NCBI GenBank assembly: GCA_964017185.1
Contig: OZ024871.1
Coordinates: 24,466,488-24,530,487, forward strand
Source: Rugalucina vietnamica
Lineage: Eukaryota; Mollusca; Bivalvia; Lucinida; Lucinidae
Reading direction: 5' to 3'
DNA: 64,000 nt
Below, in pieces: positions 1 to 64,000 of this stretch; the first letter of the stretch is position 1; the number at the start of each line of letters is the position of its first letter. Below the pieces are notes generated by a model. It was not told the DNA's origin and searched no databases. It saw only the letters and a program-made list of their open reading frames with translations. A program made the position numbers and the translations under genes.

Positions 1-9
1 TGTAACACT

Positions 10-440
10 GGATACGTGAATCACGCAGTGATTTTTTTCACCATTTTGGGAACGGTACCAGTACCGGTTCAAATGGGAAAAATAGCCAAATTTTACCATC
101 AATTGGGAAAATCAGCGACATTTATATTAAAGCCAGTAAAAATGGTAACATATCATCATATGTGTTATTGTGATTTGTTTTCTAAAAGTAAACAACATAT
201 GGCTGGGATGCATGAAAGTTAGCATTATTCATTTTCATAAGTATCGGATTGATTAATTGATGCTTTTGACAGTACATATATAAATTTTGGTTGCAGATAT
301 GAGCCTGAGAGGGAATTTTTCTCAAATTGGGAATTTTGAACCATGCATTTGGGAAAAAAAGATACTTTTTGCCATTGGGAATGACTCCTAAAACCGGAGT
401 CGGTTTTATAGCGAAAAAAATCACTGTGACACGTATCACT
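10..440. mobile_element. Short element with ~28-bp imperfect terminal inverted repeats
   Basis: The left end (GATACGTG...CAGTGATTTTTTTC, to about 39) is the inverse complement, with mismatches, of the right end (GAAAAAAATCACTGTGACACG..., 413-440). No coding potential; the small frames on either strand are unsupported. The target duplication is unclear because the element abuts the window edge. Confidence 0.5.
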
Positions 441-1290
441 CCAGATGCCGCCTTGCAAATATTTTCTCAGAATTTTTTTGTCTAAAGTGTTTAAGTATCA
501 TATTTTCTCATATTTGAAACCAGTTTGATCCAATTTTTTTGTTTGTACTTTGTGTTTAGACCATATTTTACTGCTATTTATGGCACAAAGCAAAATTACA
601 AAATGGCTACCAGTTGGCTGTAAAAAATAAGAAAAATAGTCAAATTAAAGGGCAAATTAAGCATATTTGTGGTAAACTTGTTAGATTGAATTTTAATAAA
701 GAAGAAAACTTCAGTTTATCATACTACCATCACAAGCCAGTTCCAAAAAATCCAAAATGATTTTGTTACATTGTAGTGCATGGACACCTTCTCTATGTAC
801 TGTAGCATGAGCACGTGTCGCATTTCAATGTGCAACTGATGCAAGAATTAATAAATGCATCTTACAGCAAAATTCTCATTAATGATTTTCTGTGTATTGG
901 TGAAATTTTTTCGCAGTCTTCAATGGAGAAAAATGTAAAATTCGTACGAAATGACGTAAAATCTATGTAGCTTTCTTAGGTTCAAAAAGGTGCGACATAA
1001 GAGTGTCTATTCTCGTTCCGCTTGTGTCGCAAAGCAACGTCGCACATAACGCTGCATAATGACGTTTTACAACACCCTGACCTTAAGCTGACCAGTTTAT
1101 GAAGAGAAACACATTCAGAATACCATTAGATTTTCTACATGTTTGATGCGACTAAGTTAATGTTCTTGAATATTTTGATAACGGCATAATTTTGCATGAT
1201 ATAGTTAGTTTTGAGGCCATATTTAAAATTATTTCTGTTTGCCCTCTCCCTACCCTGTCTAGAAAAGTTGGGTAGGTAGGTAGTTTTCAA
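441..1290. other. Non-coding, nothing recognised
   Basis: AT-rich sequence upstream of the first coding exon. The non-coding first exon and promoter of the LITAF-like gene could be here or further upstream, but no TATA box or CpG-rich segment stands out. Confidence 0.5.
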
Positions 1291-1294
1291 GATT

Positions 1295-1460
1295 ATTTCA
1301 GCTCATATGAGACGGGCCAAACAGTAGGTGGGGTGAAAATTAGAGAGCCCCGAGAAAAACCACCTGGCACACCAGCAAGCAGAACTTGGCTTGTCTCACA
1401 TGTGGCCAGAGCGGGGCTCAAACCCACGCCAGACACAGCGGTGATTGTCTTCTTTGCTCT
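1295..1460 (-). repeat. tRNA-derived SINE fragment
   Basis: On the minus strand the segment carries a B-box-like GTGGGTTTGAGCCCC (inverse complement around 1412-1426), followed by a GTTTTTCTCGGGGCTCTC stretch and a CACCCCACCTAC stretch. This resembles invertebrate tRNA-derived SINEs; no intact cloverleaf is present, so it is not a tRNA gene. Confidence 0.45.
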
Positions 1461-1701
1461 CATGTTTGGAAAAGCACTCATTTATAAGTTTTGGTTGCTC
1501 TTACTAACATATTTCATGAAATTGTTGACGACAAAATCTAGCCCAATTTTGCATCTGGAAATTTAAAAGAAAGTATTTAAAAATTTAAAGTATTGGCTTT
1601 TGTAAAAGAAAAAAACTACCTCTGAGAATGTTCAGCTGTGAAAAAATCAGTATATTGCATGGGTGTGTTTTTAATGTTTTTGTTTGAAATATTTTTCAGA
1701 T

Positions 1702-1744
1702 ATGAGTGATAACGCACCACCACCATACCCAGGGGAGAAAGGAA
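1702..1744 (+). CDS. LITAF: LITAF-like gene A, coding exon 1 (start codon, PPxY motif)
   Basis: Encodes MSDNAPPPYPGEKG and the first base of the next codon. The ATG follows an acceptor (ATTTTTCAG ending at 1699) by two bases and the exon ends at a consensus donor GTAAGT at 1745-1750, leaving phase 1. PPPY (residues 6-9) fits the PPxY class that binds WW domains of NEDD4-family ligases in LITAF relatives; the role here is inferred. The transcription start and 5' untranslated exon were not found. Confidence 0.88.
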
Positions 1745-4700
1745 GTAAGTATGCCCACCGGCAAAAGTTTAGTTAGTGAAAATACATGTAAAATACCATT
1801 GGGACTGTTTAAATCGCTATAGCCTCAAAACCCTTTGATAGTTTGGGATTAAAATTACCAGTCATAAAACTATGAATAAAACCTAACATTTCCTACAAAT
1901 CTCTCGTGGTTTTGCCAGAGCGCATACATCGATTTTCGTTCTTATTTTAAATGAAAGGGAGGTAATCTCAAAATAATGAACGTTTGACTTGTTATTTCTC
2001 AAGACTGTGGATGAATTTCAAAAAGATTTTTTTGGATTTTTTGTCACTGGCATCAACCTCTGTCAGAAAGGTCTATTAAAGCGCTGATTTTATCATTTAT
2101 CGGATAATTACAAAAATGATGTTTTACGTAAAAGGCCAATAACTCTGTCGAAATTGACAACTGTGGAGTTTCTTTTCAAAATAATAAAGAAACTGACTTT
2201 GCAAATTTAACAAAGGGGGACATCTCAGGGAAGCAGCACGGTATGATAGTATTCGGGCTTGTCAAAGTTACTGACTAAACTCTTTCCTCTGAGTATAGTC
2301 AAGAACTCTAGGTAAGGGAAGTATTCAGTGATACATGTAACCTGAAGATTTTCTTTCTTCAGATCTTCATAAAAATCTATGTTGTGGGTTCTCAACAGAA
2401 TCAGGTGATTCTGAAAACAAAGACGCAGATCAGCTTCACGGTTACCTTCGCGGTAACCGCGAAGCTGATCAGTGCCTTTGTTTTTGCTACACGGATAGTA
2501 CAATTACTCCACTTTCTAAATCCAAAATTTCAAGCTTCTAGCCAGCTTCTGTGACTATACAGCCCGATTTGTGTCGGACCTGCTCAGAAACCACATTGTT
2601 GGTTTTCCCACGAGGCGGCTCAAATATTGTATATTGTCATGTAGGTTTTCTGGTATTTCGAAATGCACATTACAATTTCCCCCAGTTATTGATCATGGTC
2701 ATGTGAGTTTGATCACAAGAAAAATGTATTATCACTGTGATCAAACATTTCACACAAACCACCTTGCTTGGTTACAGAGGCATGAGATTTATATATTGTT
2801 TGATTTCATGTATATCTGACAAGTTATATGATATTAGGGCAAACAATTGTCTTTTTGTATCGGTTCCGTAGTATGATAAAGCAGGTTCTCTGATGAGGTG
2901 GCTGTCATGTGGTCTATCAATAATAGAACCATTTATTCACTGAAAAAATGCCCATTGATAGAATAGGCACTAGTAGGCAGGACCTGCTTTAGCCTGAAGA
3001 GCACAGGGCATTGATGTGCTTTCAGCATGTGTTGATGTTGAATGTATAGCTTTGCTCAGGCTGTTCTGTCACATTGTCTCCTTATGACTAAGTCTATCAA
3101 TATACAGTATTAAACTAGAAGTGTAAGTTCCTAAAAATGTAATTTCAAAATACTTCAGTTACGCCTCGTCTATCATTGTGTACTTTAATGAATAAAATAT
3201 TGAACAATTGAGCTGTATGTAATTTATATAAGGAAAGAAAACCTGTTCTATTATAAGGTTTACATGTATATATAAAGTTCATATTCTGTGTACATTTGCA
3301 CAACAAGTGTATGTGTCAGCGGGTTTACAGTATATATTTTATTATGGTATCTGTATTTGCAAATAGTCTTAATAATTTAAAATTGGTTTCTAAACTTATT
3401 CGTTAACGAGCAGAGCAGATTTGTCGGTAAATCATTTTCTCTTGGCATGATTTGAATGTAAACAAACTTAGTAGACCACAAATTAGACACTGCTAGGCGC
3501 AACCAAGTCACATGACCAGTTCAGACCACAGATAAAATATTGATAACGTAGGTGTTTTAAAATTTTTAATGGTCTATTTATAGTGAGAAATAAATGTAAA
3601 CAAATGCTGGCTGTTTGCCTTGTGGCAGGTAGCATTACCTTATTTATGCTAATAAATACCCACTGAGGGCATTCAAGATGTGCACATTTGTTGGGTTTCA
3701 GGTTTTTACTGGTTTTACTTTAGCATGAATACTTCAGCAGCTGGTACACCACCATTTAAGATGCAGGTTTTTCCCATAGAATTCTAATAGGGGACCAATG
3801 TCCCTCTACTTTTCTAAGGGGCATTTTGACAATATTGTTTGGAATTTAGGGGACATTTCCTACAGGAAACTGAAATATTTGAGAAGTTTTGGGGACATCA
3901 CTGTCCCCTCTCTAGACAGTTTTTGGGGTCAAACGGGGTTAAAATGCACATTTTTGTGTGCCAGTAAACACCCTGAAGATGGCCATGCTCAATATATAAA
4001 ACAGTTAGGTTTCACAGTTCACCTAGAAATTTTTCAAGACCTGTGTCTTATAGCAGTATTGATTACAAATGACCTTATATCACAACTATGGCACTTTTGC
4101 TGTAAAAGTATAAAGGAAACACCCTTTGGTGATATTAAATTGTATTGATAGCACAAAATTTGAACATGACTCAAAAGAAATCTGGTAGGACTCAACTGAT
4201 TTTAAAATGAAATGGTATAGGCCAGGAGTATAGCTGGGCGAAAAAACAGAGTATGCACAATGTAAATATGTGGCTGTTGGTACTGCCTATTTGGTGTAGA
4301 AAAACTGTTTAGGGTGGTTAAACGTCTCAAGAATTGTGGTTCAATACTATGGCTTTTGTGAAAACCCTTTTTTTCTGACGCACAGCTGGTACACATGTAC
4401 ATGTACGTATATGGGTACACGTAGCTACGCCCCTGTAGGTCATTCATTTCTGTACAAAGTTATTTATTGATTCCAATTCAGTCTCTGCTCCTGATTATAC
4501 ATGAGCCACAACACAAGAAAAACTGTCTTTTGGGTGCTGACCAGGCCTAACACAGACCAGCCTGAAAGGCTAGGAGCTTGAAATTTCAGATTTAAGAAGA
4601 TTAATTGTACTAATACTACTATCCGTGTAGCAAAAACGAAGGCGCTGATCAGCTGTGCAGTTTTTGCATAGGCAAAAATCTGGTTTTCTCGTGACCAAGC

Positions 4701-7700
4701 TCACATGTAACACAGCAGCAACTGGTTGCTGTGCAAGTAACCAGCTATCAACCCCCATACAATTGCCTTAGATGAAAACCAAAACATTCTCAAGTCAAAC
4801 TTTATGTTGGACAGCCGGAAAAAGTGATGAAATGAAAAGTTTATTGTCATCTCCATTTAAGGTGCATTATCCACATTACCAACAAAAGCAACGTCATCTT
4901 GCCACTCAGTCATCTTGCTACACATTTCGTATGACCTTAGTTGTTGATTATGGGATAGTTGATCCCAAATCAACCAACCAAAATATGTGCTTATTTGATT
5001 TATAACATTGAAATGAAGCTTATTTCATTTATAACATTGCAATGAAGCTGTAATATATGATCAGCCTTATGAACTGCACAGTTGATCAGGGCCTTTTTGA
5101 TAGTCTAATCTTTTTTCCTCTTAAATCCATAATTTTAAGCTTCTAACCCTCTTCTGTGAATGCACAGACCAGTTAGTGTCAGACCAGGTTGGAGACCTTG
5201 AAGAGCAGTTTTCTCACGTCACATCTCATATTTTTTTTTACTATATTTCCAGATCCTGCCTACCCCCCACCAGGTCAAGGTAAGACTACATGTATCTTTC
5301 TCAGAAGTTATAAGCAAACAGAATATCAGTGGGATATGTTCATTATGATGCGGATTCTCAGCTTGCATTGGGCTCAAAATGATGCTTCATTTTCAAGTTA
5401 GAGGGACACGTTATATCATTCTCCATTTCAAATAAAATGAGTAAAAACACTGCTTGTACCTATTACATAGAGGATCTTACATGAGTGGTCATTTCATATG
5501 AAATTTATTAAACGAGCCTTTGGCGAGTTTAATAAATTTCATATGAAATGACCACTCGTGTAAGATTCGTTTTATCATATGACTTCTAAAATATGTTTTT
5601 ATCGCTTTTAAAGTGGACATATTTCCAATGAAAATTTACATTGTTGTTATAGACGTCGTCAATGACGTTATGTATTCCCGCAAAAGTGTTAATTACACGT
5701 GTGGTCATACGATTTTTATGACATGACGTTATCCACTGGAAAACAGCGGCGTCATATGATAAAGTCATTTCTGGCATGTATTTATTTTGGTAGCTTGGCC
5801 AGTTTACTTTAAAATTGGTTGCAGAATACACCTTGTGTACACATGTTACATGTTGTATTTGGTTGTGGCTAGAATGCTTCCATTAAGGCATTATGCATAT
5901 GACACATGATCAGGGCCTTTGTCTGTGCTTTATAAATAGCACAACTCTTCTTAAATGCAAAACTAGTTTGCTAGTGATGAAGGTCATATGCTTTCATATT
6001 GTTTGCTTTCATATGAGCCTTATCATGAGAAAACTGGATATTGGCATAGGTACTGAACAGCTGATTAGTATCTTTGTTTTGCTTCAGGGATAGTACAATT
6101 CCTCTTTTCTTAAATCTCAAATCTTAATTTTCAAAATTCTAGCCATTGTCTCCGATTGTACAGTCCAGTTTGAGCCAGACCTGTCAAAACCCTGAAGACC
6201 AGTTTTCTCATGACACATCTCATATGCTTTCATTTCATCTCATATGCTTTCATTTCATATCATATGCTTTCATTTCATATCATATGCTTTCGTTATTTTC
6301 CACCAGGAAGCCAGTTTCAGCCACCACCCCAGCCTTACCAGCCAGGAGCTCCAGGTACGATAGTTTGACTTTGCAACCAGTACAGGTCTTGAGGTTATAA
6401 AACTTTTTCATGCTCAATTCAACTGAGACTGTTAAAATGTTCAACAATTGTTGGCATATTAACGGTAAGTTGCAAGATCAATGAGGTTAACCTGTTAAGT
6501 GTATTATATTATTTTAACATTTGCAAGCATTTTACATGCTCAACTTAGAAAAGCATAAATAAAGTCTTTATTGTAATCAGACTTGATGAACAAGATGTTT
6601 AACAGATCCTTCATGTACATGCTTGAAAGGAGACCAGTTATAAATTCTTGCTCTAATTATTCAAAGTAGTTACCATGTATATGTGCTTATGCTGCTTAGT
6701 TGAGTCTAGCATTAGAAATGTTTTATAATCTCTGTGGGTCTGGAAAACTCCTAGCTCAGCCAGATCCCAGTCTTCACTGGATAGAAATACTAAGCTGATA
6801 TTTGGGACTTTAAGCTGAGTCAGTTGAAGTTCTGAAGTACATGCAGTTAACAATTAAAGAATTTACATTTCCCCATACTTGCCTCCATTGCTAGTACTTG
6901 CTGTTACCAGTACTTTAGTTATAACAGTTCTAGTTTAGTTTAGTTAAAGTGGTTTGTAATTTTAGTGTCCTCTGTCCAACATTCACAGATGGGCATAGCA
7001 GGTTTAGGCCGCTTTTAAGCATTGATAAGCCGTTGGTTCTCCAAAGCCAAGTATATATGAAAATTATGACTGAAAAAGCTACGAATTGAGTACATTTGTA
7101 CATATTTAAAATATATGGAAAAGTTGACACCTCCAAAATATTATTAAGTATGCTGGAGAACCAATTTTAGAACCACATTTTATGCAAAAAGCGATATATA
7201 GACATACAAATGAACAGCAATGCAAATATTGATGTAAATGCTATCAATTGAAATATCATTGTCATGACAACCATTGTAAGCCATCTAATTAGAACATGAG
7301 AAAAGGAAAAGTGATATGTCCATGTACATGTCAGAAAGTAGTAACACATTTTGTAAAAGGGAGGTTCTTTTTCTCTGAAATCTGATTTTGTTATTTCTCT
7401 TGTTAGAATTATTGACTAGATGGTTGCTTGTGTCATTAAATTGGTAGTATTTGATATCAAGAAGACTCATTATGACACGAACATGATGCTAGTATCCATA
7501 AAGTTCTGTCAAGTAGGCAACCCTGCTGACCAATAATTGATTCCTGGAGTGTACCATTTTCTGAATGAACTTGTGCTTGTGAAATGATAGTAATTTTATA
7601 TGAATGAAGGTTTGAATGAGATTTCTGACACCTTGCACATATAGTAATCACTATTTTAGTTACATTCTAAGATATCAAGTTATTGTGTGCTGAAACAAAA

Positions 7701-10700
7701 ATAGTAGACTTTTACAACCTGACGAAAGTACGTATATAAAGCTACAGAGCAGCACACACTATGCAGGGTCTTTGTTGTTTTCTCAACGTTCACAGGCTTT
7801 CCTGCTTTTGTAGAAAATATGAAAAGTCTTTATTATTCTTGATTTTTTGCATACTACTATACTGCTCTTTTTCTATCTCTTACTGCATATTGTCATGTTG
7901 AAATTTAATAGCCCATGTCAATAGTCATAATTCTGGAACATTGTCAAGCGTGTTGCTACCATATGAGCTTCTGGGTGAGAAAACCAACAATTCGCGTGTC
8001 CTTCTAGGTCTGACACAAGCCAGGCTGTTAACAGCCACAGAAATTTATCAGAGATTTAGAAAGAAGAGGAAGCTTACTATCTATGGAGCAAAAACAAAGG
8101 CTCTGTTCAGCTGCATATTCAGATTATTGAAAGCTCATTAGCTCATTAAATCAAACTTGAAATGTTTCTAGATTGTCATACTTCAATAGTCTTTCATAGC
8201 TTTTATGTGAAAAAAAGCTTAGTGATTAAGTTACAAGTAAATGTGCGCATGTAGTGCATACTGTAAATGTATTTTGTTATTATAAGTATAGCTTCCATCA
8301 ATTCACTGTTTCACTGTCCATATTTCTAATTCTTCTCTGGCTTGTTATATGTTATATAGCCTACCCTCAACAGCCCGGGTATCCAGGTAATGTCTGTGAT
8401 TTGTCCCGTATTTAGAATAGAACAGTTTAACCTCAAATTGGTTTCCTCACTTCTGCATTCCAGATTGATGGCAATCTAAAATGCTCAAAAATTGACATTG
8501 TACTAGAAACGCTTTGATGATAAATGTAGATGCAATTATCAAAAACACATGTACATGTAATTGTCCTTTAACAGTATGTGGAATATGAAAACTGTACTTT
8601 GTGGTTTTCAATGCATTGTTTTATGTAAAAAGATACTTTTGACACTGATCAAAGTGCACATACATTTAGTTTCCATTGTACAACTTGTTAGTTTCCATTG
8701 TACAACATGTACATCATGTGCTGATCAACATATAGATACACATGTATTCCTCAATGGTAAAGATACTAATGAACAAAAATTATATCACTACTACAAAAGA
8801 ATAACCTATCCATCCTGAAGTAGGAAACCAGTTTGTGTAGTTAAAGTTCCAGTTAATTGATGTTGTGTTTTTGGTAAAGAGGCAACATAATTTCTAACTA
8901 TTTCTCCCACAAGCATATTGATACTTGTAGATGGAAAGTTGGCAATCAAAATTATATCTAAGTTAGTGTTTTGTGACTTAATGGATCAGTGTAATAACTG
9001 CTTCATTGTGACTTAATGGAGTAGTGTAACAACTGCTTCATGCCTAACTGGCGTTGAATTTTGGTACTTTTTAACCCCTTCAAAGGCTGCACTTCCATCT
9101 GATCATAGTTTTGTTCTAAATGAATTCTTTGAAAAAATCTGTCTGGCTTATGCTTGGTGTTGGATGTGTATATTAGGTACATGTACTTCAAACAATGAAA
9201 GTTCTACAAATGGATGGAAAAGAAAAAAAAAATGTTGAGAATTAAGTGGACCAAGTCTTATTTGTCTGACATCATTTGTTTGCCTCTTTATCAGCTATTC
9301 AGTTTGAAGTATTCACACCACCAGTCTCTAAAGCATGTCCTTCCCTCTAATACACAACAGGCCTGCCTTGATTTTCACCCAATCGACTTTAATATTTGTC
9401 TCGAAGTTCATGAAGAATGGTATATCCATCTTCAATTTCCATGAAAAACACTATTATGTGGCTAGACTGGCATGTAGCAAACAGTGAATCCCACCCCAAT
9501 TACCAGTAAAATCAGATGAGAATGAGCCCAGCATGATTGCTAAATTCACCTTAAAGTGTTCAAGATTATTGCATGTCTATGAAAAGTTGAAAACAGTAAA
9601 CATATGAAAAAAGTTTTAACATTTTGGTGGTGCACCATAGGTAAACTTTTACAAGGAAATCCAAAACACAGCTTTCACTGCATGTGTTTGAAGGCATGTC
9701 AGCACCAATGTTCATTCACATTCAATGTTGAATCTTGTTTCAGCTTCTATTTGAGATTGTTAGCAGGAATATGGGGCTCTCCTGGAAGGGTGAGCCACCT
9801 CGTGGGAAAACCAACAATGTGGTTTCCGAACAGGTCCGACACAAACCGGCCTGTACAAGCACAGGAAAGAGCTAGAAGCTTGAAATTTCGGATTTAAGTA
9901 GAGGAGGAATTGTACTATCCGAGTAGCGAAAACAAAGGCGCTGATCAGCTTCGCGGTTACCGCGAAGCTGATCTGCGCCTTTGTTTTCGCCTATGCAGAT
10001 TGTTGGTTTTCCCACTAGGTGGCTCATGGTTATTAATATGACTGACATAGGAAGTTTATTCCTAGTGTCTTCATATCCCATCACGATAAAACGTCAGTGA
10101 AATGTATACCCCCTTAAACCACAGTTTTATGTAGTAAAACTGGGGTATGCAGGGGTTTACCTATTTTCCTTATTCTTGGTCCAAAATGACTTCAGCGAGG
10201 CGGTTCTAGCGTGTACCCACAATGTTTTGAGCAAAAATATTAAAAATATCAAAAAGTTTCCGCTGAAATATTCAATTTTTACAGCTGAAAGAAATCTCTG
10301 TATATTGCATGGGCAAGTTTTCATAATGCAATAATGTTTTTGAGATGTTTTATGTGTGATTGTGCAAATATTTTTCTGACATGTCCTTGAGGGCCCCATA
10401 TGTTACTCCTGTTAAAATTATTTTGTTGCTGAACTCTTGATCAGAAAGCTCATACATAGATATGAGCTTTGAGTATAGACAGGCGTTTTTGACTGTCAGT
10501 AGTCATTGCCATTATTTTCAAAGTACACTTTCCATAAGTTCTGAGGTTGATTGTTTCTACATTTCAGTATAAATTTATAATATTTATGTAGCTACTCTGA
10601 AAAGGTGGATGATAGAGTAATGATCTTGTTCAAGTCTCTTATTAACTGTAGTTGCTACATTGTATAAAAAAGTGAAAGAATGATCAAAGAGTATTTAGTA

Positions 10701-13700
10701 ACCGGACTAGGAAATTATTCTTATTATGTGATAACAGATTTAGGTGGCATAAATATATTGATGCTGTGGAGTTAATTTTAAGTTTGGAGGAATTGTATGG
10801 CAGGTTTTGATGATTAAGTGCAGAAACATTTGAAAAACTAAATAAGCTTATGTACCCGTCGTTTCTGATGAGACATATTTTAAGAGATGAGACATATTTT
10901 AAGATCATTCAAATATTCAGAGCTTTGTCGTCAAGCTCATTGCCATGAAAGGGTGTTTGAAATTTTACATTTCTGGAATTACATACATACAAATAAATTG
11001 AACTATTACCAAACTAGATCCAGAAGAAGCCACTCATTATCGTTGGCTCCTCAAGTGCTGCTTGTCATTACTTATTAACTTTTAAATGCTTGTGTTTTAA
11101 AGCCCAGTACAACGCTCCTCCGGGCCAAGTTGGTACAACCGTGGTTGTGTCCCAGCCTGCTTATGCTGTGGTCCAACATTTCCGCGAGACACCAATCCGC
11201 CTGAAGTGTCAGTACTGTCAAGCTGACGTCGTCACGGCGACCTACTACGAGACTGGCACTCTCACTTGGATTGCTTGTTTCGTGATTGCGATTGTGGGGT
11301 AAGTTATAGGTATATAAGCAGACAAGAGTCAAACTTGGTACACACCTGCAACTAGATACCTCAGCTAGAAAAAAAATAGATGTTATTAAATGTGTGGAAA
11401 AGAAGCACCTTTCACATTTTCACATGTACTCATCTCTACATATTCTCTTATAGTTTGCTATCATCCTATTTCTATATTACATGCTTGGCACTTTTTGCTT
11501 TCAGATTTCTCCAATTAAATTATCATTTTAAGGTCTAAAGTAAATTGAAAACTAACTGTTTTGAGTTTTCAAGTAGTCTGTCACTGGATTTTAATTTTCG
11601 CTTTGTGCGTGCTTTCAGATATTTAAAGGTGCTACTCCAGCTTCTTCCTCCTTTTGCACCATTTTTGGAATGCTGCTATTCTCTTAATTTAAATTATCAA
11701 ATGACTGGTTACAACAACAACAACAACAACAAGTGGTGACAACCTGAATTTACCAAGTTATTGTCATTGGTTAACTTTTTTCATCTTTTATAGTATTATA
11801 TGTTATTTAACTCAACATGGAAAAAAGTTGCCTGATAAATCAAATTAAAACTGAGATCCTTGAAGAGCAGTGAACATATTAATGAGAAAGGGGATGGGCC
11901 ATACCTTGTTTTTCTTAGTTTGTTTAGTAAATTGATCCAGTATTACTTGAGAACTCATTTCACGTTAGCCATCTTAGATCTAGCAAAGGCTGAGCAGTCG
12001 GTCCCATTGGAGCACTGGCCTCAAGCATGCATGATATCATTGATATTAGGGGCCATTTACATTTGATAAATCCAATTAAAATTGCCCACCCATGGCTGTG
12101 AAAATAGTGACTTGGAATGTATATATCTAAAGTGTACCCATCCAAGTTTGACTCTTATATTTGATGCAATAGATGATCAGCTTGCAGTGATCTCATTTCA
12201 ACATGGATATATGCTAGTGTGCTTGGTTTGTTTGTGAATACATGCTCTTGCACGGCTAACAAACCTTTAAATGCGTAACCGCCGGTTAAGAAAGAAAATC
12301 CGATTCACGCCCTTCCGGTTCCGCATATGAAGACCAAGAAAAGGTAATCAAAACATACACTACTAGGATCGATTGATGATTATATTTTAGTACAGAAATA
12401 TATCGATTATCTATGAATGCTATTTTGTCACTTATTTACTATTGTAACTCAGCACCAAAGTAGCTCGCTAAATAATTTGATGGTCTTTAAGTTATTTATT
12501 CCCTTCTTCGAACCTGGTGTAACAACAAGGCCAAAGTCGGCGAAATACAACTAAAAATTGGACAATTTGCTGGTAAATATCAAATTTTAGTGATTGTTCC
12601 ACGACAAATTTACAGATATGTATTAACTAAATTGCATCTGATGTCTGTGCCAGTATTTCGTTGTGTTAGTGCCCGTCATTATCGATTTGAAGGGAAGGAA
12701 AAGATGGGTACGCATTTAATCATTAAAATATGAAGGATATATTTCAAGATACGTTTGAAAACCACAACCTGTTCAAGTTATGGTATTTATTTCCCTGTAA
12801 AGCGTTTTGAAAGACATAAAACCAAGAAAAAACAAATTAAAGTATACTTATAATACAGAATGCTGTAAAATCGTCTTCATGAACAGGAATATCATGCATG
12901 TGAACTATTGTATTACATGTATTTCATAGACAGTTTGTATTACTTTATATCAAACATTTTCACTGCAAATATCACAAACACACCAAATTTGAGTAAGCAA
13001 CTATTAAGAAAGGACGAGAGAAGGTGACAATAATCTTCAGCGTAAAACAATTAACAAAAACAAAAACTTTAATACATGTGTTCTATATTGACTATATTGC
13101 TATCATTCTAATGATTAAATTCGTAACCGAAATGTTGACACAGCTTTTAACCACATATGCATAGAATGCATTGGCCAGAGGCAACGAAACTGTCACCAGA
13201 CCTCACACAATGTTAAAATCATCTGCGCACTGTATTGCTTTCCGTTAATATGGACGTAATGAGCGGAAATCTAAAAATATCCCTGCGACTGACCCACATT
13301 TTCGTCGTGTACAATGCAATCCCAACATGTGTTTTGGGGTAGGGAATAAAAATCATGATTATAAAGAAAAATTTCTGGAAATTCTTTGGTGTCCAAATGT
13401 AGCAATGTCTAACTAATAAAATAGCATTGAGAGAATTTATAATATTTGTCTTCGAATCGAAATATTTTACTCGGAAACACGAGCTGCAAAAGTTTGTTTA
13501 CCTTTTGTTGGTCATCTGATGCGAAACCGGAAGGACATGAATCGGATTTCTTTTCTTAACCGCGGTTACGTATTTAAAGGTTTGTTAGCCGTGTCTTGGC
13601 TCACCTGAACTGAAGGCTTAATGGGGAAAATGTGGGAATTAATTATTTACTGACCACACATTAATATTTTTGCAACCATTTAGGCAGTTTGGTAATTTAA

Positions 13701-16700
13701 ATTCAGATTTAGTGGAGCACTGTGGTGTAGTGGCAGAGCGTCGGACTCTGAATCAAAAGATACATTAACCCCATACTACTGCTTAATATCCAAGATGTGA
13801 TGGCTCCATCCAGGCATGTGAAAAATGACATTGTTGACTGGGACGTTAAAAAAAATCAAATGTGAGTTTAGCCAACTAGTAAAGTGATCAAAACGGCAAC
13901 ATATATGGACATTACCACCATTATCATTTTAAGTTATGCTCCAAGCTTTATGCAGAAAATGTATTAAACCTACCCAACAAATGATTCTTCTACAAATATG
14001 AAAAGTGGGCTTTAATTTAAATTGATAAGCTTCCATTCGCCGTAACTTCCCTAAAACTTTTGTTGCGTAGAGCTTATCTTAATATTAAACCGCTATTATT
14101 CTTTGCTTTTCTGTGTATGTAGTGTATTTCTTTTTCCTTTTTTCTCGTGTGTGTCTTTCATTGTTCAAAAACAGGAATCATATTATGATGATAATTTTAG
14201 ATCCACAATCATTAACCCATATTTGACGAATGGATTTTCCCATCGTTATCATTTGGGTGAGTCCACTTCCATTTTTAGGGGCATCAGGAGTGATTTTTAC
14301 ATTTTATTCAATTTTTCGATGAAAATTCTCTAAGCAAACAGAATAGCCCCACATCTGGGGCTATTCTGATAAAAGGGACGCCAGGCTTAAATGAGTTAAT
14401 GGTGTATCTCTTTCGACCATGCAAATTAAGAGATGTATTTCGAAACATTTCACTCAATTGATATTATACAGTTAGAGTGTTTGCTTTAATAGCAATTAGC
14501 CAATGAGCCTGATTTGAAACCAGTCTGATGTAAATAGAGTTATTTATCCTATCTTGAGGTTTAAGAGACACAGAAATAAAATCATTGGTACCGTAAAAAT
14601 TCTATTAAACACCCTTGCGTTTATTCACAACAGTACCTTTACAGTAGAAGGGGATTGACGTTTATTGGAGGCTACACTGTAGGGCAACATTCTAGAATTC
14701 ATATATAAGAACTGAAATTATTGATGGATCTCGATCTACCCGAAACAGGACTTTTGTCCCAAGTAGGTGTTTGGGTATCACCACTTATTTCAACTACAAG
14801 AGAAAAGTAGATTTATGTGTTATGTGATAAAGCAGCAATATTAGAAACTTACTGTGTAAAATATAGTATTTTTCCCAACATTTTAAAGTGGGCGTTTATT
14901 AGAGGTTCCTAGAATTCCAAAAACCGACTGATAAAATGGTCAGTTTTAGCTTCCAAATAGGGATATGGGCATTTATTAGAGTTTCAGTTTCCAATTAAAC
15001 TGCTGTTGTGTTCAATGTTGATTTGCTTTGGTCTGATGAAATCTGTCAGTTTATAACATTAATTTAACAAGTTGCGATGCTGGTTACATTTCATTTAAAG
15101 TTAAAGAAAAAAGAAACATGTCATATTAGACTAGATTTTTATGCACATGTACACATTATAGAATTAAGCACAAAAATCTTATTATTAGTTACTGTTTCTG
15201 CTAGTTTTGCGTTTATATAACCTGCTTTTTCTTATAGCTTTGCTAGAGCATTGATTTAATTATCTGATTTTTTTTAAAGGAATAGGCCCACAAACTATTG
15301 TGTGTGCGTTTTATGAAAGCCTTCATGTAGCTGAAGAGTTTGCAACAAATTTCATGAAAATCAACCAAGGTATAAGAAAATTATAGAATTTTGAAAATTT
15401 AATGGCCCAAATCCAGAACGAGGTGTGAGGGTATGACGTCACTCCCTCACAATCATGGAATTATAAATATCTGCCATTTCCATGCATATTAAGGTATGAA
15501 AGTTGTTGAAATACTTTTCATTCACTTAATATACTGGTCAAAAAAAGTTAAGGATCAAACTTTAAAGGATGAATTTTTCGGTCATTAAATAATTAATCAG
15601 GTTTTGAATTACATGGTGGATTAGCACTGTTATTGAACTTTAATATGCCACCAATTTTGAAATTATGCATCAACTGACTTAGGCACAGCTGTTCTTTAAA
15701 CTACACTACCCTAAAAACCAAAGAAATAAAAAGTCCACAAGAACTGATTCCACGAAAAATATCAATTTTGCCAATACATGAAAATTTTGCGTAATTGCTC
15801 GATAATCGTCAAGTTGAATCCTTTTGAAGGTCAGCCAGCCAAAAACAATTGGAAATTTCTTGCCATTTTAAAAGTTTTACTCGAGCAAACGTACACACCA
15901 TCAGTTCTCTATGGGAATTTCGTACCACTTTCATTTTCAGGGTAGTCGGGCTTAAAGCCTGGTATTGTTGAAGGCAAATGCTATTTTTTCAATCTTTAAG
16001 CGCACAAAGCTTACAAAATGAATATCCTTGATGATAGGAATGTTTCATTTTACAAGAAGTTCCTTACCTTCTAGAAATTACATGGTAAATTTTTGATCCC
16101 TAACTTTATTTGTCCAGTATAGAATCATATTGATCAGTTTTGAATGTAAAAAGTAAGTCTACTACTGTAAATAAGCATTTTTCCTTTTTGGTCACGTGAC
16201 TAGCTAAACAAAATGGCGGCCACCATAGGCGGCCATTGTTGAATCTTAAAACCTTCAATATCTTCTAAACCACTTAACCGATTTTAATAAATGTGGTGTC
16301 AAAATGTTTGTTTCGCTGATCTCTTTCTTTTGAAATGAAGGATAATGTTTGAAACCTATTCCTTTAAGTGGAGATTTACTAAATCAGTAGGGCAATGAAA
16401 ATCAGAAATACATAATACTTTCTTTGGGTTCAAGGAAGGATCCATACATATAAGCCTTAGTTGTTTACTTTAGTGGTAATGTACATCATAGCACATTTTG
16501 TCAGGACATCTATATATTGGGAAGGAGTCACATAAAATGGAGGCAATGTCAAACAAACAAACAAAGCAATTGCTAATGAATTTGCAACTTGTGTTTTTGG
16601 AGGTAGGCTACTTTGGAAAGAATATGTTAAAAATTAAATTAGTTCCTTGGAATAAAGTGTCAGTGTTGACTTAATATTGTGTTCTCATTTATGTATGGTG

Positions 16701-19700
16701 TTGTTTATTTATTTGATAGATAGAAAGGATGTTTAAACTTGGGATATTTTAAACTTCTGTTAAATAATGTATGATGTAGATTTTATGTTTAATATTTAGT
16801 TTAAGGATGTTCGCTGCCAACATTTGACATTTCGGAACTTACGGTTTTTATTTTGTTCAATATCGCGTAAACGGTTGCAGATATTTTCCTAATATTTTAT
16901 ATTTGGATACATATTGATGATATGCATTGAATGAGCTATGAAAATTGTCATTCTAAGGAACTTCATTTTTTCACCCCATTTTCTGCACTTTTTCAGAAAA
17001 TTTTAGTTGTCAGTAAAATTTAGGGGGTAGGGTAGATTAAACTTGCATATTATACATTTTCAAATAAATTGCACCAGTTCTATGTTTATTTTAGCAGCAG
17101 TATATGTGTACATTGTCTTCTAAGTCAGTCTTTCTGTATTTGGTGTGCTAGTTTTAAAATTTTAGGTGGTTTTATGAAATGGGCTTTAAGAAATAAAACA
17201 GCCGAAAAAAGGCTTAAAATGGCGATTTTCAAGTGGTTGGTTCTCTCTTATATGCACACTACCATATATATTTCTTTCTTTTATTCGAACAATATTACCA
17301 AGTTCTATGTTGTGTGAGAATACAAGAAAAAGTTTGAATCTACAAATATGGGTTTGGCACATTTCAAAATATTGATTTTTTCCGACTTTTCAAGTATGGG
17401 GATAGGGTTGGAAAACGACTTGTAAAATTTTGTCATTCACTTCAAGTTGCAAGTTTTTCTATACTTTTGGTCCAAAATAGTCTGCATTACGTAAATATTA
17501 TGACTTTTGAAAGCTTTCTGGGTGTATTTTTGTTCAAGACGGGTATGTTTCAAAGAATTAAAAATTATATTAATTTTACTAAATTTTAAACATGGTGTTC
17601 AGAGGTCTCATTCACAGGCATGTAGCTTGAAAAAATGCACACTACCCTATACATATTTTGTTTTCAAATGTCTTGTATTGTATTTTGGAATCAAAAAAGA
17701 GTGGTTAGAAAAAAAGTTGGAATACTTTTTCATTGGCAGCGAACATCCTTAAATCATTGTTCTTCAAACATTTTAAATGTTGTCATTAGAACGTGAAGCA
17801 GAAATACATTGAATTATGGAATTGTTATTTCTTGCATGAAATGATTTTTTCATACATATCTTTGGTTATTTAGCATAAGTTTTGGCATGCTCCTGTCGAC
17901 TTCTTTGCAGTTGCTGGCTTGGCTGTTGTCTGATCCCATTCTGCATGAACGCCTGCAAGGATGTGATCCACCAGTGCCCCAACTGTCACCAACAGCTGGG
18001 CAGATACAACCGCATGTAGGACCAGTCTTGGAGGAAACAGGAAGTGGAGGAGGGGAGACCAGTCTAAACAAGGGACTTAAATCATGACAAACCAAATAAA
18101 AATTTAAGAAAATCAAAGATATGAACATTGTGTTGGTGATAATGAAATGAAACAAAAATATACTACACTTAAAGAAAAGGGAAAAATCAAAGTGATCATG
18201 TGACATCACAAAAGTATTCAAAGAAGTGTAAGAAATAAAAAACTCCAAAAAAAAAAAAAAGAAGTAAATAAATAACTAGACACAAAAGTAAATGGAAACA
18301 TGAAGCTATAATGACACTCTGTGATTCTCTGATTATGGCTCCTTGATGGAAACAATGCTGACTAATCATAAGAAAATGAAGTTCTGTTTTTAGTATACGA
18401 AGAAAATATTTCAAACATTTTGAAGAAAATATTTAAATGAATGTACATATATTTGGACACTTCTTGTATTATATCAAATGGATTTTGAAAGAAACTTTGA
18501 CATTTTCATTATGAGATGTGAAATCAAAATGATTTCTTTTTTTTTTCTGAGCATATCTCAGTTTTTTGGGAAGATTGTATTTGATGTGTTTTATTTTATC
18601 ATTTTCAAACTTAAACAACAACAAAAAAATACTTTTACTGGTTTTATCTTTTAATCTATGTACAAAGCTTGTATGTTGCAACAGTGTTGTATACATTTTA
18701 TCACAAAAAATATTCAAATAAGTCCTACAAGTAAGCACATATTTTTTATCATTTACATACATGTGTTACATTAGGAGAGTAGATTGTCAATTTTCATACG
18801 GAGGAAAAAATGATAGTCATCTTTTCACAATTGGTTGGGAGATAGAAAATTCTTTTTAAAAAAATTCGGGGTATGTTAGATCAAAGATTTAAATTCTGGA
18901 AATCTGAAAAAATGGGAAAAACGATGGAGCTTTCAAGGAGATGTCTTATGCAGGTTAATTTAATTGAATAACATATCATACTTAAGATCTGGCTGTGATA
19001 GTTTGCTTTTCTTCTGAAACTTTTGTTCTATAATTTTTATTCGGACTTAATTTAGTAGTAAGTACTTATTTTGACTACAAATGTGGAAATCATCATCTAT
19101 TGCTTTTTTTTTTCATCTTTTGCTTTTAGTTTGGGGACAGGCATTGTGCTAGTGCAAGCAAAACATTTTAAATGTCTTAACCAGGTTAATTTAATACCTC
19201 AATCCGTGGAGTTTTTAGGTCTGTACAAATATAAAAATAAGATTTTTTTTCCCCAAAATTTTGGACATGTTTTATTCAACTTTTTAATCTAAATATTAAA
19301 AATAAATTATTTTATCTGTTTGTATGTTTATTTTTCTTTCAAATCCTATGAATAATGCAGTAAGAACCATTATACCCATGCAGTTTATATAAGCATCATT
19401 TCAAAAGAAGTAATGAACTTTATAATGAATATGTGAAAAACATTGCCAGTATGTATCTCTAATTTTGTGATTCCTATTTTTGCTTCTGTGTTGTCTGTTG
19501 TCAGTCCTCACATAGCACAGTGTGACTAACATTGTGAAAGTAATGCAGAAAACTAATTAATCTGCCACATTAATATCAGGATGTTTATAATCAGATATAT
19601 ATTATAATATAAAGTTCATTTTATGTAATCATTGAAAATTAGCTTTGCTCTTAATCATATTTTTCTGTTCTTTACATTGGCTGACATATTTTACTACTTT

Positions 19701-20318
19701 AACATGTTTCTGTTTCCTTTAAGAGTTTTCTCCTGCCATTTAAACTTTCTTTGCGCACAAAAATCTTTTTGTGTGAGTGCACATTTGAGAAGTAATCACA
19801 ATTGTTTTTTCTTTAGTTTTAATTATATTTGTTGAGTGCACAATTGAGAACTAATCATAGTAGTATCTTTAGATACCTGGATACCAAAAATTAAGAAAAA
19901 GAAAATGTCAAATTTTATTCTTGAGCAACATCTGCAGAGACAAATTATGATTGCCATCTGCTAATTCTTTTTAAATATTCAATAATAAATTATTGTGACC
20001 ATGATTGCTTATCAGGTATCAAATCAAAGATTATTAACATTCATGTCCTTACATACCTTAAGCAAAGATAACAGACAAAGTTCACAAACTAAGATATTGT
20101 ACATATTATGATAAAATGGCATGTACTTACTTCATCCTTTAAGTCTTTCAAGCAACTGCATGAGGCCTTTTCAGTTGGTTGTGGTATCCATCTGCATGTT
20201 TCCTTACAGCTTGTGGCTTGGTTGTTGTCTGATCCCGTTCTGCCTTAACGCCTGCAAGGATGTGATCCACAAGTGCCCAAACTGTCAACAGCAACTGGGC
20301 AGATACAACCGCATGTAG
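1702..20318 (+). CDS. LITAF: LITAF-like gene A, whole coding span (six exons, two alternative last exons)
   Basis: Spliced model: 1702-1744, 5253-5279, 6307-6354, 8360-8386, 11103-11298, then either 17911-18019 or 20210-20318. Every junction has AG/GT borders and the frame stays open. The product is 149 residues: a Pro/Tyr/Gln-rich N-terminus (1-60) with PPPY at 6-9, then a LITAF/SIMPLE-type domain: CQYC zinc half-knuckle at 84-87, a hydrophobic stretch at about 101-125, and H134-x-C-P-N-C139 as the second half-knuckle. Known of the family: LITAF proteins are monotopic endosomal/lysosomal membrane proteins whose two CxxC motifs bind one zinc, and whose PPxY motif binds NEDD4-type ubiquitin ligases; in molluscs they are described as immune-responsive. 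Length matches the family (human about 161). The ATG lies two bases after an acceptor, so a non-coding 5' exon must lie further upstream. The exact organism and expression are not visible. Confidence 0.88.
2411..2621. mobile_element. GAGCC palindromic MITE, copy 1 (left end lost)
   Basis: Contains the family's inverted core (AAGCTGATC/GATCAGCTT arms around TTACC..GGTAACC, 2424-2485), the CAATT..CC and AAATTTCAAGCTTCTA segments, and the right terminus ending GAGGCGGCTC at 2621. The left terminus is not recognisable. Lies in the first coding intron. Confidence 0.75.
2622..4529. other. Intron sequence, nothing recognised
   Basis: AT-rich intron between coding exons 1 and 2. No exon with matching phase, no RNA gene and no clear repeat ends were seen. 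Confidence 0.5.
4530..4710. mobile_element. Decayed GAGCC-MITE copy
   Basis: Shares with intact copies the order AGGAGCTTGAAATTTCAGATTT, ATCCGTGTAGC, GAAGGCGCTGATCAGCT and GGTTTTCTCGTG, but the palindrome core is shortened and both ends are eroded. Orientation opposite to copy 1. Confidence 0.6.
5060..5215. mobile_element. Decayed GAGCC-MITE fragment
   Basis: Retains TGATCAGGGCCTTT, TTTTAAGCTTCTAACC, CTTCTGTGAATG and TTTTCTCACG in the family order just upstream of coding exon 2; terminal repeats are not intact. Confidence 0.55.
5253..5279 (+). CDS. LITAF: LITAF-like gene A, coding exon 2 (27-nt proline-rich cassette)
   Basis: Reads (N)PAYPPPGQ(G) in the phase left by exon 1. Pyrimidine-rich acceptor ending at 5252 and donor GTAAGA at 5280. 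It is 27 nt, phase 1 on both sides, so it can be skipped or repeated without changing the frame. It belongs to the flexible Pro/Tyr/Gln-rich N-terminal tail typical of LITAF proteins. Confidence 0.85.
5474..5566. repeat. Near-perfect ~40-bp hairpin
   Basis: Arms 5474-5511 and 5527-5566 (ATCTTACATGAGTGGTCATT.. against its inverse complement) flank a short spacer; a second inverted pair (TATCATATGACTT near 5573, GTCATATGATAAAG near 5752) lies outside it. Probably the palindromic end of a fold-back element. Confidence 0.6.
5890..6215. mobile_element. Decayed GAGCC-MITE sequence
   Basis: Fragments matching the MITE (GATCAGGGCCTTTGT; AGTACAATTCCTCTT; TTCAAAATTCTAGCC; TTGTACAGTCCAGTTTGAG; AGACCAGTTTTCTCATG) occur in family order but diverged and partly duplicated. 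Ends lost. Confidence 0.5.
6217..6292 (+). repeat. 20-bp minisatellite at the acceptor of coding exon 3
   Basis: About 3.7 copies of CATATGCTTTCATTTCATCT (variant ending ATAT) run up to the polypyrimidine tract of the exon at 6307. The repeat unit is itself pyrimidine-rich and includes possible branch-point sequence. Confidence 0.85.
6307..6354 (+). CDS. LITAF: LITAF-like gene A, coding exon 3 (48-nt proline/glutamine cassette)
   Basis: Reads SQFQPPPQPYQPGAP after a codon completed from exon 2. Acceptor TTTTCCACCAG ends at 6306; donor GTACGA at 6355. 48 nt, phase 1 on both sides. Its acceptor sits directly behind a 20-bp minisatellite (6217-6292). Confidence 0.86.
6355..7950. other. Intron sequence, nothing recognised
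   Basis: AT-rich intron between coding exons 3 and 4; only short unsupported frames on both strands. Confidence 0.5.
7955..8165. mobile_element. Decayed GAGCC-MITE copy
   Basis: Starts TGAGCTTCTGGGTGAGAAAA then CCAACAATT, AGGTCTGACACAAGCC and GCAAAAACAAAGGCTCTGTT, i.e. one end, the middle and part of the core of the MITE; the far end is lost. The open frame across it is part of the repeat, not a gene. Confidence 0.55.
8360..8386 (+). CDS. LITAF: LITAF-like gene A, coding exon 4 (27-nt proline/glutamine cassette)
   Basis: Reads (A)YPQQPGYP in frame with exons 3 and 5. Acceptor TTATATAG ends at 8359; donor GTAATG at 8387. Another 27-nt, phase 1/1 cassette, similar in size and composition to exon 2 and to the downstream exon at 33644, suggesting the tail grew by exon duplication. 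Confidence 0.84.
8387..9791. other. Intron sequence, nothing recognised
   Basis: AT-rich intron between coding exons 4 and 5. A short direct repeat of TTAGTTTCCATTGTACAAC (near 8667 and 8690) is the only structure noticed. Confidence 0.5.
9792..10025. mobile_element. GAGCC palindromic MITE, copy 2 (complete, 234 bp)
   Basis: Ends GAGCCACCTCGTGGGAAAAC and its inverse (..GTTTTCCCACTAGGTGGCTC), with the full palindromic core (GCGAAAACAAAGGCGCTGAT, CAGCTTCGCGG, then the inverse) at about 9929-9989. No ORF. No obvious target duplication at this copy. Confidence 0.85.
11103..11298 (+). CDS. LITAF: LITAF-like gene A, coding exon 5 (first half of LITAF domain)
   Basis: 196 nt, in at phase 1 and out at phase 2. 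It opens with a short linker (AQYNAPPGQVGTT), continues through FRETPIRLK into the zinc half-knuckle CQYC (residues 84-87 of the model), then the conserved YETG and the hydrophobic run LTWIACFVIAIVG that begins the membrane-inserted helix. The domain is unfinished: the second CxxC must come from a downstream exon. Acceptor TGTTTTAAAG ends at 11102; donor GTAAGT at 11299. It is clearly paralogous to the exon at 45264-45486. CpG and G/C use are higher than in the surrounding intron, as expected for selected coding sequence. Confidence 0.92.
11841..11910. repeat. Fragment of dispersed repeat R2
   Basis: Matches 28234 onward and 29262-29283 joined to 29881: AAAACTGAGATCCTT, then AAGAGCAG, TGAACATATTAATGAG, GGGGATGGGCCATACC. 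Only the first ~65 bp of the repeat are present. Confidence 0.6.
12251..13593. mobile_element. 1.34-kb DNA transposon with ~76-bp terminal inverted repeats, TSD TCTTG
   Basis: Left end CACGGCTAACAAACCTTTAA... (to about 12326) is matched at roughly 90% by the inverse complement of 13518-13593. TCTTG flanks both sides exactly (12246-12250, 13594-13598), a 5-bp target duplication. The interior has no coding frame, so the copy is non-autonomous. Five-base duplications and CAC termini recall Transib-type elements, but this assignment is weak. Confidence 0.85.
13713..13861 (+). repeat. tRNA-derived SINE
   Basis: A-box-like TGGTGTAGTGGCAGAGCG followed by TCGGACTCTGAATC as in a tRNA anticodon arm, a body of ~100 bp, and a 3' tail GACGTTAAAAAAAATCAAAT, the usual tail form of mollusc SINEs. 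B box is eroded. Confidence 0.65.
14212..14399. mobile_element. TTAA-flanked MITE, copy 1 (188 bp)
   Basis: TTAACCCATATTTGAC at the left and ..CTTAAATGAGTTAA at the right: short imperfect inverted ends flanked by TTAA. Internal hairpin AGAATAGCCCCA/TGGGGCTATTCT. The same element, inverted and slightly longer, is at 54410-54638. TTAA targeting suggests a piggyBac- or Kolobok-type helper. Confidence 0.75.
15274..16367. mobile_element. 1.09-kb TTAA-flanked element, host of a nested insertion
   Basis: TTAA plus AGGAATAGG at 15274-15286 is matched by CCTATTCCT plus TTAA at 16355-16367. The interior lacks coding capacity and is interrupted by the element at 15530-16121. The copy without the insert would be about 500 bp. 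Confidence 0.65.
15530..16121. mobile_element. Nested ~590-bp TA-flanked element (Tc1/mariner-like MITE)
   Basis: TATACTGG(T)CAAA..AAGTTAAGGATCA at the left is the inverse complement, with few mismatches, of TTGATCCCTAACTTT.. TTTGTCCAGTATA at the right: ~30-bp inverted ends starting CTGG next to TA. No transposase. Confidence 0.7.
16801..17752. mobile_element. 952-bp TTAA element with perfect 20-bp inverted ends
   Basis: TTAAGGATGTTCGCTGCCAA at 16801-16820 and its exact inverse complement at 17733-17752. TTAA is the likely target duplication. Frames of about 80 codons inside show no transposase motif. Its right end lies only ~160 bp before terminal exon 6a. Confidence 0.85.
17911..18019 (+). 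CDS. LITAF: LITAF-like gene A, terminal exon 6a (second half of LITAF domain, stop TAG)
   Basis: One base completes the glycine codon from exon 5, then 35 codons and [22 protein letters not shown] and QCPNC, with HxCPxC as the second zinc half-knuckle, ending GRYNRM. Acceptor CTTCTTTGCAG ends at 17910. The exon completes the hydrophobic segment and the zinc site, so it is needed for a functional protein. An AATAAA lies 76 nt after the stop. It is 31/35 identical in protein to exon 6b at 20210, so the two look like alternative last exons, unless one is a decayed spare; both are intact. Confidence 0.9.
18095..18100 (+). terminator. Candidate polyadenylation signal for exon 6a
   Basis: AATAAA 76 nt downstream of the TAG at 18017-18019. 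Its closeness to the stop supports exon 6a being a true last exon. AATAAA is common in AT-rich DNA, so this is only a candidate. Confidence 0.5.
18101..20209. other. Interval between alternative last exons 6a and 6b
   Basis: 3' untranslated/intron sequence. Contains an A-run at 18249-18262, a TGTGAGTGCACATTTGAGAA / TTGAGTGCACAATTGAGAAC direct repeat (near 19772 and 19834), and no further domain exon. Confidence 0.5.
20210..20318 (+). CDS. LITAF: LITAF-like gene A, alternative terminal exon 6b (second half of LITAF domain, stop TAG)
   Basis: Same architecture as exon 6a: one base finishing the glycine codon, 35 codons, TAG at 20316-20318. Reads [24 protein letters not shown], ending GRYNRM. 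Acceptor TTTCCTTACAG ends at 20209. It differs from 6a at four of 35 residues (C/L, M/L, Q/K, H/Q), all outside the zinc ligands. It lies 2.2 kb after 6a with no domain exon between them, so it can only be used by skipping 6a from exon 5 (or from another domain exon). Confidence 0.88.
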
Positions 20319-20815
20319 AGCCAGTCTGGGTGATGGTACACTGCAAGACAGAAGATATTTATCTGGCAGTCTAGAGAGAAAGACAGCATGCTGGGCATGG
20401 TCATTTTCCTATTATTGTAGCTACCTATCACTTTCGTCAATGGTTTATTGGACATTGTGCTTGCTTTGAATATTGTTATGTTTTCAAGCATGTATATATT
20501 GTAGAAAAGCTTCAAGATTGACACATAGATTTTTGGCTTAATGACAGCAACTTGCTTTTTTTACCTGCAAGTTTTATAAATTTTTACTGATTTAAAATAT
20601 TTTGATAACTACACCATTAATGAACTTGCATCTGTAGTTTTAATTTTACTGAAACTGCAATTTTTGTTATTGGTGTTTTTCGAATGTGGCAAAAAAGACC
20701 TGAAAAATTTAAAATGAAGTGAAACAAAAGGTTGCAATTTTTTTGGTTATTTTTAACTTAAATATTGTATTTTATTATATTTTTGTGATAAAATGAAAGT
20801 TAATATGCATATTTT

Positions 20816-20821
20816 AATAAA
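20816..20821 (+). terminator. Candidate polyadenylation signal for exon 6b
   Basis: AATAAA about 500 nt after the stop codon of exon 6b; a candidate 3' end of this transcript form. A further A-rich AATAAA-like run follows near 20900. Confidence 0.4.
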
Positions 20822-21253
20822 CTACTGCAGGGTTTTAATGGATCTTACTTAGTGTATACAGTTACTATTTTCAAACTAAGTTTTCATATTTTCTTTAATA
20901 AAAAATTCTCTTGTATAGAAAGCTTTTGCGTTTAATTACTAACCCGAACTGTGCAACAGTCACTGCATAGCCTTCCAATAAAACCAAGAACATATGAGAA
21001 TTACTATATGAAAACATTATGGCCTTTTGAGTTGGAAGAATTTACCAGGTACTGACTGAATATTCACAACCAATGAAATTGTGAAAAAATGAGACCCCTT
21101 TAAAGGTCTGCAGCTGATCATCTCTTGTTCTGTCTTATATACCTATAACTTGCATCCTGATATGTTTTCATGAATAATAATGACACTTGATATGTTTTCA
21201 TGAATAATAATGATACTTCTTTTTTCAGTCTCATCCCAAAAACAAGAACATTT

Positions 21254-21488
21254 GAGCCGCCACATGGGAAAACCAACAATCTGCATAGGCGAAAACAAAG
21301 GCGCAAACCAGCTTTGCTGTAACTGTTGAGCTGATCAGCACCTTTGTTTTCGCTGCATGGATAGTACAATGCCTCTCCTTCTTCAATCCGAAATTTCAAG
21401 CTTCTAACTTTCTTCTGTGACTGTACAGGTTGGTTTTTGTCAGACCTGGTTTGAACCCAAAATTGTTGGTTTTCTCATGCACAGGCTC
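21254..21488. mobile_element. GAGCC palindromic MITE, copy 3 (complete, 235 bp, TSD ATTT)
   Basis: GAGCCGCCACATGGGAAAAC ... CTCATGCACAGGCTC. ATTT lies immediately on both sides. The palindromic core (21287-21351) is more diverged than in copies 2 and 5. Confidence 0.85.
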
Positions 21489-21854
21489 ATTTACAAGAAT
21501 GAGTTAGTCCAGAAATGTGATTTTTCACCTGCCCTTTCATGTCTTGATACCCATTTAAAAACCTATTAATTGGATGGTTTTATGTTTTGTCCCACTCAAC
21601 AACTAAGGTCATGTGGAGATGGGACCTTGGGTTAAAGTTGGAGTACCCTATAAACAAACCCACAACTCATGTATATAAACTGAGTGGCTAGACCACCACT
21701 GTGACTATGAATGGTTTCTTCGTAAGCATGTTGATTGGGTAGTTATGTCATAAACCTGATTGTCTGATATGATTTGATGGTGGCGCCTCAACAGAGCCAT
21801 TAAACACTATATTGATATGAAACTGGCAGCATATTTCTCAAAATGAAAATAAAA

Positions 21855-22156
21855 TAGCTCACCTGTGCCTTTAGGCTCAACTCCAGTATACTCATGCTCT
21901 AGTGTCCATCTGTATCCTCAACAATATTAAGTCAACTATTAGGTCAATGAAAGCCAAATTTAATAGGTAGGTGTAAGAAAAGTTTGTTCACAGGGGCTGC
22001 CTTGCCCACAAATGCACGAAAAATTTCTGGAACTGCCAAGGGGATTTCGATGAATATCTGGACATTTTACTATATGAGTCAATGTCAAAATTCGTCAAAA
22101 TTCTTGTCTCCTCAATATTTTATGAAAACCGCTTACCAGATCGTGATTTGAATTTT
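21855..22156 (+). mobile_element. Decayed Helentron-like element, 5' part
   Basis: Begins TAGCTCACCTGTGCCTTTAGGCTC, then CTCATGCTCTAGTGTCCATC, and a CAATGAAAGCCAAATTT unit, the same order as the element at 22157, but without a 3' end. The segment 22069-22100 within it is matched in inverse at 25687-25719. Confidence 0.5.
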
Positions 22157-23681
22157 TAGCTCACCTGAGCCGTCAGGCTCACAAGGTCAGCTTATAGCAT
22201 ACCCATGCTCCGTCGTCCGTCCGTCCGTCCGTCCGTCCGTCGTCCGTCCGTCGTCCACCATTTTCAAAGATCTTCTTCTCTGAAACAGCTTGGCCAATCA
22301 AAGCCAAATTTTACATGAAGCATCTATGGGAAGGGGGAACCAATGTGTATATAAATAATCCAGGTCACATGACCAAGATGGCCGCCATGCCCATATATGG
22401 TAAAAACCCTTCAAAAATCTTCTTCTCCGGAACCACTGGACCGATTTCAACCAAACTTGGCATGAAGCATCGATGACTCAAGTACTACAATGTATATATA
22501 AATCATGACCTTGCGGTGACCTTGACCTATTTTACGGCAAGGTCAACATAGGTCGCCTTTGCATTTGAATGGGAAAAATTGTTAAATTGTCATTTAAAGG
22601 AAAAATCTTGCAGAAAATGAGCAGAAGGACTGAATATTAATGATTCTGAGAAAATTTGCACCCCAGGGGCTCATCCGCCCCCACCCCGGGGCAATATACA
22701 TGTATATTATCATAATATTCAAACATCATCTCCTCTGAAACCGCTTGGCCAATTAAAGCCAAATTTTATGTGAAGCATCAATAGGAAGGGGTAACCAATG
22801 TTTATATAAATAATCAAGGTCACATAACCAAGATGGCCACCATGCCCATATATGGTAAAAACCCTTCCAAAATCTTCTTCTCCGGAACCGGTACACTGAT
22901 TTCAAAGAAACTTAGCATGGAGCATTGATGGCTCAAGTACTACAATGTGTATATAAATCATGACCCTGTGATGACCTTGACCTTTTTTATGGCAAGGTCA
23001 ACATAGGTCGCCTATGCATTTGAATGGGGAAAACTTTTAAAAAGTAATTTGAGGTGAAAATCTTGCAGGAATGGGTAGTTTGACTGAATATTAATGATTC
23101 TGAAAAAAAAATGGACCCAAGGGGCTCATATGGCCCCACCCGGGGGCAATATACATGTAAATTACCAAAATATTCAAACATCTTCTTCTCTGAAATCACT
23201 TGGCCAATCAAAGCCAAATTTTATGTGAAGCATTTATAGAATGAGGGAACCAATGTGTATATAAATGATCCAGGTCACATGACCAAGATGGCCGCCATGC
23301 CCATATATGGTAAAAACCCTTCCAAAATCTTTTCTATTCTGGAACCGGTGGACCGATTTCAACAAAACTTGGCATGAAACATCAATGGCTTAAGTACTAC
23401 AATGTTTATATAAATCATGACCCTGTGATAACCTTGACCTATTTTACGACAAGGTCAACATAGATTGCCTATGCCTTTGAATGGGGATAACTGTTACTTG
23501 TCCGTTGAAGGGAAAGACTTGCAGGAAATTGGCAAATGGACAGGATATTGATATAATGGGCACCAGGGAATCATCTGCCCCTTTACTGGGGCTTTTTTCC
23601 ATAATATGCAAACATGTTTATTGGTATATACGTACAACAGATCTCAGGTGAGCGTTTACAGGACCATTGGTCCTCTGGTTT
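22157..23681 (+). mobile_element. Helentron-like (HINE) element with (GTCC)n and ~450-bp tandem units
   Basis: AGCTCACCTGAG at the left and CTCAGGTGAGC at 23643-23653 form a subterminal inverted repeat. Between them lie a (GTCC/TCCG)n run at 22210-22255 and three tandem units of ~450 bp, each with CTTGGCCAAT(C/T)AAAGCCAAAT, ATGACCAAGATGGCCGCC and TGACCTTGACC. The hairpin AGGACCATTGGTCCT (23660-23674) is followed closely by CTGGTTT. Subterminal repeats, microsatellite, tandem core and 3' hairpin are the layout of non-autonomous Helentrons; the name is inferred. Confidence 0.65.
22210..22255 (+). repeat. (GTCC)n microsatellite
   Basis: About ten GTCC/GTCCGTC repeats near the 5' end of the Helentron-like element. 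Confidence 0.9.
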
Positions 23682-23973
23682 CATATGATACTACTAATCA
23701 TGCTTAATAATATTAAATGATAAAACAGTATTTTGTTTGTGTAGAAATAACTTTTTTCTAGATTTAAAACCTCATTTTTCATCATTTTTGCCTGTCCCTC
23801 GAAAAAAATTGAAGATTCAGCATAACTTTTGAAAGCCGCTGTAAATTTTTGGGTAGTTTTGACTGGTTGACTCAATAAGAACACTATTAAAGTAAATATA
23901 AGAGCTTTCAAAATGGGATATTTCATTTTATTTTTCATGTTTTTTGGCAATAATAAATCCGTCCCTGGATTTA

Positions 23974-25524
23974 TGTCCTTACCATAACGAAGTGATAAAT
24001 TGCCAAAATAATACGGGATCCCTCATGTTGGCAAATCTGGTTATCTGTCATGCTCACTGGGCACTTTCTATTTACAAGCATTGCATGTGTTTTGAAATGC
24101 TGCTACTGAACTGCTCAAGGAAAATACTGTTTCACTGAGTAATCCGAGCAGAGTATATTTTTTGTGTGTCCACTGACCGTAACAAGATATTAGCACAGTG
24201 AATACTTTGAAAAAGGTCTGATTCTGACATATTGATCCAATTACATTTTTCAATAGCAAACCACTTTTGCTACCATGTTTTAATGCATAACTATTATTTA
24301 AGATAGAAATAACTTAAAATATGTCCTTACCGTAACAGTCCTTACCGTAACAATATAAAATGTTATGGTAAGGACTCATATTGTTACGGTATGGACATTA
24401 GCTGTTAAACAGCAAAATAAATCAACTTGTATGTTATTTATGTAGATACATTTGCTATGAGAAACTGTAACTTGTTCAAATTAGAATAATAGGATTATTT
24501 AAACCCAAATTTATAAATGAATTTTTTACACAAATACGTTCATAGGAATTATTCCGTTACGGTAAAGACATTTTGGTGAAATACCATGCCTTTTTGGAAA
24601 ATCATTTGGAAATATACACTAGAAGCAATACAATAATTTAAAATGTAAAATACATAATTTTATTGAAAAAGATAGCTATCAGGATTATGATTGAGAACAA
24701 TTATTTCCTACAAAATGTGTTATGTCCATACCGTAACATGCTGGTCCATACCGTAACGATATCTCAGAATGTTTAACTGTATCAGAAAACTAACAAACTT
24801 ATTAGACTTAAATCACCATAGAAGATACCAAAAGATTAAATACTTGTTATATCATTCAATCACACTTGCTTGTATTGCTGTCAAAAAGGCAAGAATTGAT
24901 TTTTATTCTAAAAATGTCCATACCGTAACGATTTTATCAATATAAGATCTTGTCCATACCGTAACAGAGAATGTCCATACCGTAACAACATCAGAAAAGT
25001 ATTTACTGTGTAACATTTTACTAGTTGCTTTTCTGTGTTTACCTTCTTTTGCATTCACACCGAGAGGATTTATCAGTGAAAATAAACAAACATATTTCTT
25101 AATCACTGTCTTCATTTAGCAGCATATTAGTGCGCAAAGTCAAAAATGTCCATACCGTAACATGCATCTTGTCCAGTACCGTAACGGTAATAAATTTCTG
25201 AAAATAAGTTCTTTATAAAGACTTCATGTGGATTATAACCACAAAATCAATATTATCAAGATGAAACAATTGTCTGCAGTATTGTTGTTGTATAGCAATA
25301 TGTGTTTCAAAAATGTTATTAAAAGTAGATAACATCTAAAATCTGTAAAAAGTCGTTTTTGCTTGTATGGTCACTGTTTTTTTCTACTATCATTATAGCT
25401 GTACATTGTTTTTCTTCTGTACATGTGTAGAAACATTCTGTTTATGAGATTGCATACATCAGAAATAAAAAGTTGTTGCATATTTATAAGAAAAACACAA
25501 TTTAAAATTTGTTACGGTAAGGAC
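23974..25524. repeat. Array of 15 dispersed GTCCNTACCGTAAC motifs
   Basis: The 14-base motif or a 1-3 base variant occurs at 23974, 24168, 24323, 24338, 24724, 24744, 24916, 24952, 24973, 25148 and 25171 on the plus strand, and inverted at 24362, 24383, 24556 and 25511. Spacing is irregular (16 bp to ~300 bp) and intervening sequence is not repeated. This is the pattern of a cluster of protein-binding sites, such as subterminal transposase sites, not of a satellite. Confidence 0.8.
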
Positions 25525-25859
25525 ATTTTTCCTGGTCATGTGACTTTTGACAATCTATTTAAGCAATCTGATTGGTTGTTAAGATTACCTTGAGTTTGTC
25601 TTATTTATTTTAGGGTTAGCTTGTTACAATCAGTCAAAAAAAAATTAACTTTCTTTCAATTGCTTTTTATTTTTTCCCACATTCAAAATTTGACGAATTT
25701 TGACATTGACTCATATAGTCCTTACGTCCTTGATTTTTAGGACGTGGTAAGGTCGTTAGAGGAATGTGGTCTGGTGTGAACGGGGTTTAAGCTTAGAGGA
25801 GCTCATCTAGCACATCAGTCTGCACCTTAGTTTTGGCTTGCAACCTTCTAAGATTGAAT

Positions 25860-26964
25860 CAAGGTTTTCGGAAGATTTCATAGGTATCCCGCCCAAAGTT
25901 TGAGTGTTTCTGGCAGCTTCTGTGTGATTTGTATAGAAAATATGTTCCATTCTACGTAAAATTCAACATTTGGTCAATGCACCAAAATGGTGGAAACCTC
26001 TTGATGTTACATACATGCAGCATAAATCTATGTCAAAGGGGGAGGGGGTCAGTTTTTTTTCAAAACAAAATATTGTCAGAAAACATATTTTTTTGCAATC
26101 GATTATCAAGGAAATGCTACAATATGCTTATTGCAACCCAAAATTTTGGGTAGAAACTATTTATCCACGAATAACAGGTACAACATCTTTATTAGATTTA
26201 TAACTGTAAACAGCACTGTCCATCACTTATGCAAAAACCTGTACCTTAAAAAAACTAAGCAAAATAAATTAAGCAACTTTTACTTTGAACAGTGACTCCA
26301 TATGTTTTGTAGACATTAGGGAAGTTCTTCTGACAATGGCTTACATGTATCAAATTATGGTAGAACTAGTCTTTGTGTGATGCTGAAGTGACATTTGATT
26401 TTAAGCCCATGGAGGCATATCTCAAGTAAAACATAAACCATCAAATATTGATAAACATATTTTGCACAGTGCATTATAAGTACATGTATACACTTTGTGT
26501 ATACCTATTAAAATAGGACAGTCAGTATGTTCATTCAGGTAAAACATACATATACAGTATACTTCCATAGCCTTAGTGAATTACAAATAATGGAATTGAG
26601 CCCATTTATCGGTTTTGGGGCTTTTTGACAGCCTCCCCCCCACCCTTTGCCCAAACATGGCCTTTGGATATAATATGTCATTTACAAAATTACAGTTGTG
26701 TTCAAAATATTTTGGTTGGGCAAGGTGGGGGGGCGGGGCATGGCCTTATAAAAGGTTTCCTATTTCCTATATGATGCTATATTAAATTCAAAGATTTTGT
26801 CCAATTTTTAAAGAAGTCACTGCTTGAGTTACACAAAACATTACATGCCTAAATATAATAGAAACTCATTTTTTCGACTGAAATAAACGCCATTTCAGTG
26901 CCTGTAACGCGAGATTTTGAAAATTTCTTGGGCATTTCACAAAAGAAATCTTCCGAAAACCTTG
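25860..26964. mobile_element. 1.1-kb element with perfect 20-bp inverted ends
   Basis: CAAGGTTTTCGGAAGATTTC at 25860-25879 and its exact inverse complement at 26945-26964. No target duplication recognised and no transposase; the overlapping 70-80-codon frames around 25930-26200 are unsupported. Contains G-rich/C-rich inverted stretches at 26635-26660 and 26715-26745. Confidence 0.65.
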
Positions 26965-27097
26965 CCATTAAAAACACAACCTTATCGGAAAACCAGTGTC
27001 TCTAATGTCTTGAAAAGCATCCATGAGCATGGCAGAAAACATCATGCTGAAGCAATTGATAGGAGAGAGATGCCTCTGTGATTGTCACAGACTTGTT

Positions 27098-27690
27098 GTG
27101 AACCACTGCAGAAGCTGAGGGTACCTGTAAAATCGATTTAAGCGCGCCAGTAATTTTATATTAGAGCCGCCGTATGGGAAAACCAGCAATCTGCATAGGC
27201 CAAAACAAAGGCTCAGATCAGTTTCGCGGTAACCGCCAAGCTGATCAGCGCCTTTGTTTTCGCTACGCGGATAGTAAAATTCCTCTTTTTTTTCTAAATC
27301 CAAAATTTCCTGCCTCTAACCATCTTCTGTGACTGTACTGATCGGTTTGTGTGGGACCTGGTCGGAACCCATATTGTTGGTTTTCTCATGCACAGGCTCA
27401 TTACTGATCGTTCGAAGGCGATACTTATGTGATGGTTCTTATTGTTTTTTTTGTCTTGGTGTTAAAATTTTTGTGCTGTTTGCGCCTTATGTATGTTTTC
27501 ATATTTTTAGTTAAGTTTAGGTAACTGAGTGGTCACCTATTGGGAAAATAGCTGCTCATTCGGCTTACGATATGTTTTCATGGTATAAGTACCTGATTGT
27601 GAATATAGTTTTTCCCACCTCGGTTTTTGGAGTGGGAATCTCTTTCTGATTGCGCTTTTTCGTGATCGTTACGTACTTGTACCTTTGTAT
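27098..27690 (+). repeat. R1 retrorepeat copy, split by a MITE
   Basis: Starts GAACCACTGCAGAAGCTGAGG, interrupted by MITE copy 4 (27164-27399), then continues through GGTAACTGAGTGG, AGCTGCTCATTCGGCTTACG, CACCTCGGTTTTTGGAGTGG and ends at the constant R1 3' end ..TACTTGTACC. 5'-truncated. Confidence 0.75.
27164..27399. mobile_element. GAGCC palindromic MITE, copy 4 (complete, TSD ATTA proved)
   Basis: GAGCCGCCGTATGGGAAAAC ... CTCATGCACAGGCTC inside an R1 copy. Uninterrupted R1 (inverse complement around 40455) reads TTTTATATTACTGATC; here the sequence is TTTTATATTA, MITE, ATTACTGATC. So ATTA was duplicated on insertion. Confidence 0.92.
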
Positions 27691-28230
27691 AGATGGATTA
27701 TGGATGCATTCTTAAACTCTTGTGGGATAGCCTCCTTACTCCACATACAGTGAAACAACTCTCAGATTCTCTTCCATGGGTAGCCCCCTTGTCAGGAATT
27801 TCATCTGCACCTGGAACTTTGACAGATGACAGTTGTTGATCTGCTTTTTCTTGTCTCCTTGACGGTTGGAAATTCATATAACAGAACATTGCGCTCGATT
27901 GCATTCTCATTGAGCACACTATTGAAGTGTTCTGCCCACCTTTCCAAGACAGCCTATATATCTGTTAGAAGAGTGTTTCCTTCTACACTGAGCAATATGG
28001 TGGCTCCAGAACTTAAGGGGCCATAAATGTTTTTCAGTGTATCATGAAATTTCTCAATATCCCTTCTGTCCGCAAAAAACTGAATTTCTTCTGAGCTAGT
28101 ATCATCTTGATGTGCCTTGTGCAATCGGTGCTTTTCTTCAAGAAGCCTCTTAATTTTGTCATCATTCTCATCAACCAGTCTTGATGTTTGCGAGATTGGT
28201 GTCCTAAAGTAGATGCACCTGAAGAATGAA
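27691..28230 (-). pseudogene. LINE fragment: linker and start of reverse transcriptase
   Basis: Minus-strand translation gives TSRLVDENDDKIKRLLEEKH, RLHKAHQDD, ERWAEHFNSVLNENA and, in another frame, KVPGADEIPDKGA, then matches to the family's ASIIHLYK. These are characteristic of the LINE ORF2 often annotated as 'craniofacial development protein 2-like', between endonuclease and reverse transcriptase. Several frame changes; truncated at 27691 where R1 begins. Continuation of 28925-29255 and 30839-31810. Confidence 0.75.
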
Positions 28231-28233
28231 AAT

Positions 28234-28430
28234 AAAACTTAGATACTTTTAAGAGCAGCGAACATATTAAGGAAAAAGGGGATGGGTCATACCGCGGTTT
28301 CGACTACTTAAGCCTCTTCAGTAACCCTATAAATTTGGCAACATGGAGTCAAAGAGAAGTACTGTAATTTTGCATCTTCAACAGGATAGTCGATACGAAG
28401 ACTAGTATAGTCTAAATGGGGCCAAATATA
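28234..28430. repeat. R2 dispersed repeat copy
   Basis: AATAAAACTTAGATACTTTT, AAGAGCAGCGAACATATTAA, GATGGGTCATACCGCGGTTT, CTATAAATTTGGCAACATGG, ATCTTCAACAGGATAGTCGA: same sequence and order as 29881-30030. Class unknown. Confidence 0.7.
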
Positions 28431-28499
28431 TTAAACATTGGTTAGAAAATGAATATAAACCGATAATAATTTTCTGATTTCTCAAAATACCCTCGCTGA

Positions 28500-28800
28500 T
28501 CTCAAAGGACATATTGCTATACAAAGGTCTAAAGGGTAAAGCCAGAATACCCACAGATGACCTTATCCCAAAGAATAGGCGTTTCAGATACCTTAAGCTA
28601 GCAAAGAAGCGTACAAAAAGTAGTTTCTTTCCACAGACTATCAGGGACTGGAATGACCTCCCTGATTCTCTGATCTCCTCTGCTGAAATGTCTGATGACT
28701 GTGTGTCCAAGTTCGCATCTCTTGTGAGAGCCAGTGACTAATTTCCCTCCTGGCGCACCCCCTGGCGAGGTTTTGCCAATTTGGCGTGTCACCAGTAAAC
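28500..28800 (+). pseudogene. Second LINE fragment: C-terminus and 3' end
   Basis: The plus-strand frame 28514-28741 contains GLKGKARIPTDDLIPKNRR, KSSFFPQTIRDWNDLPDSL and ends FASLVRASD. FFP(R/Q)TIRDWN(S/D)LP is the hallmark C-terminal tail of jockey/CR1-like LINE polymerases. Only the last ~75 residues remain, as expected from 5' truncation. It lies opposite to, and inside, the minus-strand LINE. Confidence 0.75.
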
Positions 28801-28818
28801 CATTCAGATTCAGAAAAT

Positions 28819-28912
28819 ATAATTTGCACTATGGATGTTTTACGGGGAGACATTTTACGGCCGCCACACGGCACAACACCAGCTGCAGTAATAGCAAATA
28901 AAATAAAACAAC
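28819..28912. repeat. Dispersed repeat R3
   Basis: AAAATATAATTTGCACTATG, TTTTACGGGGAGAC, CACACGGCACAACACCAGCT, GCAGTAATAGCAAA: also present at 42888-42990 with changes. Possibly the 3' untranslated part of the neighbouring LINE tail. Confidence 0.6.
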
Positions 28913-28924
28913 CGTTTTATGGAA

Positions 28925-29255
28925 AACTGTCCAGTTTTTTTCGGGGTCCTCTGAACTGAGGTTGGTTGCAAATGTCCGTTAACAAAAGCTTGTCTCTTGC
29001 TGTCTTGACTCAGGTTTGAGACATCCGGTCTCTTAGGAACTTTTTTACCTTGTTGAGGTCGTCTCGCAGGCTTGATTCTTAGGTTGAGTTTGCTGACAAC
29101 TAGTCTATGATTTGTCCAGCAGTCTGCAGCACATATAGTCTTTGTCACTCTGACATTCTACCTGTCTGTTCTCCGCACTAAGGCATACTCTATGAGATGC
29201 CAGTGTTTTGAACGGGGGTGCACCCAGGATGTTTTGTTTCTATTAGGTAGACGGA
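28925..29255 (-). pseudogene. LINE fragment: end of endonuclease domain
   Basis: Minus strand: FRLPNRNKTSWVHPRSKHWH, LIEYALVRRTDR, one in-frame stop, NVRVTKTICAADCWTNHRLV, VSKLNLRIKPARRP. This is the conserved end of the APE-type endonuclease (SKHW..LI, DCWT.H.L). It continues directly the fragment at 30839-31810, from which it is separated by a 1.58-kb insertion. Confidence 0.8.
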
Positions 29256-29261
29256 ATAAAA

Positions 29262-30120
29262 ATAAAACTGAGATCCTTTAAGAAGGTACAAGTAGGCAAC
29301 GATCAGGAAAAGGCGCAATCAGAAAAAGATTCCTACTCCAAAAACCGAGGTGGGGAAAAAACCAAACTATCAGTAAGGTACTTATACCATGAAAACATTT
29401 CGTTAGCCGAATGAGCAGCTATTTTCCCAATAGGTGGCCACTCAGTTACCTATAAACTTAACTAAAACTATGATAACATACATAAGGCGCCAACAGCACG
29501 AAAATTTTAAACACCAAGACATAAAACAAAAAGAACCACCACAGAAGTATCTCCTTGGAACGATCAGTAATATAAAATTACTGGCGGGCTTAAACCGGTT
29601 TTACAGGATCCTAACCTCACCCTCAGCTTCTGCAGTGGTTCATAACATAAAGTTAGTTGTTCGGTCCTCGTAGTGAATCTCTAACTAGTCAATGAATCAT
29701 CATGGACAAACAAATGATAAATTCCATGATGAATCAAAAACGAGGACTCACAGATTAAGCTGCCCGACGATGGAGATCCCTGGGCGCCCAATAACTTACT
29801 AACTCCGGAGCAAAAGAAAAACACCAGTTGAACCCCGGTGGGCCAAGCAACAAACAAGAAGCTCCGGTCCCAACCAACCAAAGAGCAGCGAACATATTAA
29901 TATGAGAAATGGGATGGGCCATACCGCGGTTTCGGCTACTGACCCTATAAATTTGGCAACATGAAGCCAAAGAGTATTACTGTAATTTTGCATCTTTCAA
30001 CAGGATAGTCGACACAAAGACTAGGTGTTGACACACGTTACTGATGCTAGGGTGGGTCTCGTTTGATCTATTGTTGAACAAGTCGGCGCGGGGCACCTTT
30101 AAGTGATTTCAGCCGTCCTT
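29262..30120. repeat. R2 dispersed repeat copy split by R1
   Basis: The first ~22 bp (AATAAAACTGAGATCCTTTA) and the rest (AGCAGCGAACATATTAATAT, CCGCGGTTTCGGCTACT, GGATAGTCGACACAAAGACT ...) are separated by the R1 copy at 29284-29880. Comparison with 28234-28270 and 11841-11875 shows the uninterrupted junction TTAAGAGCAG. Confidence 0.75.
29284..29880 (-). mobile_element. R1 retrorepeat, longest copy (~600 bp)
   Basis: Flanked by AAG at both junctions within R2. On the minus strand it runs from GGTTGGTTGGGACCGGAGC, through GGGGTTCAACTGG, GGATCTCCATCGTCGGGCAG, AACCACTGCAGAAGC, AACCGGTTTAAGCCCGCCAG, CACCTCGGTTTTTGGAGTAG to the 3' end TGCCTACTTGTACCTT. No coding frame. Other copies share this 3' end but start at different internal points, the signature of RNA-mediated copying with 5' truncation (SINE-like or LINE 3' UTR). 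Confidence 0.75.
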
Positions 30121-30389
30121 ATTTGATTTAAAATGGCAGAACATTTTCAGTTTTCCTTAGCAGATGAAAGGGATCGGTTATTGTATTATTGTAAAAAGCC
30201 ATTTTACACTTTTTGCCATGTGGCGTCACTTGGAATAAATGGAGAAAAATAAAAAATAGTTTACCATTTTGCATGGAACTTGTAGAAATCCATATAAAAC
30301 AATTTAGTTTTAGTTTTGTCTCTTTCTTTGTCATTCTACGGGTCTTCGAAAATGAATTATCCGGCACCATTTGAGTTTTACAAACTTGA

Positions 30390-30436
30390 TGAGGTATATG
30401 TTACGTCACGTGACGTCATATTTGCCATATACCTCA
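30390..30436. repeat. 47-bp palindrome with CRE and E-box cores
   Basis: TGAGGTATATG (30390-30400) and CATATACCTCA (30426-30436) flank ACGTCACGTGACGT, a perfect 14-bp palindrome (30403-30416) that contains CACGTG and overlaps TGACGTCA. More CGTCA-type sites follow to 30560. Either a fold-back element end or a regulatory segment; function unknown. Confidence 0.6.
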
Positions 30437-30838
30437 GCAGTCCCTCCTAGGCTATTGTGACAGTGAACCTGTCTGATCAACCGACATTCTTACGTGAAGG
30501 CGCTAATGTCTCTAGCGAATCGACGTCACGGCGCTAAATTACGTCGAAATTACGTCAATCATGGCCATTCAGACAAGCTAGTTTCAGTGCCAGACGATCA
30601 GTGCAACTGGCAAAACTTGTGTTTTAATGAGTAAGCGATGCTCTATGTGACAAAGGGCAAATTGTAGTCATGCTCAATATTACTTTGCAGTTTTTGTATA
30701 TCAAAGACTGTTGTTCTCACATTACTCATTATTTTGATACGAAATTCATAACATAAATTGCATACATATCAATGTTAATGTGTGTCAATTTTCATTGAAA
30801 TCGAGCTACTACAAATATGAAATTTTTAAAACTTTTCA

Positions 30839-31810
30839 GAGTAGAAGATCAAGTTCAGCACACTTTCTTAGAAGCAAGAGACCATTGCTGTTGCACTTCC
30901 CAACATATTCTTGACCTTTAACTCATTCCCAGGTCTGGTGATCTGTACCAACTCTGGCATTAAAGTCGCCAAGAAGAATAAGCTTGTTTGTATGTGGCAT
31001 TTCAGAAATAACGTCGTCAAAGTCATTATAGAACTTGTCCTTAACCTCATCCGGATTGGTCATCGTCTGAGCATGTTTATTGCCTGACACAGGAAGTCTC
31101 AATGTCATTAGGTTGTCATTAATGCCTTAGCTTACCAACAAGGTTCGTTTTAACGGCAAAGCCAACTCTTGCTTTGCGCCTCTCTCACTTTTGCGTCCGC
31201 TCCAGTAGAAGATGTATCCAGCACCGGCTTCTTTGATTTCCCCAATGTCTGCGAACCGAGTCTCACTCAGTGCAGCTAACTGTATACCATACCTCCAAAG
31301 TTCTGTGCCCACAAGGGCCGTTCTACGCTGTGGACAGTGATCTTTCTGACCCGGCACTGTCCATCAATGTTCGCACATTCCATGTGCCAATCCTAAACTT
31401 TCTCTTTCTATTTCGACCGCTAAGAGGGATCCCCGCTGATCGCAGTTAATCAGCCAGGGGGGGTTGAAGCAGAGCAGGCATTTGTTTAGGTCACCTTTCC
31501 TAGATCTCCACATTGTAATGGATTCCGGTGTTTGTTTGTTGAGAAATAAGATGCCGTGCACTATAGTGAGGAAGGGTTGCGCAACGTCAACCTCACTCGC
31601 ACGTCCTCACCCAACTACGCACAGAGACAAGACTCTGGTCAAGACGTCCGGAGTTGGGTTTGGATGCAGTGGATGACCGTAACATCTTCAGTGCCTTGTC
31701 ACGCTCTGCATGTTTCACAACATGTTGCTTTATCGCTTTCCGAACCGTTGAATCAGAAGATGATCTCTTCCGCTCCGTCTACCGAAACAGTATTTGCTCT
31801 ATGAAATTGG
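30839..31810 (-). pseudogene. LINE fragment: 5' region and APE endonuclease domain
   Basis: Minus strand: RKAIKQHVVKHAERDKALKM upstream (31.7 kb), then RRTALVGTELWRYGIQLAAL, SETRFADIGEIKEAGAGYIF, YWSGRKSERGAK; next MTLRLPVSGNKHA, NPDEVKDKFYNDFDDVI, KLILLGDFNARVGTD, then GKCNSNGLLLLRKCAELDLL. SETR and LGDFNARVG are APE-endonuclease motifs. The coding sequence is in several frames and stops abruptly at 30839 where an insertion begins. Not a host gene, despite the 'craniofacial development protein 2' name used for such sequences. Confidence 0.85.
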
Positions 31811-31814
31811 AGTA

Positions 31815-31955
31815 ATTGGCTTACGAAATGTTTTCATGGTATAAGTACCTTATTGTTTGTTTGGTTTTTTCCCGCCTCGGTTTTTGGAGTGGGAATCTTT
31901 TTCTGATTGCGCCTTTTCCTGATCGTTGCCTACTTGTTACTTTTTTGCATATTAT
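31815..31955 (+). repeat. R1 retrorepeat, 3'-end copy (~140 bp)
   Basis: GGCTTACGAAATGTTTTCAT through CGCCTCGGTTTTTGGAGTGG to TTGCCTACTTGTTACTTTTTT. Strongly 5'-truncated; T-rich 3' tail. Confidence 0.75.
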
Positions 31956-32084
31956 TTTGGAATAACGTATAATTTTCTTAGATGAATTGCTGGCCATACT
32001 GCAGAGCTCCGTCTACCCTTTCTTAGGTATTGTTTAGAGACCTGTAAACTCCAAGGAGGACTATCGACCAAAACGTAATTTCAT

Positions 32085-32590
32085 TTTTCAGTGATTTTTT
32101 TTCTTGTATATCGACATTCGATTTTGTATTTGAACATACTACTTCTATCATGTGTGAGTACGACTAAACCTGACTTAAAAGTAGCTAACTGTGACCTAAT
32201 TTCATGACTACTTTTGACTTGTATTTCAACACTCTATTTGTGTATGAACATTCTTCTTTCACATTACGAGTGACTTGGTCTTTGTCCCCAAAGTGGTTTT
32301 AAAGAACTGGTACTTAATTTCATGGATATTGATTTTACCTTGTATATTTGCATTCACTTTGTATTTGGACTTATTTTACCTTATGGGCAAATATGACCAG
32401 ACATTTGACCCCAAAGTAGTTTAAGGTGACCTAGTTTCATGGTTCAATGATTTTGTCATATATCGCGATATTCATTTTGTATATTTACTTAACGTTTTCG
32501 TATTATGAAAATGATCTCTAACATGATTTTGGACCTCAAAATAGTAATAGTTCTCTGTGATCTAATTTCTTGGTTCAGTGATTATGATTT
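32085..32590. repeat. Degenerate ~120-bp tandem repeat, about four units
   Basis: Each unit carries a TTGTAT(A/T)T..ACATTC(A/G)..TTTGTAT core and then CC(C/T)CAAA(G/A)T(A/G)(G/T)T..GTGA(C/T)(C/T)TAATTTC(A/T)TGG with drift. A related single unit occurs at about 44500-44590. Confidence 0.55.
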
Positions 32591-32768
32591 ATATCATCAT
32601 GGCGAAACGCTGTATGAGCAGTATTTCTGGAGAAGTACAGGGTTTTTAGCCTCAGATATTGGTAAAAAATAAATTAACATTGAAATTTATTTACAAATTC
32701 ATAAAAGCAGCGTCTTCATTCCTCTTACACGCGTTGTCATGATGACGCGCAGAAGAACAATAGATAGA

Positions 32769-32840
32769 TTTGTTTGTTTGTTGTTTAACGACGCATCAAC
32801 CCTGATGGGTCATTAGCGTCTAACAAGGTAAAACGTTAAA
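32769..32840 (-). repeat. SINE 3'-tail fragment
   Basis: Inverse complement reads TTGTTAGACGCTAATGACCC, ATCAGGGTTGATGCGTCGTT and AAACAACAAACAAACA, the typical GCGTCGTTAAACAAACAAAC ending of mollusc SINEs. Confidence 0.6.
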
Positions 32841-33292
32841 ATATATTGAACAATAGATAGAGCGTAGATAATCTGAATGAAAAAGCCGTGCTAGTTTTGA
32901 AAAGAAGGGAGATACACCTGCTGTTTGCGATACATTTCTCATCAAAATTCCACAATTATAATAATAATAATAATACTTTATTTCAAGAGGGTAACACAAT
33001 TAAACTTTTAAACAAAGCCGCAGGAGAAATCATGGCCCAAGATTCAACACCTTGGAATAATTGTAATCATGAACCACGTTTGCCAATAAGCCATATATAA
33101 CTTTATTCTTTCGATGCTTTGTGGCAGTGGACGTCTGTTTTTCCATGCGCGCTAAGTTCGTTTGCAGCCCATTACGGTGACGTGCCAAATTAATGTCCAC
33201 AACGTCGCAAACTCCATAGACTTCAATGTATTTTCACATTTACAAGAAAAATTATCCTGTCTCTCCTGGTCAACATATTTTCATAATTTTGG

Positions 33293-33554
33293 TATCATTT
33301 CAAAAGTAAATGAATAAAGCAATAAACAAGATTTTTGGTGAAATCTGACTTTGCATTTTTCATATACAATAATTTAAAACTGAAGGAAATTTTGAAAAAA
33401 ATCATTTTCCCATTGACGTTAATGGTGACGTTGTCAAAAAACTAAAAATAATCTCACATTTTCTTTAAACAATTGCAGCCTTGAAACGCACGCATAGAAT
33501 TAAATAAAAATATCTTGTTTATTGCTTTCATAATTTATTTACCTTTCAAATGAC
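33293..33554. repeat. Fold-back repeat with ~45-bp inverted arms
   Basis: Arm around 33293-33337 (AAAGCAATAAACAAGATTTT) is matched in inverse by 33507-33554 (ATATCTTGTTTATTGCTTTC..) with a ~170-bp loop. It ends about 90 bp before the LITAF exon at 33644. Confidence 0.6.
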
Positions 33555-33643
33555 ACTTAAATCGTGAAAATCGGTTGACACTCCTCAGCATCAGTCACAT
33601 GTATTAAACTGCATTAACGTAGATGTTGTTTTCATATTTGCAG

Positions 33644-33670
33644 GTTATGGACAACCACCAATGCAAGGAG
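33644..33670 (+). CDS. LITAF: LITAF-like gene B, proline/glycine-rich cassette exon
   Basis: Reads (G)YGQPPMQG in phase 1 with acceptor TTCATATTTGCAG ending at 33643 and donor GTAGGC at 33671. It is 27 nt, phase 1/1, the same size and phase as exons 2 and 4 of gene A, and splices in frame to 45264. A single short exon, so support is compositional and positional only. Confidence 0.7.
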
Positions 33671-36600
33671 GTAGGCATAGTTTTATTTTTCAGTTTTATT
33701 TTGGCAATGCCAGTTGCATGCTGCATCCTGGATCAACGAATAATTTTTCATAGGCTTGGGATCCGCATGTTTTAGATTGAATGGTGTTCTGTTCTGTCCA
33801 AATATGACAGATATGGGCTAAGATGTTTCAGAAGCTTCGGATATGGCATATTGCACCTAAAAAGTCTGTCTAAACTAGAAAATATCGCTGACTGTAAACC
33901 TACTAAATCAGCTTGGGTAACACCTTTGTGCATTTTATAGCTTCAGCATGAATGCGGACTGTAAATCACTTCATCGAACCTGGCGACTGCATGTTTGGAA
34001 ACAAATTATTTAAGAGCCGCGACGCGAGAAAACCGGTCTTCGGGGTTTCCGACCAGGTCTGACACAAACCGGCCTGTACAGTCACAGAATCAGGCTAGAA
34101 GCTTGAAATTTCGGATTTAAGAAGAAGAGAAATAGTACTATCCGTGTAGCGAAAACAAAGGCGCTGATCAGCTTCGCGGTTACCGCGAAGCTGATCTGCG
34201 CCTTTGTTTTCGCATAGGCAAAAATCCCGTTTTCTCACGATGCGGCTCAAGATGTTGTGTTATGATTTTGCATGTTTGTTCCTTATGTACATTTAGCGGA
34301 CCCTGCTCAGATTCATCTCCAGGAAGCTAGAGGTATAGACGTTGAGGAGCCAATAGACCCTGGTGCACCATGCCGGGGATTTTTGTAGGGTATAATTTTC
34401 TGAAAGCCCATCCAATTCCCTTCAAAATGACACTTGTTAGCACTCTGATCGTTGGGGCGTTTGGACGCAGCGGCCTTTTGAATGCGTTACGTACGTGACA
34501 TGTTGCAAATTTCATGAGAATCGCCATAAAATCAACATTTGGTATATTTTTAAGAGGTTTTGTGTTAAAACAAACACGAAAATTAGCAAACAGAAAAAAA
34601 TATGCTAAAACAGATGCTTTTCTATGAACATAGTTAATTGTACCGCGTATGGTAACGTATGTAACAAAATATGCAGTAGACGTTCCATATGAACAAACAG
34701 TACATCGAATTTCTAACGCAAATAAACAAACTGATTGTGTGGAAATATTTTTAAATAAAGTCTGTTATCCGAATTAGTTCACTCAAAAGTTTGTACTTTG
34801 TTTGCAGCTGCATGTCATATACTGAAACTTGTGCCATCCCCACTTGCCAGTATACATATATTTACGTGTAAAACTAAGTCATGCTTAGTCATTCTCAAAA
34901 GGGACACTGGGGAATAGTACAATTCAGCGATACATTCTAGTTTAAACTTGACATTGTCTAAATGGTAAACTTATTATAAACCAATGGCATCTATTGATTG
35001 TTACCGAGTGGTTTGTCATTGGTAACGTAGATAACGGCAAGATACTGTAAGAACAGTCCCTGCATACAGAGGGCTGAGGTGAAATAAGTTGTGAGGATTT
35101 GCTTCGAAATAATGAATTTAGTGTTTGCAAATAAGTCTGCTGTCCATCTTATTTAAACAACAATGTTTGGACTTTGTTTGCAACTGTATCCCGTTGAGTG
35201 AAACTTCTATCGTTCTTGCTTGACTACATACATGTATTTGACACATTGGCAAAATGTACATTGTTAGTGAAATTATAAATGATTATACATGTAATTTTAC
35301 CGAACCGATGTTGTAAGACAGAGAGCGGCAGTGCTAAACGAGCGTTCTTCTCCATTGAGAACAACATTCAGTGCGACTCTTTGAGGCTGTGTTCCTTTTG
35401 ATTGGTTATACACCTAACCTGCATTGAATGGCTAGTGAAAGATGGATACTTGCATGAAATCTGCAAACCCAACATAATTAGGTTTCTAATGATGACAATG
35501 CTATAATGTAGTCAATACTTAATTCTAAACCAAGATACACAGTGGGGAGCGTGGTGACCTAGTTGTACAGTGTCGAGCACAGAAGTGAGAACTTGGTTGT
35601 TCGAAACTATCTTTACCGTGAATTTTCTACAAGTATACGGCCAAAAACAAAAACGGAAACAAAGGAAATATATTATATCTACTCCAACTAACATCAAGTA
35701 AGGATCACTTTAAACAATCAGTAGCAAGCAATACTGGTGGTTATGGGACAGAAAATACTTAATAGCTGCCCTCTTTATCACGAAAATTTGTCATTTTGCG
35801 CATTTACTGTCTGCGATACCGCAAGCTACATGTATTTTATTTAGACGGATACAGTTCTGCAGTTATGCATAAGAAAGAACCAGAACAGAACAGAACTCCG
35901 GTTTCCATGGCAATGTATAGTATTAATGGGTGAAAGTACTATTGTCACTCTAGCGGTTATATCTTTGATCGCGTCTCCTCTGTACTACGGCATAAGCTGC
36001 CCTATAGAACAAGACAAAACATGTTACACGTAAGATGGTGAATTTGTAAGTGTGGACATTCTATAGCACCTTCAATATCTTATTTAAACTTCTGTAAGAA
36101 GTACATGTTCATATGTAAGTCAGGGATGAAAATTTACATTACTGGCGTGTCTGGAAATATTGTTTAGTAGGCTGGGCTGGGGCCAGACCCTTCGTGTGTC
36201 TTGCTCAATCCACTGAGGTTCATATGGCAGTTTTCTTTTGCTCCAAATTTTCTTTGTTTGAATTGATGCTCGGCGTCCAAGTCAACAGCTATGGTCATGT
36301 CGAGACGTTGCCTCCATTTTATGGGACTTATACCCAAAATTAAGACGCCATGCTTCAAATATAACCACCCAACTAAACCATTGAGACTTTTTTTTGTATG
36401 AATGTCTTGACCGTAGGCTTAACCACTTTTCCTGGGCAGGCTTAGACCTGAGCGGTTAACCAGTAATCAGATGGCCAGTCAGTTGTGTTACCTGTGATCC
36501 TAAAAAGGTACACGTAGGCAATGGTCATGAAAAGGCGCAATCAGAAAGAAATTCACACTCCAAAAACCGAGGTGAGGAAAAAACTAAATTGACAATTAGG

Positions 36601-39600
36601 CACTAATACTTATAAAGCATATACAGGCTGTATCTGTGGTGTAGTTTTAGTTTTATTGTGAAAGAATGGATGCATTTTATGAGCAAATCCACATGAACAT
36701 ACAATTTTACAATGCTTCACAAACGTCACAAGGTTGTATTTCTTTTGTGGTCCTACATGTATTTGTTAAAGGTTTTGCTGTCGATTTCACACGGAAGTTT
36801 TAAGTTCAGGTAGTGGTATGGCCACCTTTAGTGAAATAGCTGCTCACTTAGCTAATATAATATTCTTTAGAGCCTTCACTTTATGGTCCATTTGATACGT
36901 ATGATATATATTATACCGATCGTAGTAGACTGACGTCACAGCTTTACCATTAACATTATGAAGGAAGTGAATGTATTTGACCAATCGCAACAGGCGAGTC
37001 ATTCAGTTTTATAACGGTAAATCTTTGACGTGAGTCTACGATCATAACAGAGCTAAATAATAATGTGAATACGCAAATTTATATTTTAACAGAATAGATT
37101 CGCAATAAATAAATTTTATTCCATTCCTGTTACTGATTTAATCCTTTTCAGACTTAATTGTTATCAGGTGAGCGATTGTTGCCCTTTTGGCTCTCATTTC
37201 TTTCATTTTTATGACAGATATCCAGTAAATTTAATTTACTAATTGAAATAATTATGGGAGAGGAATGATAATCTGCTATAAATTATAAGTATTTGATTCT
37301 ATAGATAAATACAAAATTGTGACGTACGTTACCATGCCATTACGTAAAATATGTTACCGTTATCATGAAACATGGCCTGTAGTTGATTTGTGTGTGTTTT
37401 TAATACCTTTTAGGACAGACATTCAATAAATTTAATTTCCTAATTGAAATAACTGTGAGAGAAAAATGATAATCTGCAATTAATCATAAGTATATGATTC
37501 TACAGTGAAAATACAAAACTGTTACATACGTTACCATGAAATTACGTAAAATATGTTACTATTGTCATGACGCATGGTCTGTAGTTGATTTTTCGTGTGC
37601 TTTTAATACCTATAGAAGTTTTATTTCGAAAACTGGGATGTTGTTCAGGAAAGGAAGTGTCTACGTTCTGTTTCTGGGACATGGTTATTAATGGGCATAC
37701 TATTTAAATGGGGGTAGGGGAAGAAAATCAACATCTGTGGAGTGACAGAAGGTCACAGAGAGCTCTACTATATGTCATTTTGAAGGGCAAGGACTGTAAA
37801 TAACTATAATAGAAATTTTAATTTGACATTTGATCTAAGCTATATTCTATAAGAAACGAAACACGGTGGATATGCCAAATTACACGGGTTATTTACGTTA
37901 CTTCTGTTGTACCAGTAGTCATGAAATCTAAATATAATTGATTTTGGTCCTGTTAGGTTAGGCAACATCTCTGCTACATATTTAAAGGTAAAGTTCTTGT
38001 CAAATATTTGTTTTTTGTCATAAATCTTGATGATCCCCTTAGTAGCTTGAATTTAAAAATCATATATCGGTAACATATGTAACACGCTCTGGCACGATAA
38101 AGCCCCAGCAGTCAGAGTGCTAACAAGCGGCATTTTGTAGCTTAGGGTACTGGCTTTCAGAAAATATATGTCTACAAAAATCCCCGGCATGGTGCACCTC
38201 TGCCATATACTATGTGTTAGCCTAGTATACGAGTACTTGAGATACTTTATCATTCCGATAGCTCAGTTAGTTTGTAGTTGATTGCAGTGAATAGATTTAG
38301 TTGTTTGCGGTGGTCATTCCTAATATATATATACTAACATTTTTTCTCTAAGCCCAGATTAGATCTTCTTTTAGCAGGTGCAACTCGTCAGATTTGTATG
38401 AACTATTGTATGAACTATTGTTTATCATGTTTATTGTATGAACTATTGTTTATCATGTTTATTGATAATTCTATATAAGCTCTTTCAGTTTATGTCTATT
38501 ATTAGATGTTGTGTTATGATTTTGCATGTTTGTTCCTTATGTACATTTAGCGGACCCTGCTCAGATTCATCTCCAGGAAGCTAGAGGTATACGAGTACTT
38601 GAGATACTGTATCATTCCAATAGCTCAGTTAGTTTGTAGTTGATTGCAGTGAATAGATTTAGTTGTTTGCGGTGGTCATTCCTAATATATATACTAACAT
38701 TTTTTCTCTACGCCCAGATTAGATCTTCTTTTAGCAGGTGCAACTCGTCAGCAAGCGATAATGTTCATAGACTTTAATGTACGATTGAGCGTTCAATGTA
38801 CAAGAGATTATAGCTAGGGTGTTTAGGGAGTATCTTTTCTCTGGAATTTTTATTGTTTTGTATGAACTATTGTTTATCATGTTTATTGATAATTCTATAT
38901 AAGCTCTTTCAGTTTATGTCTATTCCATGCAAATGACTGTTTACCTCACAGCTTTCACAAATCCTCCTCCGCAAATAGGTCTGTTACGACCTGTTGGACC
39001 AGCTCTAATTCTTCTTCACTCTGTTCATCTCATTGATATTGTGTATGTGAATTTTAAGAGTGCTTCTTTGAAGCGTTTATATCTGAAAAATTGAAACTCG
39101 AATTAGGCCGAAATGCATACACCATTTTTCGTAGAGTCAATCTGTTGCTTAGGGAATTTATCTATACTCCAGTCCCTGAGGGGTCATTCGTGTGCACGAG
39201 AGGTCCAGAGAAAAATTTTCCATAAATGGTTAGAGACATATCTGAAGTGCAAGAAAATGGAGGGTGATCGGCTGAAATCATGGTGCGGTCCGAGAAATCC
39301 AAGATGGCCGCCAAGATGGCGGCCGATTTTCTTAAAATGGCTGTATACATAAAATTAGCTACCACAACATGCTTTTTCTTCGTTTTTGGACTCAAAATGA
39401 TTATATAAGAAAAGAATAGATGCAAATAGAAAGTTTCATGCAATTTTATAATGACTAAACATCAAAAATATTTTTCAGGGGCCTGAAAACCATGCAAAAT
39501 TGGTCAAATTTTGATGAAAATATGAGGATGGGGTACAACTGTTTCCTTCACTGCCACTCATTATTGGTATAATGCTTAGAAAACACCATATAAACATTCT

Positions 39601-42600
39601 TTAGTCATAAGGCTAATTGACTAAGTTCTTTAAATGGCTTTATTCTGACCCTGATGTCTGATAAAAATGCCTCAAAAGTGGGTGGGGTAAACCGACCCTT
39701 TCAACAAAAATAACGATTTAGCTTAATTAAGTTGTCACAACTTGCTTCTAATTAGTTATTTTGACATAAAATATTTAAAATAGATAAAAAGGGTTTCAAA
39801 TACATGCGTTCATGCAATTTTACCCAAACATCTTAGACCAGGATCAGAATAATGTCCAAAATTTGTCACATTTTAATATATGAGAAATGTGCAACATTTT
39901 CCTTTAATTTCATCTTTTGTTCGATCAAAGCTTTCTCAAAATTAAATAGTAAAGATCCCTTTATTATTAAGGTCTTTGAATGCATTTATTCTGGTTTTGC
40001 TTTGCCTTAAAAGTGGGTAGGGTAAGCACACCTTTTTACAAACAATGACTATTTAATCTCAGTTAGCTATTACAACTTGATTCTTCTTAGTATTTCGGAT
40101 ACTATATTTTTAATAGTAAGGAAGAAATGAAAATACATAGTAAGGTGCAAATTTTGCCTGATGTAACAAAGTACAAATAGGCAATGATCAGGAAATGGCG
40201 CAGTCAGAAAGACATTCCCACTCCATAAGGGGTGGGAAAAAACTAAAATGACACTAAGGTACTTATACCATGAAAACGTGTCGTAAGCCTAGTGAGCAGC
40301 TATTCTCCAATAGGTGGCCACTCAGTTTCCCGGACTGAACTAAAAATATTAAAACGTACATAAGGCTCAAACAGCACAAAATTTCGACATCAAAACACAA
40401 AACAATTAGAACCACAACAGAAGTATCTCTTTGGAATGATCAGTAATATAAAATTACTGGGGGCTTAAACCGGTTTTACAGGCTCCTAACCTCAACCTCA
40501 TCTTCTGCAGTGGTTCACAACATTTAGTTAGTTGTTCGGTCCTCGGGATAAATACAAGCTTTATATGCCATTTTTGCCTGACATAACACCAAACTATGAT
40601 ACATGCCAGAAAAATGTCAGGAAGCTGTCAAATTGTGATGACATAATACAAACAATGGGCAGGGACTTTTACTTTACTGCCACCCACTATTCTAGATCAG
40701 TTGGCTAACCTGCATTCCGATACACTTTGTTACCTCGCTCCACTTCCGTATGGAGAGGTCTAACGGAGCATCGATGGAAATATTCCGTCTACCACTATTC
40801 ATGTATGACTAAGACCATAGGATACTCACCTGATCTTGACAGTTTTCAGTTCAGAAAAATCATTACACGTTACACATGTATAGGTTATAACTTAAATGTT
40901 ATGCGACAGACTGCATGCTAAGTTTTCAACACAGTCATGGTTTGATAATTACGATGTCTTCTACAATTGCATGTCGGTGGGTCGGGCGTCAGACTCTGGC
41001 CAACAGGGGGTTTAACTGTTTTATTTCTTTTGCTCCGGATTTCAGTAAGTTATTTGGCGCCTAGGGATCTCCATCGTCGGACAGCTAACTGAATATATGA
41101 GTCCTCGATTTTGATTCGTCATAGTGGTTATCATGGTTTATTTGTTTGACCTTGATGATTCATTGACAAGTTAGAGATTCACCATGAGGACCGAACAACT
41201 AACTAAATGCTGTGAACTACTGCAGAATATGAGGGTGAGGCTATAGCTCTGTAAAAACACACTTGTTTAGTGTTTTGGAGTCGAATTTCTGTGCTGTTTG
41301 AACCTTATGTACGTTTTCATAGTTTTAGTTAAGTTCGGTTAATTGTGCGGCGGCCTATTGGGAAATATCTGCTCACTCAGCTTACGATATGTTCTCCATG
41401 TATTCGTACCTAATTGTCAATTTAGTTTTTTCCCGCCTCGGTATTTGGAATTTAAATTTCTTTCTGATTGCTCCTTTTCCTGATCATTGCCTACTTGTAC
41501 CTACCTTTTTACTTGAAGGGGAGCTAATGACCCCTACCATGGGATGTGTCCTTATGGACCCAAGGAGCACCACGGGTGACAAGATTAACAAAGAGGATAA
41601 CTTAAGATTGCTACACACAACATAAAAGCACCAAGGCTCATGGTTTTAGAAGAAGCTTTTTTGTATACTTTATCCGTTGCAGGTATATGGGAGCTAATAT
41701 CCCCTCGGGGTGGGGTCGTTTTCAACCCCAGTGACAACATTTGCTGGATCACCAAACAAGATTGTTGCATACTTAATATAATGGCTTTGAGCCTTGCAGA
41801 TCCAGAGAAGAAGATTTGTTCCTATAATAAGCATATGATTCCCCTGTGGCATAGTCTGAATGGACAACAGGGGCATGGTTGGTAGAGCTTCTAAATAAGA
41901 TTCCTTAACATTACCTCACACAAAATATAAAAGCTCCTGTTTTGTTTGTTTTACCATTGTAAGAATATGGGAGTATATATAACCTCAGGATGGGGCCAAA
42001 TTTGACCTCATGGGCTTGATTGTGCCTCATAACATTATTGCTGCATACTTGAAATCCCTGCTTTGGGTATTGTGGTTTCAAGGGGCATGGTTGGCAGGCT
42101 TTATAAAGGGAACTACTATCCACTACTATACACAAAATATAAAAGCCCTGGATTTTGTGGTTTCAGAGAGGAAGATTTATTTTATGGCTTTCCTATTGTA
42201 AGTCTATGGGGGCTAATGACCCTCGATGCTGATCAGTTTGGACCCAGGGGCATGATTGGCAAGATTTATGTAGGGTTCCACTAAACAGTGTTACATACTG
42301 AATATACAAGCTCTAGCTTTAGTGGTATTAGAGAAGACTTTTCCGATTATAAGCCTATATGGCAGATATTTTTTGTTTGGACTACCAAACATTGCTACAT
42401 ACACAATATAGAAGCCCTTGGTCTTGTGTTTCCCAATGTACATGTAAGTCTATGACGGACGACGATGGATCATGGAATTTTACTATCATATAAGCTCACT
42501 TGATAAGCCTTTGGCTAAGGTAAGCTAAAAGGCTTTATAGTTTAAAGAGGAGCATGATAAACAAATGCTTATTTCTTTTTTCTTTTTTTTTTTTTTTTTT

Positions 42601-45600
42601 TTGATTTCAATTCAACTGTCTTAAATGTGCGTGGGGTAAATAAACACCATAAATGGAAAATAGCCATATTTCTTTTCCTTGTAAAAATAAATAAAATATA
42701 AAAGTTTGATCCTTTGGAAGCAATGAAAACGTTCAAAGGGAGGTATTATGGGCCATATTGCGAAATTTCATCAAAGACTCATATTCCCAAAGGGGCCAAA
42801 TTATAAAAATAGTGTTAAGAAGATGTAACTTAACATATCTGTTTGAAATAATTCAAATGTTCTTATCGATCCCAAATGATCAAAATAAAAATATAATCTG
42901 CACTATAGCTGAAATACGGGGTGACTTTTCAGGGGCACCACATGGCACATTGTGACACCAGTTGCAGTAATAGCAAAGAAAATGTAATTATTTGATCCTT
43001 TGGAAGCAGTAAAACCTTTAAAGGGTGAAGGTGGGCCAAATTGTACAATTTTGGGTAATAAACCTTCATCTGACCCTTTACAAGCATTCTTCAAGCAAAA
43101 TATCAATACTGTGTGAAATTTACATTAAATAGGACAAATCACGTACGTTTTTCTGATACAAATTTAAGATATTTTGTGTTAAGGATGGGTAAAGTGGCTT
43201 CAAAGCATGCATTTATATTACATTTTATCCATTTTATACATTGTGTGTAAAATAGCTAAGAAGAAGCAAGTTGTGATAATTAAGACTTAAAATTAGTTCA
43301 AAATTTATTTCTTATGAAAGGGTGTGTTTACCCCACCCACTTTTAAGGCACTTTAATCTGAATTCAAGATCAGAATAAATTCGTTCAAGAAATTAATCAT
43401 ATATAGGCTAAGTACTGTCTAATCAAAGTTTAAAAGGTGTTTTCTTAGCATAATACAGCTATCATCAATGAGTGATAATGAAGGTAACAGTTGTACAACT
43501 TCTTCATATTTTCATCAAAATTTGACAAATGTTGTGTTAATATCAGGCCCCTGAAAATATTTTTGAAGTTAAACCACGAAAAAAATGACATGAAACCATT
43601 TGTTTGTATCTCTTCTCTTCTTATATAATCATTTTGAGTCTAAAAACCAAGTAATATCATGTTGCGGTTGCTAATTTGATGTATACAGCCATTTTCAAGA
43701 AAATTGGCCGCCATCTTGGTGGCCATCTTGGATTTCTCTTACAAAAATTGTGTAAAATTGCATGAATGCATGTATTTGTATTACATTTTACCTATTATTA
43801 ACATTTTAAGCCGAAATAACTAATAAGAAGCAAGTTGTGATAACTTAATGAAGCTAAATGGTTATTTTTGTCGAAAGGGTCTGTTTACCCCACCCACTTT
43901 TGAGGCACTTTTATCAGACATCAAGGTCAGAATAAAGCATTTTAAAGAACTTAGTCATTTAGCCTAATGACCAATAAATGTTTATATGGTGTTTTCTAAG
44001 CATTTTATCAATAATGAGTGACAGTGAAGGAAACAGTTGTACCCCATCCTCATTTTTTCACCAAAATTTGACCAACTTTGTATGGTTTTCAGGCCCCTGA
44101 AAAATATTTTTGATGTTTAGTCATTATAAAATGGCATGAAACATTCTATTTGTATCTATTCTCTTCTAATATGATCATTTTGAGTCCAAAAACGAAGTAA
44201 AAGCATGTTGTGGTAGCTAATTTTATGTATACAGCCATTTTAAGAAAATCGGCCGCCATCTTGGCGGCCATCTTGGATTTCTCGGACCGCACCATGATTT
44301 CAGCCGATCACCCTCGATTTTCTTGCACTTCAGATATGTCTCTAACCATTTATGGAAAAAATTTCTCTGGACCTCTCGTGCACACGAATGACCCCTCAGG
44401 GACTGTATTACTACCGACTTCCGTGGATTTAATATTTTAATAGATGCTAACTAACATATAACGACTGAACATACACGTAAAGCTATTGTTCTGTATTATT
44501 TGATCTCTAACATAATTTTGGATAGCATTTTAACGCGTATGATTTTGACTTGTATTTTCGCGTCATATTTTCATTGAAAGTCATTGTGTTTGGCTTACTG
44601 CTAGCTGTAAATTAGCTTGGAACTTTTAGTGAAAATAACATACATAAGGCTAGAAACATTGCTTTTTGAAGTTGACTATTCTAAATGTGGTGTAGCCATT
44701 TGAATGAAAACGTGTGAGTATGTTGCATTTACAACCCTAATTAAAAAACTTGTATCGAGTTAATATAATTTTCGGGCATGTTAACCTTTCTTTTTCAGAT
44801 TGTACTTCAAAAATGGGTGCATGTTAACCTTTCTTTTTCAGATTTTACTTCAAAAATGGGTAACATGTTTATACTTAAATGTTTTGTTCCGTTCGATATT
44901 TTTTCACCCATGATGGCCATCCGATAGGCTAAGAAATTCATTTTCCAGTGAAAAGTTATTATAAAACATTGATGTTATTTGTTTATTGTTGCTTTTATTT
45001 GAAAGATAATATATAAAAAAACTTTGGCAGAAAAATGACTGCCCCCTCGAATGCGATGCGTCTCACAGAATGTTTGGTGTGTTTTAATGCTAACTATATT
45101 GATGAACGCCAAGAAACTTCATTATCTTCCTGATACAGACCATTTAAAGCGATTTTGTGGTTCATGAAAAGTTCTACACGCAGCGCTATCGTCTAAGGAT
45201 TTTATAATTGCATTTGGTATTATATGTATTATAGAATTCACATAGATTGGTTCTAATTTTCAGGCCCTCCTCCACAGGGTGGCTACTACCCACCGCCCGG
45301 ACAACCCGGCCAGGGACCACCAACCACTGTGGTCGTGACGCAGCCCACCGTGGCCGTGGTTCAGACGTTCCGTGAGTCTCCGGTCCATACAAGATGTCCC
45401 CACTGTCAGGCCGAGGTGGTTACCGGTACCACTTATGAGACGGGAACCTTTGCCTGGATCATTTGCGTGGTCCTCTGTGTTATTGGGTATGTATTAAGTA
45501 AGATATATGGGAATAAAATAATTTACATAACATGGGCAATTGAGCTTGTTGATGCTCATTTACAGCCCATCTGTATTCAGAAGAATTTAGTGGTATGTCA

Positions 45601-48600
45601 GTCTATTTTAAGCACCGCCAATCATCATTCTTCACAAGTATGCAAATTCAGAGTTATCAAGTCTTTAACTTTATAATTTTCAACCACTGAGAAAGAAAGG
45701 TTGTGGTTTATTACGATCATTATTTCTTACATCACACACACACGTTTGTTTGTTCGTATTTCACGCACTCACAAAAAGTTACACCCATTAGCATTTAAGC
45801 AAATACGCTTGTTAATGCGAAGTTTACTATGTTCATTTACCAAAGAATCTAAAATAGTGTTACATTAATATTGTTCAACCACACGTATATTACTAAAACA
45901 TGATCTGGTTAAGGTTTTACATGTTTATGTTTTGCACTTCTGTAGAAAACATACAACGCACTTGGGGCATGCGTTTGTTGGTGATATTCTTGTAATTGTG
46001 TTATTGTTGTTACATACATTCTTTGTAAGATGGTATTTCTTATTTGATATGGTGTTTTGTATTCTTGTTGAGATTGATATAAACGTTCCAGATTACTTAC
46101 TTCCATTACAAACCGCCTTAAATTGCTACTCACCACTTGGAATAGGTTTTAACATTTGACAACGAATAATTCATATTTATTCTGTAAAATCAAAAATAGT
46201 TGTAAATTTATATTTTATCTTCTCTGGCAAGCTTAGAATTAGAATAAAGATTCCCAGTCATGTCAAATCGAACGTAATCTTGATATAGAAATTGGAAACT
46301 TTACCTTGGAACGTTTCTATCACATCTCTATGTTAAAATAAAGCTTTGTTTTATCATTGTGAATGTCATTTTTGCAGAATATGTTTTAAATGTTATTCAA
46401 AGATATAAAATAATAGCCTCAGCGACCTTGTAATCCAGGGGTCGTAGGTTTGATCCCGGCCTTCTCCAGTCTGTCGGATGAGACTGTAAACTAAGGTTCT
46501 GTCTCCGTATGACCTTAGCTGATGGTGGGATGTTAAACCCCAACCAACTAACAAACAACCAAAGTATACAAAATGATTACAACATGTGTGTTCAGCTTAA
46601 TTGATAGTAGAAGACAGTGAAATCGTGAATTTGTTATTAGTGTAAAAATGGTAAAACATGACAAAAATGCCACTTATAATTCCCTCGGGACGCCTCTGTT
46701 AAATGTATTGACTTTTGGAGAAAAATATTTTCTCAGATGACGCAGGTGAAATGAAAATTGTCAGCTGCTGTATGTTGAAATAATTCGTTTTGTGTATGTT
46801 ATCGTGGTTATGCTGCCTCGCAAATTTTGTCATTTTTATCGCACCTGCTTATAGCAGGGTGCGATATAGGAGTCCAAATTTATGTCCGTTCGTTCGTCCG
46901 TCCGTCCGTGCGTTCGTTCGTCCGTCCGTCCGTCAACATTTACGTCGAAGTTTGGTTTTCTCGACATCAGAGATAGCTGCGAGTCTGAAACCTTGCATAG
47001 TAATTGTCCCTGACATACCCTTGAAGCACGCACCTTAACCCGGTGCCCTTGACCTATATTTCACGGTCCACTGACTTTGAAAATTTTTACGTCGAAGTTT
47101 TGTCAACATTTACGTCGAAGTTTCGTTTTCTCGACATCACAGATAGCTGCGAGTCTGAAACCTTGCATAGTAATTGTCCTTGACATACCCTTCAAGCATG
47201 CACCTTAACCCGGTGCCCTTGACCTATAATTCATGGTCCACGGACTTTGAAAATTCTTACGTCGAAGTTTGGTTTTCTCGACATCAGAGATAGCTGCGAG
47301 TCTGAAACCTTGCATAGTAATTGTCCTTGACATACCCTTCAAGCACGCACCTTAACCCGGTGCCCTTGACCTATATTTCACGGTCCACTGACTTTGATAA
47401 TTTTTATGTTGAAGTTTGGTTTTCTCGACATCAGAGATAGCTGCAAGTCTGAAACGTTGCATAGTTATTGTCCTTGACACCTTAACCCGGTGCCCTTGAC
47501 CTATACTTCACGGTCTGCTGACTTTGAAAATTTTTACTTCGAGGTTTGGTTTTCTCGACATCAGAGATAGCTGCGAGTCTGAAACCTTGCATAGTAATTG
47601 TCCTTGACATGCCCTTCAACCACGCACCTTGACCCGGTGCCCTTGAACGATATTTCACGGTCTATTGACTTTGCCCGATGCAGGTGCGATATCGACCTCC
47701 GCGGAGTTCTTGTATTAAGATGCCATACCCGACAGGGACTAATGAGGACATAACTAGAGACGATGTGCCAGACTTTGAAAATGCAACGTGAAAGTTACGT
47801 GAAATTACTGTATGTTCATCCGTCATTAACCAGATATGTCGATCTTCGATACAGGATAGTGTTTAGTGCTACGAATTCAGACGATTGTTACTAAGTATTG
47901 TGAAATAATCACAACCATGATTGTATAATTTTCACGCCCAAATGGCTTATGTGTGGTTGCTAATACAAATGTTTAAGCATATCGAGGACATGCATGTTCA
48001 TTCTAGTGACCTGGTAAGTATTTAATAATTAACACTTTTCTCATTTTTATTCTAACTACAAGTTTATTCATTATTTTATCCATGTAAATAATAGTTTGCT
48101 TACTGTCGGTGGCATTGAATGTGGCATGGTAAGTGGGCGCATACAGGCTGTATTGGTGAAAGTAAAATAACGAACTATCTCAAGAACTATAAACAGTCGA
48201 TAGTTAACAACCAACGCGGCTGGCTGGCTGGCTGAGCTGTAGCATGTTTCAAGAATTCTGCATGTTAATAGGTGAAAGTATGAAATGGGACTACTAACAG
48301 TTACATCTGTTCAGCACAATACTGAAAACGACTCATCTTACGGTTCCAGATGCAGTCTTGGCTGTTGTTTCATACCTTTCTGCGTAGATGGGTGCAAAGA
48401 CGTCATTCATGTGTGCCCGAACTGCCGACAGCAGATTGGCAGATGGAGTAGGATGTAATGAAGAAAAGGTTGAAATACATTCACTGGATATGTACTACGG
48501 GTTATATAAGAATATAGGAAGATGGAGTGGGATGAGTGAAGACCAAGATGAAATGCATAAGATCACTGGCGATGGACAACGAGTTAATAACTTTTACAGT

Positions 48601-51218
48601 TGGATGATTGAAAATAAGTTCTTATGTGTTGAGGACAATATTTAAATGTACAACTAGAATATCTATCAACATCGTTGGGTTACGGGATTCTTATTGGAAT
48701 ATTTATTTTTATGTCATGTTATTTCATAGGTGTTCATATATTGTATTTAAGCTGCATTTGTGCGATATCCATGTCCTTTTAAAATGTGCAGAGCATATAT
48801 TTTTTCGATTTTGCTTGTTCTCCCTCCATTGACATTGACATCTGTATTACTTATGGAATACGTTTTAGCCATCCACTGGAGGCCTATTGTTTAGTATCAT
48901 TTCAAGTGGAACATTTGTATTTATGATGTCGGTGAGACAGTAACATGTAATTCCTCGAAAATCTTTAGATACTTGCAGAGGACTGTTATTATGTAATAAT
49001 TTTATTTTAACATGTATGACATATATCTGCTAAACGATTTGTTTCTATGTGGCAATTCAATTTGATAAATTCAGGAAAAATTTAATTGTTTTAGAAATAC
49101 CATTTCCGAATTCGTCTTTCTAACTTTGCTATGGCACTCACATGCAAACAGGACGTGTTTGTATATGAGCCGCTACATGGGAAATCCAACAATCTGCTTA
49201 GGCAAAAAACAAAGGCGCAGATCAGCTTCGCAGTAACTGCGAAGGTGATCAGCGCCTTTGTTTTCGTTACACGGATAGTACAATTCCTCTTCTTTCTAAA
49301 TCCAAATTTCCAGCCTCTGACCATCTTCTGTGACTGTTCAGGCCGGTTTGTGTCGGACCTTGTCGGATCCCAAATTGTTGGTTTTCTCACGCACAGGCTC
49401 ATATTAGAGTTGGTGCCATTGATTGATGCAGGTAATGAATGGCAAATCGTATCCAAAAGTATTCACTTTGGATAGTACTAATGTGTGGTCGGTTTTCCTC
49501 GGAATAAGAGCAGTTATGTCTGCGGTTATTACCTTTAATGCCTCGTTAGTAAATGAAATAACTGTTAATCTGAGAGTAAGGTGGTTCAGCCAATATTGGA
49601 TTTTTCTTGTCATGCAAGATTGCATGTTATATACACATGGAAATAAGTTAGGGAACACCTGTAATAATGTGACTACCAACTTTGGACTGTATATATCATT
49701 CTTTGTAAAAATTATGAAAAGGGTACAAGTAGGCAAAGATCAGGAAAAGGCGCAATCAGAAAAAGATTCCCACTCCAAAAACCGAGGTGGGAAAAAACCA
49801 AACTAACAATCAGGTACTTATACCATGAAACATATCGTAAGCCGAATGAGCAGCTATTTTCCCAATAGGTGGCCACTCAGTTACCTTAACTTAACTAAAA
49901 TTTTGAAACCATACATAAGGCGCCAACAGCACAAAAAAATTATGAAGAATGTTTTGACAATTTGTCAGAATTTGTAGTCTCCAAAGTTGTTTCTATGTGA
50001 AAATGTACGTTCTGGTTATAGTGTCCTAGCGGAATTATTCTTTAAGGCTTTATTTGCAAAATATCCAATAATTTTTGCTTTCCATAGAAACCAATGCAAA
50101 ATGTAGATTTTGTGTGATTGGTTTGTTTGGAGATGAAGCATGAAGTTTTAGGTCCGAAGTCGTTTATTCATTCAGAACGATCACATTCAATATTTTATTC
50201 CTGTTTTGCTTTCAAAAATTGAGTTTTGCGGAGAGCAGAAGCAAAACGGCAAACTTGTATTTAGTAGAAGTGGAGTTTTTCGCATATGGCATATTGTATC
50301 CTCCGTAGCACACAGACAAAATATTACGAATTTCCATAAATTGGTCTGTAGCTAGGCAAAGGTATGAAATATTTGTGATAAAAATTTCAGTATCGCCAGA
50401 AAAAAGGAAAATGGATTTTTTCAAACTTTCCCCAAAGGCTAAAAGTGTCCCCTAACTTATTTCCATGTGTATATAAACATCTAAATGATTTTCATCGTCC
50501 TTTGGGATTTCAGACATGCCATTGATTATGCTTATTAAGTCAATAGAAAAAAAATACTATTTTGCTCTAAACTGTCAACTGTCAATTTGACTGTAATCAT
50601 GATTTTTGAAATAGTGTGTTGATTCATTTTTGTAATAACATGGCATGTCTTTTGCGTATACTTTGTCAGAATGTTCAAGCAAATTGTTAATGTTATGTTT
50701 TTTGTTTTTTTTTTACTATTGTATGTTGTTTTTCAAGTGCTATTTTCAATGCTGATGACTTAATAGTCGATGTTTCTCTGTGTATTCGATAAGGAAATGA
50801 TTCTTAATATTGTCACGAAAGTCTTAAACCACATCATTAAAGACTGTGAATCAAAAAAACAATACTGAAAATCTTGAAATACCTATCAGATGCACAGAAA
50901 GAGTTTTCAAAGTTGGAATGTATTTTTCTCCATTACGTTTACCGATGAAGAAACAGTGTACTTTATAGTACACATACTGTATTTATTATCAAACCTCTGT
51001 GTGAACCTCATATATCTTGTACTTGTGATTTCTATTTATACCAATGACTTTGATTTTAAGATTCCTAGACAAGACATTCTTTTCAAATTTAGCATACATA
51101 TGTTTTCAGCTGTGACCTGGGATGTTGCCTCATACCATTCTGCGTCGATGGCTGCAAGGATGTTGTGCACATGTGCCCAAACTGTCGTCAACAGATTGCT
51201 CGCTGGAGTCGTATGTAG
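33644..51218 (+). CDS. LITAF: LITAF-like gene B or downstream half of one complex LITAF locus (coding span; no start exon seen)
   Basis: Exons 33644-33670, 45264-45486, then either 48350-48458 or 51110-51218. Phases match exactly those of gene A. The visible product has a Gly/Pro/Tyr-rich tail, the half-knuckle CPHC, a hydrophobic helix and HxCPNC, ending RWSRM. I searched 20.3-33.6 kb for an initiator exon resembling MSDNAPPPYP and saw none, so either a short, diverged first exon was missed or these exons are spliced to the 5' exons of gene A. Expected role as for LITAF family members: endosomal membrane adaptor, possibly immune-related. The intron 33671-45263 is filled with transposons. Confidence 0.75.
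34014..34248. mobile_element. GAGCC palindromic MITE, copy 5 (complete, 235 bp)
   Basis: GAGCCGCGACGCGAGAAAAC ... GTTTTCTCACGATGCGGCTC. Perfect core palindrome (GCGAAAACAAAGGCGCTGAT ... to 34213) that would form a ~30-bp stem. Target duplication not evident. Confidence 0.85.
34249..34336. repeat. Dispersed direct repeat, copy 1
   Basis: AGATGTTGTGTTATGATTTT ... CCTGCTCAGATTCATCTCCA, GGAAGCTAGAGGTAT: repeated almost exactly at about 38503-38591. Copies lie on the two sides of the 3.84-kb element. Confidence 0.8.
35544..35625 (+). repeat. SINE-like segment
   Basis: TGGTGACCTAGTTGTACAG resembles an A box region and GGTTGTTCGAAAC a B box about 50 bp later. No tail recognised; weak. Confidence 0.3.
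36506..36618 (-). repeat. R1 retrorepeat fragment
   Basis: AAGGTACACGTAGGCAATGG, AAAAGGCGCAATCAGAAA, CTCCAAAAACCGAGGTGAGG: the R1 3' end on the minus strand, 5'-truncated after ~110 bp. A further opposite-strand R1 piece is near 36795-36860. Confidence 0.65.
37208..37612. repeat. ~200-bp tandem duplication
   Basis: 37208-37410 and 37412-37612 share TTTAATTT, CTAATTGAAATAA, GATAATCTGC, ACGTTACCATG, ATTACGTAAAATATGTTAC and TGTAGTTGATTT in the same order at roughly 80-85% identity. Confidence 0.75.
38219..38930. repeat. ~370-bp tandem duplication flanking the 3.84-kb element
   Basis: TATACGAGTACTTGAGATAC, TTAGTTTGTAGTTGATTGCA, TTTTTTCTCTAAGCCCAGAT and TGAACTATTGTTTATCATGT occur twice, starting near 38222 and 38588. 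The unit also includes the repeat of 34249-34336, showing that the 3.84-kb element sits between members of an older tandem array. Confidence 0.75.
40171..40552 (-). repeat. R1 retrorepeat copy (~380 bp)
   Basis: 3' end at 40171 (GTACAAATAGGCAATGATCA on the plus strand), 5' truncation at about 40552 after TTGTTCGGTCCTCGG. Supplies the uninterrupted AATATAAAATTACTGG site used to define the MITE target duplication. Confidence 0.75.
41018..41510 (+). repeat. R1 retrorepeat copy (~490 bp), inverted relative to 40171-40552
   Basis: TTCTTTTGCTCCGGA, GGGATCTCCATCGTCGGACA, GAGGACCGAACAACTAACTA ... CTGATCATTGCCTACTTGTAC. Together with the previous copy it forms an inverted pair separated by about 470 bp. 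Confidence 0.75.
41511..42540 (-). mobile_element. Helentron-like element with ~200-bp tandem units
   Basis: On the minus strand it begins CCTTTTAGCTTACCTTAGCC, AAAGGCTTATCAAGTGAGCT, then CGTCGTCCGTCATAGACTTA, as at 22157, and continues with about four drifting units of ~200 bp whose plus-strand marks are TATGGG(A/G)(G)GCTAAT.(A/C)CCC and TGGACCCA(A/G)GG. The 3' end is not identified. Confidence 0.5.
42579..42602 (+). repeat. Poly-T tract
   Basis: Run of about 22 T interrupted only by an earlier C; may be the reverse-strand A-tail of an unrecognised retrocopy. Confidence 0.6.
42888..42990. repeat. Dispersed repeat R3, second copy
   Basis: AAAATATAATCTGCACTATA, TACGGGGTGACTTTTC, CACATGGCACATTGTGACAC, CAGTTGCAGTAATAGCAAAG matches 28819-28912. 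Confidence 0.6.
44777..44863 (+). repeat. 43-bp tandem duplication containing a splice-acceptor-like sequence
   Basis: GCATGTTAACCTTTCTTTTT CAG AT.GTACTTCAAAAATGGGT occurs twice in a row (around 44777 and 44820). Each copy holds CCTTTCTTTTTCAG, a good-looking acceptor, 400-450 bp before the real acceptor at 45263. The sequence after it does not stay open in the gene's phase. Confidence 0.75.
45264..45486 (+). CDS. LITAF: LITAF-like gene B, domain exon (first half of LITAF domain)
   Basis: 223 nt, in at phase 1, out at phase 2. Begins [20 protein letters not shown], then [19 protein letters not shown], the zinc half-knuckle [13 protein letters not shown] and a Cys/Val/Ile-rich hydrophobic helix ending VIG. 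Acceptor TTCTAATTTTCAG ends at 45263, donor GTATGT at 45487. It is the clear paralogue of exon 11103-11298, with a longer built-in proline tail that replaces separate cassette exons. Without a downstream exon the open frame would run on into intron and lack the second CxxC. Confidence 0.92.
45487..46413. other. Intron sequence, nothing recognised
   Basis: Intron after the second domain exon. Open frames on both strands here are unsupported by motif or splice signals. Confidence 0.5.
46414..46560 (+). repeat. tRNA-derived SINE
   Basis: AGCCTCAGCGACC, then CAGGGGTCGTAGGTTTGATC as an A/B-box pair (B box GGTTTGATCCC), a ~70-bp body, and the tail GATGTTAAACCCC, AACCAACTAACAAACAACC. Typical mollusc SINE layout. 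Confidence 0.75.
46838..47713 (+). mobile_element. Helentron-like (HINE) element with ~185-bp tandem units
   Basis: ATCGCACCTGC (46838-46848) and GCAGGTGCGAT (47680-47690) form the subterminal inverted repeat. (TTCG/TCCG)n lies at 46887-46933; then about four and a half units with TTTTCTCGACATCAGAGATA, GCGAGTCTGAAACCTTGCAT and CCGGTGCCCTTGACCTAT. CTCCGCGGAG, a perfect 10-bp palindrome (47697-47706), sits just before the TTCTTGT end. Same layout as 22157-23681 with unrelated core sequence. Confidence 0.7.
47714..48349. other. Intron sequence, nothing recognised
   Basis: Between the Helentron-like element and terminal exon a. Contains GGCTGGCTGGCTGGCTG near 48219, a short tandem run. Confidence 0.5.
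48350..48458 (+). CDS. LITAF: LITAF-like gene B, terminal exon a (second half of LITAF domain, stop TAA)
   Basis: One base plus 35 codons and [28 protein letters not shown], ending GRWSRM. Acceptor CGGTTCCAG ends at 48349. Provides the second zinc half-knuckle HxCPxC. Identical length and phase to the gene A terminal exons. It differs from terminal exon b at five of 35 residues and from gene A exon 6a at ten, so the paired copies within each gene are closer to each other than to those of the other gene. Confidence 0.9.
49167..49400. mobile_element. GAGCC palindromic MITE, copy 6 (complete, 234 bp, TSD ATAT)
   Basis: GAGCCGCTACATGGGAAATC ... TTCTCACGCACAGGCTC, with ATAT on both sides. Core palindrome AAGGCGCAGATCAGCTTCGC..GCGAAGGTGATCAGCGCCTT. 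Overlapping 110-120-codon frames here are read through the repeat. Confidence 0.88.
49721..49940 (-). repeat. R1 retrorepeat copy (~220 bp)
   Basis: GGGTACAAGTAGGCAAAGAT, AAAAAGATTCCCACTCCAAA, GCCGAATGAGCAGCTATTTT, CATAAGGCGCCAACAGCAC; 3' end at 49721, truncated about 49940. Confidence 0.75.
49941..51109. other. Interval between the two gene B terminal exons
   Basis: AT-rich, no recognised exon or repeat apart from the R1 copy at its start. Confidence 0.5.
51110..51218 (+). CDS. LITAF: LITAF-like gene B, alternative terminal exon b (second half of LITAF domain, stop TAG)
   Basis: Reads [25 protein letters not shown], ending ARWSRM and TAG at 51216-51218. Acceptor TATGTTTTCAG ends at 51109. 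Same 109-nt coding length and phase 2 entry as the other three terminal exons. Intact, with all zinc ligands kept, so there is no sign that it is a dead copy. Confidence 0.88.
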
Positions 51219-53980
51219 ACAACTAGATTGAGCGTCAGACGCAAGGAAACGCCGCATACGGCTCACTATTCATGAAAAATGACAAAGAAGTTAAAAACGC
51301 TTTATAATGAACCACTTATTGTTATTATTGTTTTACATCTATGATAATGGTCTACATTCTGTGTACCATGGTAGAAGATAACGTTTATTTTTTTTATTTT
51401 CCTTTATTTTATGTATATAGATCTATGTTCCTAAAAAACATCTTTTGACATCAGATGGCACTGTAAAAAAAGGCTGGCCTTACAGTAGGAAAAGCCAACT
51501 ATGAATAACATGGATATTACAATTTGCAATTTGAATATCAGTTAAGTATTTTATTGATTTTTTATTTATTTTTAGTCAAGCATCGTATATACTTTACGGT
51601 TGTATATTGCTGGAGCTTGTGATGTATAAGCAACATCTTTTTAAGAAGTTAAATGTTTTGGAGTACCAACCTTTTTGTCAAAATGTCCTTTTATTTCAGC
51701 GGATATGCAAAATATTGGATGTTTTTATTCTTTTCTCCATGTTTTTTTTTTTTTATTATTATTTTCTAAATCGGCATTGCTTGTATTGTTCTATGAAATG
51801 ATTGTGATGAATTACTAGACGAACATTGAAGCAGTTTATTGAATATATTTTTATTAAACAAAGACAGGGTAGACTCTTAGATGTTAAGAGCAACTATGTT
51901 TATGATTGATTTTACCTGGCAGATAGCGGTTAATGAAATGTTCATTGTTAAAATTTTGTTCTATTTTTACTCTGCAATTCTCTTGCATTTTGAAGATAAA
52001 AGAACCATTGCATTTTAAACACTTTTATAATTCAGGAATAAAAGATCATGAGGAGTAATAGCATGTTCTGCATGCTTTAGCATTTTAAGAATTTTATTTT
52101 ACATTTCTTTCATTATTTTATGCTTTTAAACGCGTTCGTCATACTTTTGATCATTTTACTTGTTGTTTTTTCTGATATTATAGATCTGTCATGTATATTG
52201 TAAAGATTTTGTTAAATCCAACTCAATATTTGTTTAGCATCCGCTATTGGGGCCTTGTATTGCAGTGTGGACCAAGATGAGAATTGACCATCTTTTGCCT
52301 GCATTTGGTCTCATTTTATTAAGATTGAAAAAAGTAGACTTGATGCATCAAATATTGGGAAACGATACTCGTTTTGTCTGAAATTTGTTTACTTAATACA
52401 GTTTTTAATTGTGAATTCAAATCTTTGTCCCTTAATTAAATTCATGGCTGTTGCAAGAAGTTTGTTTCATGAAAGGGGTTCATTTCGGCGTAATAACGAC
52501 AGTGAATCCATGACCGCCTTCAATCATAATAAAGAAAGAAGGGGCCTCATCTCAGTTTGCAGTAAGGTACGCAGTGATTCTAAGACGAGGATGATCAAAA
52601 TCAGAAGATATATATAGGAATATAAATGAGCACATCTGTAGATTTTCTAGCAAGTAGTTTCGGATTTACCGGTATTACTATCCTTCGGTACTAAAACGGT
52701 TGTATACTATACAAAATGGTGGTTGTATACAAAATCAGAAGAGAACTTTATGAAAATAACGGTAAAGAACTGTTCCATCCGATATTTTACTTCAAATTCT
52801 TCATTACCGATCTTCATTATCTTGTTTAATATATATTTTACATGTATAATGGTGGTAGGTTGGCTTGAATATATGAAAACGTATGAGAACAGTGTGCATA
52901 GATAAAGTTTTAAATTGATATATGTGTTTTACTCTTATTATATCAACATCATTTTTTTTTCATTTACAGTGACTCATGCACGCGAAGGCAGTGGGAATTT
53001 TGGTAAATGAGGATCAGCAAACAGTAAAACAGATAAGACCACTCGGAATGTGGTCTCGTCTGTGGTTTTACTATTTGTTTACATGGATAATTTAATTTGT
53101 CCAAAAGTTAATTTGAAAATGATCTGATCTAAATGATAATAAATGAAAAGTTGTACTGTGTGAAAAAATATTAAAATAAATGGATAAACAAATAGCGTTA
53201 AGACGTCATGTCATGGGTTTCATTAAAATGGTATATTTAGATGTTTGTCTCTCATGTGCCTTTTCATTGTCATTAGCACGTCTGTGTGATATATAAAAAA
53301 GAAATTATCGGTGTGTAAAAATCAGCAGCCAAAATATTTTTGTTTTATATCTCAGCCCAAATTTTTGGTGGTATGTTTTTGAACAAAATGAGACAAGAAA
53401 ATACCTTAGCACACCAGATTAACTTTGTTTTGCAAATGTACAATGTATGTACAAGGTGGTCCAAATTACATTGACGTGTTAGAATGATGATTTCTTGTTA
53501 TCAGTTGTTTGTATGTGATGTGTGATGACTTGAAATTGTTGACAAGTATACACATCGACGAAAGTTAAACGAGGTCTTTAGTCCAAATGTCTTGAAATTG
53601 TATCCATTTTCTTGCTATCGAAACGAATTTTTAAGAGTTTATTTTATATCCTGTTACACCAATGTACACAAGCATGAGGTAGTACACGCATTTATTCATA
53701 TCCAGTCACTCGAAAAATGTAAATCCACCTACAAACTTTGTCAAGGATCACTATTCGTAGAGTGCAACTTCTTTGACCATGATTGTTGACCTTCGACCTT
53801 CGATAACAGATATGTTTTCGTTGATCAAACTGTATCAAACAGACATTTTAGTTAGAACAGTCTGATCAGGCCAGTAAGGCATGTCCACGCACTTAATGTG
53901 ACACTTAAAGATGTCTTAAGAGAGTAGAAACCCCTCCAATAATAGTTACAAACAGTTGTCATAAAAGGTAAAGCGGTACG
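51219..53980. other. 3' flank of gene B, largely featureless
   Basis: Likely 3' untranslated sequence to about 52.1 kb and then intergenic. One hairpin at about 53020-53085 pairs AGTAAAAC.AGA..GACCAC with GTGGTC..GTCTG.GGTTTTACT. No coding exon recognised. Confidence 0.5.
52037..52042 (+). terminator. Candidate polyadenylation signal downstream of gene B
   Basis: AATAAA about 0.8 kb after the last stop codon, with an ATTAAA earlier at 51853-51858. Either could end the transcript; AT-rich context makes both weak. Confidence 0.3.
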
Positions 53981-54003
53981 GTCATAGGAAAACAACAATA
54001 ATA

Positions 54004-54210
54004 GAGCCACCTCGTGGAAAAACCAACAATGTGGTTTCCGAACAGGTCTGACACAAACCGGCCTGTACAGCTACAGAAGCAGGCCAGAAGCTTGAAATTT
54101 TGGAGTTAAGTAGAGGAGGAATTGTACTATCTGAGTAGCGAAAACAAAGGCGCTGATCTGCGCCTTTGTTTTCGCCTATGCAGATTGATGGTTTTCCCAT
54201 GCGGCGGCTC
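54004..54210. mobile_element. GAGCC palindromic MITE, copy 7 (207 bp, core shortened, TSD AATA)
   Basis: GAGCCACCTCGTGGAAAAAC ... TTTTCCCATGCGGCGGCTC with AATA (AATAATA) on both sides. The palindrome keeps only its outer arms (GCGAAAACAAAGGCGC..GCGCCTTTGTTTTCGC), the inner CAGCTTCGCGG pair having been lost cleanly. Confidence 0.88.
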
Positions 54211-54409
54211 AATAATAATTTTAGCGTAAACGTGTATTATCGATAGCTTGAATTATTTTTAATATAGAGTGATGGAAATCTCTGTTGTAGTGACATTGTT
54301 CATGATGTTCTCTTAACTTTTGCCGCTGTGTATACAATTCTTATTTCTTTCATACTTACATTTAGCGTGATATTGCAAATGCAACTGAATTTAATGCTAT
54401 GTTCATGTC

Positions 54410-54638
54410 TTAACTCATTTAAGTCTGGCGTCACTTTTATGGGACATAGGCAAACAGAATAGCCCCAGATGCGACGCCGCAGAACGCGGCGTCCCATCCG
54501 GGGATATTCTGTTTGCTAAGAGAATTTTCATCGAAAATTTGAATAAAATTTAAAAATCACACCTGATGCCCCTAAGAACTTAAGTGGACCCATCCAATTG
54601 ATAATGATGGGAAAATCCATTCGTCAAATATGGGTTAA
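54410..54638. mobile_element. TTAA-flanked MITE, copy 2 (229 bp)
   Basis: TTAACTCATTTAAGTCTGGC ... GTCAAATATGGGTTAA, the inverse orientation of 14212-14399. It has a larger internal palindrome: GGCAAACAGAATAGCCCCA.. GACGCCGC..GCGGCGTC ..GGGGATATTCTGTTTGC. Confidence 0.78.
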
Positions 54639-56055
54639 GCAAAAAGTCCGCCTGACAAATTAAAAGTCACGTTAGTCAGTCATGTGATAAAATACTCTTT
54701 TAAACTGTTTTTGAAACTAAATTCTGCATACAATTAAACTATGTCACAGATAGCTTCATTTTCGTATTCTGGCCAAAAAGGAACTGTCCTATTTACAAAC
54801 CTTACAATAACAAAATACTGTTCACGTTGACTATATGAACTGGAAACTTTCTTTAGAATTTCAAATGAGAATGGTGAAAATGGATGCTTCATATTTTGGC
54901 CAGGATTCATTCATGCGGATCTGATTTGAACGTATCTATCTCAATAAAGTTTTACTCACTTTCTCATTATCATCCTTGTTGTGTCTTTCTTACTTGTCCA
55001 GGTCCAGGAATTCTTTGTACAACTAAATTTAAACCCCCACCCAAAGACCAGGTGGGAAAGGAATGACAACATCAAATACGTGAAACCGCCACCTTTTTTT
55101 AAACACGAACGGAGAGCAAGATGAATAGCTATGTCCCAACAAGGTTGGTACATCAACAATTTTCACAACACACGTGGAGACCAAGATGACTAGCTGTTTC
55201 CCAATCACAACTAGGTATTTATTATGGGCTCTCGGGCGACTTAGGCAGCCATCCAATCAATCATTTGAGGCTTATTTTCACTTAAGATGGCAAAATTGAG
55301 TAGAAGCAATTTGTTGTCATAAACATATTAATTGATGTATGCCTGAAGCCATAGGGGCGGATGCCATGTCCAGATTTGCCTATTAAGGTCAGAAATTAGG
55401 TCAAAGTTCAATGAGTGCAAAAGTTAAGAAACGTTACCACAGCTGAATATACAAGTATAATCATGGCCAAATTTAGTGATTTGAATGCTGAGGCTTGGTA
55501 TACTAGTGGCTAAATAATAAACTAAGGGGTTGTATATGACACTTTATCAAGCATGTTTGTCTGAACCAGGGTATAAAAGGTCAAAAAGTCAATAAGTGCA
55601 TTTAGCAACTTTTCAGAGAAATACACCAATGTTCATTAGAATGATGGAAAATCTTTGGCTTAAACTCCTTTTATTGAGGAATCTATATTAAATTTGTTGA
55701 AACAAACACATTTAAAACATCACTGAATATGTAGCTCAGTCTCAGACATTTATTTTTAAATTGCATTTACCATTTTCATAACAACACATTAGCTAAAATG
55801 GTAAACTTCTTTTAAATAGTTCGCCATGAACCCAACATTGCAGTACAATAGTGTCTATAAAAATACTTCTACAGAAATAAATTCACATAGATATCCTGAT
55901 TTATAGTCCAGATGTTGCAGTTGACATTCATGGGCAATTCAAGATGACCGCCAAATTACAAGATGGCTGCCAAAGTAAGGGTTTTTGATAGAAATTCATG
56001 CATATGTGTGATAAAATCTAAACATATGACATTTAAAGTGGAGAATACATAAATA
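54639..56055. other. Intergenic, nothing recognised
   Basis: AT-rich single-copy-looking sequence before the tandem duplication; no coding motif. Confidence 0.45.
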
Positions 56056-57113
56056 CTCCTAGGACACACTCTAGCTCATTGCTTAGTTTCAGCAAGTGAC
56101 CTTTTAATATCTATTAATATCTATTGATTCATGAAAAATAGGCGTCTGCTTGAAATATAGTCTGTATTCTGGGTTTGCGAGAGACTGAAACACAGGCCCT
56201 CTTATCAGTTGATATGACACACATGCCTTAGCAAGATGTGAGAGAAAACACCAACAAATGTTAAGTGTACTGTGTAATTAAATTCTTTAGGGCTGGTGCA
56301 AACAATGAGTTCTCATTTTGCTACCATGATACAGTGTTTCTCAATGAAATGAATCTAGTGCCATGGTAGCCTTAAAGTTGTACAGGATGCTTTGTAACCA
56401 TCTGTTCTGAACCTTTTAGAAAGGTTTTCTCACACCAATGTTTTTTTTTTTTAATAAATCAAGCCTCAATCTAGCAACAATTATAATAATACAGGGATTG
56501 TAATGTAATCTTTCAAAGAGGTCAATATTTTTAATTTAATGATTAAAGAGAGATAGACATACATATTTAAAAGCAAAGGAACAGACACAGTCTGCTTGCA
56601 AACATGAAAGGATAACCAATGTCAAAATCTTAATAAGTATTGATTCAAATAGAACAATATGTGTCGGTGATCCAGGTGAGCAGCTATTTCCAGTAAACAT
56701 AAGCCTGATTAATTTGTTTTTTGTATAGAGATTTAGCATCCCAGTCAACAATTTTCCGTCATGTCTAGATGGAGTCATTGCTTCCTGTGTATTGTCCAGA
56801 ACTCGGGTATGTTAAAGTGCCTTGTACTAATGAGGACACAACATGTCGGCGTCCCATGTACTTTGGGGTCAAAAGCGGGATGCATTATGCTCCCTTTTAC
56901 CATGATTTTTGAAGGTCAGAAGGGACTGAGTGTACCTAATTATGCAAATATTTGAGACTTTGTTACCTTGCAAATTTAAAGTTTTCACTCATAAAGAATC
57001 CCAATATAAGCCATTAGACATCACAAATATTCAACTCGAACAAAATAAGTCATGCAAATTATATCCAATTTTACAATGTAGTCATACATAGGGTAGGGCT
57101 TTTTTTTCTTTTC

Positions 57114-57151
<38 letters not shown>
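57114..57151 (+). repeat. (GT)n microsatellite in unit 1
   Basis: About 17 GT repeats followed by a G-rich stretch; in unit 2 the corresponding tract has only four GT and a run of G, so this is the most variable point between units. Confidence 0.9.
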
Positions 57152-58011
57152 TTGGGGGGAGGGGTGATTAATCTCTTAAGCGGATAATTAAAAGCCTTAG
57201 CTGTTCACGTATGTGAAATGCGGTCTTCATATTATGCATTGTATTAAATTATATCCATGGAAAAATAAATTCAGTCTGATGAAAAAGAAGGACCACAAAA
57301 ATGTATTATATTATACCCCATGTAACAGAGTCAGCATGAAAAGGACAACTTTATTTTGATACAAAGCCAAATGAACTTGATATTTAAAAACTCTGGTATT
57401 AGTCCTTTCATCAAATTTAAAGCAGTGGCATAACATTAATTACAGTTTGTAGTTTCATAAAAGCAAAATTTGCACAAAAGGTAAATATCTGAGAGTAAAC
57501 CTATCTCAACATTCAGGAATGTTTTATATATCTAGCGCTCTGCACTGCTCAGAACTACATGTATTATGAATCTTACAAACTAATGCCATTTTATAAGAAT
57601 ATGCAAATTGTAAACATATTCACGCTCATGACAGCAGTCCTTTTTGACAGATCACACAGATGATATTTGGAAATAGCCCCAGTCTTGAACATGTCATTTA
57701 TATATAATATAGGTTTTCTCATGTTCTGGTTTAAATTCACATTTTTCAAAAACTCACTATGTGATCACCATCAGACAAATTGGCAACTCCTTTTTACGCC
57801 CCAGACTTTGGAAAAGTTGGAAAGGCACACTGCTTTTTTTTACTTGTCTGTCTGCGAGTCTGCAGTGTGTGCATCTGTTACACTTTTTTTAAACTTTTGA
57901 ATGGTGCATGCTAGGGGTTTGAAATTTCATACCCATATTCCTCATAAAAAAAAGCTGACCCGTATTTTTTGTCCAGGGTTATGCCCCTTCTCTGAGGACA
58001 CTGTGTATTTT

Positions 58012-58402
58012 ATGGAGTGGAGTTAGAGTCATGGATTGGAGTCATGGAGTGGAGTATTGGAGTAGATTCTTGGAGTGGAACATTGGAGTGAAATTTTGTG
58101 TGAAACAGAAAACTCAATTCTGGTGGTGAAATTTGTCTTGGGGCAAATGATAACAATCACAAAATGTGTAAGAAATGCATAAACTGTATGAATAACTAAT
58201 GAGTAACAGAAATTAACCATTAATTTCGATTATTTATATGGGTAATGCCTTTGATACATGTTTATTTATTGCGTCCGTTCAAACAAGACAGATTTTACCA
58301 CCAGAATTAATGTTTCTCTTTTCGCTCCAACATTTCACTCCAAGGTTCCACTCCATGGCTCCAATCTATGACTCCACTCCATGACTCCACTCCATAAGTC
58401 TC
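58012..58402. repeat. Inverted GGAGT-rich tracts (fold-back), repeated in unit 2 at about 62085-62475
   Basis: Left: ATGGAGTGGAGTTAGAGTCA, TGGATTGGAGTCATGGAGTG...; right: CACTCCAAGGTTCCACTCCA, TGACTCCACTCCATGACTCC. Arms of ~75 bp built from a loose TGGAGT-type repeat flank a ~240-bp loop. Confidence 0.75.
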
Positions 58403-60177
58403 TGAGTAATGTTCCTTTGAAAACAAAATTTGAAAATATTGTGTGCAAGATATCTGAAAAAGCATATGAGCTAGATTTTTCATATTTGGCAAAATACGAG
58501 TAGAGTACCTGATTAACAGTTTAGAACTTTAACTTAAATTTTGAAAGAATTAGAGAATTTTGAAATTGTGATTGGTTATTATAGTTTTTGGTGAAATTTG
58601 AAGCTTTTTAATGGTGCTGGCTAGGGTTTTGAAATTTCATACACATATGCCTTGTGAAAAAATAGTTGACCCTTACTTTTGTTCATGTCCGAGTTTTGCC
58701 CCTTTTTCTGAGTTAAATGTCCCTTTGAAAATAAAATTTGACAATCTTTTATACAAGATAACCCGAAGGGTTAAGTTTAAGATCACTTAAGATAGCTATA
58801 TGATTCTCTAAATAATTTGGGGTCATTTCTTTGGCCCCGAAAGGCAAATAAAGAAAGCATAAACACGCTGGGAAACATTTTACATAATTTACATGCGCAG
58901 TCTTATCACATAACTAATGATTGCACAATCGTACGATTGCTTACGATTCAATGGGACTGGCACTTTAGAGTCTTCATATTTGGCATACTGATTGGGACTG
59001 AAGAGTAGAAGTTAAGAACTCCTGATCAACATTTTAGAACTTTATCTTAAACTTGACAACTGCAGATTTTTTTTAATTTTGATTGATTGTTCCACTTTTT
59101 GGTGAAATTTGGAACTTTTTAATGGTGTTTTGTAATTTCATATACATATTCCTCATGAAAACATAATTGACCCAATAGTTTTGTTTTTTTTTTCATGTCC
59201 GAGTTATGCCCAATTACTGAGTTATGGCCTTTTTAAAACAAAATTTGAAAATCGTGTGTGCTAGATACCTCAAAATGTATTTTAGCAACCGTCTTTATAT
59301 TTGACATACTGATTGGGGCTGAGGATAAGATCACCTGGTTAACTTTTGAGAAGTTTCTGTCAATTTTTGACAGAATTACAGAATTTTGATTTTTTACTCC
59401 CTTTTGAACTTTTTGCAAAATGCCTGCATTCTGTTTCTGGATCCAGGACAAAACAGAGGCAACCTTACTGCTACACCAGGAAATGAAATTAAAATGAAGT
59501 AAATGCCAGGTTAGGGGCAAGCAAACACACATTTCTAGTTTTATCATATTCACACCCATGACAATTTTCTTAATTTTTGACAGACGCAATAATTTCATCA
59601 CTGAAATAAATTATGGGATTGTCTCTTGTCTTGAACTTAATTAGGTCTATAATCCCTTTTTCAGACGGACAGAATTTAATGAGGTGCAATACCAGAAAAA
59701 AAATATTTTGCTTTTCAAAAACAAAACCAGTGATAAGCTGCAAAGTAATTACATGAGAGGTACTTTTGTTTTCACCTAATAAATCGTACAATACACACTC
59801 CTATTTTGAAAATAAAAACTAATAAGAAAACAAAGATTTTCTCATGAAGCAGCTCATAAAATAAACATGAAATAAAACAAATGCATTTTTTTTATTTCTC
59901 TTTCAGTTTCTTCCATTATATTCATCTCTTAGTTTTAACAAAGTTGTGTAAAACATTCTTTGACCTAAAACTCGAATCTAAAACAAAGGGATTGTTCATG
60001 GTTTGTTTAGTTCTATAATTGATCTTTCAACACCTACGCTGACAGGAGGATGTGTTAAAGCTAAGATAAAGAGCATAGTCTAAACTTAGATTAGAAGTGG
60101 ATATTCCCTCCCCCATTAATAGATTAGCCATGGTTTCATATTTCAAAACATCCCAGTTTTCTTCTGTGGCACAGGAG

Positions 60178-63100
60178 CTCCTAGGACACACTCTAGCTCA
60201 TTGCTTAGTTTCAGCAAGTGACCTTTTAATATCTATTAATATCTATTGATTCATGAAAAATAGGCGTCTGCTTGAAATATAGTCTGTATTCTGGGTTTGC
60301 GAGAGACTGAAACACAGGCCCTCTTATCAGTTGATATGACACACATGCCTTAGCAAGATGTGAGAGAAAACACCAACAAATGTTAAGTGTACTGTGTAAT
60401 TAAATTCTTTAGGGCTGGTGCAAACAATGAGTTCTCATTTTGCTACCATGATACAGTGTTTCTCAATGAAATGAATCTAGTGCCATGGTAGCCTTAAAGT
60501 TGTACAGGATGCTTTGTAACCATCTGTTCTGAACCTTTTAGAAAGGTTTTCTCACACCAATGCTTTTTTTTAAATAAATCAAGCCTCAATCTAGCAACAA
60601 TTATAATAATACAGGGATTGTAATGTAATCTTTCAAAGAGGTCAATATTTTTAATTTAATGATTAAAGAGAGATAGACATACATATTTAAAAGCAAAGGA
60701 ATAGACACAGTCTGCTTGCAAACATGAAAGGATAACCAATGTCAAAATCTTAATAAGTATTGATTCAAATAGAACAATATGTGTCGGTGATCCAGGTGAG
60801 CAGCTATTTCCAGTAAACATAAGCCTGATTAATTTGTTTTTTGTATAGAGATTTAGCATCCCAGTCAACAATTTTCCGTCATGTCTAGATGGAGTCATTG
60901 CTTCCTGTGTATTGTCCAGAACTCGGGTATGTTAAAGTGCCTTGTACTAATGAGGACACAACATGTCGGCGTCCCATGTACTTTGGGGTCAAAAGCGGGA
61001 TGCATTATGCTCCCTTTTACCATGATTTTTGAAGGTCAGAAGGGACTGCGTGTACCTAATTATGCAAATATTTGAGACTTTGTTACCTTGCAAATTTAAA
61101 GTTTTCACTCATAAAGAATCCCAATATAAGCCATTAGACATCACAAATATTCAACTCGAACAAAATAAGTCATGCAAATTATATCCAATTTTACAATGTA
61201 GTCATACATAGGGTAGGGCTTTTTTTTTCTTTTCTTGTGTGTGTGGGGGGGGGGGTGGGGGGAGGGGTGATTAATCTCTTAAGTGGATAATTAAAAGCCT
61301 TAGCTGTTCATGTATGTGAAATGCGGTCTTCATATTATGCATTGTATTAAATTATATCCATGGAAAAATAAATTCAGTCTGATGAAAAAGAAGGACCACA
61401 AAAATGTATTATATTATACCCCATGTAACAGAGTCAGCATGAAAAGGACAACTTTATTTTGATACAAAGCCAAATGAACTTGATATTTAAAAACTCTGGT
61501 ATTAGTCCTTTCATCAAATTTAAAGCAGTGGCATAACATTAATTACAGTTTGTAGTTTCATAAAAGCAAAATTTGCACAAAAGGTAAATATCTGAGAGTA
61601 AACCTATCTCAACATTCAGGAATGTTTTATATATCTAGCGCTCTGCACAAACTAATGCCATTTTATAAGAATATGCAAATTGTAAACATATTCACGCTCA
61701 TGACAGCAGTCCTTTTTGACAGATCACACAGATGATATTTGGAAATAGCCCCAGTCTTGAACATGTCATTTATATATAATATAGGTTTTCTCATGTTCTG
61801 GTTTAAATTCACATTTTTCAAAAACTCACTATGTGATCACCATCAGACAAATTGGCAACTCCTTTTTACGCCCCAGACTTTGGAAAAGTTGGAAAGGCAC
61901 ACTGCTTTTATTTTACTTGTCTGTCTGCGAGTCTGCAGTGTGTGCATCTGTTACACTTTTTTAAAACTTTTGAATGGTGCATGCTAGGGGTTTGAAATTT
62001 CATACCCATATTCCTCATAAAAAATAGCTGACCCGTATTTTTTGTCCAGGGTTATGCCCCTTCTCTGAGGACACTGTGTATTTTATGGAGTGGAGTTAGA
62101 GTCATGGATTGGAGTCATGGAGTGGAGTATTGGAGTAGATTCTTGGAGTGGAACATTGGAGTGAAATTTTGTGTGAAACAGAAAACTCAATTCTGGTGGT
62201 GAAATTTGTCTTGGGGCAAATGATAACAATCACAAAATGTGTAAGAAATGCATAAACTGTATGAATAACTAATGAGTAACAGAAATTAACCATTAATTTC
62301 GATTATTTATATGGGTAATGCCTTTGATACATGTTTATTTATTGCGTCCGTTCAAACAAGACAGATTTTACCACCAGAATTAATGTTTCTCTTTTCGCTC
62401 CAACATTTCACTCCAAGGTTCCACTCCATGGCTCCAATCTATGACTCCACTCCATGACTCCACTCCATAAGTCTCTGAGTAATGTTCCTTTGAAAACAAA
62501 ATTTGAAAATATTGTGTGCAAGATATCTGAAAAAGCATATGAGCTAGATTTTTCATATTTGGCAAAATACGAGTAGAGTACCTGATTAACAGTTTAGAAC
62601 TTTAACTTAAATTTTGAAAGAATTAGAGAATTTTGAAATTGTGATTGGTTATTATAGTTTTTGGTGAAATTTGAAGCTTTTTAATGGTGCTGGCTAGGGT
62701 TTTGAAATTTCATACACATATGCCTTGTGAAAAAATAGTTGACCCTTACTTTTGTTCCTGTCCGAGTTTTGCCCCTTTTTCTGAGTTAAATGTCCCTTTG
62801 AAAATAAAATTTGACAATCTTTTATACAAGATAACCCGAAGGGTTAAGTTTAAGATCGCTTAAGATAGCTATATGATTCTCTAAATAATTTGGGGTCATT
62901 TCTTTGGCCCCGAAAGGCAAATAAAGAAAGCATAAACACGCTGGGAAACATTTTACATAATTTACATGCGCAGTCTTATCACATAACTAATGATTGCACA
63001 ATCGTACGATTGCTTACGATTCAATGGGACTGGCACTTTAGAGTCTTCATATTTGGCATACTGATTGGGACTGAAGAGTAGAAGTTAAGAACACCTGATC

Positions 63101-64000
63101 AACATTTTAGAACTTTATCTTAAACTTTGACAACTGCAGATTTTTTTTAATTTTGATTGATTGTTCCACTTTTTGGTGAAATTTGGAACTTTTTAATGGT
63201 GTTTTGTAATTTCATATACATATTCCTCATGAAAACATAATTGACCCAATAGTTTTGTTTTTTTTTTCATGTCCGAGTTATGCCCAATTACTGAGTTATG
63301 GCCTTTTTAAAACAAAATTTGAAAATCGTGTGTGCTAGATACCTCAAAATGTATTTTAGCAACCGTCTTTATATTTGACATACTGATTGGGGCTGAGGAT
63401 AAGATCACCTGGTTAACTTTTGAGAAGTTTCTGTCAATTTTTGACAGAATTACAGAATTTTGATTTTTTACTCCCTTTTGAACTTTTTTGCAAAATGCCT
63501 GCATTCTGTTTCTGGATCCAGGACAAAACAGAGGCAACCTTACTGCTACACCAGGAAATGAAATTATAATGAAGTAAATGCCAGGTTAGGGGCAAGCAAA
63601 CACACATTTCTAGTTTTATCATATTCACACCCATGACAATTTTCTTAATTTTTGACAGACGCAATAATTTCATCACTGAAATAAATTATGGAATTGTCTC
63701 TTGTCTTGAACTTAATTAGGTCTATAATCCCTTTTTCAGACGGACAGAATTTAATGAGGTGCAATACCAGAAAAAAAATATTTTGCTTTTCAAAAACAAA
63801 ACCAGTGATAAGCTGCAAAGTAATTACCTGAGAGGTACTTTTGTTTTCACCTAATAAATCGTACAATACACACTCCTATTTTGAAAATAAAAACTAATAA
63901 GAAAACAAAGATTTTCTCATGAAGCAGCTCATAAAATAAACATGAAATAAAACAAATGCATTTTTTTTATTTCTCTTTCAGTTTCTTCCATTATATTCAT
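60178..64000. repeat. 4.12-kb tandem duplication, unit 2 (cut by window end)
   Basis: Same sequence as unit 1 with few substitutions, a contraction of the GT run into a G-rich tract near 61240, and absence of about 31 bp found in unit 1 near 57546-57576. Continues past the window. Confidence 0.92.

Follow-up and report, generated by a model that had tools for sequence, protein, structure and literature searches.

Two adjacent LITAF-type modules in the bivalve Rugalucina vietnamica, each with a probable pair of tandemly duplicated alternative last exons

Proteins of the LITAF/SIMPLE family, such as human LITAF and CDIP1, are small and combine a proline-rich leader containing PPxY with two knuckles that flank a hydrophobic stretch, as set out in the available part of PMC5095921, and the locus described here follows the same plan. 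According to that part of the article, the two cysteine knuckles of human LITAF form one zinc site that stabilizes the insertion of the hydrophobic stretch, both protein ends face the cytosol, and the exchange C96A or C148A abolishes membrane association. Among bivalves, the accessible sections of PMC4101229 treat the LITAF genes of mussel and oyster as a multigene family, and in LITAF 4, 5 and 6 of Mytilus galloprovincialis the last 38 residues are reportedly all encoded by a single exon that follows a shared junction. Judged by these sections, this is the closest published case that we found, but the mussel structures are partial and belong to separate transcripts, not to two last exons behind one donor. 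Tandemly duplicated terminal exons, of which one is chosen per transcript, are described for Drosophila pip and PGRP-LC in the available text of PMC9013439, which for PGRP-LC also mentions competing RNA pairing as a means of making the choice. The present locus resembles them in its duplicated last exons; however, as far as that text goes, the fly genes are unrelated to LITAF and their mutually exclusive use is reported, whereas here it is deduced from conservation. Among the open-licence PMC matches listed, no title or abstract dealt with a duplication of the last exon of a LITAF gene, and the main text of one insect LITAF family paper mentions neither exons nor introns. Such exons in LITAF are a modest variation on a known trick and not a new kind of gene.

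The window, which is the whole stretch of DNA that was analysed (64,000 nucleotides), corresponds to 24.47-24.53 Mb on contig C3 of the 1.09-Gb genome. It contains two domain exons (D1 and D2) with the first half of the LITAF domain and four terminal exons (T1 to T4) with the second half, together with proline-rich leader exons. On the sequence evidence we think it probable that the locus comprises two neighbouring LITAF-type genes or modules, each with a last exon that was duplicated in tandem and offers alternative ends, D1 being spliced to either T1 or T2, and D2 to either T3 or T4. This arrangement sets the locus apart from the rest of the family in this genome, where each of the other nine D exons found has one T exon. 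The features are as follows.

1700-1744, plus strand: leader exon with start codon, MSDNAPPPYPGEKG; ATG at 1702, phase 1 out, PPPY motif (APPPYPG)
5253-5279, plus strand: candidate proline-rich micro-exon, PAYPPPGQ; phase 1/1, weak by itself, with clustering in its favor
6307-6354, plus strand: proline-rich exon, SQFQPPPQPYQPGAP; phase 1/1
8360-8386, plus strand: candidate proline-rich micro-exon, YPQQPGYP; phase 1/1, weak alone
11103-11298, plus strand: D1, 196 nt, phase 1 in and phase 2 out, GT donor directly after 11298; first zinc knuckle CQYC and first half of the hydrophobic stretch, translation ...CQYCQADVVTATYYETGTLTWIACFVIAIVG
17911-18019, plus strand: T1, second half of the hydrophobic stretch, HQCPNC knuckle and stop; AATAAA 75 nt after the stop
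20210-20318, plus strand: T2, duplicate of T1 (31/35 residues, 89% of nucleotides); first AATAAA 497 nt after the stop
45264-45486, plus strand: D2, 223 nt, phase 1 in and phase 2 out, GT donor directly after 45486; proline-rich stretch, then first knuckle CPHC and first half of the hydrophobic stretch
48350-48458, plus strand: T3, terminal exon with HVCPNC knuckle
51110-51218, plus strand: T4, duplicate of T3 (30/35 residues, 73% of nucleotides)

The original prediction had proposed two domain exons that enter at phase 1 and leave at phase 2, and four terminal exons of 109 nt that enter at phase 2 with intact zinc ligands; both sets were borne out at the borders listed, with AG acceptors at 17911, 20210, 48350 and 51110. 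Each terminal exon consists of 106 nt of sense and a stop codon, corresponding to 35 whole codons plus stop, and all four have open frames and the complete CC...HxCPxC ligands, with HxCPNC in each. In pairwise comparison they have 23-31 of 35 residues in common, and each of them reaches 45.3-47.9 bits alone against PF10601 (zf-LITAF-like; cut-off 23.8 bits), which is far from chance. The expectation that any leader, D exon and downstream T exon would join in frame also held, since all six D-T combinations, spliced by script behind two leaders, stayed open to the stop of the T exon. The leader-spliced products within the modules scored 87.5 (D1+T1), 86.7 (D1+T2), 89.9 (D2+T3) and 88.6 bits (D2+T4), and all four cover PF10601 end to end (profile positions 2-70 or 2-69 of 70). 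As both knuckles are needed in human LITAF, according to the available part of PMC5095921, no usable protein can be made without one of the T exons.

A PF10601 profile search of the whole genome returned 74 candidates, all of which were scored, and 24 matches, which correspond to 11 D exons and 13 T exons. As each exon is scored separately and the counts are lower bounds for large families, a divergent exon may have been missed elsewhere. Nine D exons have one T exon each, with six pairs at 51.37-51.45 Mb and two at 58.56 Mb of contig C9 and one at 24.55 Mb of contig C3, and both surplus T exons lie in the window, one belonging to T1/T2 and the other to T3/T4. In a loose pattern scan of the fetched loci, three further T-like and four D-like strings were found and rejected, because the remainder of the domain was missing. 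All 13 T exons enter at phase 2 behind a common border, two of them (a1 and b1) being one codon shorter near it. The exon border had been noted to cut the domain inside its membrane stretch; this is real, but it is no peculiarity of the locus, since it recurs in 13 of 13 T exons found in this genome. The same result bears on the proposal of a combinatorial splice array, for which we see no support: border and phase are inherited by the whole family, so that phase compatibility is no evidence of mixing, and the T exons pair within modules. Among the paralogs on contig C9, whole-gene tandem duplication of LITAF genes is seen, and in the cluster at 51.4 Mb an individual start exon (MTSVKP...) was identified for five of six paralogs through the similarity among them. 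These five, at 51.410-51.453 Mb, combine the MTSVKP start exon with at least one proline exon (for example APPPNPSQPYPTQPP), which suggests that they are four-exon genes and a useful family standard.

The proline-rich leader exons upstream of D1 were only partly as predicted: of five cassettes, four could be accepted, all of them upstream of D1, and the fifth could not be reproduced. Neither of the 27-nt cassettes exceeds chance when taken alone. With the loosest cassette filter, the plus strand of 124 kb gave three additional matches, one at -12528 and thus beyond the window, one at 22651 within a tandem repeat, and one at 38952; all three were set aside. The filter also picks up the 5' part of D2 itself. 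The minus strand of the same 124 kb gave one match, which is D2 antisense, and 120 kb of the plus strand of contig C9 likewise gave one. Because the filter yields so few matches elsewhere, four cassettes within 6.7 kb exceed chance. A proline-rich start candidate at 6264 on the plus strand is the exon 6307-6354 read upstream through its own acceptor, and apart from the start at 1702 there is no other on that strand. As an acceptor sits directly before the ATG at 1702, a further non-coding exon probably lies upstream of 1700. The PPxY leader would presumably be joined to D1 or to D2.

Alternative last exons are also part of a second reading, which differs from that of two genes in having a common start. 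It describes one transcription unit of about 50 kb, in which the leader (the exon at 1702 plus cassettes) is spliced to D1 and T1 or T2, or past these to D2 and T3 or T4, which would amount to a nested form of the combinatorial array in the original prediction. The D2 exon has an in-frame stop just upstream of its acceptor and no Met ahead of the domain, and it therefore needs an upstream start exon; the sole LITAF-like one recognised is the exon at 1702. A shared leader is conceivable because no start exon of D2's own was recognised, and the exon phases permit the joining of the leader to D2. Our start-exon scan of the 24.9-kb gap between T2 and D2 gave three candidates at a donor score of at least 7 and 34 at a score of at least 6, none of them LITAF-like, and the same scan holds all five homology-identified start exons of contig C9 at a score of 6 and four of them at 7. 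Ten open reading frames chosen from this gap matched no Pfam family over its cut-off, and peptide searches, start-exon scans and cassette scans for a leader exon of D2 yielded nothing convincing; the candidates at 38952-38978 (FTNPPPQI) and 23111-23156 were set aside as weak or repeat-borne.

However, the failure to recognise a start for D2 is weak evidence, because none was recognised for four other paralogs either: no secure start exon came from the scan for both paralogs at 58.56 Mb of contig C9, for the one at 24.551 Mb of contig C3, or for the one at 51.377 Mb of contig C9, where only candidates beginning with MTS were covered and one weak possibility was MMNAPPMSP at 51386966. Moreover, the scan is unspecific, as at a score of 6 it yields 137 candidates over 100 kb of the strand that bears the C9 cluster, and the start exons known there were recognised by similarity and not by the scan. 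Against a common start also stand the proline-rich stretch that D2 has of its own, the individual start exons in the 51.4-Mb cluster and the clustering of the T exons by module. We consider the single transcription unit rather doubtful. Should it nevertheless be realized, the locus would be a single 50-kb gene with one start exon, in which first a domain exon and then a last exon is chosen; it would encode at least four LITAF proteins that differ in half of their membrane anchor, on mRNAs with four distinct 3' untranslated regions. We regard this as equally doubtful.

For two adjacent genes, each with alternative ends, which had also been put forward at the outset, the support comes from the excess of 13 T over 11 D exons, from the lack of a recognisable D exon between the members of a pair, and from selection, which appears strong for T3/T4 and moderate for T1/T2. 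Between T3 and T4 there are 19.5 synonymous changes on 20.0 sites and 8.5 non-synonymous changes on 85.0 sites. The synonymous sites are thus nearly saturated and yet 30 of 35 residues are kept, so that selection must have kept both exons. In a simple binomial test on the raw counts, which underlies all constraint P values given here, neutrality of T3/T4 has P = 2.5e-9 to 2.4e-8, and free drift of one member (omega 0.5) has P = 2.2e-5 to 1.1e-4. The T1/T2 pair differs by 5.5 synonymous and 5.5 non-synonymous changes (dS 0.35, dN 0.067), with P = 0.0085-0.039 against neutrality of both members and P = 0.098-0.25 against one dead member (omega 0.5). T1/T2 is the younger pair, and the case for selection on both of its members is weaker. 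Among the pairwise rates, the rows that combine the shorter exons a1 or b1 with any other exon are misaligned and none was used, only a1/b1 itself being usable.

The members of a pair might also be products of a whole-gene duplication, as seen among the C9 paralogs, after which one D exon was lost and its T exon remained as an unused leftover. The conservation of T1/T2 is compatible with one dead member, and T3 has no canonical poly(A) signal, which would suit such a history. For T3/T4, in contrast, the conservation despite nearly saturated synonymous sites is hard to reconcile with a drifting copy, and all four T exons have open frames, all ligands and AG acceptors. A relic of a lost D exon was also not found: tblastn with the 11 D peptides gave only short weak fragments, namely four rows for the 2.2 kb that separate T1 from T2 (best E 0.22) and 22 rows for the 2.6 kb from T3 to T4, the best of which (E 0.029) lacks CxxC. 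Fragments similar to T peptides between T1 and T2 (to E 0.003) lie on the opposite strand and lack the H.CP.C knuckle, and we took them as chance. An unused leftover in each pair thus seems quite improbable to us. A T exon without a D exon of its own survives only if it is spliced to an upstream D exon, and as no D exon or relic was found between the members, the simplest reading of the sequence is that D2 makes use of both its last exons; for D1 the same is likely.

The poly(A) signals agree only partly with alternative ends. While T1 and T2 are followed by AATAAA at the distances given above, no AATAAA was found for T3 across the 2.6 kb up to T4, and for T4 the first AATAAA comes 818 nt after the stop, with ATTAAA at 634 nt. 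The acceptor tract of T3 is poor as judged by eye. Five of the nine other T exons in the genome also have neither AATAAA nor ATTAAA within the 287-361 nt examined downstream.

With respect to the origin of the pairs, tree tests were made with nine of the 13 T exons, T5, b2, a1 and b1 being left out for long branches or length. In this nine-exon tree, for which the program warns of long branches meeting, T3 and T4 come together with support of 98/98, and T1 and T2 come together weakly (68/11) despite their 89% identity. The cross-module pairs T1+T3, T2+T4 and T2+T3 were rejected with p = 0.008, and T1+T4 gave p = 0.051. Trees of all 13 rows again unite T3 and T4 (99/97 for protein, 100/99 for DNA) and do not resolve T1 and T2, and the DNA tree places T1 to T4 in one weak group (81/94). 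Two separate duplications, one per module, fit these data best.

It is still an odd coincidence for two independent duplications that the only two surplus T exons of the genome sit in adjacent modules. An ancestral D-T-T unit that was duplicated as a whole would account for this, if gene conversion between neighbouring T exons later gave the members of each module the look of sisters. The similarity of T1 and T2 indeed stops about 10 nt before and about 12 nt after the coding part, near the exon ends, as gene conversion could give, and the 1-kb flanks of either pair otherwise have only scraps of 14-38 nt in common, with scraps of 11-23 nt in the first kb of the 3' flanks. Such short similarity does not need conversion, however, because the T exons a3 and a4 on contig C9 (51.433 and 51.439 Mb), at a similar dS of 0.42, match over 121 bp only; the sharp ends of T1/T2 are for this reason not read as a sign of mechanism. 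In T3/T4, a conversion would have to be old, because the synonymous sites are nearly saturated, and the cross-module pairs were rejected in three of four tests, albeit under the long-branch model. We therefore regard whole-unit duplication followed by conversion as unlikely, and prefer the two separate duplications.

The stretch between T2 and D2 is rich in repeats. Tandem repeats lie between LITAF exons at 22263-23496 and 46932-47609, and their units measure roughly 455 bp and 130-170 bp, respectively. A dispersed SINE-like repeat of about 200-250 bp occurs in both orientations near 2413, 9821, 21250, 27160, 34044, 49163 and 54004, one copy being located between T3 and T4 and another about 0.9 kb after T2. 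From 56056 to 64000, and on to about 74.4 kb in window coordinates, a tandem array is found with a unit of about 4.1 kb and pieces that are 96-99% identical; five copies were seen, with matches of a 1-kb probe near 57000, 61120, 65196, 69350 and 73436, and the unit includes a roughly 377-bp imperfect palindrome at 58025-58401. Elsewhere on the same contig, in a muscle myosin gene (C3:16465077-16467095), one head exon (profile positions about 119-154) is present three times in tandem, likely as a mutually exclusive exon cluster. A muscle myosin exon of this contig has its best PDB matches among squid and scallop chains, as suits a mollusc.

For the two-gene reading, which we favor, the following course can be proposed. 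The last coding exon would have been duplicated in tandem, once per gene, and the donor of each D exon could then be spliced to the near or to the far T exon. Use of the near T exon with polyadenylation there would produce one end, and skipping of it the other. Either end would complete the same zinc-stabilized domain for membrane insertion, and the residues supplied would be almost identical. Within the pairs, four residues differ between T1 and T2 and five between T3 and T4, and in both pairs one of the changes lies between the H and the C of HxCPxC. The effect on the protein would thus be minor, with small differences next to the zinc knuckle and in the half of the hydrophobic stretch that the T exon encodes. 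Because the protein hardly changes and the 3' flanks are dissimilar, the choice of the last exon would mainly switch the 3' untranslated region, so that each protein could be made from two kinds of mRNA under different control. The sequence directly shows the exons with their borders and phases, the excess of 13 T over 11 D exons and the constraint on both members of T3/T4, while the use of both ends, the polyadenylation sites, the regulation and a start of D2's own are inferred.

Provided that each module makes use of both its last exons, the duplication of exons would be a second route to diversity in the LITAF family. The combination of nearly identical zinc and anchor halves with unrelated 3' untranslated regions would, if true, also make it testable whether the choice of last exon serves the protein or the mRNA.
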